Positions 1-64,000 of a DNA stretch of 64,000 nt are shown here, one piece after another (positions within the stretch are counted from its first letter, which is position 1; each line of letters opens with the position of its first letter). This DNA comes from Solirubrum puertoriconensis (GTDB lineage Bacteria; Bacteroidota; Bacteroidia; Cytophagales; Hymenobacteraceae). The notes under the pieces were generated by a model. The model searched no databases and was not told the origin of the DNA. It worked only from the letters and a program-made list of their open reading frames with translations. The position numbers were made by a program, and so were the translations under genes. The stretch spans positions 496,003-560,002 of the forward strand of contig NZ_LNAL01000006.1 in the NCBI RefSeq assembly GCF_001483135.1, in the 5' to 3' direction.

Positions 1-1
1 C

Positions 2-757
2 GATGCCGTGGTGCAGGCCGAAGCCGGGTTTATGTACCTGAATGGCCAGCCGGGCGGCGAACCGCTCAAGATGCCCGTGGCCTTAATGGACTTGCTGGCG
101 GCCCATCAGCTAAAAGAAGGCCTGCTTACCGCTCTGTACCGGCGCGAGCGTACCGGCCTAGGTGCTTTGGTGCAAGTATCGTTGTGGGAAGCGGGCTTGG
201 CCTCGTTGGCCAACCAGGGCAGCACCTACCTTGCCACCGGCCACGACCCCAAACCCATGGGCTCAGGCCACCCCAGCATTGTGCCCTACGGCACCGTGTA
301 CCTAGGGGCCGATGGCGTTCGGCTGATTTTGGCCGTGGGCACCGACCGGCAGTTTCAGCAGCTATGCGAGGTGCTGGACCGACCGGAGTGGGCTGCCGAC
401 GAGCGGTTCCGGACGAACGGGGCGCGGGTGCAGCACCGGGCGGCGTTGGAAGCGTTGCTGCACGAGCGGATTGGGCACGTGCCCGGGGCCGAGTTGCTGG
501 CCGAACTAGCCCGGTTGGCCGTGCCGGCAGGGGCGGTGCGTACGGCCGGGCAAGCCTTGGCCGAACCATCTGCTGCGGGTATGCTGTTGTCGCCGCAAGC
601 CGGTTTTGCCCATGCCGGGCTGCGCACGGTAGCTTTCCGTAGCCCGCAGTGGCCAACTGCCGAGGCCTTGTCGGCGCCGCCGCACCTAGGCGAGCATACC
701 GCGGCTTTCGGAACGGCCGAGTGCGCATCGGGCGAAAACCAAACCCCAGCGAACTAA
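2..757 (+). CDS. CoA-transferase family III (CaiB/BaiF) protein, 5' end outside window
   Basis: The reading frame is already open at the left edge, so the N-terminal part is missing. The visible 251 residues match the family III CoA-transferase core: a DAVVQAEAGFMYLNG start like the family's conserved segment, then PVALMDLLAAH, whose Asp I align with the catalytic Asp of CaiB/Frc (inference), then TGLGALVQVSLWEAG and GSGHPSIVPYGTVY. Family members move CoA between carboxylic acids through an aspartyl-CoA anhydride intermediate. The substrate cannot be told from this part. The next gene begins about 90 bp downstream on the same strand. Confidence 0.85.
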   Translation, partial: DAVVQAEAGFMYLNGQPGGEPLKMPVALMDLLAAHQLKEGLLTALYRRERTGLGALVQVSLWEAGLASLANQGSTYLATGHDPKPMGSGHPSIVPYGTVYLGADGVRLILAVGTDRQFQQLCEVLDRPEWAADERFRTNGARVQHRAALEALLHERIGHVPGAELLAELARLAVPAGAVRTAGQALAEPSAAGMLLSPQAGFAHAGLRTVAFRSPQWPTAEALSAPPHLGEHTAAFGTAECASGENQTPAN

Positions 758-850
758 AGCTTCGTACCATTGCCTTATAGCTGTTCGTGTTTGGCAGCCC
801 TTAGGGTGCCAAACCTTCCACTGACCTAAACGGCGTATTGCCGCCCGCCT

Positions 851-1735
851 ATGCCTCAGGAAATAGAAAACGCCACGCCCTCCGCCGAATTTAACGAGAA
901 GCCCGGTACGCCCGCCGCCGAGCCCACTGCCCAAAGCCCCGTACCCGCCGAGCCCGAGGCAAGTGCCCCCGCCACCGACGAAACGGCGCAGGCCCAAGCC
1001 ACGCCCGAGCCGGTAGCCGCCGAAGCTCCGCACGAGGAGATAGAAGACAAGCTCGACATCATTTTCGAAGGGCTGCGCCAGAAATCGACCGCTAAGCAGG
1101 CCATCTTCCGCAACACGCAAGCCGCGTTTGAGTGCCTGCGCACCGTAACACAGGAGTTGGTGCTGGAGCTTACGCGCCGCATTTCAACCGTCGATTCGAG
1201 CGTGGTAATCGAGTACCGGCCCATCAACGAGTTCGAGTTCCACATCCGGTTTTCGGGCGATTTGCTGGTGTTTGTGATGCATTCCAACATCATTACCTTC
1301 CCCGACGACTTTCCGCTGTTCGGCTCGCGCTACGTAAACGACGACTTCCGCCGCCGCTTCTTCGGGCACATCATGGCCTACAACTTTATGGCCGACTCGA
1401 TTAAGTACCAGCGCATGAACGACCCCGGCTACCTCGTGGGCCGCTTGCTCGTCAACATCGAAAACCACTACTACATTGAAGGCGCCAAGCAACTCGAAAT
1501 GCCGGAAAACGACATGGAGCACAACGTCATCAACGAAGACGCCATGCGCCTGTATGTGGAAAGCGCCATGATTGCCGCCGTGAACAACGACCTGATGGCT
1601 CCCTCAATCCAGGACATTCAGAAGATTACCGTGAAGCAGAAGCTCGAAAACCAGCAAGTAAGCCGCGGCAGCAAAGTCGGCTTCAACTTCCGCAACGAGC
1701 AACGCCACGCCGGTTACGACGGTCTGATTTACTAG
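851..1735 (+). CDS. conserved hypothetical protein with acidic, Ala/Pro-rich N-terminus
   Basis: A 294-residue protein. Residues 1-60 are low-complexity and rich in Ala, Pro and Glu, probably a disordered tail. Residues from about 62 on form a compact domain starting EDKLDIIFEGLRQKSTAKQ and rich in aromatic residues. There is no signal peptide or membrane segment, so it is probably cytoplasmic. I recognise no catalytic motif; it looks like a conserved Cytophagales protein of unknown function. It converges on trpS, with a strong hairpin terminator between them. The ATG at 851 opens the frame and suits the domain layout, though a later start removing part of the tail cannot be excluded. Confidence 0.75.
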   Translation: MPQEIENATPSAEFNEKPGTPAAEPTAQSPVPAEPEASAPATDETAQAQATPEPVAAEAPHEEIEDKLDIIFEGLRQKSTAKQAIFRNTQAAFECLRTVTQELVLELTRRISTVDSSVVIEYRPINEFEFHIRFSGDLLVFVMHSNIITFPDDFPLFGSRYVNDDFRRRFFGHIMAYNFMADSIKYQRMNDPGYLVGRLLVNIENHYYIEGAKQLEMPENDMEHNVINEDAMRLYVESAMIAAVNNDLMAPSIQDIQKITVKQKLENQQVSRGSKVGFNFRNEQRHAGYDGLIY

Positions 1736-1745
1736 GGTGCTATCC

Positions 1746-1805
1746 GCAAAAACAAAGCGGGGCCGCTGTTCTGAACCCAGAACAGCGGCCCCGCTTTGTT
1801 TTTGC
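1746..1805. terminator. bidirectional Rho-independent terminator
   Basis: An almost perfect inverted repeat with arms of about 28 bp, a GC-rich middle (GCGGGGCCGCTGTTCTG) and a 4-base loop. A-rich and T-rich outer ends give a U tract on both strands. It lies between two convergent genes and should terminate both. Confidence 0.92.
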
Positions 1806-1815
1806 GTTGGCTGCG

Positions 1816-2793
1816 TTACCTAGGCAGGTAACCCACCCGCTCGCGCACTTTGTTAAGCACGTTGGTGCCGTAGGCCTGGGCCTTGCGGGCGCCCTCGGCC
1901 AAGCGCCGGTCAATTTCGGGCAGGTTTTCCATGTAGTAGCTAAACAGCTCGCGCTCCTTGGCAAAGCGCGTGCGGATCACCTCGTAGAGCGCCTGTTTGG
2001 CGTGGCCGTAGCCGTAGCCGCCGCGCAGGTAGTTTTCGCGCATCTCGGCAACCTCGGCCGGCGAGGCCAGCAGCGAAAACAGCTTGAACGTGGTATCGGT
2101 ATCGGGGTTTTTGGGGGCCTCGAGCGGGGTGCTGTCCGACACGATGCTGCGGATGTTCTTCAGCAAGGCTTTGTCGTCGAGGAAGATGTCGATGATGTTG
2201 CCGTACGACTTGCTCATCTTCTGCCCATCGAGGCCCGGAATGGTCTGAATTTGCTCGTCCACGCGGGCTTCGGGCAGCACGAAGGTTTCGCCGTAGCGGT
2301 TGTTGAAAGCCGAAGCAATGTCGCGCGTAATCTCGAGGTGCTGAATCTGATCTTTGCCCACGGGCACAAACTCGGCATCGTAGAGCAGGATGTCGGCGGC
2401 CATCAGCACGGGATAGGTAAACAAGCCCGCGTTTACATCCGCCAAGCGGCCCGATTTATCCTTAAACGAGTGCGCGTTGGCCAGCATCGGGTACGGCGTC
2501 AGGCACGAGAGGTACCACGTCAGCTCGGTTACCTGCGGCACATCCGACTGGCGGTAGAACAGGTTCTTGTCGGTATCGAAACCGCAGGCCAGCCACGCGG
2601 CGGCCACAGCGTAGGTGTTTTGGCGGAGCAATTCGGCATCGCGCACCGTGGTGAGCGAGTGCATATCAGCAATAAACAGCAGCGACTCGTTGCTGCTGTC
2701 TTTCGACAGCTCGATGGCTGGCAGAATGGCGCCGAGCAGGTTGCCTAGGTGCGGCCGGCCCGTGCTCTGAATGCCTGTAAGGATGCGGGACAT
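1816..2793 (-). CDS. trpS: tryptophan--tRNA ligase
   Basis: Class I aminoacyl-tRNA synthetase that charges tRNA-Trp with tryptophan using ATP. At 325 residues it has the normal bacterial length. The N-terminus MSRILTGIQSTGRPHLGN carries the HIGH-type nucleotide-binding signature (H-L-G-N, about residues 15-18). The KMSKS loop is at residues 192-196 in GLDGQKMSKSYGN. FVPVGKDQIQHLE is the typical dimer/active-site segment. The gene is monocistronic or first in its unit, and its 3' end abuts the bidirectional hairpin. Nothing unusual. Confidence 0.97.
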   Translation of the reverse strand: MSRILTGIQSTGRPHLGNLLGAILPAIELSKDSSNESLLFIADMHSLTTVRDAELLRQNTYAVAAAWLACGFDTDKNLFYRQSDVPQVTELTWYLSCLTPYPMLANAHSFKDKSGRLADVNAGLFTYPVLMAADILLYDAEFVPVGKDQIQHLEITRDIASAFNNRYGETFVLPEARVDEQIQTIPGLDGQKMSKSYGNIIDIFLDDKALLKNIRSIVSDSTPLEAPKNPDTDTTFKLFSLLASPAEVAEMRENYLRGGYGYGHAKQALYEVIRTRFAKERELFSYYMENLPEIDRRLAEGARKAQAYGTNVLNKVRERVGYLPR

Positions 2794-2808
2794 GTATGGA
2801 AGTAATTG

Positions 2809-3456
2809 TCAGTCTTGTTTGCCGGAAGATGTACCGATGCTGCTCAACGGGCAAGGTAAATTCCGATTCAGCGAGAGAATAACGGGAATCAACGTTTCCG
2901 GTGTTGCTATTTTTTCGTCGACCAGCTTCACCAGATCGGGGCGCGAAACCAAAAAAGGCCGAAGCATTTCGCGAAAATACGGGCCGCCGTTCCACCCGCC
3001 GGTGGTGAGGGCCGTGAGCGTGCTGTCCTTGGCCCATCTGATCAGGTATTCGGGCTTACTGGACGTGCCGCCCCCAACCATGCCACCTCCCGCTGTCATG
3101 TGCCCGGGCGAGCTAACGGCATAAGTGTAATTCAGCAACACCACTATGCCGCTATCTACTTGCTCCACAAAGGCTTTATCGACGTAGCTGCTGCCCAGAT
3201 TCACCAGAAAACCCTTGGCAACTGTGTATTTACGCCTGCCAATGCTGAAGGCGTGAACATCGTCGGGAGTCAATTTCAGGGTTTTTCCTTGCGCGTTCTT
3301 CACCGCAAGGGTGTTGCCGTCGCGCAACTTTAGCTCGCCGTTGTGCCGAACGGTTTGCTCTTTATTGAGAATGTAAGAGCCTGGCTTGAAGGTAGAGGAT
3401 TGGGCCATTGCGAGTGGCGCTACAAGCAAACCTAGGGCTAAGCACAATAAGCGCAT
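2809..3456 (-). CDS. secreted protein, member A of a three-gene tandem paralogue family
   Basis: 215 residues with a signal peptide (MRLLCLALGLLVAPLAMAQ). The mature part has a beta-rich N-terminal half: FKPGSYILN, then LTPDDVHAFSIGRRKYTVAKGF, then AFVEQVDSGIVVLL. The C-terminal half has RPDLVKLVDEKIATPETL. The same landmarks recur in the two genes at 3597 and 4269, so this is a local triplication. I recognise no enzymatic motif. The family is probably lineage-specific and exported to the periplasm or outer membrane. It lies 15 bp from the trpS start on the same strand, but the three paralogues have their own gaps (about 140 and 45 bp). Confidence 0.75.
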   Translation of the reverse strand: MRLLCLALGLLVAPLAMAQSSTFKPGSYILNKEQTVRHNGELKLRDGNTLAVKNAQGKTLKLTPDDVHAFSIGRRKYTVAKGFLVNLGSSYVDKAFVEQVDSGIVVLLNYTYAVSSPGHMTAGGGMVGGGTSSKPEYLIRWAKDSTLTALTTGGWNGGPYFREMLRPFLVSRPDLVKLVDEKIATPETLIPVILSLNRNLPCPLSSIGTSSGKQD

Positions 3457-3596
3457 ACAATTATCAAGAATAGAGAGAGTTGTGGGGTAGCAGCGAGTTT
3501 GTTACCCTCTATCTCCCCTTGCAAGGTTTTTTATTTGCTAGTGCGGCGGCCGGTAGCACTGTATATGCCCATGGGCACGCCGGAAAGCTAGAAAAG

Positions 3597-4223
3597 CTAT
3601 CGAGCTTGTTCGTTGGCTCGGCGAATGTATGTGGGAAAGGTTCTAAAGTTAGCAGTACCAGAACGCACTGCCTGCTGCAACTCGGGCCAAGGTTTTAGTT
3701 CTTCGGCCAACTCTAAGCGGTAATCTTTAGCCCAAGCTTGAAAGTTGTCAGGTCCCTGCACGAACTCTTTGTCGCCGCGGCGGCGCAGCAGGTAAATGGC
3801 AAAGCTTGCCATACCGCTAGAGCCCATGGGTTCAGCGGTACGAAAAAGCGCAAGCTGCAAATAGCCCGTCGTGTCGATGTACTCTATGAACGCATTTTCG
3901 GCGTGGTACTCGTGCCCACCCAACCCGGTGGTACCCATATAGTAATCGAAATTGCCAGCCGGCAGCAGCGTATGGCCATCGATGGTGAACGACTGCACTT
4001 CCGTGGCCTCGTACCTGGTGCCGCCCGGCCAACCTCCCACGAACAACTTCGACTTTTCGCGCGTGGAAAAAGTCAATTTATCAACGCCGGACTTGCCGTT
4101 GCGCAGCACGTAGGTGCCTTGCCCTTTCAGAGTCGACACTAGGTATTGGGCGTTGCCCACGCAAACAAAGCCACTTACAAACATTGCAGTTAAGAATAAT
4201 ACGCGTGTAATTGCGCTGTGCAT
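3597..4223 (-). CDS. secreted protein, member B of the tandem paralogue family
   Basis: 208 residues with a signal peptide ending near GNAQ. It shares the family skeleton with its neighbours: GTYVLRNG near the N-terminus, EVQSFTIDGHTLLPAGNF, AFIEYIDTTGYLQLALF, and a C-terminal PELQQAVRSG segment followed by an alpha-helical tail. It is more diverged than members A and C, and its C-terminal RPDLV motif has become PWPELQ. Function unknown. The middle copy is the most altered, which suggests an old duplication rather than a recent one. Confidence 0.72.
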   Translation of the reverse strand: MHSAITRVLFLTAMFVSGFVCVGNAQYLVSTLKGQGTYVLRNGKSGVDKLTFSTREKSKLFVGGWPGGTRYEATEVQSFTIDGHTLLPAGNFDYYMGTTGLGGHEYHAENAFIEYIDTTGYLQLALFRTAEPMGSSGMASFAIYLLRRRGDKEFVQGPDNFQAWAKDYRLELAEELKPWPELQQAVRSGTANFRTFPTYIRRANEQAR

Positions 4224-4268
4224 AATTAAGAATAGGTGGCCGGAAGAACTGATAAAATAGTTGCGACC

Positions 4269-4916
4269 CTAGGGGCGCGAAGATGTTGAGTTAGGAACGG
4301 GTTGGTAGGGTTGATTGCTGTTGAAAGCCTGAATGACGGCACGCAAATTATTTTCCGTTATGCGGCTTTGCTGAACCAGTTCAACTAAGTCAGGACGCGA
4401 AGCCAGATGAAGGGATAGTCCTTCCTGAAAGCGGCTGTTGCCCCACTGCGTACCCACGGGCAGAACCGTTACAGCGTAGCTGGCAGGCGACTGGAGCAAG
4501 TACATGTGGCGGCGCGTAAATGAAGCACCGGGGTATTTTGGATCGGTCATAACTTCATCCCGTTCCTTGTACTCGTAGCGCATCAGCATAATACAGCCAC
4601 TGTCGAGCACCGGAACAAAGGCCCTCGTAACGATGCCGCCGGTCAGTAGTTTGGTGCCGATGTTGAAGCTGCCAGCCGTCAGGTAGGCTTGTTTGCCGAT
4701 GCGGGCGTACGAAACTTCTTCAGGAGTAAGCTCGAGCGTTTTTACTTCTGGGTTTCGGACCAGCAGTAACTGCTTTTTCTCCTGAAGTTTTAGTTGTGCC
4801 GGGTAGCTGATGCGCGGATCCTTGCCCAGTATGTATGTCCCTGACTCAAAACGGGTAAACTGAGCCCGTAGCGCCTGCGGCAACAACAAGAGGAAAAAAA
4901 AGCAGTAAAGCTTCAT
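4269..4916 (-). CDS. secreted protein, member C of the tandem paralogue family
   Basis: 215 residues, starting at the ATG at 4916 (MKLYCFFFLLLLPQALRAQ, a good signal peptide); the frame can be extended one codon to a TTG. Family landmarks are FESGTYILG, VKTLELTPEEVSYARIGKQAYLTAG, AFVPVLDSGCIMLM and RPDLVELVQQSRITENNL, close to member A. No catalytic motif was recognised. It is transcribed in the same direction as its paralogues and the transporter gene upstream of it. Confidence 0.75.
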   Translation of the reverse strand: MKLYCFFFLLLLPQALRAQFTRFESGTYILGKDPRISYPAQLKLQEKKQLLLVRNPEVKTLELTPEEVSYARIGKQAYLTAGSFNIGTKLLTGGIVTRAFVPVLDSGCIMLMRYEYKERDEVMTDPKYPGASFTRRHMYLLQSPASYAVTVLPVGTQWGNSRFQEGLSLHLASRPDLVELVQQSRITENNLRAVIQAFNSNQPYQPVPNSTSSRP

Positions 4917-4938
4917 CAATTGAATAAGTATGGCGCAC

Positions 4939-5700
4939 TTACACGCTCACATTCGCCTCGGCCTCTTGCTGCAGCTCCACCGTTTCCTGCTTCCCTAGGT
5001 AGCGGTCGATGAGGGCGTGGGCGAAGTAGAGCACGGGCGTGAGCAGAATGGCGGCTGCGAATTTATACCAGTAGTTGGTGTTGGCCACGCTCAGGACTTG
5101 CTCGAAGCTCCAGTTGCCGAAAACATAAAAGGCTACGAACAGCACCACAAACGAATCGACGAGCTGCGACACGAGCGTGGAGCCGGTGGCGCGCAGCCAA
5201 ATGAGTCGGTTGCGCGTGATGCGGCGCAGCGCCTGGAACACCGTGGCGTCGAGAATCTGGCCGACCACGAAGGCTACAATGGACCCGATGATGATGTTGC
5301 CGCCCTGCCGAAAAATGCTCTGGTAGGCGAAGTCGATGTTGAAGGGGCGCCCTAGGTCGTCGGTTTTGTTGACATCGAGCCAGAAGGCCGCCGGCGGTAG
5401 CTTGGTAGTGGCGTAGATGATGCCAAAGGCATACAGAATAAGCCCGGCCGTAAGCAAGCTCACGCGCAACACGCCTTTGGGGCCGAAGTACTCGTTGAGA
5501 ATGTCGGTAGTAACGAACACCACCGGCCAGATGAGCACGCCGGCCGTGAGGTTGCCGGGCAAGCCCATTAGCTCATCAACCGAGAAAATTTTAACCCCGA
5601 TGATTTCGGCGAGCAGTGCATTAACCAGAAAAATGGCACTCAGAACAAGGTATAGTTGCTGCTTTTTGTGCGCAAACGAAGAAGTAGCGGTAATGCTCAT
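4939..5700 (-). CDS. yhhQ: queuosine precursor transporter (VUT/YhhQ family)
   Basis: 253-residue integral membrane protein with about six or seven hydrophobic segments. Family hallmarks are LVLSAIFLVNALLAEIIGVKIF at the N-terminus, VVFVTTDILNEYFG, a RQGGNIIIGSIVAFVVGQILD stretch and LVSQLVDSFVVLFVAFY. The YhhQ/VUT family imports queuosine precursors (preQ0/preQ1), which are inserted into tRNA. The C-terminus is a short charged Glu/Gln-rich tail. No other queuosine gene is adjacent. Confidence 0.88.
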   Translation of the reverse strand: MSITATSSFAHKKQQLYLVLSAIFLVNALLAEIIGVKIFSVDELMGLPGNLTAGVLIWPVVFVTTDILNEYFGPKGVLRVSLLTAGLILYAFGIIYATTKLPPAAFWLDVNKTDDLGRPFNIDFAYQSIFRQGGNIIIGSIVAFVVGQILDATVFQALRRITRNRLIWLRATGSTLVSQLVDSFVVLFVAFYVFGNWSFEQVLSVANTNYWYKFAAAILLTPVLYFAHALIDRYLGKQETVELQQEAEANVSV

Positions 5701-5843
5701 GGCGGAAAGGTATAGCGCCAGCCCCGAAAAGCCGCGCTATCGGGTGAGCTGGCACGCCGTAGCCGGTTGCTGAAATGAAGCGCCAGAAACGCTACCTAGG
5801 GCTGAGAGTCACGCCAAAGCAAGGTAGCGGAGCGGCACGGCTG

Positions 5844-6764
5844 TTAGAGGCTGGGCACCGCCACGGTTAAGCCTTCGATGGCAAGTTGGGTGTTCTCGAA
5901 CTCGCGTTTGGCTTCGGCTAGCAGGGGCTGCAAATCGCGGTACCGCGACGAAAAGTGCCCGATGATCAGCTGCTTTACCTCGGCTAGGCGGGCAAACTGG
6001 CCGGCTTGCCGGGCCGTGGAGTGGCCTGTTTGCTGGGCGCGGTCGAGCATCTCGTGCAAAAACGTCGCCTCGTGGTACAGCAAATCGGCGCCGCGCACGG
6101 CATCGGCGAGGTTTTCCTGAAAAATGCTGTCGGCGCAGTAGGCGTAGGAGCGGGGTGGGGCCGGGGCCGTGGTTACGTCGGTGTGGCGCAAGAGCACGTG
6201 GCCGGCTTCGTCGTGCAGGTCCTGGCCGCGGGTTAGGGCTTGCAGCTGCTCGGGCGTGAGGCCGGCCGGCAAGCTTTCCTTGAGCAGGCGGCGGCGGCGG
6301 GGCTGCTCCCGAAACAGGTAGCCGCAGCAGGGTATGCGGTGGCGCATGGGCAAGGTATACACCTGCACCGAGGCGTCTTCAAAAATCAGTTGATGGCGCT
6401 CGGTATCCACGGCCGTAAACTCCACATCGAAGGCGAGCGGGGTGCCGGAGCAGCGCAGCTGCGTGGTAATTATTTCATCGAGCCCGGTGGGGCCGTAAAT
6501 GTGCAGCGGCTCTTGGCGGCCTTGCAGGTGCAGGGTACCTAGGAGGCCAAACAGGCCAAAAAAATGGTCGCCGTGCAGGTGCGAAATAAAGATGCGGTTG
6601 ATGCGCCCGAAACGAATGCGCTGCTCGATGAGGCGCTCTTGCGTAGCCTCGCCGCAATCAATCAGGTAGGGCTCGCGGCCCACCGTAAGCACTTGTGCCG
6701 TGTGGTGGCGCCCCAGCATGGGAGTGGCCGAGGCGCTGCCGAGGATGGTTAACTCGAACTCCAA
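5844..6764 (-). CDS. rnz: ribonuclease Z
   Basis: 306-residue metallo-beta-lactamase-fold endonuclease that trims the 3' trailer of tRNA precursors. The zinc-binding HLHGDH motif is at residues 62-67. The N-terminus LTILGSASATPMLGRHHTAQ is typical of the family. Later zinc ligands are seen in YCADS, LYHEATFLHEM and IIGHFSSRY. The length equals the family norm. A STAS protein gene lies upstream on the same strand, separated by a strong inverted repeat, a pairing I recall from related Cytophagales. Confidence 0.95.
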   Translation of the reverse strand: MEFELTILGSASATPMLGRHHTAQVLTVGREPYLIDCGEATQERLIEQRIRFGRINRIFISHLHGDHFFGLFGLLGTLHLQGRQEPLHIYGPTGLDEIITTQLRCSGTPLAFDVEFTAVDTERHQLIFEDASVQVYTLPMRHRIPCCGYLFREQPRRRRLLKESLPAGLTPEQLQALTRGQDLHDEAGHVLLRHTDVTTAPAPPRSYAYCADSIFQENLADAVRGADLLYHEATFLHEMLDRAQQTGHSTARQAGQFARLAEVKQLIIGHFSSRYRDLQPLLAEAKREFENTQLAIEGLTVAVPSL

Positions 6765-6830
6765 GTTTGTTGCCCGTTGCGAAATGTCAGGGGGGAAAGA
6801 GCGGCTTTGGGAAGACGGCCGAAAAACAGA

Positions 6831-6877
6831 GAAGGTTGTCAGTTATCAGCTTGTGGCACTGACAACTGACAACCTTC
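6831..6877. repeat. 19-bp inverted repeat between the STAS gene and rnz
   Basis: The arms (GAAGGTTGTCAGTTATCAG and its near-perfect complement) differ at one base and enclose a 9-base loop. A further partial copy (ACTGACAAC) follows at about 6879. There is no U tract on the side where rnz is transcribed, so it may be a processing or attenuation hairpin rather than a full terminator. It could also be a small dispersed repeat. Confidence 0.7.
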
Positions 6878-6898
6878 CGACTGACAACGAATCAAAAA

Positions 6899-7273
6899 CT
6901 ATTCCTTGTTGGTAAGGTCGCGCTCGATGGCGTGCAGGAAAATGCGGTCGATGCCTTCCTCCACGGTGGGCAGAATGTGCAGTACCGACTCCAGCTTGGA
7001 GATGGTGATCAGCTTCATCACGTGATCTTGCAGGCCGGTGAGTACCAGCAGGCCGCCCGTTGAGTTGCAGAGGCGGTTGGCAATCAGGATAGAGCTCAGT
7101 CCCGACGAATCGGTGTACTTCACATTTTGCAGGTCGAGGATCAGGTTGTTGATGCCTTCGGCGTTGAGCTTCACGAACTCCGATTTCAGATCGGGCGCGA
7201 CGGTAGTGTCGAGCTTTTTCTCGTCAATCGTAATAATCGTGTAGTTCTCTTTTTTATCAATGGAGTACTTCAT
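6899..7273 (-). CDS. STAS-domain anti-sigma-factor antagonist-like protein
   Basis: 124 residues forming a single STAS domain (SpoIIAA/RsbV fold). The phosphorylatable serine is in YTDSSGLSSIL (about residues 56-66), preceded by the typical LILDLQNV strand. Members are phosphorylated by a switch kinase and bind partner proteins when dephosphorylated. No kinase or sigma factor gene is adjacent, so its partner is unknown. Its base composition is a little lower in G+C than its surroundings, as is common for this conserved gene. Confidence 0.88.
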   Translation of the reverse strand: MKYSIDKKENYTIITIDEKKLDTTVAPDLKSEFVKLNAEGINNLILDLQNVKYTDSSGLSSILIANRLCNSTGGLLVLTGLQDHVMKLITISKLESVLHILPTVEEGIDRIFLHAIERDLTNKE

Positions 7274-7351
7274 ACGGGACGTCTTCGGTAGTACGTGGGA
7301 GTTGCGAAGGTAGTAAAAAAATGAATGTCTGAATCTAAGGGAAATCAGGCA

Positions 7352-8194
7352 TTAATTGATGCGCGAGGGTGATTTATCGCCCGGGAATGCAAAGGTGAGC
7401 GTGGCCCAGGTACTTTGCCAATCGGCTTCGGCGGGGGCGGCGTAGGGCTCCATCCGAACGATACTCAGCAGAATGTCGGCGGGGTGGAGTAGGCGTAACA
7501 GCGTACGGCCATTATTGTTGGTATGCAGGGTAAAATGTTGGGTGCTGCCGCCGGCGTGGGGCCGCAACCAGGCTTGCACCGTTTGGTTGGACGCGGGGCG
7601 CCCGGCAGCCAGCACTACTACCGTGAGGGCAGCGCCGGGGCGCAGCGTATACGGGTTCTGCTCCAAAAGGATTTCGAGCGGGTGCCCTAGGTGCCGTTGC
7701 CAGGTGGTGTCGGTAGGGGTAGCACGGCCGGCTTGGATGAGCGTTTTGGCACAGCGGCGGTACCGCTCGCGGGCCGGAGCAGTGGTTTGGCGACGGCGCT
7801 GCCGCAGGGCCAGGATGTCGCTGAGGCCTTCGGCGCGCAGGTAATCGGTAAACTCAGCGCCCGTCATGCTAATAGTGGCATTGTTGGTTCGGAACCCCAG
7901 CATGTGGGTGCCCGGCTGCTTGAGCAACACGCTGGTTTGCAGGGTATCGGCTTGGCGGGCTGTGGCCGTGAGGTTGGCGCGGGTGCCGCCCGGTTGCAGG
8001 TGCGCCAGCTCTTCGAGGCGCTGGCTGTTGCCAGACCACCGCTCGCCTCTGAACTGCTGGCCTACCCAACGCCCTAGGTGCACGCAGCTGCCCGGAGCCA
8101 CCACAAAGCGCACGGGCTGCAGCCAAAACTCGCTGGCCGAAGCACCCAGGGCTATCAACATTGCTGAAAAAAGACCAATCCGTCGGAAGAGCAT
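7352..8194 (-). CDS. DUF4198-type secreted protein
   Basis: 280 residues with a signal peptide ending at GASAS. The mature protein begins EFWLQPVRFVV, as in the DUF4198/NikM-like family. It has PGTHMLGFRTNNATISM in the first beta-sandwich region and LEILLEQNPYTLRPGAALTVVVL leading a second domain. Related proteins are exported and often accompany metal-uptake systems, but no such genes are next to it here. It diverges from the fasciclin lipoprotein gene across an AT-rich 88 bp gap that probably holds both promoters. Confidence 0.72.
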   Translation of the reverse strand: MLFRRIGLFSAMLIALGASASEFWLQPVRFVVAPGSCVHLGRWVGQQFRGERWSGNSQRLEELAHLQPGGTRANLTATARQADTLQTSVLLKQPGTHMLGFRTNNATISMTGAEFTDYLRAEGLSDILALRQRRRQTTAPARERYRRCAKTLIQAGRATPTDTTWQRHLGHPLEILLEQNPYTLRPGAALTVVVLAAGRPASNQTVQAWLRPHAGGSTQHFTLHTNNNGRTLLRLLHPADILLSIVRMEPYAAPAEADWQSTWATLTFAFPGDKSPSRIN

Positions 8195-8282
8195 TCAACA
8201 AAGATCGGCCAAACGCAAACAATCCGCAGAAGATTACGGTATAGGTGTTGTTTAATGTTTAAGGGTAAAAGTTTAAACAAAC

Positions 8283-9314
8283 ATGAAAACCACACCACAC
8301 CTGCTTACGCGCGTGCTAACCCGTGCGTGGATGATTTGCGCCGTACTGGCCAGCCTGGGCCTCACCGCCTGCGACGACGACGATGACGACTCAGGGCCTG
8401 CCCAATCCAATATTGTGCAGGTGGCGCAAAGCAATTCCAATCTTACCACGCTGGTTGCCGCCGTGCAGAAAGCAGATTTGGGAACGACGCTCAGCGGTAC
8501 CACGGAGCTAACGGTGTTTGCCCCCACCAACGATGCCTTTGCGCAGTTGCCCGCGCCCTTTAACAACGCCCAGAACATCAACGGCATTACCGACCAAAAC
8601 CAGATTGCCACGCTGCGCGGCATTTTGCTGTACCACGTACTGGCCGGCGACCTGAACGCTAATGAGCTGAACGCCCAAGCCTACACCACCCAACGCCCCG
8701 CCAGCACTGGCATCAACGACAACACGGTTTACATCAGCAAGCCGGCCGCGGGCGGAGTGGCCATCAACGGCAACACCCGCGTAGCGCAGGCCGATGTGGA
8801 CGCCAGCAACGGCGTGGTGCACGTGATTGATCGGGTGCTGCTGCCGCCTTCGCAGCGCATTCCGGAAATCGTAGTGGCTCGCGCTTCGGCCAGCACCAAC
8901 CCCGAGTTTACGCTGCTGCTGCAAGCCCTGCAACGCCCCGCCGCTTCGGCGTTGCTGACGGCTGCCGCCAATGCCGGTGCCAACCTCACGGTGTTTGCGC
9001 CCACCGATGCTGCCTTCCGCGCCCTGCTCCAGCAACTTGGCTTTACTAGCCTCGATCAAGTGCCCAACGACGTGCTGGTGCGTGTGCTGCAGCTGCACAT
9101 CGTAAACAACGCCCGCGCCTTCTCAACTGACCTGACCAACAACCAAACCGTGGCTACGCTCAATGGCAACGTGACCATTGGGGTAAACAACAACGCCGTA
9201 ACCGTGCGTGGCGCCGGCAACGGCAACACGCCTGCCAACGTGGTTACGGCCAACCTGCTCGCCACCAACGGCGTGGTGCACGTAATCGACCGGGTTCTGT
9301 TGCCGCAGCCCTGA
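8283..9314 (+). CDS. lipoprotein with two fasciclin (FAS1) domains
   Basis: 343 residues. The N-terminal signal ends in a lipobox (LTAC, lipidated Cys30), followed by an acidic Asp run as in other Bacteroidota lipoproteins. Two FAS1 domains follow, about residues 42-185 and 190-343, each with the TVFAPT motif and ending GVVHVIDRVLLP. FAS1 domains mediate adhesion or carbohydrate contacts at the cell surface. Transcription ends at the hairpin just after the gene. Confidence 0.93.
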   Translation: MKTTPHLLTRVLTRAWMICAVLASLGLTACDDDDDDSGPAQSNIVQVAQSNSNLTTLVAAVQKADLGTTLSGTTELTVFAPTNDAFAQLPAPFNNAQNINGITDQNQIATLRGILLYHVLAGDLNANELNAQAYTTQRPASTGINDNTVYISKPAAGGVAINGNTRVAQADVDASNGVVHVIDRVLLPPSQRIPEIVVARASASTNPEFTLLLQALQRPAASALLTAAANAGANLTVFAPTDAAFRALLQQLGFTSLDQVPNDVLVRVLQLHIVNNARAFSTDLTNNQTVATLNGNVTIGVNNNAVTVRGAGNGNTPANVVTANLLATNGVVHVIDRVLLPQP

Positions 9315-9342
9315 GCACGTGCCCTAGGTACCTAACCACGCA

Positions 9343-9377
9343 AAAGGCCGCTGCCAATTCTGGCAGCGGCCTTTTTG
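9343..9377. terminator. bidirectional Rho-independent terminator
   Basis: The inverted repeat AAAAGGCCGCTGCCA...TGGCAGCGGCCTTTTT has a 15-bp stem and a 5-base loop. A and T runs are on opposite sides, so it can serve both the fasciclin gene and the convergent glycogen synthase gene. Confidence 0.92.
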
Positions 9378-9392
9378 TATTGTGGTGCGGGG

Positions 9393-11237
9393 CTACTCGC
9401 GCTCCATGGCTAGGGCGTAGGCACGGTCGTAGTACTGGCGCAACTGGTGCCAGTCGAATTGCTCGGAGGAACTTTCTACCTGGTTGCGCTGCGTAATCCG
9501 CTCGCGGCGGTTCTGGATGACGAAGCGCCAGAGCATGTCGCAGAGCTCATCGGCGGCCTCATCAAAACTGCGCTCCTTGCGCCGCACCACAAAAATGCCC
9601 TTCTGCTCGTGCTCGGGCACGTGTTGCTGCACGTAGTCACCGAAGCCCGATAGGTCGGAGGTGATGGCCGGCACGCCGCGGGCCACGCACTCGAGCGGGG
9701 TGTAGCCCCACGGCTCGTAGTAGCTCGGGAAAACGCCTAGGTGGCAGCCGCGCACAAACTGCCCGTACTCCATGCCGAACAGCGGCGAAGTGGGCGACAC
9801 AAAATCGGGGTGGTACACGATCTTGACGCGGTCGTGGCGATTGTTGACGAGGTTGGCCCGCCGCAGGAAGTCCAAAATTTCGTCGTTCGAGTCGTCGATG
9901 AGGTTGTGGGTGATAACCGGGGGCAGGCGCGAGGTTTTCCAGCTTTGCAGCGTGCGGCGGTAGCGCAGCTTCCAGTAGTCGTCAACCAAATCGGAGAGGT
10001 TGGGCAGCTGGTACTCGGTGCTGCTGGCGGCTTGGTAAAACAGCCGCTCGCCTACTTGCTGCTCAATGGCGTGGCAGGTGTCGCGCACCTCATCGAGCAT
10101 GGCCCGGCTTTGCAGCACATCGGCGTTGATGCTGTGGTAGGGGCGCTTGGTGATGATGAACAACACCACTTGCCCCTCGAGGCCGCTTTGCTGAATGCGG
10201 TAGTTGAGGCGCGCCAGCGCCTCCAGCGTCAGATCGAAGCCCTTGTTGTGATACTCGTAGCGGCCCGAGGTAAACAGGTACAGCGTCTTGTCGAGGTCGA
10301 AGGAGTACGACTGGAAGAAGTGCGCCATCACGAACTCGTGAATGCGCTGCTTGTACTGCTGGTGCAGGTTCTGGAATTCGTGCAAGGCCACAAACCGCTC
10401 GATGTTGAGGCCGTTGGGCAGCACCGCGTCGGGGATGCGGTCGAGCAGGTAAATGCACTCGCGCACCGTTAGCTCCGACACGGTGGTGAACACGTGCGAG
10501 CCGTGCGCGGCGGCGCGCTCCATGCGCACGGCCGTTTCGATGTTGAAGTGCCGCGCTTCCTTCTCCCAGTCTACGTACAGCAGGTGGTCGTAAAAGTTGG
10601 GGTCGTTCATGGCCAGGTAGCGGCCGAGCAGCGTGGCGTGGGTGGTAAACACCAAGTGCGCCTTGGTTTGCTCGCGGCGCAGGGCCGGTATGGCCGAGCC
10701 CACCATCCACTCATGAAAGTGGGCCAGCAACTGCAGGTTGGCCTCGGCCAGTTCGGCCTCGAGGGCCAGCACAAACAGTTTAGCCAAATGCCCAAATGCC
10801 GTTACCTGGTGTAGCAAATCGTCGTTCTCCTGCGACGGAATGCCGTGATGCTCCCACAGGTCTTTCTTCAGCTGATTGAGCTGTGGATAGGCCTGGTAGG
10901 GCGAAAGCAGCACCACGCGCGGCTTGCCTGTTACCAGCCAGTGGCCGTAGCACACATCCAAACCCTGCTGGCGCAGTTTTTTTACGGCGCGGGCAACAGG
11001 GTCGGCGTACGCCGCGGCCATTTGCGTATCGGAAAGCGGCTCGAACTCGGCCTGCGCCGTTTGCGGAAAGTACGGGCCCACCAAGCAGTACCGGTCGCCC
11101 CAACCCTCCACGGTAGCCGGCACCTTCGAGCGGATTACCGTGTAGATACCGCCCACTTGATTACACACTTCCCAGGCTACTTCCACGAGCAGGGCACCGG
11201 GTACTACGGCTTCGGGGGCGGGCATAGGAAACTGCAT
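9393..11237 (-). CDS. glycogen synthase, GT3 (eukaryote-type) family
   Basis: 614 residues from the ATG at 11237 (MQFPMPAPEA). A start at 11294 would add 19 residues with no family resemblance. The signature EVAWEVCNQVGGIYTVIRSK opens the N-terminal Rossmann domain. Later GT3 landmarks are HFHEWMVGSAIP, FTTHATLLGRYLA, NGLNIERF, LYLFTSGRYEYHNKGFD and FPSYYEPWGYTPLEC, with catalytic-type acidic residues in the last. GT3 enzymes extend alpha-1,4-glucan from a nucleotide sugar, unlike the bacterial GT5 GlgA. The broken branching-type gene lies upstream, past a terminator-like hairpin. Confidence 0.92.
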   Translation of the reverse strand: MQFPMPAPEAVVPGALLVEVAWEVCNQVGGIYTVIRSKVPATVEGWGDRYCLVGPYFPQTAQAEFEPLSDTQMAAAYADPVARAVKKLRQQGLDVCYGHWLVTGKPRVVLLSPYQAYPQLNQLKKDLWEHHGIPSQENDDLLHQVTAFGHLAKLFVLALEAELAEANLQLLAHFHEWMVGSAIPALRREQTKAHLVFTTHATLLGRYLAMNDPNFYDHLLYVDWEKEARHFNIETAVRMERAAAHGSHVFTTVSELTVRECIYLLDRIPDAVLPNGLNIERFVALHEFQNLHQQYKQRIHEFVMAHFFQSYSFDLDKTLYLFTSGRYEYHNKGFDLTLEALARLNYRIQQSGLEGQVVLFIITKRPYHSINADVLQSRAMLDEVRDTCHAIEQQVGERLFYQAASSTEYQLPNLSDLVDDYWKLRYRRTLQSWKTSRLPPVITHNLIDDSNDEILDFLRRANLVNNRHDRVKIVYHPDFVSPTSPLFGMEYGQFVRGCHLGVFPSYYEPWGYTPLECVARGVPAITSDLSGFGDYVQQHVPEHEQKGIFVVRRKERSFDEAADELCDMLWRFVIQNRRERITQRNQVESSSEQFDWHQLRQYYDRAYALAMERE

Positions 11238-11410
11238 AAGGTGGCTAGATTGGTGGAGTCGGCTGAAATATAGTCGTGATTGGCACTGCAACAACCGCTG
11301 ATTACGTATGCAACGGCCAAAAGGAAACCGCCGCGTTTTAGGTGCCTGATAATCAGTGGCGATGTTCGTGCAGGGCGCAATGGCAACTGCCGCGGCAGGC
11401 TATAACATCA

Positions 11411-11445
11411 GCGGGGCCGCCAAACGCCAGTTTGGCGGCCCCGCT
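11411..11445. terminator. Rho-independent terminator-like hairpin between glycogen genes
   Basis: The stem GCGGGGCCGCCAAAC pairs perfectly with its complement over a 5-base loop. It lies after the stop of the GH13 gene and before the glycogen synthase start, so the two genes may be transcribed separately. The T tract is weak. Confidence 0.75.
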
Positions 11446-11501
11446 GGGCTGGTTTTCAGCAAGCGCCTAGGTGCTTTAGGAGCCCCGCGGGCTGGGCAAC
11501 T

Positions 11502-13346
11502 CTAAGTAGCCGATTGCGACAAAATCAGCGCGGAGTAGGGCGGCAGGCCGAGTTCGGTAAACTGCGGGCAGCCGTCGTAGTCGCCCGGTTGGGTATCGGC
11601 ACCTAGGGCCGGGAAGTTGTCGAAGTCGGCGTCGTAGCCCTGCCAGTCGCTGTTGAAGCGTACTTGCCAATGGCCGGCAGCGGGCAGGCCCAGGCGGTAA
11701 GCCTCGTGGGTGGTGTTGCCGAAATTTAGTAGCACCACCACGGTGTCGTTGGGGCCGCCCTCGTGCGCCCACCGTTGGTAAGCCAATACTTTTTGCTCGT
11801 GGTTGAGGTGCAGCAACTGGGTGTGTTGCCCCAACAGGCCCGCCGAGTAGCCGTGCAGGTTGCGGCGCAGGGCAATTAGGTCGCGGTAGAGGTGCACGAG
11901 GCCGCGGTGCTCCCGGGCACGGCCCCAGTCGAGGGGCTGATCGTCGGAGAAGTAACCGTCCTGCAAAAACTCCTGCCCCTGGAAGATCATCGGAATGCCC
12001 GGCGCGGTAAAAACCAGCACGGCACCTAGGGCCGCGCGCTTTTTCGGGAACCAGTGCGCCGCCTCGCCGGGCATAATTTCCTCGGGTACGCGCGATTTGC
12101 CGTTGGCCACCTCGTCGTGCGACTCGGTGTAGATGATGCGCTGAAAAGCATCGCCGTTGTAGCACTGTAGCACGCTTTCGGCCACGGCGCCTAGGTCGCG
12201 GTCGGCGTCGTGCTGCGTGATGAGGGCATCGCGCACGCGGTTCACGAAGGCAGCATCCCATTGGGCAGCAAAGCCTTGCCCATCGGACTCGGGCGCCCGG
12301 GTGATGTACTCGTTGCTGAGTAAATCCTCGGCAATGGTAATCTTCCAGGGCATCCGCTCCCGAATTTCCTCGTTGATCCAGCGCATCAAGCTCCAGCCAT
12401 CGGGCAAGTCGCGGGTGGGGTCGGCGGAGCCGTCGACGTTACGCACGTGGGCAATGGCATCGGCCCGCAGCCCATCGAGGCGATACTCCTCAAGCCAATG
12501 CAGGGCGTTGTCGCGGATGTACTGGCGCACTTCGGGGCGGCCGTAATCGGGGCGGTTGTGGCCCCAGGGCGTTTCGCCGCGTTAATCGTTGTAGAAGTAA
12601 ATACCGCCGCCGTCGTTTTCGTGCCAGCCGTCGAACTGCCACAAATCCAGGTCGCCGGGGCCGAAGTGGTTGTACACCACGTCGAGAATCACGGCAATAC
12701 CGTGCTGGTGAGCGGATTTTACGAGTTGCTTAAAGGCGAGCGGTCCGCCGTAGTCGGTTTCGAGCGCAAAGGGGTGGGAGGGGTTATAGCCCCACGAGCG
12801 ACTGCCCGGAAACTCGGTGGCCGGCATCACCTCAATGCAGTTGATGCCCAGCTTTTGCAGGTAAGGCAGGCGCTCAATCACATCCAGGAAAGTGCCCGGT
12901 CGCTCGGCGTCGGGCGCGTTAAAGGTGCCCACGTGCAGCTCGTAAATCACTAGCTCGTTCCAGGCGGGCATTTCGAAGTGGTCGTCGGCCCAATCGAAGG
13001 CGGGGTCGTGTACCACGGAGTTGCCGCTCGAGTGCGTTACCTCGCGGGCGTAGGGGTCGTTGCGGGTTAGCTCGTGGCCCTCGGCAGTGCGCAACCAAAA
13101 GCGGTATTCGGCGCCGGCTTGCACCGCCGGTACATTGGCGGCCCAGTAGCCGTTGGGCTCGGGCAGCAGCGGGTGCTGTTTGGGGTTCCAGTCGTTAAAA
13201 TCGCCGACTACCGAAACGGCAGTGGCATGGGGAGCCCACACGCGAAAGGCAGTGCCCTCGGCATGTAGGATGGCGCCCATCCCGGCGGGGAGGGCAGCCA
13301 CGGGTGCCGCAGCGGCGGGCGCGGCACCTAGGGTTGTAGCAGGCAT
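11502..13346 (-). pseudogene. GH13 alpha-glucan branching-type enzyme interrupted by an in-frame TAA
   Basis: A 614-codon frame is broken only by one TAA at 12584-12582 (codon 255). No frameshift is present: the 17 codons after the stop, up to the next possible GTG start at 12530, translate as RGETPWGHNRPDYGRPE, which continues the conserved YFYND-x-R-x-x-TPWG segment. Domains in order: CBM48-like (about residues 25-110, FRVWAPHATAVSVVGDFNDW), GH13 catalytic barrel with LDGLRADA (nucleophile Asp), TIAEDL (acid/base Glu) and TESHDE (stabilising Asp), then a C-terminal beta domain. Nucleophile and acid lie after the stop, so the first half alone would be inactive. A sense codon such as GAA or GAG changed to TAA is likely. 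Family could be branching enzyme or the related trehalohydrolase group. Confidence 0.85.
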
Positions 13347-13463
13347 GGTGTGGTACGGAAAAGCTCGTCAGTACCTGCTGCTACTGATTTTCGGTGGGTT
13401 TGGTTGTGTTTGGCCGCCCGCAGAAAGTTGCGGCGGTGGCAGATTTTCGCGTGCTTGGGAGTA

Positions 13464-14156
13464 ATGAATGCAACTGCTACCCCTGAGCGCATCACGCTTT
13501 ACCATCGTAACCACGCCAAACGGCAGCGCGGCAAGGCGTTGTCACATCTGGTGCCGGCGCTGGTACTGCTCAGCAGCGTGGCGGCGGTGTTGGGCGGCGA
13601 ACCGTTTACCTGGATTACGGCCGCCGAAATTGCCGTGGGTGCCGCCTACGTAGTGCTGCTACTGCGCGAGCTGATGCACCTGCGCAAGCACCCGCACCAC
13701 CGCGAACGAGTAGCTTGGCTGGAGCTGGCCGCGGCGGGTATTCTGCTGCTGGAGGGTTACCACATTTGGCACCGCCACCACGAGGCCGAGCTGGCCGGCG
13801 CGCCGCACAAGTTTCATGTGCTGCCGTGGCTGTATGTAGCCACGGCCTTGGTATTTGTGGTTCTTGCTTTCCGGATGTCGCAGCTTGATGCCCGCCGGTT
13901 TTTGCACCTGCACGCCAAGGGCTTTAGCGTGCGGCTGAATCCTTTTGCCCGCACCACGCGGGTACGTTGGGCCGAGGTGCAGGCCATTGGGCCCGCGGGC
14001 CCTACCGATGTGCTCGTAACCTGGTTGGGAGGCCGGCAGCAGCGCATTAGCTTGGGCCGAATGCACAACGCGGCCGAGCTGCAGCAACAGGTGTTGGCGC
14101 ACGTGGCTCAGCACCACCTAGGCGCGCAACGGCAGCCCGAGCAAGAGCAGGCTTAA
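13464..14156 (+). CDS. membrane protein with C-terminal PH-like domain, hypothetical
   Basis: 230 residues from the ATG at 13464 (MNATATPERITLYHRNH); longer starts add an Arg/Trp-rich stretch that looks untranslated. Four hydrophobic segments lie in roughly residues 30-150, broken by His-rich loops (LRKHPHHRERV, YHIWHRHHE). The last 80 residues (LHLHAKGFSVRLNPFARTTRV, then VLVTWLGGRQQRISLG) resemble a bacterial PH-type domain seen in small membrane proteins. The function is not known. It diverges from the broken GH13 gene and converges on a DUF421 gene, whose stop it nearly touches. Confidence 0.7.
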   Translation: MNATATPERITLYHRNHAKRQRGKALSHLVPALVLLSSVAAVLGGEPFTWITAAEIAVGAAYVVLLLRELMHLRKHPHHRERVAWLELAAAGILLLEGYHIWHRHHEAELAGAPHKFHVLPWLYVATALVFVVLAFRMSQLDARRFLHLHAKGFSVRLNPFARTTRVRWAEVQAIGPAGPTDVLVTWLGGRQQRISLGRMHNAAELQQQVLAHVAQHHLGAQRQPEQEQA

Positions 14157-14845
14157 ACCACGGCTTGCGTCCAGCGTTTTTCGCCGCAATGGTCGCAGGC
14201 GGTGTTGGGGTCGTGGCCGCGGCTGTGGCGCACATGGCCGCAGTTGCAGCAGGCGTAGGTGTCGGGCGCTTTGGGTTGCTCGCTGATGTATTCCTCGTCC
14301 CAGCCGGGCAGCAGGGTAAGGCCGGGCTGTGGTTCGGGCTGCTTCAGCACCGTAAAACTGCCGTTTGACTCCATGTAGGCGCGCTTTACCTTGCCTAGGT
14401 GGTCGAGGCCGGCAAAGCGCAACTCGGCAAACAGCCGCTCGCGCGAGAGCAGCGTTTCGAGCATGGCGCTGTGTTGCAGGCGGCCGTCTTCCACGATAAT
14501 GGACACGTCGTCTTGCGAAATCCGTTCGAAGGATTTGTTGCGCCGGGCCCACTGCGCAATGCCGCGCTGCGTGAGCACCACCACGGTGGCAATCAGCAGT
14601 GCAGGCAGCAGGCCGCGGTCGGGGGCGAGCATGGGTACGCCAATGGCAGCCGCCAACGATACCAGCGCCGCCATTTCGTTGCGGTTGAGCATGGAGGCCA
14701 TACGGCGGCCCATCAGGCGCATCGAAACGACCAGCAACAGGTACAGAAAAACAATGCGGATTACGACTTCGAACAGAAAGCTCCAGGGTACTTGGCCCTG
14801 CAGAATCCGCATGATATCGGTCAACTGAATATCCTCCGGCTTCAT
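14153..14845 (-). CDS. DUF421 (YetF-type) membrane protein with zinc ribbon, copy 1
   Basis: 230 residues. Three N-terminal membrane segments (about 25-115) include the family motifs RLMGRRMASML and PDRGLLPALL. The cytoplasmic DUF421 domain follows (VSIIVEDGRLQ, LRFAGLDHLGKVKRAYMESNGSFTVL). The C-terminus ends in a four-Cys zinc ribbon (CCNCGH...CDHCGEKRW). YetF-like proteins are of unclear function, linked in Bacillus to spore and general stress contexts. The adjacent gene at 14891 is a paralogue with the same architecture, so this is a tandem duplication. Confidence 0.88.
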   Translation of the reverse strand: MKPEDIQLTDIMRILQGQVPWSFLFEVVIRIVFLYLLLVVSMRLMGRRMASMLNRNEMAALVSLAAAIGVPMLAPDRGLLPALLIATVVVLTQRGIAQWARRNKSFERISQDDVSIIVEDGRLQHSAMLETLLSRERLFAELRFAGLDHLGKVKRAYMESNGSFTVLKQPEPQPGLTLLPGWDEEYISEQPKAPDTYACCNCGHVRHSRGHDPNTACDHCGEKRWTQAVV

Positions 14846-14890
14846 CGTCGGTATAGTTTAGGTGGATAACTAAATAAGGCGACGCCCAAC

Positions 14891-15604
14891 CTAGGCCTCG
14901 GCAGCTACGGGGCTGGTTTCGGCTACGGCGTGCGTCCATTGCTCGTGGCCGCAGGTGGGGCAGGCACCGCGGGCCGTTTGGGCATCAACCACGGTGGCGC
15001 AGTGCAGGCAGGCATGCTGGCCGCTGGCTTTGCCTTCCTGCTTGTGCAGCTTTTTATCCTTGAGCGGCAACACGCTCAGGCCGGGTTTGGGCTCGGGGTT
15101 TTTGAACACGCTAAAGTGGCCGCCGCCCTCGAGGTACACGCGCTTTACCTGCCCTAGGTGCACCACATCGTGCGAGCGGATTTGGGCAAACAACTGCTCG
15201 TGCGAAATGGCGGCTTTCTTCAGCTCGTCGGTTTGCAGCACGCCATCCTGCACCAGCAGCGTTACGTCGCCGTGCACGGCTACTTCGGCTGCCCGGCTCC
15301 GCACCGTTAGGTAACTAAGGCCGCGCTGCAGCACCAGCACGCACAGCAGCACCACAATGGAGGGCAGCAGGCCACGGTCGGGTATTTGCATGGGCACCGC
15401 CACAATGGCACCTAGGGTAATCATTACGGCCAGCTCGGTAATGGTGAGCTGCGCGTTCATGCGCTTGCCCAGCAGGCGCAGCACAATCAGCAGCGCTAGG
15501 TAGATAACGGCAGTGCGCACCAACACCTCGGCCATAAACTCAAGCGGAGCTTGCCCCAACACGATGCGCTCAATATCGCCTAGGTGAATTTCCTCCTTCT
15601 TCAT
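14891..15604 (-). CDS. DUF421 (YetF-type) membrane protein with zinc ribbon, copy 2
   Basis: 237 residues from the ATG at 15604 (MKKEEIHLGDI), matching the start of copy 1 (MKPEDIQLTDI). The frame runs further upstream but without family resemblance. It has three membrane segments with RLLGKRMNAQL and PDRGLLPSIV, a cytoplasmic domain with LRF-like IRSHDVVHLGQVKRVYLEGGGHFSVF, and a C-terminal zinc ribbon (CLHCATV...CPTCGHEQW) that is degenerate in spacing compared with copy 1. It probably forms oligomers with copy 1 (inference). The 45-bp gap suggests co-transcription. Confidence 0.87.
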   Translation of the reverse strand: MKKEEIHLGDIERIVLGQAPLEFMAEVLVRTAVIYLALLIVLRLLGKRMNAQLTITELAVMITLGAIVAVPMQIPDRGLLPSIVVLLCVLVLQRGLSYLTVRSRAAEVAVHGDVTLLVQDGVLQTDELKKAAISHEQLFAQIRSHDVVHLGQVKRVYLEGGGHFSVFKNPEPKPGLSVLPLKDKKLHKQEGKASGQHACLHCATVVDAQTARGACPTCGHEQWTHAVAETSPVAAEA

Positions 15605-15915
15605 AATCAACACGCAATTGTAGCCCATGCAGGTGCCGCGGGCTGCCGCACCTGGGCTTGTAATACCACCGAATTTCCTGCGCTTCAGCCCCGCAACTCT
15701 TTTGGACTGAAGCTCTTGAACGGGCAAGTTGGGGGGCAGGGTTGCCGCGATAAAAACGTATTTTATTAGTTCTGTACCACGCCAAACACCTAGGGTAAGT
15801 TGGTTGTTAAGCGCAGGCAAGTGGGCGTGGTTACTTTTGCGCTCCGCAAACCCTGGGCTTAAACCCGGCGTTTGTTTTTCACGCTCACCAACCGTTTTTA
15901 CCTGTGCCTCGCCCC

Positions 15916-16299
15916 ATGCTCGAATTCGGCCTCTATGGCTGGACCCCCGCCTACGGCTACACCTACGTGCACCCGGCCAACCGCCGCACTTTCGAGTGGG
16001 TGGAGCCCGTGAATAAGGTGTTCGAGAAGATCAGGGAAGACGACGAGTGGATTACGCTGCGCTACGACGAGCAACAGTTTTTGGTGCGCCCCGAGCTGTT
16101 CCGGCCCATTCAGCGGCCGCCGTTTGGCTTTGGCGACACGGTAGAGGCCGTGGCGCTGGAGCCCGGGCAGCCGCGCCTGCGCGGGTTGGTGTCGGATATT
16201 TTCTGGGACGAAAGCCGCAACCGGGCCCGCTACCAGATTGTGGTGCGCAAAAAGAAAGTGCCGCAGGTGTTCGAGGCCGACGAGCTGCGGGCTTCGTAG
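15916..16299 (+). CDS. small conserved hypothetical protein
   Basis: 127 residues from the ATG at 15916 (MLEFGLYGWTPAYGYTYVHP). A four-residue longer start (15904) is possible. It has no signal peptide or membrane segment. An N-terminal segment rich in Tyr and Gly is followed by a beta-rich part (LRYDEQQFLVRPELFRP, GFGDTVEAV) and a basic C-terminus (YQIVVRKKKVPQVF). The N-terminus resembles the small DUF6960 group as I remember it, which I cannot verify here. Function unknown. Confidence 0.65.
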   Translation: MLEFGLYGWTPAYGYTYVHPANRRTFEWVEPVNKVFEKIREDDEWITLRYDEQQFLVRPELFRPIQRPPFGFGDTVEAVALEPGQPRLRGLVSDIFWDESRNRARYQIVVRKKKVPQVFEADELRAS

Positions 16300-16417
16300 C
16301 GGCGCGTAACTGGCAAATAGCCAACGGGTATAGCCCGTTTATGTGATTGCGCGGCGGCGGGCAATCGGGGTTCTTTACGAGTGTCGCACACGTTCACTCT
16401 TTTCCCCCGACAGCGCC

Positions 16418-16987
16418 ATGAACAATCGTACCCTCGGCATCATTGCCCTCGTGTTTTCGCCCTGCCTGCAGCTCATGGGCATGGTTGGTTTCAGCAAAGC
16501 GCCCTGGGCCGAGTCGGTTTCGGCGGGGTTTGGGCTGCTGTTTTTGGTGGGCTGGGCGTGCAGTGCCACCGCCCTGCGCCACAACCGCCTTACCGGCAGT
16601 GGCCGCGGCGCCCAAGTGCTGTATACTGCGCAGCTCACGCTGTTTGCCCTGGCCAGCATGCAGCAGGTGTTTGACATGACGGTGGGCCGGCAACAGCACC
16701 TCGTGTACTTCGTGGCTGATATGGCTTGGCCCGGCAGCATGGCGCTGATGCTGATAGCGGGCGTTGCTGTGCTGCGCACCCGCATGTGGGCGGGTTGGCG
16801 CCGCTTTGTACCCTTGGCCTGTGCCTTGTTCTTGCCGGTGTTTTTCGCGCTGGTGCCGGTGCTCGGGCGCGATGTAGCTGCCAGCATAGCTGGTTGGTAC
16901 ACGGTAGGGGCGTGGGGGCTGCTCGCCTATGCGGTGCTCAGCACGCCCGAGCCCAAGCTGGTGCCCGCACTGGTGCCGGCTAAGTAG
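16418..16987 (+). CDS. six-helix membrane protein, hypothetical
   Basis: 189 residues from the ATG at 16418 (MNNRTLGIIALVFSPCLQL); 25 upstream codons look non-coding. About six hydrophobic segments are evenly spaced, separated by short loops. There are no charged residues in the helices that would suggest a transporter and no known motif. It ends three bases before the convergent carrier gene, with no hairpin between. Confidence 0.68.
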   Translation: MNNRTLGIIALVFSPCLQLMGMVGFSKAPWAESVSAGFGLLFLVGWACSATALRHNRLTGSGRGAQVLYTAQLTLFALASMQQVFDMTVGRQQHLVYFVADMAWPGSMALMLIAGVAVLRTRMWAGWRRFVPLACALFLPVFFALVPVLGRDVAASIAGWYTVGAWGLLAYAVLSTPEPKLVPALVPAK

Positions 16988-16989
16988 CG

Positions 16990-18354
16990 TTACACACCTA
17001 GGGCAATAGCCAGCACAATGGCTACCACGGCCAGCAGCACCAGCAGCAAGTAAAGGGGCAGGGCAAACTTCCACCACTGATCGAAGCGCACGCCGCAAGC
17101 CGCTACAATGGCCATGAGGGCGCCGTTGGTAGGCGTTATCAGCTCGCACAAACCCGCACCGTACTGGTACGCCAGCACCGTAACCTGCCGCGAAAGGCCC
17201 AGCAAATCCGACAGCGGCGTGAGGATGGGCATTGTAAGCACGGCTTGCCCGCTTACGCTCGGCACGGGCAGGTGCAGGGCCGTGTGCACGCCCAGCATAC
17301 CTAGGGCTGATAGCGTGACGGGCAAGTGCGCCAGCGGCGCCGACATGCCGTTCACGATGGTATCCACGATTTGGCCTTGCTCGAGCACCACGAAAATGGC
17401 ACGGGCAAACCCAATCAGCATGCCCGAAAAAGCTATGTCCTTGAAGCCAGCAATAAAGCCCTCGGCCGTGCCGGTTAGGCCCAAGCCGCCCACCAGCCCG
17501 GCCGCTACGCCGAGCACAAAAAACAAGGCCGACATCTGCCCGAAGTCCCAGCCCAGCTCCAGCACGCCGTAGGCAAAGTACACGAAGGTGGCCAGCAGCA
17601 ACAGCAGCACCAAGCCGTGGCGGTGGCCGCCTTCCTGCGCGGCGGCTTCGGCCTCCAGCTCCGTGGCATCGGCAGCACCTAGGGGCGCGGTTTCGCGGTG
17701 GCGCAGGGCGTAACGCAGGGTGCCGCCAATCCAGATCAGCAGCGCCACGGCCAAAAACACCATTCGGAAACCCATGCCCGAGAGCAGCGGCAAACCCGCC
17801 AACTTTTGCGCAATACCCACCTGAAACGGGTTGAGCGGGCTGAACGCAGCGCCTACGGCGGCCGCGCCAATGCTTACGGCCGCCGCCGTGAGCACCGGGT
17901 AGCGCATGCGGCGCATCAGCACCAGCAGCACCGGTACCAAGGGCACAATTTCTTCCTGCATGTTCTCGAGGGCGCCCATGGTGGCAAACAGCAGCGCCAC
18001 CACGGGTATCACCAGGGCCTCGCGTCCGCGCAGCTTCTGCACTAGCCAATCGACGCCGCGCCGCAACGCACCGGTTTGGTCGACCACCGTAAACGCGCCG
18101 CCGGCCAGGAACACCAGGAAGATAACATCGGCCGCCTCCTGCAAGCCGCGCGGAATGGCCGTTACGGCATCGAGCGGCGAAACCGGCGTGGCGGGCACCA
18201 GGTGGTAGGAGCCCGGCACCACCACCTCGCGCTTGGTTACGGCATCTTCGCGCCGCTCAAAGCGGCCTGCGGGCAGCACATAGCTCAGGGCTACGGCCAA
18301 CAGGATAAAGCCAACCAACAGCACCAGCGGGTGCGGAAAACGAAACTTGGGCAT
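16990..18354 (-). CDS. YfcC-family carboxylate/amino-acid carrier
   Basis: 454 residues from the ATG at 18354 (MPKFRFPHPLVLLVGFILL), which fits the family start; 13 further codons lie upstream. There are about 12 membrane segments. Recognisable segments are VLPAGRFERRED near the N-terminus, FLVFLAGGAFTVVDQTGAL, MGALENMQEEIVPLVPVL, AAFSPLNPFQVGIAQ, and ELITPTNGALMAIVAACGV at the C-terminus, which are typical of the YfcC/arginine-ornithine antiporter-like group. The substrate is unknown. The antiporter gene lies upstream on the same strand, 66 bp away. Confidence 0.85.
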   Translation of the reverse strand: MPKFRFPHPLVLLVGFILLAVALSYVLPAGRFERREDAVTKREVVVPGSYHLVPATPVSPLDAVTAIPRGLQEAADVIFLVFLAGGAFTVVDQTGALRRGVDWLVQKLRGREALVIPVVALLFATMGALENMQEEIVPLVPVLLVLMRRMRYPVLTAAAVSIGAAAVGAAFSPLNPFQVGIAQKLAGLPLLSGMGFRMVFLAVALLIWIGGTLRYALRHRETAPLGAADATELEAEAAAQEGGHRHGLVLLLLLATFVYFAYGVLELGWDFGQMSALFFVLGVAAGLVGGLGLTGTAEGFIAGFKDIAFSGMLIGFARAIFVVLEQGQIVDTIVNGMSAPLAHLPVTLSALGMLGVHTALHLPVPSVSGQAVLTMPILTPLSDLLGLSRQVTVLAYQYGAGLCELITPTNGALMAIVAACGVRFDQWWKFALPLYLLLVLLAVVAIVLAIALGV

Positions 18355-18420
18355 GGGGTGGAGAAGCAGGTGTGTGCTGCAAAGGAAACACACGGCGCGC
18401 TGAGGAGCCGCGGCCAGGCC

Positions 18421-19671
18421 TCAGCTTTCGGGCTCGGCCTCCCTAGGTGCGCCCGGGAAAAACAGCCGGTAAAAGCCCAGCAGCGTGCCGCGCTCCACCA
18501 GCACAAACAGCAAGGTGCACAGCAGCGTAGTGCACAGAATTACCGAGAAGGTGATGGTTTGGATAACCTCGCCGGTAGGAATGCCGCGCTGCGCGGGCAG
18601 CGTGGCCAGCACGGCCGCGCCCAGGCCTTTCGGAATCATGATGCTCATTACCGACAAATCGAGCAGGGGCGTACGGGGCGGTGCTGAAGCCCGCACCACG
18701 GGTATGCGCGCTATCAGCAACAGCACTGTAAGGATGGCGCCCGTGCCTACCAGCCAGGCGTTGTCCATTTCGATGCTCAGGCCCACGTAGATGAAGAAAA
18801 ACGTGCGCAGCAAAAACACGATTTCGGAGAAGAACGACTTCTCATCTGCGCGTAGCGTAACGGGGTTGGCCGGAATGTAGCGCGCCAGCCGGTAGGGGCG
18901 GAGCAGGGCAATGTTGCCCAGCATAATACCGAACGTAAGCACCGCAATAGGCCCGCTGAACTCCATCATCTCCACCAACCCGTACACGATGAACACGAAA
19001 GCCGGCGTGGAGAAACGCGTTTTCTGCAGGCTGGGCACCCGCCCCTGAATCCACGACCAACCTAGGGCACCGCCCACGCCAATGAGCACGGCCAGCACCA
19101 GCGAGGCCACCATTTGCCCGAACATCGAGCCTACGTTGAAGCGGGCATCGTCGTAGGCCGTCATTAGCGACAGAGGCACGCCCAGGGTAAACAAGTCGCT
19201 GAACGCCGACTCAATAACCAGCGTGGCCGAGGTGCCCTCTTGCACCTGCACTTTGCGAATGAGTGAGGTGACTACCGCCGACGACGTGCCGCCCAAAATA
19301 GAGCCCAGCATCAGGGCCGAAAGCAAATCGAGCCCGGCCAGCCACTGGCCTACGGCAGCTCCGAGCAGCGTAGACACGATAAAGTTGAGCACCGTAAGCC
19401 CCACCGAGCCGCGCAACGAGGCTTGCAACTGCTGCAGGTGCACATCGAGCCCGCTTTCGAACAAGATGAATACCAGTACGATGTTGGTGAACAGGCGCCC
19501 GCCCTGGCCGAAATCCTTGGCGTGCGCCACGCCCAGTACCGGGCCCAGCAGCAAGCCCACTAGCAGCAGCCCAATCACCTCGGGCAGCTTGGTACGCTCG
19601 AATACCTCGGACAAATAGTGCCCAAAAAAGATCAGGCAGCCAAGTATGATAATGAGTATCGGGGTAGACAT
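18421..19671 (-). CDS. cation/proton antiporter (NhaP-like)
   Basis: 416 residues with about 12 membrane segments. Typical features are ERTKLPEVIGLLLVGLLLGP in the second helix, FESGLDVHLQQL and GSILGGTSSAVVTSLIRK in the ion-translocation core, and KSFFSEIVFLLRTFFFIYVGL late in the protein. It exchanges monovalent cations for protons at the inner membrane. It has no C-terminal TrkA domain, so it is a minimal version. It is probably co-transcribed with the downstream YfcC-type carrier. Confidence 0.88.
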   Translation of the reverse strand: MSTPILIIILGCLIFFGHYLSEVFERTKLPEVIGLLLVGLLLGPVLGVAHAKDFGQGGRLFTNIVLVFILFESGLDVHLQQLQASLRGSVGLTVLNFIVSTLLGAAVGQWLAGLDLLSALMLGSILGGTSSAVVTSLIRKVQVQEGTSATLVIESAFSDLFTLGVPLSLMTAYDDARFNVGSMFGQMVASLVLAVLIGVGGALGWSWIQGRVPSLQKTRFSTPAFVFIVYGLVEMMEFSGPIAVLTFGIMLGNIALLRPYRLARYIPANPVTLRADEKSFFSEIVFLLRTFFFIYVGLSIEMDNAWLVGTGAILTVLLLIARIPVVRASAPPRTPLLDLSVMSIMIPKGLGAAVLATLPAQRGIPTGEVIQTITFSVILCTTLLCTLLFVLVERGTLLGFYRLFFPGAPREAEPES

Positions 19672-19789
19672 GTAAGGGGCTTATACGGCTGCCGCGGCAA
19701 CTTATCCGGGGCCGCTGCCGGGGAACCCCTTGCCCGCTAATCGTTGTATCTTCGGTTCTAGTCGGCCGCGCCGTTGCTGCTGTGTTGTT

Positions 19790-20035
19790 ATGAAATTCGC
19801 CGCTTTCGCTCAATTACCCCTGGGTCAGCAGACCGAGCACCTGCTGCGCACCGGCCACCACCTGGCCGACCGCGCCGAGCACGGGTGCCGCTTGCAGCTG
19901 TATGCCCTGGAGGATTTTTATGCCGAAGTGTGGCGCTTGGTAGGCGAGGAGCGGGTGCTGTTCATCAACCTGTTCCAGAAGCCGGCGCTGCTGCAGAACT
20001 GGCTCGATAGCGTGCGACTGCCTGAGGAGCTGTAG
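19790..20035 (+). CDS. small conserved hypothetical protein
   Basis: 81 residues from the ATG at 19790 (MKFAAFAQLPLGQQTEHLL); the upstream extension has a Cys run and is unlikely to be translated. It is soluble and slightly acidic, with a predicted mixed helix-strand fold (LQLYALEDFYAEVWR, LFINLFQKPALLQNWL). No function recognised. It stands alone between the antiporter gene and a repeat-rich gap. Confidence 0.65.
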   Translation: MKFAAFAQLPLGQQTEHLLRTGHHLADRAEHGCRLQLYALEDFYAEVWRLVGEERVLFINLFQKPALLQNWLDSVRLPEEL

Positions 20036-20113
20036 GGGTTTAGGGATGTAGCAAAGGCGCCTGGCCAACGCCAGAACTGTTGTGCTAGGTGCGTTTACAG
20101 TTACTCCCCCAGA

Positions 20114-20216
20114 ACATCATGCTTCATCTAGCGTCCACTTGTCGAAGCATTTCTACCCAGAATATTCTACTATCTGACGAAGCGGTAGAGATGCTTCGAC
20201 TTGGCTCAACCTGACG
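20114..20216. repeat. hairpin element, GTCATGCTGAGC family (degenerate copy)
   Basis: Near-inverted arms: GTCGAAGCATTTCTACC on the left and GGTAGAGATGCTTCGAC on the right, with ATTCTACTATCTGACGAAGC in the loop. It shares the loop and arm sequence with the better copy at 23504-23594. The 237-bp gap in which it lies has no gene. Confidence 0.75.
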
Positions 20217-20272
20217 ACCTAGGAGAACTGCACCTAAACCAATTCAAAATCTACTTACCCACGAACGCGTAC

Positions 20273-22522
20273 CTAAACCCGCGCTACTTGCCGTTCTGGC
20301 TCCCGATCGAACCGCTCGAGCACCAGCGGGAAGATGATGATTTCGCCAAACAGCGCCGCTGCTACCGAAACGGCCGTGAGTAATCCGAACAGCTCCACCG
20401 TTTTCAGCGAGCCAAAGCCCATAACAGCATAACCGGCAAACAAAATAATGCTGGTAAGCACAATGGTAGGCCCTACGTGCGTGATGGTGCTGAGCCGCGC
20501 CTGGTGCGGCGATTGGCCGCCGAGCCGCGCCTGCCGGTAATGGTGAATGTAGTGCACCGTATCATCGACGCACAAGCCCAGCACAATGGCGCCAATGCTG
20601 GCCGTGGCGGTGTCGAGGGCAATGCCAAACCAGCCCATAACGCCGAGCAGCACCAGCACCGGAAACAGATTGGGCACTACCGTAAGCAGCGCCAACCGAA
20701 AGCTGCGCACGTACAGCCACACCAGCCCGAACACCATAAAGGCCGATAGCAGCAGGCTGTTGGTTTGCGAGGTGGTTACGTACTCCACAATGCGGGCGTA
20801 CATGGGCTGGTAGCCGGCCGGCCGTACCGTAGCCACGGCACCTAAGGTGTTGCGGGCCATGCGCAGCAGGGTATCGGTTTTGGCGGTGAGCTGCCGCGCC
20901 GAGAGCATAGCGCCCGAAACAGTGATGCGCCCGGTTTGGCTCGGGATGTGCATAAACTGCCCGGTTAGCTGCGGGTAATAGGTCGTTAGCTGCTCGTGCA
21001 CTTTCCGGAGCAAGCTTTGGCTGCGGAGCGCCGCGCGGCCTTTGCCCGGAAAGCGGGTTTCGAGGCCGGCTTCGTAAAGCGACTGAAAGCCGAACACGCG
21101 GCCCACGCCCAGCAAGGTGCGGGCCGAATCGGCGAAGGCAGCGGCGGCCTGCACCAAGGCTGCATCATCGAGTTGGTGGCCGGGTTTGGGCTCAACCAAC
21201 AGCTCCAGGGGCATGTACGGGCCCCAGGTTTTTTCCATAGCCTGGTGGTCGTGCACCACGGCGTGGTTCCCGGGGAAGTAACCTAGGGTGTAGGTATCGG
21301 CTTGCAGCAGGGTAGTGCCGGCCGAAGCCAGCAGCACTAGAGCTACTGAGGCGACCGTGAATGCGCCTTTGCGACTGAGGATAACCTCGTAAAGCCGCGC
21401 CAGCGCCGAGCTGGTGGTGCGCGTGGCCCTAGGTGCGGGCATGGCGAGGGGCAGTATCAGGACGCCCAGCAGAAAAGTGAACAGCAAGCACAAGGCAATG
21501 CCCAAGGCCGCAAACAAGCCGAACGTTTTCAGAATGGCCATGGGGCTGGTAACCAGCGCCAAAAAGCCCGCCACGGTGGTAAGCATGGTAGCCAGGCAGG
21601 GCGAAAACGTGTTGCGCAGCGCCTGCAGCGCCGACTCCTGCCGCGACATACCCGGTGCGGCCACTAGGTTGCGCTCGTTGATGACGTGCATGGCATCCAT
21701 AAACCCCAGCAAAATCAGCACCACCGGCAGCAGTACGGTCATCAGGTTCAGCCGGTAACCCAGGGCGCCGTACACGCCCAGCGTTACGTAGGTGGCCAGC
21801 CCCACAATGCCCAGCACGTAGAGCAGCAGCCAACCGTTGCGGTACAGCAGGGCAAACACGGCAAACATCAGTAGGTAACCCAAGCCCAGAAAGAAGCCGA
21901 AATCCTGCTGCGACAAGGCATTCAGACCAGCGTAAATAACGCCTACGCCGCCTAGGTAGGCATGCTCGCGGGGAACGTTGGCATATACCGCGCGCTGCAC
22001 GGCCGCCACAATGTTGCCGCGCTGCGCATCAAAATCGGGCAGTTGGCGCATTTGCACCAGAAAGCGCGCCGTACGATAATCGGGGCTGAAAAGCTGCTCG
22101 CGCAATACCGTGTGTTTGGCTAGCAGCTGCCGCACTTCGGCCGGCTGGGTGTTGGCCTTGAGTAGCGGTTGGGCGCTGCTACCTCGGGCCGCTCGCTTGG
22201 GCACCATGGCGTTGCCGGGGCCGAGTATGCCCGCCACGGCCGGAATGCGCTCCAACTCCTGGCTAAGCCGGCGGAAGCGCCGGAAGTATTCCGGCGTCAG
22301 TACCGAGTGGTCGTCGTGCACCACCACAATCAGTACTTCATCGTTGCCGAAGCGCTGTTGAAAGTCGCGGTAGGCCTGCAGGCTGGCGTCGCCTTCCAGA
22401 AACCATGCTTCCAAGCTATTGTCAACCTGCACGGCGGCCCGCACACCTGGCCACAACAGCGCGCATACCACCAGCACCAGCCCGAGCAGCCAAAAACGAA
22501 ATTTGTGTAATCCCTCAATCAT
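20273..22522 (-). CDS. RND-superfamily (MMPL/HAE3-type) exporter
   Basis: 749 residues from the ATG at 22522 (MIEGLHKFRFWLLGLVLVV). The layout is that of RND exporters: one membrane helix, a large periplasmic loop (about 35-200), five helices, then the same again. Landmarks are FGNDEVLIVVV in the first loop, LPVVLILLGFMDAMHVINE in helix 4, where Asp is expected for proton relay, and SIGAIVLGLCVDDTVHYIHHY in helix 10. MMPL/HAE3 members move lipids or hydrophobic molecules across the envelope. It diverges by 40 bp from a UbiA-type gene, which suggests a shared regulatory region and perhaps export of that pathway's product (inference). Confidence 0.9.
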   Translation of the reverse strand: MIEGLHKFRFWLLGLVLVVCALLWPGVRAAVQVDNSLEAWFLEGDASLQAYRDFQQRFGNDEVLIVVVHDDHSVLTPEYFRRFRRLSQELERIPAVAGILGPGNAMVPKRAARGSSAQPLLKANTQPAEVRQLLAKHTVLREQLFSPDYRTARFLVQMRQLPDFDAQRGNIVAAVQRAVYANVPREHAYLGGVGVIYAGLNALSQQDFGFFLGLGYLLMFAVFALLYRNGWLLLYVLGIVGLATYVTLGVYGALGYRLNLMTVLLPVVLILLGFMDAMHVINERNLVAAPGMSRQESALQALRNTFSPCLATMLTTVAGFLALVTSPMAILKTFGLFAALGIALCLLFTFLLGVLILPLAMPAPRATRTTSSALARLYEVILSRKGAFTVASVALVLLASAGTTLLQADTYTLGYFPGNHAVVHDHQAMEKTWGPYMPLELLVEPKPGHQLDDAALVQAAAAFADSARTLLGVGRVFGFQSLYEAGLETRFPGKGRAALRSQSLLRKVHEQLTTYYPQLTGQFMHIPSQTGRITVSGAMLSARQLTAKTDTLLRMARNTLGAVATVRPAGYQPMYARIVEYVTTSQTNSLLLSAFMVFGLVWLYVRSFRLALLTVVPNLFPVLVLLGVMGWFGIALDTATASIGAIVLGLCVDDTVHYIHHYRQARLGGQSPHQARLSTITHVGPTIVLTSIILFAGYAVMGFGSLKTVELFGLLTAVSVAAALFGEIIIFPLVLERFDREPERQVARV

Positions 22523-22562
22523 GTGGGTGCGATAGGGCGGCCGTGGGTGTAATTTGCTTGCC

Positions 22563-23462
22563 ATGAATTGGCGCCACTTTCCTGCTTACCTGCACGAGCG
22601 TTTTCCGCTCGTCAACATGGCATTGTTTGCCATTTTGTTCCTCACGGTGTTGGCCGTGGCGCAGGCCACGCAACCAGCAAAGCCAGCGGCATTTGGCCCG
22701 CAGGAGGCAGTGGGCATTCTGGCTACAATATCCTTCTTTTTCCGGCTTCGGGTATTCGACGAAATCAAAGATTACGCCTCCGATCAGGAGCACTTTCCGC
22801 ACCGCGTGTTGCAATCGGGCCGCGTTAGCCTAGGTCAGCTAAAGCGCGTGGCGTGGGCAGGGCTAGTGCTGGAGGCGGCATGGTCGGCCTGGATGAGTTG
22901 GGGCACGCTGCTGGCCTGGGTGCTGGTGGTGAGTTACAGCCTGCTGATGCGCTATGAGTTTTTTGTGCGCGATTGGCTGCGGGCCCGGCTGGTGCTGTAT
23001 GCCTTCACGCACCTGCTCATTATGCCGCTGATTATTGGCTGGGTGTGGTCGGCCTACGCCGCGCAGCCGCTGCTCTCGGTGCCGTTGCTGCTGCTGGCGC
23101 TGCTCAGCCTGCTCGGCGGCTTGTCGTTCGAAATTGCCCGCAAAATCAAAACGCCCGAAGCCGAGCGCACTGGGGTCGATTCGTACTCCCGCTCTCTAGG
23201 TTACGTGGGAGCTATTGTGGCCGTGCTGGTGGTGCTGCTGGCCGGCGTGCTGGTGCAGGGCTACTTGCTGAATTTGCTGGCCACGCGCCTATGGCCCTTT
23301 GCCCTGATGGGTGTGCTGTACGTGGTAACAGTGGGTGCCTACCTAGGCAGCCTGGCTAAGCCGCGCACCAAAACCCTAAAGTTGGCCGAGTTGCTGGTGT
23401 CGCTGTTCATGCTCACCAGTTACGTGTCAATCATCGTCGAAATTGCCGGGCGGCTCTGGTAG
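22563..23462 (+). CDS. UbiA-family prenyltransferase-like membrane protein
   Basis: 299 residues from the ATG at 22563 (MNWRHFPAYLHERFPL), with eight or nine membrane segments. The first acidic motif is D66-x3-D70-x3-D74 in RVFDEIKDYASDQ; the second acidic region is in KIKTPEAERTGVDSYSR. UbiA enzymes transfer prenyl groups from prenyl diphosphates to aromatic or other acceptors in the membrane, using two Mg2+-binding Asp motifs. The acceptor is unknown; the second motif is less canonical than in UbiA/MenA. It is followed, after a repeat element, by the phosphotransferase-like gene at 23701 on the same strand. Confidence 0.82.
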   Translation: MNWRHFPAYLHERFPLVNMALFAILFLTVLAVAQATQPAKPAAFGPQEAVGILATISFFFRLRVFDEIKDYASDQEHFPHRVLQSGRVSLGQLKRVAWAGLVLEAAWSAWMSWGTLLAWVLVVSYSLLMRYEFFVRDWLRARLVLYAFTHLLIMPLIIGWVWSAYAAQPLLSVPLLLLALLSLLGGLSFEIARKIKTPEAERTGVDSYSRSLGYVGAIVAVLVVLLAGVLVQGYLLNLLATRLWPFALMGVLYVVTVGAYLGSLAKPRTKTLKLAELLVSLFMLTSYVSIIVEIAGRLW

Positions 23463-23503
23463 GTTAAGCGCGTGTTTGGATTTAGCTATAACGGCACTTC
23501 GAA

Positions 23504-23594
23504 CGTCATGCTGAGCGAAGCCGAAGCATCTCTACGGATAGTAATCTACTATCTGGTGAAGCGGTAGAGATGCTTCGGCTTCGCTCAGCATGAC
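23504..23594. repeat. hairpin element, GTCATGCTGAGC family (best copy)
   Basis: Ends GTCATGCTGAGCGAAGCCGA and its exact complement form a long perfect stem, continuing through AGCATCTCTAC. The loop is about 30 bases. It lies between the UbiA-type and PEP-dependent enzyme genes. It would fold strongly in RNA and could stabilise or end the upstream transcript. Related copies lie at 20114, 28940 and 48149. Confidence 0.88.
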
Positions 23595-23700
23595 CTAAGC
23601 CTATATTACCAAACAGGCTCAAATTTCCCGGCCTCTATCCATCCGCCATTTGTCTCAGCAGTACTTACTGCCGCGCTGCTATCCATCACCTCGCACCTGC

Positions 23701-26271
23701 ATGATCCTGACCTCCGCCGAACCGCAGCCCCTACGCTACGCCGTGGGCGGCAAAGCGGCTGGTTTGTACCGTTTGCAAGCCGTAGGCATGCGCGTGCCCG
23801 ATTTCGTGGTGCTGCCCGCCGAGCAGTTCGATGTGCTGCTCCTAGGTATCGGTACCGATGCAGCTGCCCTGCAGCAACGCCGCGAAAAGCTCTTGCAATT
23901 CTGTATAGCCGAGGCTGACCGCGCCAGGCTCGTGGCCCAATTCGAGCAGTGGAATTTTCCGTCGCAGCCCGTAGTGGTGCGCTCTTCCGTGGCCGACGAA
24001 GACGGGCAGCATGCCGCCTTTGCAGGGCTGATGGATACCTTTCTGAACCTGACTACGATGGAGGCCGTGGAGCAGGCCATTGCCCGCTGTGCCGCCAGTG
24101 CTTATTCCGAGCGCGCCGTGGCTTACCGACAGCAAAAAGGCTTGCCACTGGCAGCGCGGCCAGCCGTCATCATTCAGCGGCAAATTGCGCCCGCGGCCAG
24201 CGGAGTGCTGTTTTCCACCTTCCCCGAGTACCCGCAAGAGCTGGCCGTACACGCCGTCTGGGGTTTTGGCGAAGGGCTGGTGAGCGGCGCCTTAGCGCCC
24301 GATGAATTCTACTTCAGCAAGCAAACCGGGCAAGTGCACCGGCAAACCATTGCCAGCAAAGACCAGCAGTTAATGACCCGCCCCGAAGGTGGGCTAATCA
24401 TGCAGGCCGTTCCAGCAGCCCAGCAGCACGAGCCTTGCCTCAGTGCCACGCACCTAGGACAGCTCTTCGGCATCGGTACGCAGCTGGAACAGGCCCTAGG
24501 TGGCCCGCAGGATGTGGAGTTTGTGGCGGAAGGCGAGCAGCTGTGGATAGTGCAGGCGCGGCCCATCACGCAGCCCATTCCGGAGGTGGTGGTGTACGAT
24601 AACTCCAACATCCAGGAAAGCTACTGCGGGGTAACCACGCCGCTCACGTTCAGCTTTGCCCAGCGGGCCTACGCCACGGTGTACCGCCAAACCATGCACG
24701 CCCTGGGTTTGCCCGCGGCCGAAATTGCCGCCCAGGAACCTGTGGTAACGCAGCTGCTGGGCTTGGTGAAGGGCCGCATTTACTACAACATCAACAATTG
24801 GTACCGCGGCCTGCAGCTGCTGCCTTCGTTTCGGCAAAACAAGGCCGATATGGAGCGCATGATGGGCTTGGAAGAACCCGTTGATTTTGTGCAGACGCAG
24901 GAGAAAAGCTTGCCCGCCAAGTTGCGCATGTCCCCGCGGCTGGTGCTAAACCTATCGCGGCTGATGTGGGCCTTTTCGCGCCTCGATGCTGCCGTAAAGG
25001 CGTTTCATGCCCGCTTCGAGCAGCATTACCAACGCTTTTACAGGCTGCAGCTAAGCCACTTTAGTGCCGACGCGCTCCTGGCCGAAAAAGCCCGCCTCGA
25101 CGATGAACTGCTCGGTAACTGGAGTACGCCCATCGTCAACGATTTCTATGTGATGATGATCAACGGGCGCGCCGTGCGCCTGCTGCAGAAAGCCGGCGCC
25201 GCCGAGCCCGAAGAGCTGCTGCGCCGGTACCTGGCCGGCGACCAGGACCTGGCCAGCACCCAGCCCACCAAGCGCATGCTGGCCTTGGCTGATATGGTAC
25301 GCCCAAATGCCACCTTGCGCCAGCTCATTTTGGAGCAGCGCAGCGATTTGCCCGAACAGGTGCAGCAGCTGGCTCCCGAGTTTGCGCAAGCGGTAGCCGA
25401 GTTTATCAGCGGCTACGGCGACCGTACCGTGGGCGAGCTAAAGCTCGAAACCCAGACCATGCGCACCAACCCGCAGATATTTTACCAATACCTGCGCAAC
25501 TACCTGGGCGCTGAGGTCCCAGCTACCCTAGGTACCCACGGCAGCCAGCAAGTGCTCAGCCAGGCGCAGGCCGAAGTGGAGGCCTTGTTGCATGGCAAAT
25601 CGTGGCTGCAGCAGCGCCAGGTGCGCCGTCAGCTCCAACGTTTGCAACAAGCCATTCGCAACCGCGAATCGTTGCGGCTAGAGCGCACCCGGCTTTTTGG
25701 CATGTACCGGGCCTTGTACCTGGCCATGGGCGAAAGGCTCGCGGCCGCGGGGCTGCTCCAACAACCTCGGCAGATCTTTTTCCTGACTGAGGACGAAGCC
25801 ACCACTACCCTGAAAGCTGGTTTCCTGGCCGATTTGCCGGCAACGTTGGCCGCGCGTCAGCAGGAGTTTAGTGCCAACCAACGCGCCGATGTGCCCGCCC
25901 GCGTGGTGGTGCCCTCGCCGCCGCTCGCGCCAGTCGAGTACCTAGAAACCAGCGAAGCACTGATGCGCGGCACCGGCTGCTACCCCGGCCAGGTAAGCGG
26001 CGAGGTGCTGGTCATCACCTCGCCCGACGACAACCTAGGCGTGGCCGGCAAAATCGTGTGCGCGCTACGTACCGACCCGGGCTGGGCGGCGCTGTTTCCG
26101 GCTTGCCGCGGCGTTATCATCGAAAAAGGTTCGTCGCTTTCGCACTCGGTTATTCTGCTGCGCGAGCTGGGCATTCCCACCATCATCAACGTGCCGAACA
26201 TCACCAAACGCCTGCATAGCGGCCAGTACGTGCGCCTCGATGGTGCCTCCGGCGAAATTGAGCTGCTGTAG
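23701..26271 (+). CDS. PEP-synthase-like / rifampicin-phosphotransferase-like enzyme
   Basis: 856 residues from the ATG at 23701 (MILTSAEPQPLRYAVGGKAAG); a TTG at 23650 is less likely. Three parts are visible. Residues 1-320 are the PPDK-type ATP-grasp domain (VVVRSSVADEDG, WGFGEGLVSGALAPDEFYFS, WIVQARPIT). Residues 320-760 are a long unassigned helical middle. Residues 765-856 are the swivelling phosphohistidine domain (GSSLSHSVILLRELGIPTI, His near 815). The PEP-binding barrel of true PEP synthase is missing, so the architecture is that of Rph, which phosphorylates small molecules with ATP. The acceptor is unknown and may be a product of the neighbouring UbiA-type enzyme (inference). Confidence 0.85.
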   Translation: MILTSAEPQPLRYAVGGKAAGLYRLQAVGMRVPDFVVLPAEQFDVLLLGIGTDAAALQQRREKLLQFCIAEADRARLVAQFEQWNFPSQPVVVRSSVADEDGQHAAFAGLMDTFLNLTTMEAVEQAIARCAASAYSERAVAYRQQKGLPLAARPAVIIQRQIAPAASGVLFSTFPEYPQELAVHAVWGFGEGLVSGALAPDEFYFSKQTGQVHRQTIASKDQQLMTRPEGGLIMQAVPAAQQHEPCLSATHLGQLFGIGTQLEQALGGPQDVEFVAEGEQLWIVQARPITQPIPEVVVYDNSNIQESYCGVTTPLTFSFAQRAYATVYRQTMHALGLPAAEIAAQEPVVTQLLGLVKGRIYYNINNWYRGLQLLPSFRQNKADMERMMGLEEPVDFVQTQEKSLPAKLRMSPRLVLNLSRLMWAFSRLDAAVKAFHARFEQHYQRFYRLQLSHFSADALLAEKARLDDELLGNWSTPIVNDFYVMMINGRAVRLLQKAGAAEPEELLRRYLAGDQDLASTQPTKRMLALADMVRPNATLRQLILEQRSDLPEQVQQLAPEFAQAVAEFISGYGDRTVGELKLETQTMRTNPQIFYQYLRNYLGAEVPATLGTHGSQQVLSQAQAEVEALLHGKSWLQQRQVRRQLQRLQQAIRNRESLRLERTRLFGMYRALYLAMGERLAAAGLLQQPRQIFFLTEDEATTTLKAGFLADLPATLAARQQEFSANQRADVPARVVVPSPPLAPVEYLETSEALMRGTGCYPGQVSGEVLVITSPDDNLGVAGKIVCALRTDPGWAALFPACRGVIIEKGSSLSHSVILLRELGIPTIINVPNITKRLHSGQYVRLDGASGEIELL

Positions 26272-26307
26272 CGGTAGGCTGGTTTATTTGCTTCCGGACA
26301 CGGCGGT

Positions 26308-27525
26308 TCAGTCTTTGCCAGCTCGCATGGCTGCTAGTTCATTTCGCAAAGTTTCAAGCTGTAGTTGCTGTTCCTTAATGGCCTCTACCAGCACAGCCGT
26401 CAGGCGCCCGTAGTCGAGCCTTTGGCGGCCGTGGGTGTCCTCGCTCACCAACTCTGGGTATTGCGTTTCTACCTCCTGCGATACAAATCCAAGCTGCGGT
26501 CTGTCGGAAAACCGTTGCTCCGGAAACTCGCCGGCTCGCCAATTAAAGCTTACGCCGCGTAGCGCCAACACCTTGCTCAAGGCGTTTTCGAGGGGCCGAA
26601 TCTGGGTTTTGTATCGTGCATCCGAAACCTGCTCGATGGCGCCACTGGCTTGTATGTTGCCTATCACATGCAATGTAGCCTGTGGCATGGGCGTACCGAT
26701 GCCTACCCGCACCGCAAAGTTGCCGGTGCCACCTAGGGCTAGGCTGTTGCTTTGGCCCACCTGAGCCCGGTAACCTATGGCCCCGCAGTTTTGCAGGTTG
26801 CCTTCGGTAGGCCCAGCCTGAAAACCCAACGCCCAGTTGTTGCTGCCGGTTGTATTGCCTATGCCGCAGCCCGAGCCCACGAAGGTATTGCAGGCTCCCG
26901 TCGAATTGAAGCCGCTGGCAGCACCTAGGTAGGTATTGTCGTTGCTGCTGGTGTTTCTGATGCCACTGCTGGCCCCGGCGAAGGTGTTGTTGTTTCCTGA
27001 AGTAGTTGATTGGCCGCTGGCCGATCCGGTAAAGGTGTTGGCGCTGCCGGTGTTGTTGGCTTTGCCGCTGTTGCGCCCTAAAAATGTGTTGCTGATGCCG
27101 GTGGTATTGGCCGTGCCGCTTTCGCAACCTACAAATGTGTTGTCGCTGCCCGAGGTGTTTTTACGGCCGCTAAGCACGCCAACATTGGTATTAAAAGTCC
27201 CGTCGGCAGCGGTAGGGGCCGTTTCCGGGCCGCTCCGGTAGCCCAGGTATAGGTTGCGGCCGTTGTTTTGCCCTAGGTTAAGTCCTCCCCGCGCTGTAAT
27301 GCCTACCCCCACGGAGCCGGGGGCCAGTTCTTGCCCGCTGCCAATTACCGTTGCATTGCCGATATCGAAAATTGGTGATTCAAAAGATGATTCAGCTGAT
27401 TTACTGCTGCGCTTTTCCTGGCCGTTGGCCCGGCCGTTTTTGCTGGTAGATTTCAGCCACAAAGCGGCCAGTGCAGAGCTAGCCAAAAGGGGTAGGGCAT
27501 AGGCCCAGGGTGTGTTGCTTCGCAT
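26308..27525 (-). CDS. secreted protein with YadA-like repeats and S74 autoprocessing domain
   Basis: 405 residues from the ATG at 27525 (MRSNTPWAYALPLLASSAL), a signal-peptide-like start; the frame extends 24 codons upstream. The middle holds about seven degenerate 16-residue repeats of the NTFVG-x-x-SG-x-x-NTTG type, typical of trimeric beta-stalks. The C-terminus has SDARYKTQI, then LGFVSQEVETQYPELVSED, then LDYGRLTAVLVEAIKEQQ: the Peptidase_S74 intramolecular chaperone, with the catalytic SD-type start. S74 domains trimerise phage tail spikes and some bacterial surface fibres. No phage gene is nearby, so it is probably a cell-surface fibre. Confidence 0.88.
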   Translation of the reverse strand: MRSNTPWAYALPLLASSALAALWLKSTSKNGRANGQEKRSSKSAESSFESPIFDIGNATVIGSGQELAPGSVGVGITARGGLNLGQNNGRNLYLGYRSGPETAPTAADGTFNTNVGVLSGRKNTSGSDNTFVGCESGTANTTGISNTFLGRNSGKANNTGSANTFTGSASGQSTTSGNNNTFAGASSGIRNTSSNDNTYLGAASGFNSTGACNTFVGSGCGIGNTTGSNNWALGFQAGPTEGNLQNCGAIGYRAQVGQSNSLALGGTGNFAVRVGIGTPMPQATLHVIGNIQASGAIEQVSDARYKTQIRPLENALSKVLALRGVSFNWRAGEFPEQRFSDRPQLGFVSQEVETQYPELVSEDTHGRQRLDYGRLTAVLVEAIKEQQLQLETLRNELAAMRAGKD

Positions 27526-27619
27526 AGGATTGAAGGGATAACGTGAATAATCGGACAATTCAGGAGTCAAGGAATATGTATTTATTCGTGCTGTCAATAT
27601 GATTATTTAGCGTTATTGT

Positions 27620-27643
27620 GCCTGTGCAAAAAATGGCACAGGC
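27620..27643. other. short perfect hairpin upstream of the N-acyltransferase gene
   Basis: GCCTGTGC and its exact complement are separated by eight bases, 65 bp upstream of the ATG at 27709. It may be an operator or a leader hairpin. It lies in the 183-bp divergent gap shared with the S74 gene. Confidence 0.45.
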
Positions 27644-27708
27644 GCGCAGCACGCTGGCGTGGTTGGGCCAGATATGTTTCCGACTGCCTTATCTACCTTG
27701 CGCCCGCC

Positions 27709-28779
27709 ATGGCTCAACTGCTCCGCATACCCTACCACGGTCAACTACCCAACTGGTTCTGGCAGGTGCCGGCGCGCGTTTACCAAAATCAACCTTCCCG
27801 GCCCGACGAGAACCCTGCCGTAACCGAGCAGCTTTTCGCGCACGAGGCCGAGCGAAACGACATCGTTCTTTTCGGGGATGCTGATGCAACACTGCGCCTG
27901 GCTGGCATATTTCCCGAGAACAGCTCCGAGGCGTACTTCGGCTTTTGGGAAACAGTTAACGATGCCTCCTCCAACGAAGCTGCCTTTGCTGCCTTGGCCG
28001 AGGAGGCCCGCCAGCGGGGCTACAGCCGGTTAGTAGGACCCCTGAATTTCAGCACTTACCACGCCTACCGCCTTCGCTTGGGTGGCGTGCCATCGTGGGG
28101 GCAGTTCGACCGGGAGCCCGTGAATCCCGTGTACTACCCCGAACTCCTCATGGGCCTAGGTTTCCAGCCGGTCAGCACCTTCGAGAGCCGCCTGATCCGG
28201 CCCGAAACCGTGCTCGCAGTGTTTGCTGATAAGGATATGTTGTTGCGCGAACTGGGCAAGATTCCGTACGATTTTATTCCGCTCACGCCCGACACCTGGG
28301 AGCAGTACGAGCATGCGATTTATGAGCTGGTACAAGCCATTTTTGGGGCCAACCCGGCTTACCGTTCGGTTTCGTTCGAGCAGTTTAGGTTGCTCTACAA
28401 CCGCCGTTATGCCGAGCGGTTGTGCCCGTACACCTCGGTGCTGTTTCGTGACCAGGCTAACGGGCAACTGGCAGCGTTGAGTTTCTGCCACCCGAACTTT
28501 CAGGCCTTGCAGCTGCCCGCCAACGAGCAGCCTGTATTCGAGCGCGATTTTGCGAAGCTGCCCCGCAAAGTACTGCTGGCCAAAACCGTGGGTGTGCACC
28601 CCGACTACCGCCAACGCGGGCTGATGTCGTACATGGGAGCCTACGGCATGGTGCATTTCCGCGAGCGGTACGAGGAGGTAATCTTCTGCCTGATGCGCAC
28701 CGGCAACTACTCCCTGCACTTCACCGATGGCCTCGATTACGAGGTGGCGCAGTATGCGTTATTCGGTAAGGAGTTGTAG
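27709..28779 (+). CDS. YghO-like GNAT-fold N-acyltransferase
   Basis: 356 residues from the ATG at 27709 (MAQLLRIPYHGQLPNWFW). The first half has the YghO-type signature RLVGPLNFSTYHAYRL followed by NPVYYPELLMGLGFQPV. The second half has a second GNAT-like lobe with the CoA-binding motif VGVHPDYRQRGLMSYM. This family includes enzymes in sphingolipid loci, where a GNAT-type protein acts as bacterial ceramide synthase. Whether this one does so is inference. Its stop codon TAG is the first part of a REP-like repeat. No serine palmitoyltransferase gene is in the window. Confidence 0.78.
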   Translation: MAQLLRIPYHGQLPNWFWQVPARVYQNQPSRPDENPAVTEQLFAHEAERNDIVLFGDADATLRLAGIFPENSSEAYFGFWETVNDASSNEAAFAALAEEARQRGYSRLVGPLNFSTYHAYRLRLGGVPSWGQFDREPVNPVYYPELLMGLGFQPVSTFESRLIRPETVLAVFADKDMLLRELGKIPYDFIPLTPDTWEQYEHAIYELVQAIFGANPAYRSVSFEQFRLLYNRRYAERLCPYTSVLFRDQANGQLAALSFCHPNFQALQLPANEQPVFERDFAKLPRKVLLAKTVGVHPDYRQRGLMSYMGAYGMVHFRERYEEVIFCLMRTGNYSLHFTDGLDYEVAQYALFGKEL

Positions 28780-28929
28780 CGCGGGCTTTAGCCCGCGTTT
28801 GCCAGCACAATCGGCACCGCAGTAGCGCGGACTTTGTAGTCCGCGTCCTCGGATAGTAGCTTCTGTTCCTAGGTCGAGATTACCGGAGAAATGTATCTGG
28901 GGGCTGCAGACTACAAAGTTCGCGCTACA
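28776..28929. repeat. cluster of three REP-like palindromes
   Basis: Copies at 28776-28797 (GTAGCGCGGGCTTTAGCCCG, complete), 28822-28845 (GTAGCGCGGACTTTGTAGTC) and an inverted one at 28909-28927 (GACTACAAAGTTCGCGCTAC). The second and third face each other as a large hairpin. The 326-bp gap 28780-29105 holds only these and a partial GTCATGCTGAGC-type element at 28940-28976. No gene is seen. Confidence 0.85.
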
Positions 28930-28939
28930 GCTGCCAAAC

Positions 28940-28976
28940 AAAGCGGTAGAAATGCTTCGGCGGGGCTCAGCATGCC
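28940..28976. repeat. GTCATGCTGAGC-family half element
   Basis: AAAGCGGTAGAAATGCTTCG followed by GCTCAGCATG matches the right arm of the element at 23504-23594. The left arm is absent. It lies directly after the REP-like cluster. Confidence 0.6.
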
Positions 28977-29105
28977 GCCTTGGTAAACAACGATCATCAA
29001 CTACCCCCAACCCACGCCGCTACAGGCGCGGAATTCATCTGAGGAGGGGAGCTAGCTATAGATTCTAATCTTAGTCGCGACTGTAACGTTGGAAGCAACC
29101 TGGAG

Positions 29106-30296
29106 CTAAGAAGCTTGCGCCACTTGTGCTTGGGAGCGTAGGGGCTGCAGCTGCGATAGGGTGTTGAAATAGCTCTGCACCACACGCGGCAAGAAGGGGT
29201 AGGGGCTCACCGTGTGCGCCATCATGTACATACCTAGGCGGTGCAGGCCGAAATCGAGGGCGGCTAAGCCGGCAATGTGGTTGAACTCCTCCGCGTTCGG
29301 AAACAGGCCTGTTAAGGCATGCAAGTGCTGGCGGTAGAACTCCAGGTACACTGGCCGCAGGTGGTAGCGGTCGGCATCGAGCACAAACGACAGCAGTTCC
29401 ACTACATCGTACTGCGGCACGTGGTAAGTGGCCAGCTCCCAATCGTAGGCGCACAGCTGCAGACCTAGGCTTGTGCGGCGGAAGCAGGTGTTGCGCGGGT
29501 TCAGATCGTTGTGAACGAGCGTTTTTGGGTGCGCAGCTAGCTCAGCCCAATACTCCGGAATGGCCCCAATGGCTTGCTGCAAATCAGCCACATGTGCAGG
29601 CCCGTAAAGCTCCGGAAAGTGCGTGGCGGCATTGCCGAGCAAGGCTTCCCACAACGGGGCAAGCGCCTGCATGTATTCCTCGGAGGGCTGATCGGGCCAA
29701 ACAGTGCGCGAGTGCCCGGGCTGCAGATGGGCGGCATGCCACTCGGCCAGTTGCACAAGCGTGGCGCGCAGGTGCTCGTCGGTCCAGTGCTCGGGCGCCA
29801 TTACCGAGTTCAGCAGTTCCACATCGGCGAGGTACTCCATCAAGATGGCGTGTACGTCGTGGGCTTGGTCGTGGTGCAGGCCCCAAATGGTAGGCATCAG
29901 GGCTGCCGCGCCGTGCTCGGCGTACACCTGCAGCTCGCGCTGGTGGGTGTGGAAGAAGCCGGTGCGGGCGGCGTAAGCGGGGTACACCGCCGCCAGCTCG
30001 CCGCCGCAGGCCTGGGCCAAACTCGTGAGCATGGCCGATACCTCGCGGCCGGGCGGCTTCAGCTTCAGCACCATGTCGCGCGTTAGCAGCTGGCCATCGG
30101 CCTCAAACGTTACGCGCAGGCCAAAGTGGCCCACCGGGCGGTTGGTTTGGCCGGCCGTGAGCACCACCAAAATGCTGGCCGAGTTATCGAGCGGGAGGGG
30201 GCTTACCTCGTGCACCCGAATGCCGCGCTCGGGCGCATGGGCCTGCATCAGCTCTTCGATGAAAGCCGCGGAACAGTAGTGGGCTGCGCTATGCAT
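29106..30296 (-). CDS. APH/choline-kinase-like phosphotransferase
   Basis: 396 residues from the ATG at 30296 (MHSAAHYCSAAFIEELMQA), which overlaps the upstream gene by 8 bp, pointing to translational coupling. Kinase motifs: the Brenner-type loop VHNDLNPRN (His262, Asp264, Asn269) and the metal site CAYDWELA (Asp285). HND instead of HGD and YDWE resemble choline/ethanolamine kinases. The N-lobe has the LKLKPPG strand with a likely ATP-binding lysine. It is the last gene of a three-gene operon with a BtaA-like enzyme and an AMP ligase, so its substrate may be a lipid head group or a hydroxyl on the operon's product (inference). Confidence 0.83.
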   Translation of the reverse strand: MHSAAHYCSAAFIEELMQAHAPERGIRVHEVSPLPLDNSASILVVLTAGQTNRPVGHFGLRVTFEADGQLLTRDMVLKLKPPGREVSAMLTSLAQACGGELAAVYPAYAARTGFFHTHQRELQVYAEHGAAALMPTIWGLHHDQAHDVHAILMEYLADVELLNSVMAPEHWTDEHLRATLVQLAEWHAAHLQPGHSRTVWPDQPSEEYMQALAPLWEALLGNAATHFPELYGPAHVADLQQAIGAIPEYWAELAAHPKTLVHNDLNPRNTCFRRTSLGLQLCAYDWELATYHVPQYDVVELLSFVLDADRYHLRPVYLEFYRQHLHALTGLFPNAEEFNHIAGLAALDFGLHRLGMYMMAHTVSPYPFLPRVVQSYFNTLSQLQPLRSQAQVAQAS

Positions 30297-31434
30297 GGGC
30301 CGAAACCAAAACGGGTGCTGAAACAGGAGTAGGTACCAGTGCGGTATCGAGCACGCGCACATCGCGGAAGTAAAAGCATGCGCCGGGTTGCCGACCTAGG
30401 GCCAGCGAGGTGGCGCGGTCGAGGGGCACGCCGGGCACCACGTGGGAGGCGTGCTCTTGCAGCAGGTTCCAGAACACGAGGCGTAGCGGTTGCTGCGGCC
30501 GACTCATGAGGGCGCGGCTGGTGCGCTGAAACTCCACCGGGCTCACGTACTCAAAGATGTTGGAAAGGCTGGCCTTGCTGATGTGCTGGCCCGCTTCGGA
30601 AAGCAAAAACTCGGTGGCCTCGCCAGTAACTACCGTAAGCTTGCCTTGCTGCAGCAGGGCGCGCAGTCGGTAGAAATTCTGCTGCTGGTAGCAGGGCGGC
30701 AAAATGGCCTCGGGCAGGTTTTCGGGTCCGAAAAAGAAGAACCGGAAAAAGAAATTGTCGCGCAGCAGCTCCGTGGAAGCGTGCCGTACCAAGCGCCGGT
30801 AAAACGCCTGCCCGCCCGATTCGGGCGCGTAGCGAAACAGCTTGGTATCGCGGCCGCGGCTCAGATTGGCATCGTCGAAGTAGCTAATAAACTGATCCTC
30901 GAAGGCAGTGCCGTGCAGCTCATCCATAAACCAGCGCCGTTGCTCGACCAGGCTATCGAACGCCGCTAGCTGGCGCACCTTGGCCTGCAGCTCGGGGCTG
31001 AGGGTGGGCAGAAAACCTAGCAGGTAGCTTTCGAGCCGGCCCGCCGGCAGAATACCCGCCGTGTGGCTCTCGAAAAACGGTGCCCAGTAGGCGCGCAGCT
31101 CCTCGGGCAAGGTAGGCTCGATGGCGTGCCAGGTGGGCAGCACGGCGGCAGGGCCATCAAGACCAAGCAATGCGCGCAGCACCTGCGGCTCGTGGTGAAC
31201 AACGAGGTACTGCTTAAAGCGCAGCAGGTGGTTTTGCACCGGGTTCAGGTCGATGGCCGTTACGCTGCGCGGCTCCTGCAACAGCACGTTGAAGGCATTG
31301 CACCCGGCCGAGCTGATGACCAACACGTCGTCGGTGGCCTGCAGTTGCAGCGCCTGGCAAAGGGTGGCGCTGCTCTCCCACACCAGCGAGTAGCGGATGC
31401 GGTCGAGGGCTACGTTATAGAATTCGGAGTGCAT
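30289..31434 (-). CDS. BtaA-like 3-amino-3-carboxypropyl transferase (DUF3419)
   Basis: 381 residues. BtaA moves the 3-amino-3-carboxypropyl group of S-adenosylmethionine onto diacylglycerol, the first step of betaine-lipid synthesis. Visible signatures are RIRYSLVWES (residues 12-21), the SAM site VISSAGCNAFNVL (39-51) and the acidic strand AIDLNPVQNHLLRFK (60-74). A mid-protein YFDDANLSRGRDTKLF and a late FEYVSPVEFQ are typical of the family. No BtaB-type N-methyltransferase is present nearby, which a full betaine-lipid route would need. The start is 6 bp after the AMP ligase stop, and the stop overlaps the kinase start. Confidence 0.87.
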   Translation of the reverse strand: MHSEFYNVALDRIRYSLVWESSATLCQALQLQATDDVLVISSAGCNAFNVLLQEPRSVTAIDLNPVQNHLLRFKQYLVVHHEPQVLRALLGLDGPAAVLPTWHAIEPTLPEELRAYWAPFFESHTAGILPAGRLESYLLGFLPTLSPELQAKVRQLAAFDSLVEQRRWFMDELHGTAFEDQFISYFDDANLSRGRDTKLFRYAPESGGQAFYRRLVRHASTELLRDNFFFRFFFFGPENLPEAILPPCYQQQNFYRLRALLQQGKLTVVTGEATEFLLSEAGQHISKASLSNIFEYVSPVEFQRTSRALMSRPQQPLRLVFWNLLQEHASHVVPGVPLDRATSLALGRQPGACFYFRDVRVLDTALVPTPVSAPVLVSAHA

Positions 31435-31440
31435 CAGGTG

Positions 31441-32886
31441 TTAGCGGAGCTGGTCGTAGAGAATCTTGGACAGATGACGGCGGTCTACAGGCAGATGCCG
31501 CCGGGGCAGTACGCGGTTGCAAAGGCCCGCCGGAAAATGTTGAGCCAGCGCCGCTCGCACAGCCGCTTCGGAGGCCGTGCCTTGGTAGTAGATGTCGAAA
31601 CCCGCCGCGGTGGCACGGGCTGCGGCGCGCTCAACGCCCGCTTGCATGTGCAGCACGTGCTCAACCTGGTAGTGCTGCACGCCTAGGTGAATGGCTTCGT
31701 TGCCTTGGCGGCCGGTAAGCCACAGTTGGTTTTGCGCGTCGAAGTAGCCGAAGTCGCCGGTGTGCAGCCACGCGCCGGGTTCAGCGGCCACGTGCGCGCC
31801 TTGCACGCACACTTCGCCTACCGGGTACTTGCTGCCGTTGGGCAGCTCCACCGCGCCTAGGGGCTGCAGGCGGCAGCTCAGGCCGGCTTGCACCGGGCCC
31901 ACGCAGTAGCCGCCGCGCGGGTTGGGGGCAGTGGCGGCCGCCCGAACAGCAATGGGTTCGGCTTCGGAAGAACCATAAATCACGTACACCTCAGCATCAG
32001 CAAAACAGCTGCGCAGGCGCTGCAGCAAGCTCTCGGGCACCGGCGAGCCGCCCACACCTAGGGCGCGCACGTGCGGCAGGGGCGTAGGGTGTTGCTCGAG
32101 GTGGCCGCACAGCGCCGCGAAATAGAACACGTTGCCCGTCAGGGTTTCAACTTGCGTGGCCTGCAGCTGCTGCACCACGCGCGCAGGCTCCAGCTTGGCA
32201 AGCTGGCCCCAGGGTACATCGGGCAGTACGCTCACAGCACCTACCGATAAGTTGTGCAGCAGGATGTTCGGAAACAGCGGAAAGTCGCGCTGGCCCTGCC
32301 ACGGCGGAAATACCTGCTTCAGCACCTGGTGCTGGGCCGTGAGCACCGCGTGGCTGCGCCGAATAGCCTTGGCCTGCCCCGTGGAGCCCGAACTGTGCGA
32401 CACCAACGCCGGCTGCGTAGCCGGCACGGCTTGTGGCAGCAGCAACTCGTTGGTGCCTACGTTCTTGGGCGCCCCGAATAAGCGCAAACCTAGGCCGCGC
32501 GCCAGCCAACCATACCGCCGGGCGCCTTTGCTCGGCACCAGCGCGGCGCCAACGCCGTTGCGGCGCAGCAACTTCAGCAACTTCAGCAACCCCACGGCCG
32601 ACGTACCGGCGGGCGGCAACACCGGCACGGCACCCAGGCTCATAATGGCGAGCAAGCCGCAAATAAGCTCGGCGCCAACGGGCAACGCCAGCAGCACCGG
32701 CTGGCCGCTTTGCACGCCTTGGCCGCGCAGCAAGTGCTGGTAAGCGGCAATGCGCAGGCCTAGGTCGTGGCCGGTATAGGAGGTACTGTGGCCTGCCGAA
32801 GCCCCGCCTGGCCACACCAACAGCACCTGCTCGGCTTGTTGGTGCAGCGTACGGTGAATGTGGTGGTAGAAGTTGGGCAAAGGCAT
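31441..32886 (-). CDS. AMP-dependent synthetase/ligase (ANL superfamily)
   Basis: 481 residues from the ATG at 32886 (MPLPNFYHHIHRTLHQQ); the frame can extend 36 codons further. Core motifs: SSGSTGQAK (residues 165-173, phosphate loop), VYVIYGSSEAEPIA (A5), AWLHTGDFGYFD and LWLTGR (A7/A8). The C-terminal lid lacks a clear catalytic lysine motif except possibly HLSKILYDQLR at the very end. ANL ligases activate carboxylic acids as acyl-AMP and pass them to CoA, a carrier protein or an amine. First gene of the operon with the BtaA-like and kinase genes. The sequence around YGSSEAEP resembles OleC-like and fatty-acid-activating members. Substrate unknown. Confidence 0.86.
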   Translation of the reverse strand: MPLPNFYHHIHRTLHQQAEQVLLVWPGGASAGHSTSYTGHDLGLRIAAYQHLLRGQGVQSGQPVLLALPVGAELICGLLAIMSLGAVPVLPPAGTSAVGLLKLLKLLRRNGVGAALVPSKGARRYGWLARGLGLRLFGAPKNVGTNELLLPQAVPATQPALVSHSSGSTGQAKAIRRSHAVLTAQHQVLKQVFPPWQGQRDFPLFPNILLHNLSVGAVSVLPDVPWGQLAKLEPARVVQQLQATQVETLTGNVFYFAALCGHLEQHPTPLPHVRALGVGGSPVPESLLQRLRSCFADAEVYVIYGSSEAEPIAVRAAATAPNPRGGYCVGPVQAGLSCRLQPLGAVELPNGSKYPVGEVCVQGAHVAAEPGAWLHTGDFGYFDAQNQLWLTGRQGNEAIHLGVQHYQVEHVLHMQAGVERAAARATAAGFDIYYQGTASEAAVRAALAQHFPAGLCNRVLPRRHLPVDRRHLSKILYDQLR

Positions 32887-33075
32887 GGCAATTGGGGCGG
32901 CAAATCCGATGACCAAAGCTGTGAAATTAGTAGCACACCACAGCGTCGAATAACGGCCCGTTTCTGACTTTTCAGAACACTTTGATAAGAACACAAAAAT
33001 GGCTTTGCATCGAGTTTGAATGAGGTATTTGGGTTTAAAATCAGATATTTAGATTTTATGAAGCGCTATGCTGTT

Positions 33076-33111
33076 GCGAACCTCCTGGGGTATGTGGCCC
33101 AGGAGGTTCGC
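33076..33111 (+). other. strong leader hairpin just upstream of the VOC gene
   Basis: GCGAACCTCCTGGG pairs perfectly with its complement around an eight-base loop and ends 12 bp before the ATG at 33124. No gene transcribed rightward lies upstream, so it is not an obvious terminator. It may protect the mRNA end or limit translation starts. Confidence 0.65.
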
Positions 33112-33123
33112 CTAACTTGCTGC

Positions 33124-33513
33124 ATGCTTCAGCTCGCGCACGTACATCACGTTGCCGTTATTTGCTCCGACTACGAGGCTTCCAAGCGCTTCTACACCGA
33201 AGTACTGGGCCTAAAAGTGGTGCGTGAGGTGTACCGCGCCGAACGCGAGTCGTACAAGCTCGATCTGGCCTTGGGCGAGCAGTACCTGATTGAGCTGTTT
33301 TCCTTTCCGGCGCCGCCGCCACGCGTGTCGCAACCCGAGGCAGCCGGCCTGCGCCACCTGGCGTTTGCAGTGCCCAACCTCGATGCTGCTTTAGCCGAAC
33401 TTGATCGGCTGCAAATAGCCCACGAGCCCGTGCGCACCGATGAGTACACCGGCAAGCGTTTCTCTTTTTTCTTCGACCCCGATGGACTGCCGCTCGAGCT
33501 ATACGAGGTGTGA
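33124..33513 (+). CDS. VOC-family (glyoxalase-type) protein
   Basis: 129 residues from the ATG at 33124 (MLQLAHVHHVAVICSDYEASK); longer starts run into the hairpin. Two beta-alpha-beta-beta-beta modules are seen. Candidate metal ligands are His9 or His10 and Glu in YLIELFSFP in the first half, and His in GLRHLAFAVPN and Glu in LPLELYEV in the second. It resembles YaeR-type lyases of the glyoxalase/bleomycin-resistance superfamily. The substrate cannot be told. Confidence 0.87.
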   Translation: MLQLAHVHHVAVICSDYEASKRFYTEVLGLKVVREVYRAERESYKLDLALGEQYLIELFSFPAPPPRVSQPEAAGLRHLAFAVPNLDAALAELDRLQIAHEPVRTDEYTGKRFSFFFDPDGLPLELYEV

Positions 33514-33549
33514 GTACGGGTCTGGGTTATCCGTGTGATTGTATGTGTT

Positions 33550-34614
33550 ATGATGCGTCGTCAAATTAAACGGCTATTGCTGGTTGCGGCACTCCTGGGC
33601 AGTTGGGGCTTGTTGCCTGCTCAAGCCCAATCTGCTGCTAAAACGCCCGCCGATTTCGGCTATCGGCACCTGCGCACCACCTTCGGGCGCGATACCGTGG
33701 ACGTGCTCGTGATGTCGAAGCCGGGTGAGGAGCAGCGGCGCAAACCCCTGCTGCTAGTGGTGCAAGGCTCGCTGCCCCGGCCGCTGATTGTGCCGCATGC
33801 CAAAGGGGCCTACAATTGGTTTGGCTTCACGCCCAAGTTGTATACCGATGCCTACCACTTGGTTATCATCGGCAAGCCGGGCATACCGGTGCTGGCCGAG
33901 CAAACCGAGCTGCAACGCAACCTTAGCTACTTCGAGCCCCAAACGCAGGCGCCCCCCCCTGCCTACTGCCAGCGCAACCACCTCAATTATTACGTGGCTC
34001 GCAACAACACCGTGCTCAGGTACTTGGTTAATCAGCCTTGGGTAGATAGCCGCCGTGTGGTGGTAGCCGGGCACTCCGAAGGGAGCAACGTGGTAGCCAA
34101 AATGGCCGCTACCAGCCGCCGCCTCACGCACGTGGTGTACCTCAGCGGCAACCCCCTAGGTCGGATGTCGACGATGGTGAACCAGCAGCGCAACGCCGAC
34201 CCCACAGTCAGCGCCGACGATGCCTTTCGCAACTGGCAGCAGATCGTAGACAAGCCCGGCGAAGTAACCTGCGGCCCCGGCGACTCCCCCAAAACCACCT
34301 ACTCCTTTTCGGAGCCGCCCATGCAGTACCTGCGCAAAACCCGCGTGCCCGTGCTGGTGGTGTACGGCACCCGCGACGCCGGCGCGCCCTTCTGCGATTA
34401 CCTGCGGCTGGAGATGATACGGGAGCGGAACACGCGGGTGTCTTTCAAGGAATATCCCGGCCTCGAGCACAATTTCTTCGGCTTCAAGGACGGCAAAGTC
34501 GATTATGAAAACCAGTACCACTGGGACGACGTGGCGCAGGATTTTCTCAGTTGGGTAGAGGGCAAACCGATGAATGCGGTGAAGCCCGAACGGAACGATG
34601 GTGTAACACCCTAG
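33550..34614 (+). CDS. secreted alpha/beta-hydrolase
   Basis: 354 residues from the ATG at 33550, with a signal peptide (MMRRQIKRLLLVAALLGSW, ending LLPAQAQ). The alpha/beta-hydrolase nucleophile is in VVVAGHSEGSNVVAKM. The catalytic Asp is probably in VVYGTRDAGAPFCDYL, and the His is in GLEHNFFGFKDG near the C-terminus. It resembles exported prolyl-oligopeptidase or dienelactone-hydrolase-like esterases. The substrate is unknown. It starts 36 bp after the VOC gene on the same strand, so the two may be co-transcribed. Confidence 0.85.
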   Translation: MMRRQIKRLLLVAALLGSWGLLPAQAQSAAKTPADFGYRHLRTTFGRDTVDVLVMSKPGEEQRRKPLLLVVQGSLPRPLIVPHAKGAYNWFGFTPKLYTDAYHLVIIGKPGIPVLAEQTELQRNLSYFEPQTQAPPPAYCQRNHLNYYVARNNTVLRYLVNQPWVDSRRVVVAGHSEGSNVVAKMAATSRRLTHVVYLSGNPLGRMSTMVNQQRNADPTVSADDAFRNWQQIVDKPGEVTCGPGDSPKTTYSFSEPPMQYLRKTRVPVLVVYGTRDAGAPFCDYLRLEMIRERNTRVSFKEYPGLEHNFFGFKDGKVDYENQYHWDDVAQDFLSWVEGKPMNAVKPERNDGVTP

Positions 34615-34807
34615 GTCTGCGGCGCGCAGATACACAACAGGAACCAGCTTCAGGAGCACCGGCGGGCATTTTTCGCTCGCTTGTATTCTGATGTACCCGT
34701 TGTGCTTTGCTTTGGCAAACGGTAAGGGCTGCCTTGGAGCAGCGACTTGTTTATTTCGAGCTATCTATTGCCACTTGCTGCAGCAGCAGCCCACTTTTAT
34801 ACCGAGT

Positions 34808-35737
34808 ATGAGTATTAAACACCTGCTTTTGGGCCTAACCCTGACTATACTAATGTGTCTCAGCGCCACGGCGCAGTCGCTGCCCGAGCGCACCGCTAGC
34901 GCCGCTTGCAACTGTCTAGGTACCATTGCCAATGTTGATACCCTGCAGCAGCGTCTGAAACGCTGCTTGCCCGAAGGCATGGTTACGGCTATGGCAAACG
35001 GCTCGGCCAAGGATCGGGAAACCATGAACACGGTGGAAGGCATTCAAGGTAACATCAAACAGGCAGCTCAGCTGTTGCCCAGTGTGTGCCCCGAGGTGAA
35101 GCGTGTGCTCGATGCTCAACCAAAACCCCAGCAAGCTGCCGCCGCCGAGCCCAACGCAAAAGAGGCCCAATACTACCGCTTATCAACCTCCGAAACCGCC
35201 AACAAGTACTACGACGAAGGCAACAAGCAGCTGAAACGGAAAGACTACAAAGCGGCCCTCAAGCAGTTTGAGAAAGCAGCCGAGGCCGATAAGCAGTTCG
35301 TGTACGCCCTCGACCACATTGCCATTTGCCACCGCCAACTCGGCGACTACGACAAAGCGCTGGAGTCCTACGGCAAATCGTTGGCCGTGTACCCCGAAGG
35401 CAACCTGGCCTTGCTGAATACGGCTGTGGTATACTCGGTAAAGAAGGATTGGACCAACGCGCTGAAGTATTACGAGCTGCTGCGACAACACCACCCGAAT
35501 GACCCCGAGGGGTACTTTGGCGTGGGGCGCATGGCCATGCTGAGCGAAGACTTTGAAGTGGCGCTCGACAACCTGTTCAGGGCTCATCAACTGTACGTCG
35601 ATGCTGACTCGCCCTACCGCGAAGACAGCAGCAAGCTGGTGGGGGTGCTTTATGGACACATGAAAGCCAAAGGCCAACTCGATTTGTTTATGAGCAAGGC
35701 CAAGCAATACAACATCGAGATTAGCGTGAAACCCTAG
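34808..35737 (+). CDS. secreted TPR-repeat protein
   Basis: 309 residues from the ATG at 34808 (MSIKHLLLGLTLTILMCLS), with a signal peptide ending SATAQ. Residues 25-110 carry a small Cys-containing region (ACNCLGTI...LKRCLPEGM...VCPEV). TPR motifs follow from about residue 135: YYDEGNKQLKRKDYKAALKQF, YALDHIAICHRQLGDYDKALESY, ALLNTAVVYSVKKDWTNALKYY and YFGVGRMAMLSEDFEVALDNL. It is probably a periplasmic scaffold, with function unknown. A hairpin terminator follows directly. Confidence 0.85.
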   Translation: MSIKHLLLGLTLTILMCLSATAQSLPERTASAACNCLGTIANVDTLQQRLKRCLPEGMVTAMANGSAKDRETMNTVEGIQGNIKQAAQLLPSVCPEVKRVLDAQPKPQQAAAAEPNAKEAQYYRLSTSETANKYYDEGNKQLKRKDYKAALKQFEKAAEADKQFVYALDHIAICHRQLGDYDKALESYGKSLAVYPEGNLALLNTAVVYSVKKDWTNALKYYELLRQHHPNDPEGYFGVGRMAMLSEDFEVALDNLFRAHQLYVDADSPYREDSSKLVGVLYGHMKAKGQLDLFMSKAKQYNIEISVKP

Positions 35738-35760
35738 GTGCTCAGTTGCCGCAACCCCAA

Positions 35761-35799
35761 CAACAAAGGGCCACACCGCAACGGTGTGGCCCTTTGTTG
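35761..35799. terminator. bidirectional Rho-independent terminator
   Basis: The perfect stem CAACAAAGGGCCACACCG with a 3-base loop lies between the convergent TPR and M28-peptidase genes. Confidence 0.93.
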
Positions 35800-35820
35800 T
35801 AGAAGCAGGATAGTTGGCGC

Positions 35821-37473
35821 TTAAAGCGACTTGCCGCCGAAACGCCCGCCGAAGAAGTCGCCCTTTTTCCAGGTGGGGCGCTGCGGCTCGTTGGCTACTT
35901 GGTAGCCGATAAGGAAGTTTAGCTGCACGTACTTTTTGCCGGCTTCAAAGTCGAACAGGCCGTTGATGTCGTCCTGCGGTTTGTGGTAGGTTTCGGCGCG
36001 CCACTTTTGCACCAGCTGGCTGAGGTTGTTCTGGCCATCGGTGGTACGGTTGCCGTACTTGATATGCAGCGCCGGAATGCCCTGCGTTACGAAGCTGTAC
36101 TGGTCGGAGCGGATGAAGCGGTTTTGCTCGGGCTCGGGGTCGGCTTCTACCGTCAGGCCCAGGTAGGCGGCAGCCCGGTCAACGGGTTCGGAAAGCGAGG
36201 AGTGCTGGGCACCTAGGGGCACTACCGAAAGCAGCGGCGCAATAATGGTGGGCATGTCGGTGTTTACGTCGGCCACAATCTTGGCCTTGGGCACCGTGGG
36301 GTTCGAGGCAAAATAAGCCGAGCCGAGCAGGCCTAGCTCTTCGCCGGTTTGCAGCACCAGCAAAATGCTGCGCTTGGGCTTTTGCTTGATGCGCGAGTAG
36401 GTACGGGCAATTTCGAGCACTGAGGCCACGCCCGAGGCATTGTCGTGGGCGCCGTTGTAAATGGAGTCGCCTTTTACGGGCGTGCTGATGCCGATGTGGT
36501 CGAGGTGGGCCGAGTGCACCACGTACTCGTCGCGCAGCACCTTATCGGAGCCCGTGATTTTGCCCACCACGTTGTAGGAGTCGAAATCCTGGTACGTAGA
36601 GTTAAAGTTCAGCTTAGCCGTGCTGTTAAGGGAGGTAGGCACCGGCTTGCCCGCACGCAGGGCCGAAAGGGCACGGCTGGTATCGGAGGAGGCCGCCACA
36701 AACAAGCGCTGCAGCGTAGCTGCGTTGATGTTGCCGAGCACTTGCACGCCGGTAGCGTAGCTGCGCGAAGCTGCCACTTTGCCGTTGGTGCCGAGCACGC
36801 TGTAAGCTCCGCGCCGCAGGTTGGGCAGTATTCCTTTGGGGTTGGTTGAGGCCACAATCACGCCCACGGCGCCGTGCTGCACGGCGTTTTGCATAATCAT
36901 GGTTAGGTCTTGGCTGGCGGCCGACACCGTCGAGGGGAACGAGCTGGGGGCGCCGCGCACGATTACCGCAATTTTGCCTTTGGCATCGAGGCCGGCGTAG
37001 TCGTCGTAGCCCAGCTCGGGGGCCGAAATGCCGTAGCCAGCAAACACCAGCGGCGCCTCGAGCTGTACGCTGGGCAACTCGGGGTTGGGGTAGAACACGA
37101 AGTCCTGGCCGGCAGCCAGCGGCGTAGCGGCAGCCGTGCCAGCGCTAAGGGCAAAGCTGCTTTCAGGTTTTAGAAAAGCTCGGCGCAGGCGCACGCGTTG
37201 CACAAACGAGCCGTCTTCGCCGGCTGGCTTTACGCCGTACGATTTCAGCTGCTTGGTTACGTAGTCGACGGCCATCTGATAACCCTCGGTGCCGGGCTGG
37301 CGGCCTTTGAGCTTGTCGTCGGCGAGGTATTGGATGTGGGCTTTTATATCGTCGGGCCGAACCTGCCCCACGGCTGCAGCCACTTTTTTATCGACGGTGA
37401 GCGACTGAGCCGCAGCGGGCCCGGCAAGGATAAGCAAGCTGCCCACAACGAGCAGCGGACGGAAAAAGGCCAT
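35821..37473 (-). CDS. M28-family zinc aminopeptidase with PA domain
   Basis: 550 residues from the ATG at 37473 (MAFFRPLLVVGSLLILAGPAAAQ signal peptide, spanning residues 1-23). A PA-type insert lies at roughly 120-280 (LVFAGYGISAPELGYDDYAG). The peptidase core has the metal ligands and catalytic Glu expected for M28: SAHLDHIG, GAHDNASGVASVLEIAR, LLVLQTGEELGLLGSAYF and VNTDMP, with a late ALHIKYG. Exported aminopeptidases of this type degrade peptides in the periplasm or outside. Confidence 0.92.
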   Translation of the reverse strand: MAFFRPLLVVGSLLILAGPAAAQSLTVDKKVAAAVGQVRPDDIKAHIQYLADDKLKGRQPGTEGYQMAVDYVTKQLKSYGVKPAGEDGSFVQRVRLRRAFLKPESSFALSAGTAAATPLAAGQDFVFYPNPELPSVQLEAPLVFAGYGISAPELGYDDYAGLDAKGKIAVIVRGAPSSFPSTVSAASQDLTMIMQNAVQHGAVGVIVASTNPKGILPNLRRGAYSVLGTNGKVAASRSYATGVQVLGNINAATLQRLFVAASSDTSRALSALRAGKPVPTSLNSTAKLNFNSTYQDFDSYNVVGKITGSDKVLRDEYVVHSAHLDHIGISTPVKGDSIYNGAHDNASGVASVLEIARTYSRIKQKPKRSILLVLQTGEELGLLGSAYFASNPTVPKAKIVADVNTDMPTIIAPLLSVVPLGAQHSSLSEPVDRAAAYLGLTVEADPEPEQNRFIRSDQYSFVTQGIPALHIKYGNRTTDGQNNLSQLVQKWRAETYHKPQDDINGLFDFEAGKKYVQLNFLIGYQVANEPQRPTWKKGDFFGGRFGGKSL

Positions 37474-37671
37474 TGGCAAAGCAAAGGTGTATGGAATGCC
37501 AAAGGTACTGGCTACGGCTCCGAAGGTTGCACGCGGGCGCCTATTGGTGGTGGTTTTTAGGAGCGGCACGGCATGCAGCCCCAGGTGGCTGCAACACCCT
37601 GTAACGCCACAGCAGCCCCGGGTACGCCCGGAACTGCTGCGCATTGTGTTCTGCCACGCGCCAAAGCGCCG

Positions 37672-38289
37672 CTACTTACTGCTGGGGCGCACCACATCAA
37701 CCAGCTTGTTCTGATGCTGCATAATCTGCAGGTCGTACTGAGTCAGGTCGAAGGGTTCGTCGTCGTAGTTCTCGCGTTTGTCGAGGTTGGCAACTTCGCT
37801 TTGGCGGTTGGTTTGGTACGTGTTCTGCTGCAGGCGCAGGCTGTTGCCGTTTACCTCAACCACCTTCAGCAAAGTGTAGTAGCCGGGCTCGTCTGTTTTC
37901 ACGTGGTACAAGTCGCCTACGCGGGGGTGCTCAAGCAACTGTTGATCGTCGCGGTGGTCGAGGTAATCCGTCAGGAATGAGCCGGCAATAATCAGTGCGA
38001 GCAGCGCCAGACCGGCAAAGTGCCACTTGGGTACACGGGCACGCGCTTTTGCCGCCTCGTAGTGCGGGCGCAGCTGAAGCGGCAGCTCGTTGGCGGGTAA
38101 TGCTTGCTGGCAATGCCCGCAGTGCGACCCGCCCGTTTTGCCAAACGGGAACAGCGGAACCCAGTATATATGCGCGTAGCGCCCCAACACGCTTATGTGC
38201 AGCGCATCGGGCGAGCCGCAGCTGTGGCACTCAGCATTGGGCACCGGCTCGGTAAGTAAATGAGAAGAATTGCTGCCGTAAATAATCAT
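37672..38289 (-). CDS. membrane-anchored zinc-ribbon protein, hypothetical
   Basis: 205 residues. The N-terminal part has two CxxC pairs (AECHSCGSPD and HCGHCQQAL), forming a probable zinc ribbon with a hydrophobic IYWVPLFPFGKTG between them. A single membrane segment follows (FAGLALLALIIAGSFL, about residues 91-106), then an extracytoplasmic domain (GDLYHVKTDEPGYYTLLKVVEV). This layout is common in Bacteroidota, but the function is unknown. Confidence 0.75.
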   Translation of the reverse strand: MIIYGSNSSHLLTEPVPNAECHSCGSPDALHISVLGRYAHIYWVPLFPFGKTGGSHCGHCQQALPANELPLQLRPHYEAAKARARVPKWHFAGLALLALIIAGSFLTDYLDHRDDQQLLEHPRVGDLYHVKTDEPGYYTLLKVVEVNGNSLRLQQNTYQTNRQSEVANLDKRENYDDEPFDLTQYDLQIMQHQNKLVDVVRPSSK

Positions 38290-38435
38290 AGCCTAGCGCG
38301 GCCGAGAGGTGTGGTGGTTTAGTGGCATTAAAACTAGGTTAAAAGGTCTTAAAAAGAGAATATAGACCGCAAAAATTATAGTCTTCCGGCTATGAAATGC
38401 CTGCGGGCTCACGGTTGGTAAGTGGCTTAAAACGC

Positions 38436-38463
38436 AAGGCCGGCAAACCACTGTGCCGGCCTT
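38436..38463 (-). terminator. Rho-independent terminator after the CZB-like gene
   Basis: The stem AAGGCCGGCA pairs with its complement over a short loop, 28 bp beyond the stop of the leftward gene at 38491. Confidence 0.7.
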
Positions 38464-38490
38464 AATAAAGAGCAGAAAATGAAATGTGCG

Positions 38491-38847
38491 CTAGGCGGCG
38501 CTGTTGGTGCGCTCAAGCGCCTGCAATAGCAGCTCAATGCGGTCGGAGTGCTGATCAATCTGGCTAAGACCGGCGCGGGCCTCCTCAATTTGGCCGCGCT
38601 TGTACTGCGCCACCAAGGCCTGGCCGGCATCGAGCATGCGCTGCAGCACACGCTCAATTTCGTATACCTCGGGGGCTTGGTATTTGGGCTTCACCACGGC
38701 ATCGAGCCACTGGCCCAAGGGGTTCTGGCGAATGTCGAATAAGGACGCGTCGGCTTCGCGCACGCCGTAGAGCACGGAGCGCAGCCGCGATTTAAAGAGC
38801 ACCTGCTTTATCCTGGCTTGCTGGAAGTCCAGGGCGGAAATATCCAT
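38491..38847 (-). CDS. small helical protein resembling a CZB sensor domain without zinc ligands
   Basis: 118 residues, all alpha-helical, with no membrane segment. The order of segments (KSRLRSVLYG...NPLGQWLDAVV...ALVAQYKRGQIEEA...LLLQALE) resembles chemoreceptor zinc-binding (CZB) domains, including the LGQWL core. The Cys and His ligands of CZB are not where expected, so zinc binding is doubtful. It lies 34 bp after the triple-PAS gene and is probably co-transcribed, suggesting a role as a partner in sensing. The assignment is tentative. Confidence 0.6.
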   Translation of the reverse strand: MDISALDFQQARIKQVLFKSRLRSVLYGVREADASLFDIRQNPLGQWLDAVVKPKYQAPEVYEIERVLQRMLDAGQALVAQYKRGQIEEARAGLSQIDQHSDRIELLLQALERTNSAA

Positions 38848-38881
38848 ACGGAACGGGGTAGGACGTAGGAGCAGGTAAAGT

Positions 38882-40174
38882 CTAGGAGGCGGTGTTGGTG
38901 CTGCCCTCCAAGGCTTTGCGGGCGTTTACTAAGTCGGTTACTTCGAATGCAAAGACGGTGATGCCCGCTTTTTCTTCGCCTTCGCGGAAGAGTTGGTAGG
39001 TAAAGTTAATGTAGCAAGGGGTAAGCTCGCCGCTGCCGTCGCGGTCGAGCATGATCAGTACTTCGTTGCCGAAGAAAGTTTCGCCGGTTTGGTATACGCC
39101 GTCGAGAATGCCAACAAAGCCTTGCTCAATTACTTCGGGCAGGGCCTCGGCAACGGTGCGGCCCACCAACTGCCGGTGCGGAAACAGTTGCTGGTACCTA
39201 GGGTTCACGAAATCGAAGCGGTGCTCGGGCCCGCGCAAAATGCAAATGAGCGCCGGCGCCTGCATAAACAGGTTGTGGAAGGTTTCGCGCTGGCTGCGCA
39301 TAAGCTGGTAGCTCTGGTAAGCCTGGTCGGAGAGGGTAGCCTGCTCTTCGTTGGCGAGCAGCAACTCTTCCACCATTTTCTTCTGCTCGTTGATGTCGAT
39401 GCTGCCGCCCACGCGCAGGATAATGTTGCCCTCTGCATCGAGGCGGGGTACGGTGCGCATCAGCATCCAGCGGTACTCGCCGTCGTGGCGGCGCAAGCGG
39501 TACTCGTGCTGGTACTCTTCGGTGGAGTAGCGCACCCGTTCCCAGTCGTCGGCAAGGCGCTGCTGGTCTTCGGGGTGAATGGCATTTACCCACTCGCCAG
39601 CAATTAGCTGCTCCTGCGTGAGGCCGGTAAACTGCGTCCAGCGTTGGTTGAAGTAATCGGCGCGGCCATCGGGTTTGGAACTGCTTACCAGCACGGGCAC
39701 TGCCCCGAGCACAAAGCGTGCGTATTCCTGCGCTTCGTTCAGGGCCGTCTGCATCTCCTGGGCGCGCTGCGCGGCCTGGTACTGCTCCGTTATGTTTTGA
39801 GTACGCTGCAAAATGTATTGCAGCTTGCCATCGGCATCGAAAATGGGGTAGTGCGTAGCCTGCCAGTACATTTCCTCAAGGCCGCCATCGGGCTTCGCCA
39901 AATCGTAGCGAATAACGGGCATGGTGTGCGGCTGCAGGTGCTGGCGTACGTGCTCGTGCGAACGTTCAATCTCGTCGCCCTGGTTTTGATCAACCGAAGG
40001 ATAGGCTTCGAACAGGTGCCGGTTAACCACTTCCTCACGGGGCTTCAACGAGGCCGCCACGTGGGCATCGGTGTTGTCGAGGATGGTTCCGTCGGGGCCC
40101 ATCAGCAGCAAGGCATCGGGCAGCGAGCGAAAAAGGTGTTGGTAATCGACAGAAGTGGGAAGCGCGGCGGGCAT
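38882..40174 (-). CDS. triple-PAS-domain sensor without kinase output
   Basis: 430 residues from the ATG at 40174 (MPAALPTSVDYQHLFRSLP). Three PAS domains: about 10-130 (ALLLMGPDGTILDNTD), 150-270 (VPVLVSSSKPDGRADYFNQRW with PAC EYRWMLMRTVPRLDAEGN) and 300-420 (APALICILRGPEHRFDFVNPR). A coiled segment links the second and third. No histidine-kinase, GGDEF or DNA-binding domain follows, so signal output must be through partners, perhaps the small helical protein downstream. Confidence 0.85.
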   Translation of the reverse strand: MPAALPTSVDYQHLFRSLPDALLLMGPDGTILDNTDAHVAASLKPREEVVNRHLFEAYPSVDQNQGDEIERSHEHVRQHLQPHTMPVIRYDLAKPDGGLEEMYWQATHYPIFDADGKLQYILQRTQNITEQYQAAQRAQEMQTALNEAQEYARFVLGAVPVLVSSSKPDGRADYFNQRWTQFTGLTQEQLIAGEWVNAIHPEDQQRLADDWERVRYSTEEYQHEYRLRRHDGEYRWMLMRTVPRLDAEGNIILRVGGSIDINEQKKMVEELLLANEEQATLSDQAYQSYQLMRSQRETFHNLFMQAPALICILRGPEHRFDFVNPRYQQLFPHRQLVGRTVAEALPEVIEQGFVGILDGVYQTGETFFGNEVLIMLDRDGSGELTPCYINFTYQLFREGEEKAGITVFAFEVTDLVNARKALEGSTNTAS

Positions 40175-40272
40175 AAAATGCAAGAACAGAAACAGGAATG
40201 CGCGGCTGGCGACAGATAGCAGCTGCCCGCAAAGCTACTTTGCGGCCTATTCCGAAACTACTGTAAAAAGCG

Positions 40273-40311
40273 GCAACCTCCGCCGTAACGCAATGCGCAG
40301 GCGAAGGTTGC
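40273..40311 (-). terminator. terminator-like hairpin after the short stress protein gene
   Basis: GCAACCTCCGCC and GGCGAAGGTTGC pair with one mismatch over a 15-base loop, 40 bp past the leftward stop at 40351. Confidence 0.55.
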
Positions 40312-40350
40312 TGATAAGACGCAGAAGCCAGAAGTAGGCGCTACGTGGGG

Positions 40351-40836
40351 TTAGCGAAGGCGCAAATCGTCGTCGACGCGGCGCTCCACGATGCGGCTGC
40401 GCTGCGAGGTCCAGTTTTCGGCGCGCTGTTGGCCGGGCAGCAGGCGGTCGGGGTCGGGCACGGGCGTGCCACCCTCGCCAATGGCCCGGTGCTGTATGCC
40501 CATTTCGTGCACGTTGGCGGCGCCGGCGTGGTCGAGTAGGTCGCGGGCGCGCTCGGCTTCGGCCAGGGTGTGGGTGTGTACCGTTACCACCGAGCCGCGG
40601 CGGGCAGCGTTGGCGTAGGTGTGGGTATCCGAATCGGGGTGGCCGCTGAACACCGCCCGGAAAAAGCGGTGGAAGGCATCGTTCTCGCCAAACTCGCCCG
40701 TGGGGTTTTCGGTCGTAACGGTGGAGCTCTGCGAAATGTCAACGTCGGCGTCGGCAAACCCGCTTTGCGTCAGTTGGTCGGCCGCGCGTTGGGCGGCATC
40801 GGCGTTCGGAAAAACGCCAATCACAGTTTGTGCCAT
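40351..40836 (-). CDS. general-stress protein, YsnF-related, C-terminally truncated
   Basis: 161 residues starting MAQTVIGVFPNADAAQRAADQL, nearly the same N-terminus as the larger protein at 49337 (MAQTVIGMFDDANQARQAAQQL). The N-terminal domain of about 100 residues is the GspM-type fold found in general stress proteins. The C-terminus ends SQRSRIVERRVDDDLRLR, which matches the start of the YsnF domain (LRSRIVERPVEEHLRLR) in the paralogue and then stops. It is therefore a shortened copy lacking the rest of the YsnF repeats. Function in stress tolerance is inferred from the family. Confidence 0.82.
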   Translation of the reverse strand: MAQTVIGVFPNADAAQRAADQLTQSGFADADVDISQSSTVTTENPTGEFGENDAFHRFFRAVFSGHPDSDTHTYANAARRGSVVTVHTHTLAEAERARDLLDHAGAANVHEMGIQHRAIGEGGTPVPDPDRLLPGQQRAENWTSQRSRIVERRVDDDLRLR

Positions 40837-40948
40837 GGTTGTGGACGGGGTTTTGGTGAGAGGAAGAGGAGCAGAAGCAACGCGCGCATGGCGTTTGCTA
40901 GCATGTGTTACGGCCGAGCGGGCTGCTGGTTTTCCGCGCTACAGGACC

Positions 40949-41797
40949 CTAGGTGGTTTTGTACAGGTACCAGCCACCACCTAGGGGCTTAATGACGATG
41001 ATGCGCCCCGGATCCATGGCGGGTACCTCAGCAGGGTCGGGCTGATAAAGAAACCCCACGGTATCGTTGGTAACGCCCCCGATCAAGAACTCCAGGCAGG
41101 AGCCGCAATTGGTGATGCGGCGCGTAAGGCGACGGATGTAAAGCTGCTGGAGCTGCGTTTTGATGGCCGGATCGGTATTGGCTTGCTGCTCGGCCTCCTG
41201 GGTGGGCTCGGCGAGGTAACCGCGGGTTTGCACCGTGCGCACCACCCCCTCGAAGCCCGCGCGGTTGCGGTTGAAATGCTCAATGAGGCGGGCATCGGCG
41301 CCCACCCACAGCTTCAGGTTTTCAACTGTAAAGGTGTGGTCGGCATCGGGGTGGGTTTGGTTGTAGCGGCTTACCTCGGCATCGGGCATGCCCTGCATCA
41401 ACTGCAGCATCTGCTGGCCCAGGTTGGTGCTCGAGAGGCCCCGCACGGCCTGCAGTTTCCAGTCGTCGGCTTCTTTTACAAAATGCAGGTAAAAGTCGGC
41501 GGTGCTGGCGGTGTCGCGCAGTTCCACGGCTACTACGGCCGAGGCGTCGTCTTGCTGCAGCAGCTGGCACTTGCGCTCCAGGTTGGCGGGTATTTGCTGA
41601 CCTAGGGTTTGCGCCCGGGCCTGCTGGGCCACTTCGCAGCACAGGTAACTCTTCATGCGCGCCCACTGGCCTTTGGCTACAAAGCGCTTGGCAATTTCGA
41701 GCGGCTGCACGGGTGCCCAAGCCTGCGCAGCGGGGGCGGAGCCAAGCAATGCGGCCGCCAACCAGTACCTTGCAAATGCCCGTTGTTTCCGCGTCAT
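40949..41797 (-). CDS. exported hypothetical protein
   Basis: 282 residues with a signal peptide (WLAAALLGSAPAAQAWA). The first half resembles DUF4878-type lipocalin-like or NTF2-like folds (LEIAKRFVAKGQWARMKSYL, then VVAVELRDTASTADFYLHFVKEADDWKLQAVRG). The second half has a Cys pair (NCGSCLEF) and ends GGGWYLYKTT. No enzymatic motif. It stands alone, with its start 100 bp from a divergent 38-residue gene. Confidence 0.72.
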   Translation of the reverse strand: MTRKQRAFARYWLAAALLGSAPAAQAWAPVQPLEIAKRFVAKGQWARMKSYLCCEVAQQARAQTLGQQIPANLERKCQLLQQDDASAVVAVELRDTASTADFYLHFVKEADDWKLQAVRGLSSTNLGQQMLQLMQGMPDAEVSRYNQTHPDADHTFTVENLKLWVGADARLIEHFNRNRAGFEGVVRTVQTRGYLAEPTQEAEQQANTDPAIKTQLQQLYIRRLTRRITNCGSCLEFLIGGVTNDTVGFLYQPDPAEVPAMDPGRIIVIKPLGGGWYLYKTT

Positions 41798-41899
41798 ACT
41801 TGGTAGTTAAAATGCCTGGCGCCGCCTGCACGGCACAACACACGCTTGTTGCCTTGCGTTACGAACACCAAACCTACCCACATAAAATCCCTCCCGGCC

Positions 41900-42016
41900 A
41901 TGGCTAAGTCGCAAAACGCTCGCAAAGAGAAGAAAAAGGAGCCCGCTAAAACGGATAAAGAGAAGAAAGCAGCAAAGGAAGAAAAGAAGCGTCAGCGCGA
42001 CAGAAGCAGCGAGTAA
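41900..42016 (+). CDS. 38-residue lysine-rich small protein
   Basis: Starts MAKSQNARKEKKKEPAKT and ends RQRDRSSE, followed by TAA. About one third of residues are Lys. Similar tiny basic proteins (MAKS-type, Lys-rich) recur in Bacteroidota genomes in my experience. It may bind nucleic acid, which is inference. The coding sequence is purine-rich, unlike its surroundings. It is followed by a terminator hairpin. Confidence 0.7.
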   Translation: MAKSQNARKEKKKEPAKTDKEKKAAKEEKKRQRDRSSE

Positions 42017-42050
42017 GCTGCTGATGAACTGGTGATTATAAGAAGCATTG

Positions 42051-42086
42051 AGCCGGCTGCCGCCTACCTAGGCGGCAGCCGGTTTG
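42051..42086. terminator. bidirectional terminator overlapping the CDF transporter stop
   Basis: CCGGCTGCCGCC pairs with GGCGGCAGCCGG over a loop that holds a CCTAGG core. It lies between the convergent small Lys-rich gene and the transporter gene and includes the last codons of the latter. Confidence 0.85.
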
Positions 42087-42877
42087 GCTAATTGCAGAAT
42101 GCGAACTGCGCCGCGCAATACCAGCGCAAATACCACGGTGCCCACTGCCAAATCGGGGATGTTGGAGTCGAACACGCGCACCAACACGGCGCCGGCCATC
42201 ACGCCTAGGTTGATCAGCACATCGTTGGAGGTGAAGATGATGCTGGCCTGCATGTGTGCCTCGCGGTTGCGGCTTTGCTGCAGCAAGTACAGGCACGCCG
42301 CGTTGGCCAGCAGCGCCAGAGCCGATACGCCCAACATCAGCCGGTAATCAGGCATGACCTCGTAGCCCACAAAGCGGCGCAGCACCTCCACCAAGCCCAA
42401 GCCCGCCAGCATTAGCTGAAAATAGCCACTTACGCGCGCAATGCTGCGCTTGCGCACGGCGCTGCTGCCCACGGCCCACAAGCTAAGGCCGTACACCAGG
42501 GCATCGGCCAGCATATCGAGGCTGTCGGCTACCAGGCCCATCGAGTCGGAAATATAACCGGCCAGTACCTCCAGCAAAAAGAACCCGAAGTTGATGAGCA
42601 GCACCAGCCACAGCAGGCGGGCTTCGCGGTTGCTGTGCGGGGTAGGCAGTGGGGCCTCGGCAGCTGCGGCCGAATGCACCAACGACGACTGCAAGTGCAA
42701 GGCGTGCAGCTGCTCCGTAATGCGCGGCAACGCCCCTAGGTGGTACACGGTAAGCTGCCGCTTGGCAAGGTCGAAGGCCAGGCCGTGCACGGCGGGGTCT
42801 TCCTGCAAGTGCAGGCGCACCAGGTTTTCTTCAGCGGCGCAATCCAAGTGCGCGATATGAAAAACCGATTTATCCAT
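42068..42877 (-). CDS. cation diffusion facilitator with N-terminal HMA-like domain
   Basis: 269 residues. Residues 1-65 resemble a metal-binding HMA fold (FHIAHLDCAAEENLVRLHL, with Cys13 in LDCAAE). Six membrane helices follow, with DSMGLVADSLDMLADALVYG in helix 2 and TSNDVLINLGVMAG in helix 5; the Asp residues there are the transport-site positions of CDF proteins. It exports divalent metal such as zinc. There is no C-terminal cytoplasmic domain, so the protein is shorter than typical CDFs, which carry one. Confidence 0.87.
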   Translation of the reverse strand: MDKSVFHIAHLDCAAEENLVRLHLQEDPAVHGLAFDLAKRQLTVYHLGALPRITEQLHALHLQSSLVHSAAAAEAPLPTPHSNREARLLWLVLLINFGFFLLEVLAGYISDSMGLVADSLDMLADALVYGLSLWAVGSSAVRKRSIARVSGYFQLMLAGLGLVEVLRRFVGYEVMPDYRLMLGVSALALLANAACLYLLQQSRNREAHMQASIIFTSNDVLINLGVMAGAVLVRVFDSNIPDLAVGTVVFALVLRGAVRILQLAKPAAA

Positions 42878-43004
42878 GGCAGAAACGGGGTGCGGAAAGC
42901 CTAGGTAGCTCTACGTATCCTGCGGGGCAGGTGGCCGTACTGTAAGCGGCCGTCAGGTGTACGGCGGCTAGTGCCTTATTCCGTTGTTCCAATTGCTTGT
43001 TACC

Positions 43005-44318
43005 ATGCGCCCCATCCCCCGCGATACTGCCTTCGATAGCTCCCTCGATTTACTGCGCGAGGGGTTTCCGTTTATCCTCAACCGTTGCCGCCGCTACCGC
43101 ACCGATATTTTTCAGATGCGCATGCTCGGCCTGAAAACCATTTGCCTGCACGGGGCCGAAGGAGCGCAGTTGTTTTACAACGACGAGTACTTTGCGCGCA
43201 AAGGCGCCATACCCAAACCCGTGCAGAAAACGCTGCTCGGCGAAAACGGCGTGCAAACCCTCGACGACCAGCAGCACCGCTGCCGCAAGGCAATGTTTAT
43301 GTCGGTGATGACGCGGCCCAGCATTCAGGTGTTGCTCGATCGGCTGCACGAGCAGTGGCGCCGCTCCGTAGCCCGCTGGGAAGGCCAGCAGGAGGTGGTG
43401 CTGTTCGAAGAAGTGCAGGATATCCTGTGCAGCGGGGCGTGCGCCTGGGCCGGCGTACCGCTGCGCCAGAAAAACGTGCGCAAGCGGGCTGCCGATTTTG
43501 CTACCATGGTTGACGCCTTCGGCACCATGGCCCCGCGGCACTGGCGCGGCCGGGCCGCCCGCCGCCGCTCCGAAAAATGGATTATGCGGGTGATTGACAA
43601 AGTGCGTCGCGTCGAAATCATCGTGCCCGAAGGCTCGCCTGCCTACGCCGTAGCCTTTCACCGCACGCCCGAGGGCAAGCCGCTAAGCCGGCACATGGCC
43701 GCCGTGGAGCTGATTAACCTGATTCGGCCCATCGTGGCCATTGCCTGGTACATTACGTTTGCTGCGTTGGCCTTGCACGAGCACCCCGAAAGCCGCCCTA
43801 GGTTGCTGCACGAGCCGGGCTACCTCGAGCTGTTTGTGCAGGAGGTGCGCCGCTACTATCCGTTTGCTCCATTCCTGGGTGCCCGCGTACGCCACGACTT
43901 CGAGTGGCAAGGCTACCAGTTTTCGAAGAACACGTTGGTGCTGCTCGATGTATTCGGCACCAACCGCGACGAACGGCAGTGGCAGCGGCCCGACGACTTC
44001 TGGCCCGACCGCTTCCGCAACTGGCAGGGCAGCCCGTTCGATTTCATTCCGCAGGGCGGCGGCGACTTCCTGACGGGCCACCGCTGTGCCGGCGAGTGGA
44101 TTACCATTGAGGTAGCCAAGCAGGCCGTGCAATGGCTCGTAAACCTGGCCTACGAAGTGCCCGAGCAAGATTTAAGCTTTAGCCTGTCGCGGATGCCCAC
44201 GTTTCCGCGCAGCAAATTCATCATGCGCAACGTGTGGCGGCTTGATGCGCCCTGGCAAATAGAAACCGCCGGGGCTGCTGGTGCGGGTGGTTGCCCGTAC
44301 CATGCTACCCGGCCCTAG
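43005..44318 (+). CDS. CYP152-type cytochrome P450 (fatty-acid peroxygenase)
   Basis: 437 residues from the ATG at 43005 (MRPIPRDTAFDSSLDLLREG). The haem ligand is Cys361 in GGGDFLTGHRCAGEW, close to the normal position in this family. LINLIRPIVAIAWY places Arg241-Pro242 where P450 BS-beta binds the fatty-acid carboxylate with Arg242. CYP152 enzymes use hydrogen peroxide to hydroxylate or decarboxylate fatty acids without a redox partner; none is encoded nearby. The C-terminus has an extra GGCPYH tail. REP-like repeats follow directly. Confidence 0.93.
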   Translation: MRPIPRDTAFDSSLDLLREGFPFILNRCRRYRTDIFQMRMLGLKTICLHGAEGAQLFYNDEYFARKGAIPKPVQKTLLGENGVQTLDDQQHRCRKAMFMSVMTRPSIQVLLDRLHEQWRRSVARWEGQQEVVLFEEVQDILCSGACAWAGVPLRQKNVRKRAADFATMVDAFGTMAPRHWRGRAARRRSEKWIMRVIDKVRRVEIIVPEGSPAYAVAFHRTPEGKPLSRHMAAVELINLIRPIVAIAWYITFAALALHEHPESRPRLLHEPGYLELFVQEVRRYYPFAPFLGARVRHDFEWQGYQFSKNTLVLLDVFGTNRDERQWQRPDDFWPDRFRNWQGSPFDFIPQGGGDFLTGHRCAGEWITIEVAKQAVQWLVNLAYEVPEQDLSFSLSRMPTFPRSKFIMRNVWRLDAPWQIETAGAAGAGGCPYHATRP

Positions 44319-44322
44319 GTGT

Positions 44323-44424
44323 GTAGCGCGGGCTTCAGCCCGCGTTTGCCAGAACGATTGGCTAATGCGCGGAACTGCCCTGACGAGCACCGTTCCAGAA
44401 AACGCGGGCTGAAGCCCGCGCTAC
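44323..44424. repeat. head-to-head pair of REP-like palindromes
   Basis: GTAGCGCGGGCTTCAGCCCG with a GTTTGCCAGAACG tail faces an inverted copy at 44391-44424. Together they would form one long hairpin, like a BIME. They fill the 116-bp gap between the convergent P450 and oxidoreductase genes and could end both transcripts. Confidence 0.9.
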
Positions 44425-44434
44425 CGGATGCTTG

Positions 44435-45652
44435 CTAACCCTTGCTCACCTTATCAATGATGTTCTGCACGCCCTCGATGCGCACCTTTTGGCCGGTGTC
44501 GGCGGCGCGGTAAATGGCTTCAATCAGCTGCATATCGCGCAGGCCCATTTCGCCGGGTACGCGGGTGGGCTGGTTGTTGAGCACGCAGTTGGCAAAGTCG
44601 TCCATCTGGCGCGCTTGCTGCGGCACGTTCTGGATGTTCAGGGGGCCTTGGCTGGTGCGACCCGAAATGCCGCCGTAGCCGAAGGCCGGCTGCAGTTCCA
44701 TCCAACCTTTGGCGGCCTCGGCGCGCAGGCGGCTGCTCATATTTTCGGCGTAGCTGGTGCGGCAATCGGCTGCGCTGCCATCGGTAAACTGCAGTTGCCA
44801 GTTGATGCCGGCTTCCACTTCCTTAAACAAGTTGTTGTTGGGTTTGGGCGTGTACTTAGCTGTAACCGATACCGGCAGCTCGCCCTTGGTGTATACCACG
44901 CCTTGCAGGCAGTAAATGCCCAGGTCCATCAGCGGGCCGCCGCCGGCTAGCTCCTTATCCACGCGCCACGGGGTGTCGTTGTCGAAGCGGAAGCCGTTGT
45001 CGGCCAGCAGGCGCTGCACCGGCCCGTACACCTGCTGCTGACCTAGGCGCATCATTTCGCGGTGGTGCGGCTCGAAGTGCAAGCGGTAGCCGATGCTCAG
45101 CATTTTGCCGGCTTTGCGGCAGGCCTCGATCATGCGCCGGCACTCCGCCGACGAAATAGCCATGGGCTTCTCACAGATGACGTGCTTGCCCGCCTGCGCC
45201 GCCCGCACGGTAAATTCTTCGTGCATGCCTACCGGCAACACCACGTACACAATGTCGATGTTGGGATTATCGGCAATGCGGTCGAAGGTTTTGTAGTCGT
45301 AGATGTTCTGCTCGGGCAGGTTGTATTGCTGCTTCCACTTAGCGGCTTTGGCCGGAGTGCCCGTAACAACGCCCGCCAAGCGGCACAGTTGCGTTTGCTG
45401 CAAGGCCGGCGCCAGCTGCCCGGTGCTGTACTTGCCCAGGCCCACCAGTGCTACACCCAATTTGCGGCCTTGCTGCAGCGCCGCCAAACTCGCCGGGCCA
45501 TAACCCACCTCCGCATCAAACCACGAGCTGAGAGGGGAAGCTAGGCCCGACGGACCAAGCAGGGTGGCGCCCATGCCCAACGAAAGGGTGCGCACAAAAT
45601 CGCGGCGCGACGCGGCAAAAGCCGGATCGAAGTTGCTGAAACCTAGGTGCAT
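44435..45652 (-). CDS. Tat-exported Gfo/Idh/MocA-family oxidoreductase
   Basis: 405 residues. The twin-arginine signal SRRDFVRTLSLGMG is at about 15-28. The NAD(P)-binding Rossmann domain starts LGVALVGLGKYSTGQL. The family's EKPMA motif lies in AGKHVICEKPMAIS, with the catalytic-type Lys. Tat export with bound cofactor is known from glucose-fructose oxidoreductase, which this resembles. YRLHFEPHHREM and GGPLMDLGIYCLQG belong to the substrate domain. Stop codon lies next to the REP pair. Confidence 0.92.
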   Translation of the reverse strand: MHLGFSNFDPAFAASRRDFVRTLSLGMGATLLGPSGLASPLSSWFDAEVGYGPASLAALQQGRKLGVALVGLGKYSTGQLAPALQQTQLCRLAGVVTGTPAKAAKWKQQYNLPEQNIYDYKTFDRIADNPNIDIVYVVLPVGMHEEFTVRAAQAGKHVICEKPMAISSAECRRMIEACRKAGKMLSIGYRLHFEPHHREMMRLGQQQVYGPVQRLLADNGFRFDNDTPWRVDKELAGGGPLMDLGIYCLQGVVYTKGELPVSVTAKYTPKPNNNLFKEVEAGINWQLQFTDGSAADCRTSYAENMSSRLRAEAAKGWMELQPAFGYGGISGRTSQGPLNIQNVPQQARQMDDFANCVLNNQPTRVPGEMGLRDMQLIEAIYRAADTGQKVRIEGVQNIIDKVSKG

Positions 45653-45739
45653 GGCAATACTGATTGGTGCATCAGCACTTACCTGCGCCGCCGGTATAAG
45701 GTTGTGCCCGAGCTGACGTTGGGCAAGCTAAGCGCTGGC

Positions 45740-46975
45740 CTAGAAATTGAGTTGGGCCTGCAGGCGGAGCAAACCGCCGCGCTGCCGGTTGCCCTTGGTT
45801 TGCAAATCCTCGAAACGCCGCGACGACAACGTGTACATCGGCACCAGCTCGAAAAACTTAACCGGTTGCCATTCCACGCCCACCTCTAGCTCGCGCACCG
45901 AGTAACTGCGGGCGTCGCGCTCGTGCTTTTTGCCGCCTTGGTAGTACTGCCCGCGCACAAAGGGGTAAAACTGCTGCTGGCCCACGCGGGCGCGGTAACT
46001 GAGCGTGGCGTAGCCGCCGTGCAGCCGGCGCGTTTCAATGCTGTCGGTGCTGGCGTTGAACTCGGGGCCGCGCCCTACGTTGTACTCAGCCTGAATGCCA
46101 AAGGGCTGCGGATAGAGCACAAACGTGGCGGCGGCGCGGTCGTCGGGGTAGGTGAGGTCGGGGCGAACTTTTACGCGCGGCGAGAGTTGGTCTTTGGCTA
46201 AGGTGTATTCGCCGGTGTACGCCTGCACGCCCGGTTCAATTATCTGGCTACCAATCTGAATGGGGTAGCTTACGCGGGCAACCAAATGCTGGCCGTTGTT
46301 TAATTCGGAGCGGTTAGCGGCCTGCCCGTTGAACACCCCAAACCCCACCACGCCGTAGTCGCCCGAGCCTTTTAGCCCTTCGCTCACCAGCGTGGCAAGG
46401 CGCTTCCGGATGCTGGCCGGCGCCCAGTACACAAACGCACCTAGGTCGCGTTCGTTGGCCAGGGCGCTGTTTAAGGCATCGTTGCGGTCGAGGGGGAGGC
46501 GCTGCTGGCTCGATTGCATGTTCTCGAAGCCGTAGGGCACCTTGCTCTGGCCCAGGCGCAGGCGCCAGGTGCTGGTGGCGTTCAGGCCCAAATCGAAGTA
46601 CGCATCGCGGATTTGCGCAAACTGCCCCGTGTTACTACCGCCGGGCGTGCTGGCAAAATCGGGCTGCAGGTAAAAGTACACGCGCGGGTGCAGCTGCCCG
46701 TACACAATCAGCCGGATGCGCCGAAACGAAAATCCGCCGTTGTCGCCCCACGACCGGTCACACTGCTCGCACTTCAGCTGGGGGTTGGTTTCGAGCAGGC
46801 GGTTGTAGCGCAGCTGCATGTACCCCCTGATGGACACCGCCTCAAACCATTCTTTTTTGCGTGCCTCGGGCTGGCTGGCCGAAGGCAGAACCGCCGTTGC
46901 CTGCCGCGTCGTATCGGCCTGCTGACCGAGGGCTGGCATGGCCAGCAGCAGCATCGCGCTTAACAGATATTTCAT
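45740..46975 (-). CDS. OprO/OprP-type phosphate-selective porin
   Basis: 411 residues from the ATG at 46975 (MKYLLSAMLLLAMPALGQ signal peptide). An outer-membrane beta-barrel follows: alternating hydrophobic strands such as VSIRGYMQLRYNRLLE, FSFRRIRLIVYGQLHPRVYF and YFDLGLNATSTWRLRLGQSKVPYGFENMQ (typical OprP segment), ending in Phe (LRLQAQLNF). A Cys pair (CEQCDRSWGDNGG) is in an early loop. Family members pass phosphate and polyphosphate. The oxidoreductase gene is 87 bp downstream. Confidence 0.88.
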   Translation of the reverse strand: MKYLLSAMLLLAMPALGQQADTTRQATAVLPSASQPEARKKEWFEAVSIRGYMQLRYNRLLETNPQLKCEQCDRSWGDNGGFSFRRIRLIVYGQLHPRVYFYLQPDFASTPGGSNTGQFAQIRDAYFDLGLNATSTWRLRLGQSKVPYGFENMQSSQQRLPLDRNDALNSALANERDLGAFVYWAPASIRKRLATLVSEGLKGSGDYGVVGFGVFNGQAANRSELNNGQHLVARVSYPIQIGSQIIEPGVQAYTGEYTLAKDQLSPRVKVRPDLTYPDDRAAATFVLYPQPFGIQAEYNVGRGPEFNASTDSIETRRLHGGYATLSYRARVGQQQFYPFVRGQYYQGGKKHERDARSYSVRELEVGVEWQPVKFFELVPMYTLSSRRFEDLQTKGNRQRGGLLRLQAQLNF

Positions 46976-47344
46976 GCAAAAACAACCTCGGGGCAAAGTG
47001 AGGCATTTACTGTTACCCCTAGGTCAAGGGCCTGTTAAGCCTGTGTTACGATGCGCCTGCCAAACACCCGAAGTTGTGGTTTGCCCTGAATGAGTTGGGT
47101 TGTGCCGACACAGGCCCTAGGTAAGGCTTACACTGACCAGCAGACCAAAAAAGCAGCGCCGCCTATGTATCAGGGCATTGCAGTGGCGCGCTTCGGTTAA
47201 GGCTGAATGGCAACAAGTTGCGTAGTTGAGCCAAAAGAAAGGTACAGCACCATTCGTATAAAAAATTTAACTGAGTTGTTACCTCAGCGTGAAATCTGCG
47301 TAGGTATGTGACATAATCGATACTGAAATTAACTTTTCTTACTT
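46976..47344. other. 369-bp gene-free gap
   Basis: It separates the divergent porin and Ser-rich protein genes. It holds two CCTAGG cores (47018, 47117) and a small hairpin at 47271-47287 (CTGAG...CTCAG) about 60 bp before the rightward start. It probably carries both promoters. Bacteroidota-type elements are only weakly visible, such as CACTTTG about 25 bp before the porin start. No gene is seen. Confidence 0.5.
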
Positions 47345-47920
47345 ATGGCAACCTCCAACGACCAAAATCGCCACGAAGCGCGTCATCTCGAATTTGAACC
47401 CAACCGCCAAAGCCGCAGCGGCCAAAGCGACCAAGATAACTCGTCGTCCTCGTCGTCATCGGGCAGCTACTACGGCAGCAAGCATGGCGTACAGGCCACC
47501 GGCCAGGGTGCCGACAACCAGCGCGAGCAGTCGTCAGGCAACAGCTGGATTTCGCGCGGCAATAACCGCACGTGGGTAGGCGCCTCGCTGGGCGTACTAG
47601 CCGCCGGTGCGTTTGTAGCCCTCACGCGCGACAAGTGGTCGTCGTGGGGCAGCAGCCTCAGCAACCTCGCCGATAAATCGGGCCTGACGGGCAGCCGCTC
47701 GGGCCAGGGCGAAGAAGAGCAGGGCAGCAGCAACCAGCGCCGCGGCTCGCAGCAAAGCACCGCCAGCGCTAAAGGTAGCAGCTCGCAAAAGTCGGCTTCG
47801 AGCCAAAAAGGCAGCCAAGCCGATGCCTCGCTGAACCGCGAAGCCGCCAGCGGCATCAAGTCGAGCCCCTCGTCGAGCAAATCCTTCACCGACGAAGGCG
47901 CAACCGGCAACAACGACTAA
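47345..47920 (+). CDS. Ser/Gln-rich disordered protein with one membrane segment
   Basis: 191 residues. The N-terminal 75 residues are polar and Ser-rich (an eight-Ser run near residue 34). One hydrophobic segment (WVGASLGVLAAGAFVALT, about 78-95) follows. The rest is disordered and rich in Ser, Gly, Gln and Lys (SSQKSASSQKGSQADA). It looks like a stress or desiccation-type tail protein of Hymenobacter relatives, with unknown function. A terminator hairpin lies 80 bp after the stop. Confidence 0.72.
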   Translation: MATSNDQNRHEARHLEFEPNRQSRSGQSDQDNSSSSSSSGSYYGSKHGVQATGQGADNQREQSSGNSWISRGNNRTWVGASLGVLAAGAFVALTRDKWSSWGSSLSNLADKSGLTGSRSGQGEEEQGSSNQRRGSQQSTASAKGSSSQKSASSQKGSQADASLNREAASGIKSSPSSSKSFTDEGATGNND

Positions 47921-48000
47921 TAACACAACCCGGCTGGGGGGCTTTGCCGCCCGGCCACCTAGGGCTTTGCTCCGCCAACAAGCGGTACATGCCAATACAC

Positions 48001-48042
48001 AAAAGCGCTGCGGCACCGGATTTTCGGCGCCGCAGCGCTTTT
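48001..48042 (+). terminator. Rho-independent terminator
   Basis: AAAAGCGCTGCGGC pairs perfectly with its complement and is followed by TTTTGTTTT on the + strand, consistent with ending the Ser-rich gene transcript. Confidence 0.85.
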
Positions 48043-48148
48043 GTTTTCAATGATATGTAAACGAGTGTCTGGAAGCCCGGCCTGCGTAGCCACGTCGGGC
48101 CGCAGGCCGGCGTAGTTAAGCTTTACTCCCGCTTCGTTCACCCTAAGC

Positions 48149-48241
48149 ACGTCATTCCAAGCAGGGTCAGAAATTTGGCCAGATAGCAATGAATACCTAG
48201 CGTCAGCACGCGAGATGTCTCGCTTGGGCTCGACATGACGT
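48149..48241. repeat. GTCATGCTGAGC-family element, variant
   Basis: ACGTCATTCCAAGCAGGGTC on the left and GCTTGGGCTCGACATGACG on the right are imperfect inverted ends, with GAGATGTCTC inside. It is a diverged relative of the element at 23504. The 516-bp gap 47921-48436 holds this, the terminator at 48001, and a 16-bp palindrome (GAGTCAAGCTTGACTC, 48246-48261). No gene is seen. Confidence 0.6.
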
Positions 48242-48436
48242 TCCTGAGTCAAGCTTGACTCGCCTAACTGCATTGAGCAGTTGTTGGGCGAGGCGCTCAA
48301 ACACATTTTTGGGGTTGGAGAATAGGGAAAAGCTGGTTCGGGCAGCAAGAATATTGCTCAATTAGAAGGAACATAGCTTATACAATCGAATGGCTGTTCT
48401 TCCCTAGACGGAGCATATCAACTCGTGCGTTGCCAG

Positions 48437-49120
48437 CTAGGGTACTTGCGTGGTGGCCGGATTGCTGATGCGGAACCCCACGCCGAGCAGCCCGTGCACT
48501 GCCAGGTTGGTAACGTTGGCGTGGCCGTCTTCGATGGGTACGCGCACGTACGCCGCCGTTGCCCGGGCCTCGGCTTGCACAAACCACCTAGGCGCAAAGG
48601 TGTAGCGCTTGGCAATGCCCACCTCCACCACCGGCCCCGATAAAAAGTAGCCAGTGCCAAACAACCCGCCACGCTCCGGAAAAGCCTTGTTGCGCACCGT
48701 CGACTCGGGGTGGGTAATAACGGCCCCCGCGCCGGCAGCCCACGTAAAGCCGTGCCGCTGCCATAAGCGCGTAAGCGTAACCAGGTTGAAGCCATCGGTA
48801 ATGGAAAAGCGTTGCACCTCGGGCGGGCGGTTGCGCAAAATGATTTTGTGGTGCGTAAGGCGCAACGCCCAGCCTTGGTTGCCACGCCAGGTAGCCAGGC
48901 GCACATCGTAGTACACGGGCGGCCGAAACGGCTCGGTGCGGTAGCGGGCCCGCAGCCTAAGGGTGGCCACCTCGCGCTGATAAATGCGCAGCGGCGAAGG
49001 CACATTGAGGGCGCCGCCACCCGACACCGCGGCCTCCCAAACGCGTTGTTGGCCTTGCCCTAGGTGTGGCCAAGCGGTGCAGGCCAGCAGGCCCAGCCAG
49101 GGGTAAACTGCACGGTACAT
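48437..49120 (-). CDS. outer-membrane beta-barrel-like secreted protein
   Basis: 227 residues with an N-terminal signal (WLGLLACTAWPHLGQGQ). Alternating strand pattern across the whole protein: YYDVRLATWRGNQGWALRLTH, FNLVTLTRLWQRHGFTWAAGA, VVEVGIAKRYTFAPRWFVQ, AVHGLLGVGFRISN. This fits a small outer-membrane barrel. It ends TTQVP rather than in an aromatic residue, so the last strand may end at VGFRIS. No function can be assigned. Confidence 0.72.
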   Translation of the reverse strand: MYRAVYPWLGLLACTAWPHLGQGQQRVWEAAVSGGGALNVPSPLRIYQREVATLRLRARYRTEPFRPPVYYDVRLATWRGNQGWALRLTHHKIILRNRPPEVQRFSITDGFNLVTLTRLWQRHGFTWAAGAGAVITHPESTVRNKAFPERGGLFGTGYFLSGPVVEVGIAKRYTFAPRWFVQAEARATAAYVRVPIEDGHANVTNLAVHGLLGVGFRISNPATTQVP

Positions 49121-49268
49121 AAGTGGTATTCCTCTTGTGCTTGGGTGGCAAGAGGTGTTGCGGCCTACAGCCCGGTGCCATTTGGCTAAACGTGCTCTGT
49201 GCAGTGCGGTTAAGGCCGAGTTGCCCTAGGTGCTGCCAAGCGCAACTACCTTGGGCAGCCAACAACAA

Positions 49269-49300
49269 GAAGCGGCAGCCGGAAAACCAGCTGCCGCTTC
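49269..49300 (-). terminator. Rho-independent terminator after the YsnF protein gene
   Basis: GAAGCGGCAG pairs with CTGCCGCTTC over a 12-base loop, 37 bp beyond the leftward stop at 49337. Confidence 0.75.
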
Positions 49301-49336
49301 GAGGTAAGCTAAAGCAATTGTTTAACTAAGAATAAA

Positions 49337-50233
49337 CTAGAGGCCGGAGCCGCGGTTTACGTCATCTTCGTCCGATGACATGCGGCGCTGGCGCATGGGG
49401 TCGTCGGAGTTTAGGCGCTCCACGTCCACGTCGGTGCGGCGCACCGTGTCGCGAATGGTTTCTTCGCGCTCTTCTACTTCTTTGCCCAGGCGCACTTCTT
49501 CCACCACGCGGGCTTCCTTGTTCACGATGGGCACCTCGGCACGCTCGGTAATCTCCATTTCGCCTTCCTTGAAGTTCTGAATGTCGGCTTCCGAGGCGGG
49601 GCGGTTCACGGGGTTGCGCTCAATCCAGGCATGCTCCTGGCGCAGGCGCAGGTGCTCCTCCACGGGGCGCTCCACAATGCGGCTACGCAGGCGCATGGCG
49701 CCGGTTTCTACTTCGCGCTTGCCCACTTGCAGATTCTCTTCGATAATCGGAATCGACTGATCCGTCATATCAGTGCCGCGGCCTACCATGTCGCGGCTGC
49801 TCATGCCGCTGGCGGTGGTGTCGGTGCCGGCCGTCATGTTCTGCTGTTGGCTCATGTTTTGGGCGCCCATGCCCGTCCAGCCGCTGCGGTACTGCTGGGC
49901 GCGCTCATCCACGTCAACGGCGCCGCAGCGGTCGAGCACCTCGGCGGCACGCTGGGCTTCGGTTTGATCGGTGGCGTGCACGGTTACCATAGCGCCGCGG
50001 CGGGCCACTTCGGAGTACTTCGATATTTCGTCGTCGGTGGTGAACAACGAGCGGAAAAAGCCGCTGATGCTGTCGTCGTTGGTGCTGCTGGTAGTGCTTG
50101 TGCTTGTGCTGCCCGTGGTGTTCTGGGCCGATATATCTATGTGGTCGCGCGTTACACCCATGCTTTCGAGTTGTTGCGCGGCTTGTCGGGCTTGGTTGGC
50201 ATCGTCGAACATGCCAATTACGGTTTGTGCCAT
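49337..50233 (-). CDS. general-stress protein with C-terminal YsnF (DUF2382) domain
   Basis: 298 residues. Residues 1-110 form a GspM-like domain (MAQTVIGMFDDANQARQAAQQL, then VARRGAMVTVHATDQTEAQRA). A flexible Met/Gln/Thr-rich linker follows (about 115-155). Residues 155-275 are the YsnF/AvaK domain with its strand repeats IPIIEENLQVGKREVETGAM, LRSRIVERPVEEHLRLRQE and IVNKEARVVEEVRLGK. Widespread in stress-resistant bacteria. The DUF2382 gene upstream is 50 bp away and the two are probably co-transcribed. Confidence 0.85.
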   Translation of the reverse strand: MAQTVIGMFDDANQARQAAQQLESMGVTRDHIDISAQNTTGSTSTSTTSSTNDDSISGFFRSLFTTDDEISKYSEVARRGAMVTVHATDQTEAQRAAEVLDRCGAVDVDERAQQYRSGWTGMGAQNMSQQQNMTAGTDTTASGMSSRDMVGRGTDMTDQSIPIIEENLQVGKREVETGAMRLRSRIVERPVEEHLRLRQEHAWIERNPVNRPASEADIQNFKEGEMEITERAEVPIVNKEARVVEEVRLGKEVEEREETIRDTVRRTDVDVERLNSDDPMRQRRMSSDEDDVNRGSGL

Positions 50234-50283
50234 GGTACTAGGATTAGGGTTGTTGGTTGGGTTGGGTAAAGAGCGAGCTAGGT

Positions 50284-50733
50284 TTAGCCCGCGGGTTGGT
50301 TAGGATCATTCATCACCCGCTCCACGATAATTTCTTCTTTGCGGAGCGTAACAGGTTGCGTTGTTTCGGCTTGCACTTGGCGTTTTGTAATGCGCACTTC
50401 CTCCACAAACAGGATGCGCTTTTCGACTGCCAATACCTCGCGCAACACCGGCATAATGGTGGTGTCGCCTTCGTAGCGCACGGCGGGCGGGGCTACATCC
50501 ACGTATTGATTAATAGGCACCCGCTCCACCTCAATTTCTTCGCGCACGGTGGGTGCCGTTATTTCCTGGTGTTCTTCGTGTACTTGCTTGGTTACCCGAA
50601 TGCGGCCCGTTTCTACCACGCCGCGCTCTACCTGCAGCTGCTCCGCAATTACCGGAATAACCACCGGCTGCTCGGGCTGCACGAGGGGCTGGTTCGAGGC
50701 GTTGGGCGGGGTCAGGTTTTCGGGCGGTTGCAT
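50284..50733 (-). CDS. YsnF/AvaK (DUF2382) domain protein
   Basis: 149 residues. The YsnF domain alone: VIPVIAEQLQVERGVVETGRI, VREEIEVERVPINQYVDVAPP, IMPVLREVLAVEKRILFVEEV. It is highly charged with Val/Glu-rich strands, and the N-terminal 30 residues are Pro/Gln-rich. First gene of the two-gene stress unit. The function beyond stress association is unknown. Confidence 0.85.
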   Translation of the reverse strand: MQPPENLTPPNASNQPLVQPEQPVVIPVIAEQLQVERGVVETGRIRVTKQVHEEHQEITAPTVREEIEVERVPINQYVDVAPPAVRYEGDTTIMPVLREVLAVEKRILFVEEVRITKRQVQAETTQPVTLRKEEIIVERVMNDPNQPAG

Positions 50734-51119
50734 AGGAGCGTATGGGTAGTAGCCGGCTGATGCGGAAATCGATTAAAGCCAACTATGTAGTTTTTGGAAT
50801 GGGCTTACGCGGCTCAAAACCTATTGTTATTGTTCAGTTGACCAGAACAAGTCCAATAAATGGTTGAGCTAACCAGCAGCCCGGCGGTTCAAGCGCAGCC
50901 ATAAAGCGCTACTGTATTGAGGCTTGCAGCGACCGTATAGTTGAGGTAACAACCCCGCTTTGGGCCTGCAATAATGGCGGGCAAATTTCCGGGTGGTGGT
51001 AATGGCCTGCGGCGCGGTTAGCTACGGTTCATCCGGCTCAGGCTACACTTCGGTAGCAACAAGTGGATATGGGGGAGGCCGCACGGCCACATTTGAATCG
51101 TCACTCAGCCGCTACCCCC
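50734..51119. other. 386-bp gene-free gap
   Basis: Divergent promoter region of the DUF2382 and TonB-receptor genes, with an A+T-richer stretch near 50770-50860 (GTTATTGTTCAGTTGACCAG). I see no hairpin element, repeat or supported small gene here. Confidence 0.5.
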
Positions 51120-53342
51120 ATGAAACGTTTGCTACTCCTCGTACTGCTGCTCCTGCTGGCTGCCCTAGGTCGGGTGTGGGCCCAAACGGCTACCACCCTC
51201 AGCGGCACCGTGCGCGATGCGCAGGGCCAGCCGCTGCCCGGCGCCAATGTGTTTCTGAAAACCACCTTCGATGGTGCCACCGCCGATTCGCTAGGCAAAT
51301 TCAGCTTCAGCACGCAGCAAACCGGAACATTGCCCTTAGTAGCTACCATGCTGGGCTACGAGGTGCAAGAGCAACCCGCGGCACTCGACGGCGCGGCCAA
51401 GCGCTTTGCCTTAGTGCTGAAGCCCGTGCGCAACCAGCTCGGCGACGTTACCATCACGGCCGGCGCCTTCGAGGCCAGCGACGAGAAGCGCAGCACCGTA
51501 CTTACCACCCGCGACGTGCAAACCACCGCCGGCGCCCTGGCCGACATCAACGGCGCGCTGAACACCCTGCCCGGCACCAGCAGGGTGGGCGAGGAGGGCA
51601 AGCTGTTTGTGCGCGGCGGCGCAGCCGGCGAAACCAAGCAGTACCTCGATGGCCTGCCGTTGCAGAGCCCCTACAATGCTAGCGTAGCCGGCGTGCCGGC
51701 GCGGGGCCGCTTTTCGCCCAACCTGTTCAAAGGCACCGTGTTCAGCACGGGCGGCTACTCGGCCGAGTTCGGGCAGGCGCTGTCGGCGGTGGTGGGGCTG
51801 AAATCGTACGACCTGGCCGACGAAACCCAAACGGGCGTGTCGTTGCTGTCGGTGGGCCTCAGCTTGTCGCACCAGCAACGCTTCGAGCGCAGCTCGGTAG
51901 CCGCTACTCTCGATTACACCAACCTGCAACCCTACTACGGCATGGTACCGCAGGAGTGGGGTTGGCTGAAAGCGCCGCAGGCCCTAGGTGGCTCGGTGGC
52001 CCTGCGCCAGCGCACCGGCGACATGGGCATGCTGAAAGTGTACGGCGCCTTTACGCGCTCGGAGTTTGCCCTGCGCCAACCCGACCCCGACTTTGCCGGC
52101 GGGCGCCCCATCGGCCTCGAAAACCAAAACCAGTACCTCAACGCTACGTTCCGGAGCCCGCTGCGCCGCGGCTGGAGCCTGCAAACCGGCGTGGCCGGCA
52201 CCCGCGACGAGCAAACCGTGCGCCCCGACGCGCAGTACCTCCACGACGTGGAGCAGTCGGTAGTGGGCCGCGCGGTGCTCACCAACGATTCGGCTGGTAC
52301 CTATTTTAACCTTAAGCTCGGTGCCGAGGGCCTAGGTCAGCGGTACCAGCAGCAGTACCAAGCCTCGGCCGAAGCACCCCGGCAGCGTCTCGGGTTCGAG
52401 GAGGCACGGGTGGCTGCCTTTGCCGAATCGGACATTGCCTTCAGCAACAACTTGGTGGCCCGCGCCGGCGCCCGCGCCGAGTACTCTAAGGTGCTGGGCC
52501 GTTGGAACGCCGCGCCGCGCCTGGCCCTGGCTTATCAGCTAAGCGAAGGCGAGCAGCTGTCGGGGGCGTGGGGCTATTTCTACCAAACGCCCGCCAACGA
52601 CCTCATGCGCATTGGGCAGTACGTCGATAACCTGCGTTTCGAGCGGGCAGTGCATTATTTGCTTACGTACCAGCGCATCAAAAACAACCGCACCTTCCGC
52701 ACCGAGGCGTACTACAAAGACTACGCTCACCTCACGCGCTACGAGGGCTCGGCCCTCACCACCAACGTGCCGCTGCCCTTTGTGCCCGCCGCCTACCAAA
52801 GCACCGGCCTCGGTTACGCGCGCGGGGTAGATGTGTTCTGGCGCGACCGGAAATCGGTGCGCGGGCTTGATTATTGGGTTAGCTACGGCTTAGTGGATAC
52901 CCGCCGCCAGCAGCGCGCCGACCCTCAGCTAGCCGTACCCACCTTCGCCTCGCGGCACAACCTCTCGGTGGTTGGTAAATACTGGATCAACAAGCTGCAC
53001 ACGCAAGTAGGCGCCACCTTCAGCTACGCCTCACCTAGGGCCTACTACAACCCCAACCTACCCGGCTACAACCAAGCCCGCACACCCAGCTACCAGGATT
53101 TGAGCGTGAACCTGAGCTACGTTACCTCGCTCTGGAAAAACCTGACCATCGTGCACCTCTCGTGCTCCAATGTGCTGGGCCGCGACAACGTGTTCGGCTA
53201 CCGCTACGCCAACACGCCCGATGCCTCGGGTACTTACCAAGGCGTAGCCGTTACGCCCTCGGCGCCGCGCATGGTCTTCGCCGGCCTGCTGATTTCCATC
53301 AACAAGAAACGCCCGGCCGATACCAATACGGCACCGGAGTAG
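51120..53342 (+). CDS. TonB-dependent outer-membrane receptor
   Basis: 740 residues from the ATG at 51120 (MKRLLLLVLLLLLAALGRVWAQ signal). A carboxypeptidase-regulatory-like domain follows (LSGTVRDAQGQPLPGANVFL, about 30-105). The plug domain has LADINGALNTLPGTSRVGEEG and FVRGGAAGETKQYLDGLPL. The 22-strand barrel has many Tyr/Asn-rich loops. It lacks a SusD partner downstream, so it is a SusC-independent receptor, probably for a metal-chelate or small molecule. The REP-like pair follows directly. Confidence 0.92.
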   Translation: MKRLLLLVLLLLLAALGRVWAQTATTLSGTVRDAQGQPLPGANVFLKTTFDGATADSLGKFSFSTQQTGTLPLVATMLGYEVQEQPAALDGAAKRFALVLKPVRNQLGDVTITAGAFEASDEKRSTVLTTRDVQTTAGALADINGALNTLPGTSRVGEEGKLFVRGGAAGETKQYLDGLPLQSPYNASVAGVPARGRFSPNLFKGTVFSTGGYSAEFGQALSAVVGLKSYDLADETQTGVSLLSVGLSLSHQQRFERSSVAATLDYTNLQPYYGMVPQEWGWLKAPQALGGSVALRQRTGDMGMLKVYGAFTRSEFALRQPDPDFAGGRPIGLENQNQYLNATFRSPLRRGWSLQTGVAGTRDEQTVRPDAQYLHDVEQSVVGRAVLTNDSAGTYFNLKLGAEGLGQRYQQQYQASAEAPRQRLGFEEARVAAFAESDIAFSNNLVARAGARAEYSKVLGRWNAAPRLALAYQLSEGEQLSGAWGYFYQTPANDLMRIGQYVDNLRFERAVHYLLTYQRIKNNRTFRTEAYYKDYAHLTRYEGSALTTNVPLPFVPAAYQSTGLGYARGVDVFWRDRKSVRGLDYWVSYGLVDTRRQQRADPQLAVPTFASRHNLSVVGKYWINKLHTQVGATFSYASPRAYYNPNLPGYNQARTPSYQDLSVNLSYVTSLWKNLTIVHLSCSNVLGRDNVFGYRYANTPDASGTYQGVAVTPSAPRMVFAGLLISINKKRPADTNTAPE

Positions 53343-53346
53343 CCGA

Positions 53347-53450
53347 GTGTAGCGCGGACTTTAGTCCGCGTTTGCCGGAACGAAACCCTTAGGGCAGAAC
53401 AGTGTGGTTCCGGTCGTTCCGGCAAACGTGGACTAAGGTCCGCGCTACAC
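53347..53450. repeat. head-to-head pair of REP-like palindromes
   Basis: GTGTAGCGCGGACTTTAGTC with a GTTTGCCGGAACGA tail is followed, 30 bases on, by its near-exact inverse copy. The outer arms of about 36 bp pair with two or three mismatches. It immediately follows the receptor stop codon and may stabilise that mRNA. Confidence 0.92.
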
Positions 53451-53602
53451 TGCGTCTGCTTTCGTCTTTCCTGGGATGCACTTCAGCCGGCTGATCCGAC
53501 ACTTCAGCAACACAAAATTTCAAGTGGCCCTAGGTCGCCACACCTTTGAATCATCAGACAGGCACTACGCCACTCACTAACTCCCAAACCAACGCCCCTG
53601 CC

Positions 53603-54298
53603 ATGAAAACCTCGCTGCTCATCCTCGCCCTCACTGCTGCTTCGTTCAATGCTTCGGCCCAGCATAAAGCTACCCCGGTGGCTGCCACCCAAACCGCCCA
53701 CGCTGGTTACTCCGACATGCTGGCCACCACCGTGCGCGAGCTGATGAGTACCGGCGACCCGGCCCAGCTGAAACAGACCTACGCCAAGCTGGAGCGCGCC
53801 GCCGCCGTAGCCCCCGCCGATTGGCTGCCGCGCTATTACCAGGCCTACGCCATGATGCTGACCACCTTCGTGAGCAAGGAAGAGGGCGACGTGAAAGACA
53901 AGTACCTCGACCAAGCCGAAGCCGCCTTGGCCAAAGCCCGCAAGCTGCGCGGCGACGAATCGGAGCTGCTGGTGCTGCAGGCCTACATCTACCAGGCACG
54001 CCTAGGTATTTCGCCCATGATGCGCTCGATGAAGTACTCGCAGATGGTTACCGAAACCCTGGCGCAAGCCAAAAAGCTAAACCCCGCCAACCCGCGTGCC
54101 TACCTGGTAGGGGCCAACAACGTGTACTACACGCCCAAAATGTTTGGGGGCGGTGCCGAGGCCGCCAGGCCACTCTTCGAAGAAGCCAAAACGCGTTACG
54201 CAGCCTTCAAGCCCGCTTCGGAAATGGCTCCGAACTGGGGCGAGCGGCAAGTGCTGGGCCGCCTGAAGCAGTACGAGCAGACCACGGCCGCCAAGTAG
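53603..54298 (+). CDS. exported TPR-like protein
   Basis: 231 residues from the ATG at 53603 (MKTSLLILALTAASFNASAQ signal peptide). The mature protein is helical, with TPR-like segments: AQLKQTYAKLERAAAVAPAD, YLDQAEAALAKARKLRGDES, ETLAQAKKLNPANPRAYLVG and ARPLFEEAKTRYAAF. Unknown function, but similar proteins occur in Bacteroidota periplasms. It lies upstream of the LytS/LytTR operon but 180 bp away. Confidence 0.85.
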   Translation: MKTSLLILALTAASFNASAQHKATPVAATQTAHAGYSDMLATTVRELMSTGDPAQLKQTYAKLERAAAVAPADWLPRYYQAYAMMLTTFVSKEEGDVKDKYLDQAEAALAKARKLRGDESELLVLQAYIYQARLGISPMMRSMKYSQMVTETLAQAKKLNPANPRAYLVGANNVYYTPKMFGGGAEAARPLFEEAKTRYAAFKPASEMAPNWGERQVLGRLKQYEQTTAAK

Positions 54299-54480
54299 TA
54301 GTACCGCCCTGCTGAGCAGCGCGGCCACGCCACTACAACGCAGTGGATTGGCCGCGCCGGCTTGCTTACCTTCAGGCGCCACCGCCCTAGGGCAAGCTCG
54401 CCACACGGCGGCTATGCTCCCGCGCAGGCTAGGTTGTTTTACTGGTCGGCAATTCAGGAACCGACACATTGCAGTTGCCC

Positions 54481-55611
54481 ATGTCTACGCTGTTTCCGCC
54501 CACGCAGGAAGAACGCGACGCGCTATACGCCCACAGCCACCAAATGCCGCCCGTGCGGTTTTGGAAGCGCTACACGCGCGGGCGCTGGTTGCGGCTGGGC
54601 CTCACCGTTCTGCTGCTTACGTTTTGCATCGGCACCTTTGCTTGCACCGAGTGCTGGGGCGACGGGCGCAAAATGGCCGTGAACTACACCATGACGTTTG
54701 TGTACTCGCTGGGCTTGTGGCTCACCAATGGCTACGCCGTCGATTGGCTCGATCGGTACGCCAACTGGCGGCGCGAACCGGTAAAGCGCTTGGTGCTCAC
54801 GCTGCTCACCTCGTTGGGCGGCTCGCTGGTCGTCATTACAGCTATCAACTTCTGGTTTCTGGTAATCTACCGGGGCTACGACCCATCGGTGATGCTGAAG
54901 CCCGGTGTAATGGCCCGGGTGATGTTTCCGCTGCTGATAACCACCATTATTTCGTTGGTGCTGCACAGCCGCTCGTTCCTGATGAGCTGGCGCGAAGCCC
55001 TGATTCGCAACGAGCGGCTGCAAAAGGAAATGGCCCAGGCCGAAGCCGAAACCCTGCGCCAGCAGCTCGATCCGCACTTCATGTTCAATGCCCTGAACGC
55101 GCTTACCTCGCTGGTAGAGGAGGAGCCCAAGCTAGCGGTGCGCTTTATCCGGCAGCTTTCGCAGGTGTATCGCTACGTGCTCGATGCCCGCGGCCGCGAC
55201 GTGGTGCCCCTACGCGACGAGCTGGAGTTTGCCCAATCGTACTTGTTTCTGCAGCGCATTCGCTACGGCGAGGCCTTGCAGGTAGAGATGCCCGAGCCCG
55301 AGAGCGTGTCGGCGTTTGCGGTAGTGCCGCCCCTAAGCCTGCAGCTGCTGCTCGAAAACGCCCTGAAACACAACGTAGCCACGGCCGGCCAGCCCTTGCA
55401 CCTGCGCATCGAGCTCGACGCGGCAGGTCAGCGTCTGCGTGTCATCAACAACCTACGCCCGCGCCGCCTCGCCCCCGGCGAATCGACGGGCATTGGCTTG
55501 CCCAACCTGCAGGGGCGCTACCGCCACCTCACCAACGAGCAAGTGCAGGTGCAGCGCACCGATGCCGAATTTGTGGTAACCTTGCCCGTGCTGGAGCTTT
55601 CGGCGGCCTGA
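54481..55611 (+). CDS. LytS-type membrane histidine kinase
   Basis: 376 residues from the ATG at 54481 (MSTLFPPTQEERDALYAH). About four membrane segments lie at roughly 40-175, then a helical linker, and the His_kinase domain with LRQQLDPHFMFNALNALTSLV (phosphorylated His near residue 199), DELEFAQSYLFLQRIRYG and an ATPase end with LLLENALKHN and STGIGLPNLQGRY. This is the two-component family that pairs with LytTR regulators, and such a regulator follows 32 bp downstream. The signal is unknown. Confidence 0.93.
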   Translation: MSTLFPPTQEERDALYAHSHQMPPVRFWKRYTRGRWLRLGLTVLLLTFCIGTFACTECWGDGRKMAVNYTMTFVYSLGLWLTNGYAVDWLDRYANWRREPVKRLVLTLLTSLGGSLVVITAINFWFLVIYRGYDPSVMLKPGVMARVMFPLLITTIISLVLHSRSFLMSWREALIRNERLQKEMAQAEAETLRQQLDPHFMFNALNALTSLVEEEPKLAVRFIRQLSQVYRYVLDARGRDVVPLRDELEFAQSYLFLQRIRYGEALQVEMPEPESVSAFAVVPPLSLQLLLENALKHNVATAGQPLHLRIELDAAGQRLRVINNLRPRRLAPGESTGIGLPNLQGRYRHLTNEQVQVQRTDAEFVVTLPVLELSAA

Positions 55612-55643
55612 GTTTAAACCTATCCTGATTACCCCACACATTC

Positions 55644-56435
55644 ATGACTGCGTTCATCATCGAAGACGAGCCGTTGGCCGCTAAGCGCCTTGCCGATTTG
55701 CTGCGCCGCCAGCAGCCCCCCGTGCAAGTGCTGGCCACTGCCGATTCGGTGGAGGCTGCCGTAGTCCTGCTCGAAACGGCTGCCACGCCGCCCGAGGTGC
55801 TCTTTCTGGATATTCATTTGGCCGATGGGCTGAGCTTTGAGCTGTTCGAGCGCGTGGAGGTGCGCTGCCCGGTCATTTTCACCACGGCCTACGATCAGTA
55901 CGCCCTGCGCGCTTTCAAAGTCAACAGCGTTGATTACCTGCTGAAGCCCATCGACGAGGAGGAGCTGCAAGCGGCCCTGCACAAGCTGCGGCAGTTGCGG
56001 GCAGCCGCCCCGGTCGCGGGCCCTAGCGCCCTCGGTCTCGACCCCGCGGTGCTGGCGCAGGTGCTGCAGCAGTTGCAGCCACAGCAACAGCAATACAAAA
56101 AGCAGTTTGTGGTGAAAGTAGGGGAGCACCTGAAGGTGATACCCGTGGAGCAGGTAAGCTACTTTTTCAGCCTCGAGAAAGCCACCTTCGTGCAAACCCG
56201 CGAAAACCGCCGCTTCGTGCTCGATCAAACCCTGGAGCAGCTCGAAAAGATGCTCGATCCGCAGCAGTTTTTCCGCCTCAACCGGGCTTACCTGGTGCAT
56301 CATGCTGCCATTCAGGACATTATTCACTACACCAACTCGCGCCTGAAAACCACGCTGCAGCCCGCTTCGCCCGAGGGCGACGTGCTTGTGAGTCGCGAGC
56401 GGGTACCGGCCTTCCGGGCCTGGCTCGATCGGTAA
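55644..56435 (+). CDS. LytTR-family response regulator
   Basis: 263 residues. The receiver domain (1-120) has IIEDEPLAAKR (acidic pocket Glu7, Asp8), the phosphoacceptor Asp56 in FLDIHLADG, and LLKPIDEEEL with the conserved Lys. The C-terminal LytTR DNA-binding domain (about 145-263) has FVVKVGEHLKVIPVEQVSYFFS and FFRLNRAYLVHHAAI. It is the partner of the kinase upstream and is probably followed in the operon by the PAP2-type gene 9 bp on. Confidence 0.95.
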   Translation: MTAFIIEDEPLAAKRLADLLRRQQPPVQVLATADSVEAAVVLLETAATPPEVLFLDIHLADGLSFELFERVEVRCPVIFTTAYDQYALRAFKVNSVDYLLKPIDEEELQAALHKLRQLRAAAPVAGPSALGLDPAVLAQVLQQLQPQQQQYKKQFVVKVGEHLKVIPVEQVSYFFSLEKATFVQTRENRRFVLDQTLEQLEKMLDPQQFFRLNRAYLVHHAAIQDIIHYTNSRLKTTLQPASPEGDVLVSRERVPAFRAWLDR

Positions 56436-56444
56436 TGCTCTGCT

Positions 56445-57062
56445 ATGAGCCCGGCCCTGCAAAACCAGCCCACGCGCCGCTACAGCCCTACGTTGGTGCG
56501 GGTAGCTTACTGGGTGTCCACCCTAGGTAATCCGCTGTTTACGGCTTTGGTGTTTGTGGGCGTGCTGGCGTTTCGGCTGCTCGAGGTGCGCGTGGCGGCT
56601 TGGCTTATGGCGGGCATGCTGCTGGGAGTGGCCGCACCGATGTCAATCTGGAACTACCGGCAGGTAAAAACCGGCGCCTACACCGATTTCGACGTATCGG
56701 TGCGCGAACACCGGGCCTCGTTTTACCCTAGGTTAATTGTGCTTTTGGGCGTGGCCACCGCGCTTGTGTGGGCTACGCCATCGGCGGCGCCGCTGCGCGC
56801 CGGTATGTTGGCTGCCCTGGGTTTGCTAGTAGCTTGTTACGGTATCAACTTTCGGCTGAAAGTATCGCTGCACGCGGCGCTGTCGTTTTTTATGGCGGGC
56901 TGCGTGTTGGGCTTGAATCAGGCGTGGGGCCTAGGTGCCTTGCTGGTGGCTAGCTTGGTAGCAGCCTCGCGCCTTGTGCTGAAGCGGCACTCGTTGATTG
57001 AGTTGGTTGTGGGTACTGTGGTCGGGATGGGAGCGGCCTTGCTGGCAGTAATAATAGCGTAA
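56445..57062 (+). CDS. PAP2-like membrane phosphatase
   Basis: 205 residues with six membrane segments. The helix-loop region has NFRLKVSLHAALSFFMAG, in which the His replaces the PSGH motif position of classic PAP2 enzymes, and SRLVLKRHSLIELVVGT near the end holds the second Arg/His pair. This short Bacteroidota version is often annotated as PAP2 phosphatase acting on lipid diphosphates. It is 9 bp from the LytTR gene, so co-transcribed and perhaps under that regulator's control. Confidence 0.78.
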   Translation: MSPALQNQPTRRYSPTLVRVAYWVSTLGNPLFTALVFVGVLAFRLLEVRVAAWLMAGMLLGVAAPMSIWNYRQVKTGAYTDFDVSVREHRASFYPRLIVLLGVATALVWATPSAAPLRAGMLAALGLLVACYGINFRLKVSLHAALSFFMAGCVLGLNQAWGLGALLVASLVAASRLVLKRHSLIELVVGTVVGMGAALLAVIIA

Positions 57063-57157
57063 CCGAATGGTAGTTGAAGAATAGGGTAAAGCCTTATAAG
57101 TAGAAAAGCTAGCGTTGAGCGAAGCAAATAAACATAACACGACTTATAGTGCCACGC

Positions 57158-57640
57158 TCACAGGCCAATCCAGTTAAAAAGGGAATGAACCAACAGGAGG
57201 TAGAGTGCCGTAGCCAGTAAGGCATAGAGCGTGTGGATGCTTACTCGATGGGCGGCCAGCTCTTGTCGCCACGAACCCGCGTTACGCTCGACATTAACCA
57301 CTTGCGTGCGCGCGATGTAATCGCCTAGCCGCTTCTGTCCCGTAATGACCACCGCCAATACTTCCAGTGGCCACGCCAGCACGGTGGTATTGCGTAAGAA
57401 AGACTGCCACTCGTTGGCCGGAAGACCGGACGCCGTTTGCACCTGCGTGCCGATGGCCCGCTTGAGAGGGCTGCGGCCGAGGAGGAAGTCTTTGTTCAAG
57501 TAAAGCGCGAGCAAACAGTAGAATATCCAGTCGCCAGCAAGAGGCTGAAAGAGCATGAGGGGCAACCCTAGCAGGGTTAAAGCGATGTGCTCCCCCAACA
57601 TAGAGAGCAAGCGGCGTTTTCGGTTGTCAGGCACGATCAT
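57158..57640 (-). CDS. RDD-family membrane protein
   Basis: 160 residues with three or four membrane segments. The RDD-like centre is LGRSPLKRAIGTQVQTASGLP, then FLRNTTVLAWPLEVLAVV, then GQKRLGDYIARTQVVNVE. Members are small transporter-like proteins of unclear substrate. It lacks the N-terminal R-x-x-DD helix of full family members. It converges on the PAP2 gene across 95 bp with no clear hairpin. Confidence 0.7.
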   Translation of the reverse strand: MIVPDNRKRRLLSMLGEHIALTLLGLPLMLFQPLAGDWIFYCLLALYLNKDFLLGRSPLKRAIGTQVQTASGLPANEWQSFLRNTTVLAWPLEVLAVVITGQKRLGDYIARTQVVNVERNAGSWRQELAAHRVSIHTLYALLATALYLLLVHSLFNWIGL

Positions 57641-58305
57641 CAGGGAAGAGCGGCTGGGAAAAGGTCCGCTAAATTATACATAGCTTCTGGCCCTTCATTG
57701 AGTGACGGGTTGTACCTTTTCCAAGATGACTCATTACCATAATGGCTCTTGTGCGACCGGCTCCGAATGAGTTTTAGACATGCTTAGCTGTTCGAATTAT
57801 GCCTCTTGCTTTCGAACAAGACGCAGGCCTACCCATCATGGATGGAAGATCGTGAATCGAGGCAACGTAAGGTCAGCGCGGCCACTCGCTTCTACTTGCC
57901 AAATTCCTTTCCCCGTTTCGAATGCGGGGGAAGCGCACACCAGCAATGTTTGACGCTAAAGTGCCCCGGTAATTGGCAAACGATTCAAGTGGATTAAGTT
58001 GCCCGTTTGGGCATAGCGGCCACTAACCACTGTTTCCGATAACAATCTAGCAAAAGTAAAAAGGTGCCGTCAGCACGAAATTCTAAGCCCGTACCGGCAA
58101 CACCTGCCCAGCCGCTGCCTATGCCTGCTCCTGATACTACCGAACTCGAACAAACCCTAGGTCAGGAAAGAGCGCCCGAAGCCGCCCTCGAAGAGGCGCT
58201 GACCGATTTGGGCCAGCGCCTCTTCGAGGGCGGTGCTTTCTGTAAACTAACCTCGTGCAGCTTGATGACCGCGGGGGTGCAGGCTACCAAGTTGTCTAAC
58301 CGGTT
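57641..58305. other. gene-poor region with inverted repeat, possible remnants
   Basis: Lower in G+C than most of the window. Short frames at 57806-57997 and 58064-58309 lack homologue-like patterns. The second is Glu/Ala-rich and runs into the 19-bp inverted repeat at 58183-58232. I see no reliable gene. Confidence 0.4.
58183..58232. repeat. perfect 19-bp inverted repeat
   Basis: CGCCCTCGAAGAGGCGCTG and its exact complement are separated by 12 bases. No T tract follows. It might be a terminator relic, a transposon end or a recombination site. Confidence 0.65.
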
Positions 58306-58464
58306 TTAGAGGGCGATGATGGACTCTATTTGCAGCTCTTCGGGAAAGTGCGCGAAGAAATGCTCGAGGTAGTAGCCTAGAGAGTCGCCGCAATCGGTTA
58401 GCAGAATGGTAGAATCGCGCAGGTTATTCTTCTCGTGGCCGCAAAGCTGTCCATAGCTATCCAC
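58306..58464 (-). pseudogene. possible small gene or fragment downstream of the methyltransferase
   Basis: An open frame continues in phase for 95 codons after the TGA of the methyltransferase gene at 58591. It contains no ATG until MVDSYGQLCGHEKNN (58464). The 53-residue product (TDCGDSLGYYLEHFFAHFPEE) has protein-like composition, but I recognise no family. It may be a short hypothetical protein or a remnant. Confidence 0.3.
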
Positions 58465-58590
58465 CATGTCCTCCCACGAAACGCGGTTTCGGTGTGGGTA
58501 GGTAAGACACCGATTGTATAAGGTTGGGTAAAGGTGGAGAAGCAAATGGCTTGTTGCGGAGGTAAATGTTGAGATGGTAGCGGCCCTAGG

Positions 58591-59814
58591 TCAGAGCACC
58601 AGGAACTCGCCCCGGAAGCCCAACTGCCGGGCTTGCTCCTGGATTTCGGGCGCGTAGGTTGGGTTGCTGATAAACACCACGTCGGGGCGGTACGCCATTA
58701 GCTGCTCGGGCGCTATTACCGGGTGCGCGGTGCGCGGCATAAACTTGCTTTGGCGGCGCGGGTTAATGTCGACTATCGCTACTACGGTATCGTTCAGGTC
58801 GAACGTGTTGAGGAAGGTAACGGCGCGCCCCCCGGCGGCCCAGCCTACCACGCGCTTGCCGCTGCGGCGCAGCACCGCTACCCGAAGTTGCCACTCCGCA
58901 ATTACCTCCTCGGCGGCGCTGGCAAAGGCGCGCACCGCCACGGGCGTGGAGGGGTCGTGGGTGGGCGGCAGGGCGGCGGGGTTGTCTAGCGGCATGCCGG
59001 CGGGGCGGGCTACCAGGCTGATGTACTCGTCGTGCCAGCAGGGGTGCACCTCCAGCACCTCGAACCCGCAGCTCCGGAACAAGTACGCCAACGATTGCGG
59101 TGTAAACCACGCCGAATGCTCGTTTTCGATGTTCCAGACCACTTGCTCGCCGATGTCGTAAAGGGCGTTGGGCACTTCGAAGTAAACCAAAGGCTGCTCG
59201 CTCTCCGGAATGGCCCGGCGCAGCGTACGCACAAACTCGGCCTGGTGCGAGGCAATAATGTCGAGCATGTGGCGGCAGCTGATGAGCGATGCGCCGCGTA
59301 GCTCCTCCACCTTGTCGGGCCCGAAAAAGTCTTTGATAAAGCGCAGGTTGGCGGGGTCGGTTTGCCCTTCCCTGGGTGCGTAGCCCGGGTCGATGCCCAG
59401 GCCCGAGCCCATGCCCGCGCGCAGCAGCGTGCGCAGGAAGTCGCCGTCGCCGCAGCCGATGTCCACCACGCGTTTGCCTGCCAGGTTATAACGCTGCACC
59501 AGGTCCTCACCCAGCCCATCGGTGAAGGCTTTGAAGGAAGGTGAAAACTCCAGCGTGAAATCGTTGCGGATGTGGGTAACCTTGGCCGGCTCGTAAACTT
59601 CGTTGACAATGAAATGGCAGTGCGGGCAAAACGACAGGCGCACGTCGGTAATGGGCGCGTGCAGAGCCGCCTCACGTGTAGGCCACAAAATGCCGGTTTG
59701 CGCGGTTACATCGCGCAACTCGTAGAATATCTCACAATCGTTGGTGCCGCACACCGCGCAGGGTTTGGTGGCAGCCACGCGCGGGCTGACCTCCGGTAAT
59801 GCCTGGGTTTCCAT
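58591..59814 (-). CDS. class I SAM methyltransferase, sugar C-methyltransferase type
   Basis: 407 residues. The N-terminal zinc-binding module has CAVCGTNDCE and FCPHCHF. The SAM-binding core has KRVVDIGCGDGDFLRTLL. The C-terminal putative sugar-binding domain has KRVVGWAAGGRAVTFLNTF, VVAIVDINPRRQSKFMP and VVFISNPTYAPEI (Methyltransf_14 type). Family members C-methylate NDP-sugars in surface-polysaccharide pathways. It is the last gene of the leftward polysaccharide set. A shorter relative with the same three-part layout is at 61607. Confidence 0.88.
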   Translation of the reverse strand: METQALPEVSPRVAATKPCAVCGTNDCEIFYELRDVTAQTGILWPTREAALHAPITDVRLSFCPHCHFIVNEVYEPAKVTHIRNDFTLEFSPSFKAFTDGLGEDLVQRYNLAGKRVVDIGCGDGDFLRTLLRAGMGSGLGIDPGYAPREGQTDPANLRFIKDFFGPDKVEELRGASLISCRHMLDIIASHQAEFVRTLRRAIPESEQPLVYFEVPNALYDIGEQVVWNIENEHSAWFTPQSLAYLFRSCGFEVLEVHPCWHDEYISLVARPAGMPLDNPAALPPTHDPSTPVAVRAFASAAEEVIAEWQLRVAVLRRSGKRVVGWAAGGRAVTFLNTFDLNDTVVAIVDINPRRQSKFMPRTAHPVIAPEQLMAYRPDVVFISNPTYAPEIQEQARQLGFRGEFLVL

Positions 59815-59859
59815 AGGTTAACTGTCTAAGTGAAGCGGTTGGAGATGAGAGCGTACGCA

Positions 59860-59968
59860 TCAGGTCAGCGCCAGCAGCCCGGCGTAGGGCGCACGTGGCC
59901 CGAGGCAGCAACCCAAACTCAATGCCCGAGCGCTCGGCTACGTCGAGGAGGGTGTATTGTCATTCGGA
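59860..59968 (-). pseudogene. remnant of a DUF4910-type gene (3' end)
   Basis: The frame reads YTLLDVAERSGIEFGLLPRA and, after a one-base frameshift, AGLLALT followed by TGA. This matches the C-terminal winged-helix end of DUF4910 proteins, which occur beside PIG-L, methyltransferase and cytidylyltransferase genes in polysaccharide loci. Only about 35 codons are left; the rest is absent. The recognition is from memory of the family, so moderately certain. Confidence 0.45.
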
Positions 59969-60020
59969 TCCTAGGTGCCTGGGGCGGCTACCCTGGCAGG
60001 GGCAAGTGAGCTGGACTGGC

Positions 60021-60686
60021 TCAGAGCACCAGTTTGCGCACGTAAAAGGCCTCGGCATAGCGCCCGGCCGAAGCGGCTTGCAGTCCGCGCAGCCGGGGCA
60101 GTGCCCGGAAGGTCTCGGCATCGAACCAATGCCGGCCCGCCTGCGAAGGGAAGTGCGTCAGCAGCAGCTCTACCTTTTGGTCGAGCACGTCGCCAGGCAG
60201 CTCCACAAAGCACTCCGGGTTGCCCACGTCGCCGTCGTACTTCGGAATCTCGTACTCCAGTACCAGGTGGCTGCGGAACGTGTTCCAGGTAAAGTCGGCC
60301 AACAGGCGGTGGTCCTGGTGCAGGTCGTGGCGGTGGTGGGTAAAAATCAGGTCGGGCTGAAAGGCTTTCAGGTCTTCAAACACGTGCTTCACCTCCAGCG
60401 CCGATTGGGGTAGCCGCCCGTCCTGAAACGTCAACACCCGCACCTGCGCTTCGGCGAGGCCCCCGGGGGCAGCCGCCAGCCACGCGCAAGCGCTGGCTTC
60501 GGCCTCGAGCAACCGCGCCGGAGTGCTGGTGAATACCACCCAGCACAGGGCCGCAATGCGCTGCTCGCGCAACAGGCGCAGCAGCGTGCCGCCCGCGCCA
60601 ATCTCGATGTCGTCGGCGTGGGCACCTAGGCAGAGCACGCGCAGGCCAGCACTGCCCGCCGGCGGCGCTAAACTCAGCGTCAGCAT
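60021..60686 (-). CDS. PIG-L family deacetylase
   Basis: 221 residues from the ATG at 60686 (MLTLSLAPPAGSAGLRVLC), which overlaps the stop of the upstream nucleotidyltransferase gene in an ATG-C-TGA arrangement. The zinc-binding core GAHADDIEIGAGGTL and HHRHDLHQDHR are the two family motifs. PIG-L enzymes deacetylate N-acetyl sugars. In this operon the substrate is probably a sugar nucleotide or lipid-linked sugar (inference). Confidence 0.92.
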   Translation of the reverse strand: MLTLSLAPPAGSAGLRVLCLGAHADDIEIGAGGTLLRLLREQRIAALCWVVFTSTPARLLEAEASACAWLAAAPGGLAEAQVRVLTFQDGRLPQSALEVKHVFEDLKAFQPDLIFTHHRHDLHQDHRLLADFTWNTFRSHLVLEYEIPKYDGDVGNPECFVELPGDVLDQKVELLLTHFPSQAGRHWFDAETFRALPRLRGLQAASAGRYAEAFYVRKLVL

Positions 60687-61504
60687 GCGGCTTTTAGTGC
60701 GTGGGTCAGGTACCGGGGCTTGGGCTCGGGCCGGCGCCACACTTCCCACGGCGCCGGGCCGCGAGCGTGCAGTTCGTCGAGGAGCTGCTTGTCCTTAAAG
60801 GTGTCCATGGCGGCCCAAAAGCCTTGGTGTGGATGCGCCCTCAGGCGGTCCTGCGCGATTAGGCGCTGGAAGGGCTGCTCCACCAATTCCTCGCCGGGCT
60901 GCATATAGTGGAAAATGTCGGGGCGCAGCACGAAAAAGCCTGCATTGATCCATAGCCCTGATTGGGCAATGGGGCTGATGTATTCTACGCGCGAGTCTTC
61001 GCCCAGCGCCACCACGTGAAAGCTCTGCGACGGCTGGTAGGCCATGAAGCTGGCCACGGCGTTCGTCTGCGCCATTTCGTGCACCATCTGGTTCACGTCT
61101 AGGTCGGCCAGGCCATCGGCGTAGTTAGCCAGGAACATGTCTTCGTTTGCCAGCAGGTGCTGCACGGCCAGCAGGCGCTGCCCGATGTTGGCGTTCAGGC
61201 CGGTGTCAACGAAGGTGATGTTCCAGTCGTCGATATCGGTTTTGAGGGGCCTTACGTCCTTGCCCCCCTTCGAAAACACAAAGTCGTTGGAAATGCACTC
61301 GTCGTAGTTTCGGAAGTAGTGCTTGATGGTATCGGCCTTGTAGCCCAGGCACAGGATGAAATCGGTGTGGCCGAAGTGCGCGTAATAGCGCATGATGTGC
61401 CACAGGATGGGCCGGTAGCCCAGCGTTACCATGGGCTTGGGCATCGATTCGGAATACTCGCGCAGGCGCATTCCAAAGCCTCCGCAGAACAACACAACCT
61501 TCAT
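60680..61504 (-). CDS. sugar-nucleotide (glucose-1-phosphate) nucleotidyltransferase
   Basis: 274 residues. The N-terminus MKVVLFCGGFGMRLREYSES has the NTP-binding loop (CGGFGMRL); MPKPMVTLGYRPILWHIM is the next conserved segment, with YADGLADLDVNQ (metal Asp) and INAGFFVL later. It resembles glucose-1-phosphate cytidylyltransferase (RfbF), but the sugar and base specificity cannot be read with certainty. The C-terminus GFWAAMDTFKDKQLLDEL matches the family. The PIG-L gene overlaps its stop, so the two are translationally coupled. Confidence 0.85.
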   Translation of the reverse strand: MKVVLFCGGFGMRLREYSESMPKPMVTLGYRPILWHIMRYYAHFGHTDFILCLGYKADTIKHYFRNYDECISNDFVFSKGGKDVRPLKTDIDDWNITFVDTGLNANIGQRLLAVQHLLANEDMFLANYADGLADLDVNQMVHEMAQTNAVASFMAYQPSQSFHVVALGEDSRVEYISPIAQSGLWINAGFFVLRPDIFHYMQPGEELVEQPFQRLIAQDRLRAHPHQGFWAAMDTFKDKQLLDELHARGPAPWEVWRRPEPKPRYLTHALKAAC

Positions 61505-61606
61505 AGACGGGACGGGTTAAGAGTGGCAAACTGCCGGGAGCAGCAGTGCTAGGGGGTACCGGGCGGCACCGCACAACGTGAATCGGGACCGGCGGCCCCA
61601 CACAGC

Positions 61607-62938
61607 TTAGTCGTACACGGCCACCATTGGGATGGGCACCACGAAGCGCCCGCCCCACTGGCGGATGTCGGCCATTTGCTGCATGATTTCGGCGCGCAGG
61701 TTCCAGGGCAGAATCAGCACGAAGTCGGGGCGCGTTTGGCGGATACGGTCGGGGTGGTAAATGGGAATGCGCGAGCCGGGCAAAAACAGCCCGTGCTTGT
61801 GGGGGTTAGCGTCGACGGTGTAGTCGAGAAAATCGGTGCGGATGCCGCAGTAGTTGAGCAGGGTGTTGCCCTTGCCGGGGGCGCCGTAGCCCACCACGGT
61901 TTTGCCGGCCCGCTTAACCTCGATGAGGAAGCTGAGCAAGGCGCGCTTGGTTTCCTTGACGGCTTCGCTGAAGGCCGTATAAAACGGCAGCGTGTTCACG
62001 CCAAGCTCTATTTCGCGCTGGCGCAGCTCCGCCACCCGCGCCTCCACCGGGCGGGCATCGTCGGTGGCGTGGCGGGCATAGATGCGCAGCGAGCCGCCGT
62101 GGGTGGGCAGTTCCTCCACGTCGAAGAGGGTAAGGCCGTGGTGAGCAAAAATGCGCTCTACGGTGTAAAACGAGAGGTAGCTGAAATGCTCGTGGTAGAT
62201 GGTATCGAACTGCCGCCCTTCAATCAGGCGCAGCAAGTGCGGAAATTCCATCGTGAGCACCCCGCCGGGCTTAAGCATGATTTTGAGCCCGCCCACAAAA
62301 TCGTTGATGTCGGGCACGTGGGCTAGCACGTTGTTGCCGATCAGCAAATCGGCCTGCCCGTAGGTTGAAGCTACTTCTTGGGCCGTGCGGCGCCCGAAAA
62401 ACTTGCTGAGGGTGTTGATGCCCTTGCTGCGGGCGGCGTCGGCTACGTTGCCGGCCGGCTCGATGCCGAGCACCGGAATGTCTCGCTCGAGAAAGTACTG
62501 CAGCAGGTAACCGTCGTTGCTGGCCACTTCCACCACAAACTCCTCCGGCCCGATGCCAAAGCGGGTAACCATTTGCTCGGTGTAGCGGCGGGCGTGGGCC
62601 AGCCACGTGGTGGAGTACGAGGAGAAGTAGCAGTATTCGTCGCGGAAGATTTTATCGGCCGGCAAAAAGTCGCCGACCTGCACCAGAAAGCAGCTGCCGC
62701 ACACGCGGGCGTGCAGCGGGTACTGGGCCTCGGCCCGGTTGAAGTCCTCGGGCCGCACAAAATCCTCGCACAAGGGCGACGTGCCCAGGTCGACCAGGGT
62801 GGTGTGCAGCGCCTCGCCGCAGAAGCGGCAGCGGGGTTCCATCGCGGGTTGCACTGCATGGGGCAGCGGATTGCGCCGGTTTTTTTGCGTGGCCGCGGGC
62901 AGCGGGGCGGCCGATGCGGTAGGTAGTGTTGCAGTCAT
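61607..62938 (-). CDS. class I SAM methyltransferase, NDP-hexose C-methyltransferase type
   Basis: 443 residues, with a possible later ATG at 62842 if the Ala/Pro-rich first 32 residues are not translated. Zinc-binding CRFCGE and VCGSCF opens the protein. The SAM site is VVEVASNDGYLLQYF, then NNVLAHVPDINDFV, MEFPHLL and HEHFSYLSF, as in TylCIII/NovU-type C-3-methyltransferases. The C-terminal third (VVGYGAPGKGNTLLNYCG) is Methyltransf_14. It is the first complete gene of the leftward polysaccharide unit, followed 102 bp on by the nucleotidyltransferase. Confidence 0.9.
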   Translation of the reverse strand: MTATLPTASAAPLPAATQKNRRNPLPHAVQPAMEPRCRFCGEALHTTLVDLGTSPLCEDFVRPEDFNRAEAQYPLHARVCGSCFLVQVGDFLPADKIFRDEYCYFSSYSTTWLAHARRYTEQMVTRFGIGPEEFVVEVASNDGYLLQYFLERDIPVLGIEPAGNVADAARSKGINTLSKFFGRRTAQEVASTYGQADLLIGNNVLAHVPDINDFVGGLKIMLKPGGVLTMEFPHLLRLIEGRQFDTIYHEHFSYLSFYTVERIFAHHGLTLFDVEELPTHGGSLRIYARHATDDARPVEARVAELRQREIELGVNTLPFYTAFSEAVKETKRALLSFLIEVKRAGKTVVGYGAPGKGNTLLNYCGIRTDFLDYTVDANPHKHGLFLPGSRIPIYHPDRIRQTRPDFVLILPWNLRAEIMQQMADIRQWGGRFVVPIPMVAVYD

Positions 62939-62949
62939 CAGCAGACTAT

Positions 62950-63385
62950 TTTGTGGTCAGATGATAAAGTGGCACGAGCGCGTGCCCGACCAATGCGGGG
63001 TAGCACACGTCGGTACCGACTTGCAGTATGAGCAAGCCCTAGGTGAAGAGGACCGGCTTGAACAGCATCCAGAAGGATGTATCCGTTCGCGCTACGCCCG
63101 CCTACTGGCTGTCGGTAATTAGCTTCTTGCCTAGGTTCACAATCACGTGGTAGGTGGCGCCGCGGGGGCAGAGTACCCGCTTGATTTCGGCGCAAGGCTC
63201 CTGCTGCATGTGCAGGGCGCGCAACATACCCCGGCGCAGATTCGACAACGAATTGTCTTGCACCGAGGCAGCCCGGTTTTCGTAGGTATCAAACTCGATT
63301 TAGCACTACGAGCGGGCAATCAAGTCCCGTCCATCGGCCATACGCCTCGCATCGAAGATGAAAACGCTAGGTAGCTCGTATTGTG
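62950..63385 (-). pseudogene. decayed dTDP-4-dehydrorhamnose 3,5-epimerase-type gene (rfbC-like)
   Basis: Reading leftward the fragments FDARRMADGRGL, SVQDNSLSNLRRGMLRALHM, EIKRVLCP and, after a frame change, RGATYHVIVNLGKK and LLILQVGTDVCY line up in order with RfbC-type cupin epimerases. Two or more in-frame stops and several frame changes interrupt it. It is plainly non-functional. Confidence 0.6.
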
Positions 63386-63625
63386 GAAATTATGCAGTGT
63401 GGATGGTTGCAACTGCCGGAGCAGCTGGCCGGGCGTAAGGTGGGTGCTACTTCGGCACCTAGGGGCCGTGGCAAGCAGGGGGGACGGCCTGGCGCAGCCG
63501 CCGAAGCCGATAAAGCGTTAGTTGAAGGTGCGGATGGTGGGCACGGTAACTCGCCCGCCGACAAGGGCTGCACCGGCGCCAAGAGGACTTGTGCCAGCAA
63601 CGGGTCGGCTGCGGCGGGTTCGTCG

Positions 63626-63934
63626 CCCCACACCTTGCATGCGACGGCGCCGCGCTGCCACAAGTCGGCGAGCAGGTTTTGTCGTGCAGCATGTTCCTGG
63701 GCTGCCAGAAGCCGGTGTGCCAGTGCGCTGTCACCTTGCCGTCAGCACCGAGGCGATTGAGCCACGCTTTGTCTCAGACGATGCCGTCGTGCTCGGTGAT
63801 GCCAGTGGCCGGCGTAGATATTTATGATGTGCTACAGGATGGGCCGCCCCTATCTCAACCATAGGCTTAGGGCGGACGCCGCGTTCCTCGCTGATGCGGG
63901 TGCCGTAGCCGCCCGCCAGGATAACTGCTTTCAT
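63626..63934 (-). pseudogene. decayed glucose-1-phosphate cytidylyltransferase (rfbF) with internal deletion
   Basis: Starts intact as [20 protein letters not shown] and RPKPMVEIG, then frameshifts, with a stop at the usual LWHIMK Trp. It then jumps past about 170 residues of the normal gene to WHTGFWQP and, after another shift, LLADLWQRG and CKVW, the normal C-terminus. It is a recent copy by its intact N-terminus, but carries a deletion, frameshifts and stops. The DNA to its left (63386-63625) may hold a vestige of the usual next gene, but I cannot name it. Confidence 0.65.
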
Positions 63935-64000
63935 GTTTCATGTATGAAGAGCGGTTTAGGGAGAGTAGCTGATGAGTTGTCATGCACGACTTGTTTAGAG

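Follow-up and report, generated by a model that had tools for sequence, protein, structure and literature searches.

A CTAG-cored heptamer in chromosomes of Hymenobacter relatives resembles the HIP1 genome motif of cyanobacteria

The heptamer CCTAGGT is present in 5,823 copies over both strands of the 4.80 Mb host genome (G000), about one per 800 letters or ~1.3 per kb, as compared to 72 copies of the letter-reversed control, while the CCTAGG core counts 6,212 versus 136 for its control. The pattern resembles HIP1, so far without a methyltransferase link, and its on/off and dialect distribution among relatives points to a DNA-reading system that shapes whole chromosomes. We tentatively favor, as a possible explanation, that CCTAGGT is a HIP-type genome signal strictly recognised by an accessory, lineage-specific DNA reader. 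We regard as doubtful the wider proposal of a self-spreading signal, in which CTAG-cored words are read strictly, can switch dialect and are set at regulated density along Hymenobacter chromosomes by a reader that moves horizontally and belongs neither to the methyltransferases nor to the pilus-based uptake receptors.

Results

The window, i.e. the entire 64,000-base stretch analysed here (60.3% G+C), contains by exact scan precisely 96 CCTAGG versus 20.8 expected from base composition, congruent with the original prediction of about 96 against about 21. Its claim that nearly every core has A before or T after also held, as 93 of the 96 do, 90 with exactly one such flank. Fifty-one cores are followed by T without A before (157..63136, plus strand), with CCTAGG starting at 157, 2744, 4994, 5351, 7686, 8073, 9323, 9736, 11466, 12190, 14394, 15153, 15579, 18442, 21428, 21951, 22829, 23841, 24495, 25527, 27272, 28155, 28868, 31682, 32759, 34155, 34610, 35733, 40948, 42204, 42735, 42900, 43797, 44314, 47018, 47116, 49059, 49225, 51164, 51983, 52331, 53529, 54001, 56522, 56727, 56930, 58156, 58585, 59970, 63038 and 63130. 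The opposite orientation, minus strand and reading ACCTAGG on the plus strand, is found at 39 sites (300..63463), with core starts at 301, 685, 1819, 3431, 5795, 6538, 11602, 12025, 13327, 14117, 14890, 15411, 15789, 16997, 17300, 17678, 19061, 20218, 21282, 23342, 24453, 26034, 26732, 29233, 29464, 30395, 32057, 32489, 36212, 39197, 40980, 41601, 42067, 45042, 47958, 48587, 53034, 60625 and 63458. Three sites carry both flanks (ACCTAGGT; 26923..46446, core starts 26924, 45642 and 46440), and three neither (4268..54391, starts 4268, 31856 and 54386). Counted as CCTAGGT on both strands, the window holds 96 copies (54 + 42, the three two-flank sites entering twice) versus 5.9 expected from a second-order Markov model. 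Ranked by excess over expectation in 464 kb sampled from this genome, CCTAGGT leads all 7-mers (594 versus 42 expected). The genome-wide count, proposed beforehand as the check that could overturn the prediction, failed to do so, with core and heptamer far above their controls. Thus, CCTAGGT is strongly over-represented genome-wide at a density within the ~0.5–2.5 per kb outlined for HIPs in PMC4390886.

The core is palindromic, the full word in the host genome is not: two-flank (GT/GT) sites number 26 in the 464 kb sample versus 143 expected under half-site independence. Half-sites pair at random in G053, G059, G144 and G093. Neighbouring sites share orientation in 257 of 521 pairs, and the totals per strand (2,962 and 2,861; control 39 and 33), taken genome-wide and not set against origin or terminus, display no overall skew and hence no pointing of Chi or KOPS type. 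The motif is therefore oriented, as predicted, in the sense of a single T flank per site and not as a strand bias, and since this bias is absent the suggested segregation signal finds no support.

Within mechanically called ORFs, CTA is in frame before GG at 382 of the 440 coding sites (224 as CTA-GGT, 158 in the other orientation), in line with the predicted Leu-Gly reading, and the remaining 58 read Pro-Arg. TAG stop codons lie inside a motif in 20 of 155 cases across the whole sample of such ORFs, exemplified by 35733..35739 (plus strand), where the TAG of the motif terminates the ORF at 34691-35737. Site density is 2.47 per kb in intergenic DNA or at ORF ends as compared to 1.10 per kb in genes, and the motif thus acts at DNA level.

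The sites are also evenly spaced. In the host genome, the only rich genome for which the 120 control hexamers were run, variance/mean of site counts is 0.80, 0.69 and 0.56 in 1, 2 and 4 kb windows, and none of the 120 reaches as low a value at any window size. The coefficient of variation of the gaps is 0.88 with two-flank sites merged and the motif-poor stretch L059 excluded. Some rich genomes are less even, G005 for instance with a value of 1.21 in 4 kb windows. Sites unique to G005 fall within 300 bp of those shared with G006 in 31% of cases versus 45% at random (P 0.065; by mean distance P 0.04), and those unique to G006 in 26% versus 42% (P 0.03; by mean distance P 0.19). The even spacing and this tendency of unique sites away from shared ones suggest negative feedback on density.

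Five genomes of the same genus hold only 35–93 CCTAGGT each, and 0–1 in the orthologous 40–60 kb; at ~78% aligned identity, relatives are either nearly devoid of sites or carry thousands. Of 204 genomes in the family, counts place 15 as rich in a CTAG-cored motif, with at least five flank dialects around CTAG among the rich genomes sampled, SCCTAGGT being the dialect here. (The 'poor_named' group of the dialect comparison was chosen from CTAG-low loci, its 0.11 not being an average.) On a gene tree the rich/poor state changed at least four times, with rich defined as CTAG at 0.7 or more of expectation in the stretch used and with G000, G005 and G006 assigned to the rich class by choice; H. mucosus scored rich, yet is devoid of a clear flank preference. 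An order-level genome with 807 CCTAGG (G036) showed no such motif in the 36 kb examined. Most sampled extra-chromosomal contigs of the same assemblies are almost motif-free. Our literature search, thin on subscription journals and excluding bioRxiv preprints, recovered no paper describing such a motif for Hymenobacter.

The specificity is sharp. Perfect SCCTAGGT is enriched 14-fold over composition in the host genome, its one-mismatch forms 1.06-fold, with 0.96-fold in G005 and G006 combined and 0.61-fold in poor relatives, which fits a favouring of the last step only. Orthologue projection illustrates the differences: the plus-strand site at 9736..9742 is CCTAGGT also in the rich G005, G006, G053, G059 and G144, CCCAGGT in all five poor genomes of the genus and CCCATGT in the rich G109 and G125. 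Analogously, 4994..5000 (plus strand) is CCTAGGT in all seven other aligned rich genomes and CCCAGGT, CCAAGGT or CCCAAGT in the poor five, while 12190..12196 (plus strand), CCTAGGT in G005 and G006, is several substitutions apart from the GGCATGC, GCCATCG or GCCATGC of the poor five. Among 124 differences between poor orthologue and motif, 59 are transversions, so that cytosine deamination or any other one mutagenic chemistry is an unlikely sole source, although C>T is the largest class (40). Site retention between rich genomes is moderately above that of matched heptamers (41/66 versus 347/798, and 41/68 versus 406/870).

In the genomes searched, the presence of the motif is not matched by that of any of four methyltransferase families. 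PF00145 (C5-type) is absent from 8, PF01555 (N4/N6-type) from 6 and PF02086 (D12) from all of 11 rich genomes, within a set of 22 chosen before the dialects were recognised and in which G093, G064 and G143, picked as CCTAGGT-low, are rich by SSCTAGSS and counted as such. PF07669 (Eco57I-type) is absent over cut-off from 3 of 15 rich genomes. For the motif-rich G005, none of the four yields an above-cut-off match, and the host genome has a single match to them, located on a 12.5 kb contig that also carries a Rep3 initiator. These families are accordingly rejected as the cause, and the methyltransferase mark that was originally suggested is so far unsupported. For uptake machinery, PF00437 (type IV pilus/type II secretion ATPase) exceeded the cut-off in none of the 26 rich and poor Hymenobacter genomes, with a single weak match of 19.2 bits below cut-off in G143; the search control was matched in 14 of 14, 13 over cut-off. 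A type IV pilus link is thereby rejected. The ComEC domain occurs in all but one of the 204 genomes (203; the one without it is 82% complete) and is therefore uninformative as a discriminator of rich and poor.

Discussion

How may such a pattern arise? A reader would recognise a short CTAG-cored word strictly, and each new site would gain, by repair or conversion biased towards the site-bearing strand or by selection for a nearby site. Sites would then accumulate by ordinary substitutions to ~1.3 per kb, with later ones adding little; a shift of flank preference would let the genome drift to another dialect, and loss of the reader would let sites decay. The single accessory reader, its repair link and the ratchet itself are all elements that we infer. 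Congruent with a HIP-type reader are the sharp specificity, the even spacing, read as density feedback, the density contrast between intergenic and coding DNA, the want of a single lesion chemistry and the CTAG that all dialects share, while the 15 rich genomes and at least four forced changes argue for an accessory one. Furthermore, PMC4390886 outlines Elhai's mismatch-repair ratchet for HIP as saturating at roughly one site per 1000 nt, close to the density observed here. Several observations count against the reader. Its gene was not found among PF00145, PF01555, PF02086, PF07669, PF00437 and ComEC, and Elhai's ratchet needs a methyl mark, whereas the four methyltransferase families do not track. 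HIP1 one-mismatch forms are about elevenfold enriched (1,830 versus 160 for the 10-base word; PMC1939737 Table 6) and those here are not, although they still exceed those of poor relatives. Site retention is only moderately raised, spacing is less even in part of the rich genomes, and cell-wide repair should not spare the extra contigs, unless these are recent arrivals.

A DNA uptake signal, spread by molecular drive as competent cells favour motif-bearing DNA and recombine it homologously, we find rather unlikely, and of the original suggestion of an uptake-like sequence it is the known pilus route that falls, leaving a route via some outer-membrane receptor that is not a type IV pilin. The best-known DUS and USS occur at ~1 per kb. 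Akin to those of Neisseriaceae and Pasteurellaceae, the motif is read non-palindromically on both strands, at ~1.3 per kb and as an asymmetric, evenly spaced heptamer, in lineage dialects around a fixed core as outlined for Neisseriaceae DUS in PMC3630211; the chromosome is rich, most extra contigs poor, and ComEC near-universal. In Riemerella columbina, also of Bacteroidota, transformation was competed by own DNA and not by equal amounts of R. anatipestifer or E. coli DNA, although tenfold foreign DNA did compete, and in the account of PMC7965970 its frequent words call for further work as uptake sequences. On the other hand, PF00437 is missing above cut-off from the 26 genomes, ComEC fails to separate rich from poor, the word has 7–8 bases, and one-mismatch forms are not enriched, in contrast to those of the Pasteurellaceae word (about elevenfold, 947 versus 86; 10 bases, hence roughly comparable only; PMC1939737 Table 6).

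The codon usage, base composition or assembly artefact that Leu-Gly codons might hint at is already refuted by the counts: sites are denser between genes, nearly absent from the orthologous stretches in five congeneric genomes, and recur in separate assemblies and several dialects. A site of chromosome architecture or partition, to which a nucleoid protein binds, would suit the regular spacing and the scarcity off the chromosome; the on/off state between close relatives, the dialect changes and the lack of a KOPS-like strand bias render it highly improbable. It is improbable, to a lesser degree, that the CTAG word is modified by an enzyme outside the four tested families, with its sites maintained by selection. 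GCTAGC is the NheI site. The palindromic core and the status of CCTAGG (as such in PMC1939737) and GCTAGC as restriction sites would agree with such a mark, as would the matching methyltransferase generally present with cyanobacterial HIPs according to PMC4390886; the absence of each tested family from some or all rich genomes, G005 and the Rep3-contig match of the host stand against it.

Returning to the HIP-type reader, the predicted DNA-level likeness to HIP1 is supported by copy number, on/off distribution, intergenic density and even spacing. HIP1 and alternate HIPs are likewise short, palindrome-cored words in strong excess, with a density of about one per kb, a patchy distribution among relatives and other spellings in some genomes, their scarcity being taken as a sign of recently acquired genes (as outlined in PMC4390886 and PMC3025956). 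HIP1 proper, the sequence GCGATCGC in a cyanobacterium, is however not what we observe, the host being a relative of named Hymenobacter: a CTAG core in Bacteroidota replaces GATC/CGATCG, the word is an asymmetric heptamer in this clade, the four methyltransferase families are unlinked and one-mismatch forms are not enriched over composition. As the purpose of HIP1 is still open, rich and poor relatives, dialects and mostly motif-free extra contigs constitute a natural experiment, and within one genus-level group the reader is searchable by gene content and its role testable. Extra contigs poor in motif may be recent arrivals; contig C3 of G006 has almost no GATC, unlike the G006 chromosome.

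Chi of E. coli (GCTGGTGG) is likewise a short over-represented chromosomal word. Chi sites are strand-biased, unlike those here, where the motif is moreover on or off within a genus. The 14-fold enrichment also exceeds that of Chi (1,008 over 151 expected; PMC1939737 Table 6).

Abundance and distribution of the motif

CCTAGG had been predicted to be over-represented, with A before or T after it. Indeed, the window (G000:C6:496003-560002, in a genome of 4.80 Mb) holds 96 copies against 20.8 expected from base composition, flanked by T after only (51), A before only (39), both (3) or neither (3), and the genome-wide count is 6,212, far over the 136 of a backwards-letter control. Counted as the heptamer CCTAGGT over both strands, the motif numbers 96 in the window versus 5.9 under a second-order Markov model, and 5,823 in the genome versus 72 for the control.

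Among eight genomes of the genus, CCTAGGT counts are 5,096-5,823 in three (G000, that of the window, G005 and G006) and 35-93 in the other five. The orthologous region carries 84 and 80 copies in 60 kb of G005 and G006, respectively, and 0, 0, 0, 0 and 1 in 40-60 kb of the five poor genomes, at an aligned identity of about 78%; CTAG itself stands at 0.18 of expectation in these five, pooled. Across 204 genomes of the family, CCTAGGT exceeds 5,000 in eight and is at most 666 in all others. Other CTAG-cored words are however present in some CCTAGGT-poor genomes: SSCTAGSS reaches at least 3,000 in 11, seven of them new, bringing the motif-rich union to 15, and CTAG observed/expected spans 0.02 to 1.19 over 80 named loci. 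On a tree of 88 marker proteins, with the rich state set at CTAG of at least 0.7 of expectation (G000, G005 and G006 by decision), this state changed, by gain or loss, at least seven times, four of them forced by well-supported branches.

Flank dialects

The flank variants, or dialects, were read from counts of half-sites (the two letters next to CTAG on one side) in sampled stretches, G064, G066, G068 and G158 being too thinly sampled. G000, G005 and G006 combine GT with GG or GC; G053, G059 and G144 use GT/GT and CT/GT; G109 and G125 GG/GT, GC/GT and GC/GG; G093, with the word CCCTAGGG, GG/GG and GC/GG; H. fodinae and H. wooponensis GC/GC (22 kb loci); and G122, G143 and loci L159 and L181 CC/CC and CC/CG. 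Half-sites combine at random in G053/G059/G144 and in G093. Against independent half-sites, GT/GT is deficient in G000 (26 versus 143 expected) and in G005 plus G006 (4 versus 67), the G000-clade word being truly asymmetric; in G109/G125 the figures are 8 versus 22. Five further loci (L185, L140, L134, L164 and L174) have CTAG at 0.53-0.85 of expectation and no clear flank preference; are these decayed or nascent dialects?

Placement and turnover

In a 464 kb sample of G000 with mechanically called ORFs, we counted 594 CCTAGGT (1.28 per kb), 440 of them coding (1.10 per kb) and 154 between genes or at ORF ends (2.47 per kb). Congruent with the Leu-Gly (CTA-GGT) reading of the original prediction, CTA precedes GG in frame at 382 of the 440 coding sites, and CTA-GGT makes up 249 of 1,240 Leu-Gly pairs. 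CTA supplies 9.4% of Leu codons versus 4.1% in poor relatives, and TAG stops inside a motif are 20/155 versus 0/83. Relative to composition, perfect SCCTAGGT is 14-fold in the sample and 0.05 in poor relatives, the one-mismatch forms 1.06-fold and 0.61.

CCTAGGT has no overall strand bias genome-wide in G000, and 257 of 521 neighbouring pairs in the sample share orientation. Site counts are evenly spread, with variance/mean of 0.80, 0.69 and 0.56 in 1, 2 and 4 kb windows (L059 excluded), values as low as which are reached by 0 of 120 hexamers of similar abundance; in six further rich-genome sets, taken without control words, the ratio stays under 1 in 17 of 18 cases and ranges from 0.36 to 1.21. 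The excluded L059 (G000:C8:700001-720000) has only 5 motifs in its 20 kb, and two of the proteins encoded there are large and weakly match RHS repeats. Its shortage of motifs may mark it as an acquired island.

Sites were kept at 41 of 66 alignable positions in G005 and 41 of 68 in G006, versus 43.5% and 46.7% for composition-matched heptamers, that is, moderate maintenance with marked turnover. Motif and poor orthologue mostly differ by two or three substitutions, of every class and on either branch; over 47 aligned sites, the 124 positions unlike the motif comprise 65 transitions and 59 transversions. Sites of one genome only tend to sit apart from shared ones, a weak effect (P 0.19 in one of four tests).

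Extra-chromosomal contigs

In G005 and G006 the chromosomes have 1.3 motifs per kb, whereas the 263 kb sampled from the small contigs of these genomes yielded 5 in all. Conjugation proteins (TraG or coupling-protein domains) are encoded by three of these five contigs; in the fourth of the four scanned none was found among the proteins scanned. Extra contigs have 0.18 (259 kb) and 0.16 (12.5 kb) per kb in G000, and 0.10-0.23 versus 1.09 in G122, in its own dialect. G144 is mixed: over 20 kb of extra contig C5, CCTAGGT reaches 1.05 per kb, versus 0.1-0.4 in the other five. GATC is nearly absent from G006:C3 but present in the chromosome, which suggests recent arrival of this contig; hence the difference between chromosomes and extra contigs could come from time of residence instead of exclusion. 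In G005, a contig of 11 kb has genes for a conjugation coupling protein and for a MerT-like mercury transporter that includes a heavy-metal domain (L220:5168-6100).

Possible mechanisms

The data are consistent with a signal that is recognised strictly, in which each further site adds less, and which is gained and lost with an accessory DNA-reading factor. Tentatively, this could be a signal of the HIP type (the highly iterated palindrome of cyanobacteria), ratchet-like or favouring nearby sites. Sites would then come and go together with the reader, each added site would bring a diminishing return, and, if a ratchet worked on nothing but the final step, one-mismatch forms would stay near the level expected from composition, as observed. 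Elhai's HIP ratchet predicts saturation near one per kb (PMC4390886). In contrast to the 1.06-fold of G000, however, HIP1 has its own one-mismatch forms enriched (PMC1939737), and Elhai's model requires a methyl mark that, judged from the four methyltransferase families searched, appears to be missing here.

A methyltransferase mark was also among the original suggestions, and is not borne out by profile searches for PF00145, PF01555 and PF02086 (22 genomes) and PF07669 (26 genomes): none is common to all rich genomes searched, and G005 has no match over cut-off to any. The sole four-family match in G000 is an N4/N6 DNA methyltransferase (L214:5493-6386), on the 12.5 kb contig, which also encodes a Rep3 initiator and a coupling protein resembling TraG/TraD. 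A DNA uptake signal acting via a route other than the known one, which we rate slightly below the HIP-type reading, accounts for the dialects and the motif-poor plasmids; the known uptake machine is however missing, PF00437 being over cut-off in 0 of 26 genomes (a single weak match, G143) in a search whose control gave a match in 14 of 14. ComEC is found in 203 of the 204 family genomes. The finding holds regardless of mechanism.

Other observations

GATC is wholly absent from 27 of the 80 named loci (L112-L191, each at most about 22 kb), nearly all within one large Hymenobacter clade, and in G060 SSGATCSS occurs once in 5.4 Mb versus 550 SSCTAGSS. Because the extra contig C2 of G122 also has GATC at 0.00 of expectation, this loss of GATC resembles an effect of restriction and seems unrelated to the CTAG motif. 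Finally, the window encodes a CYP152 fatty-acid peroxygenase of the CypC type at 42984-44318, over the curated cut-off.
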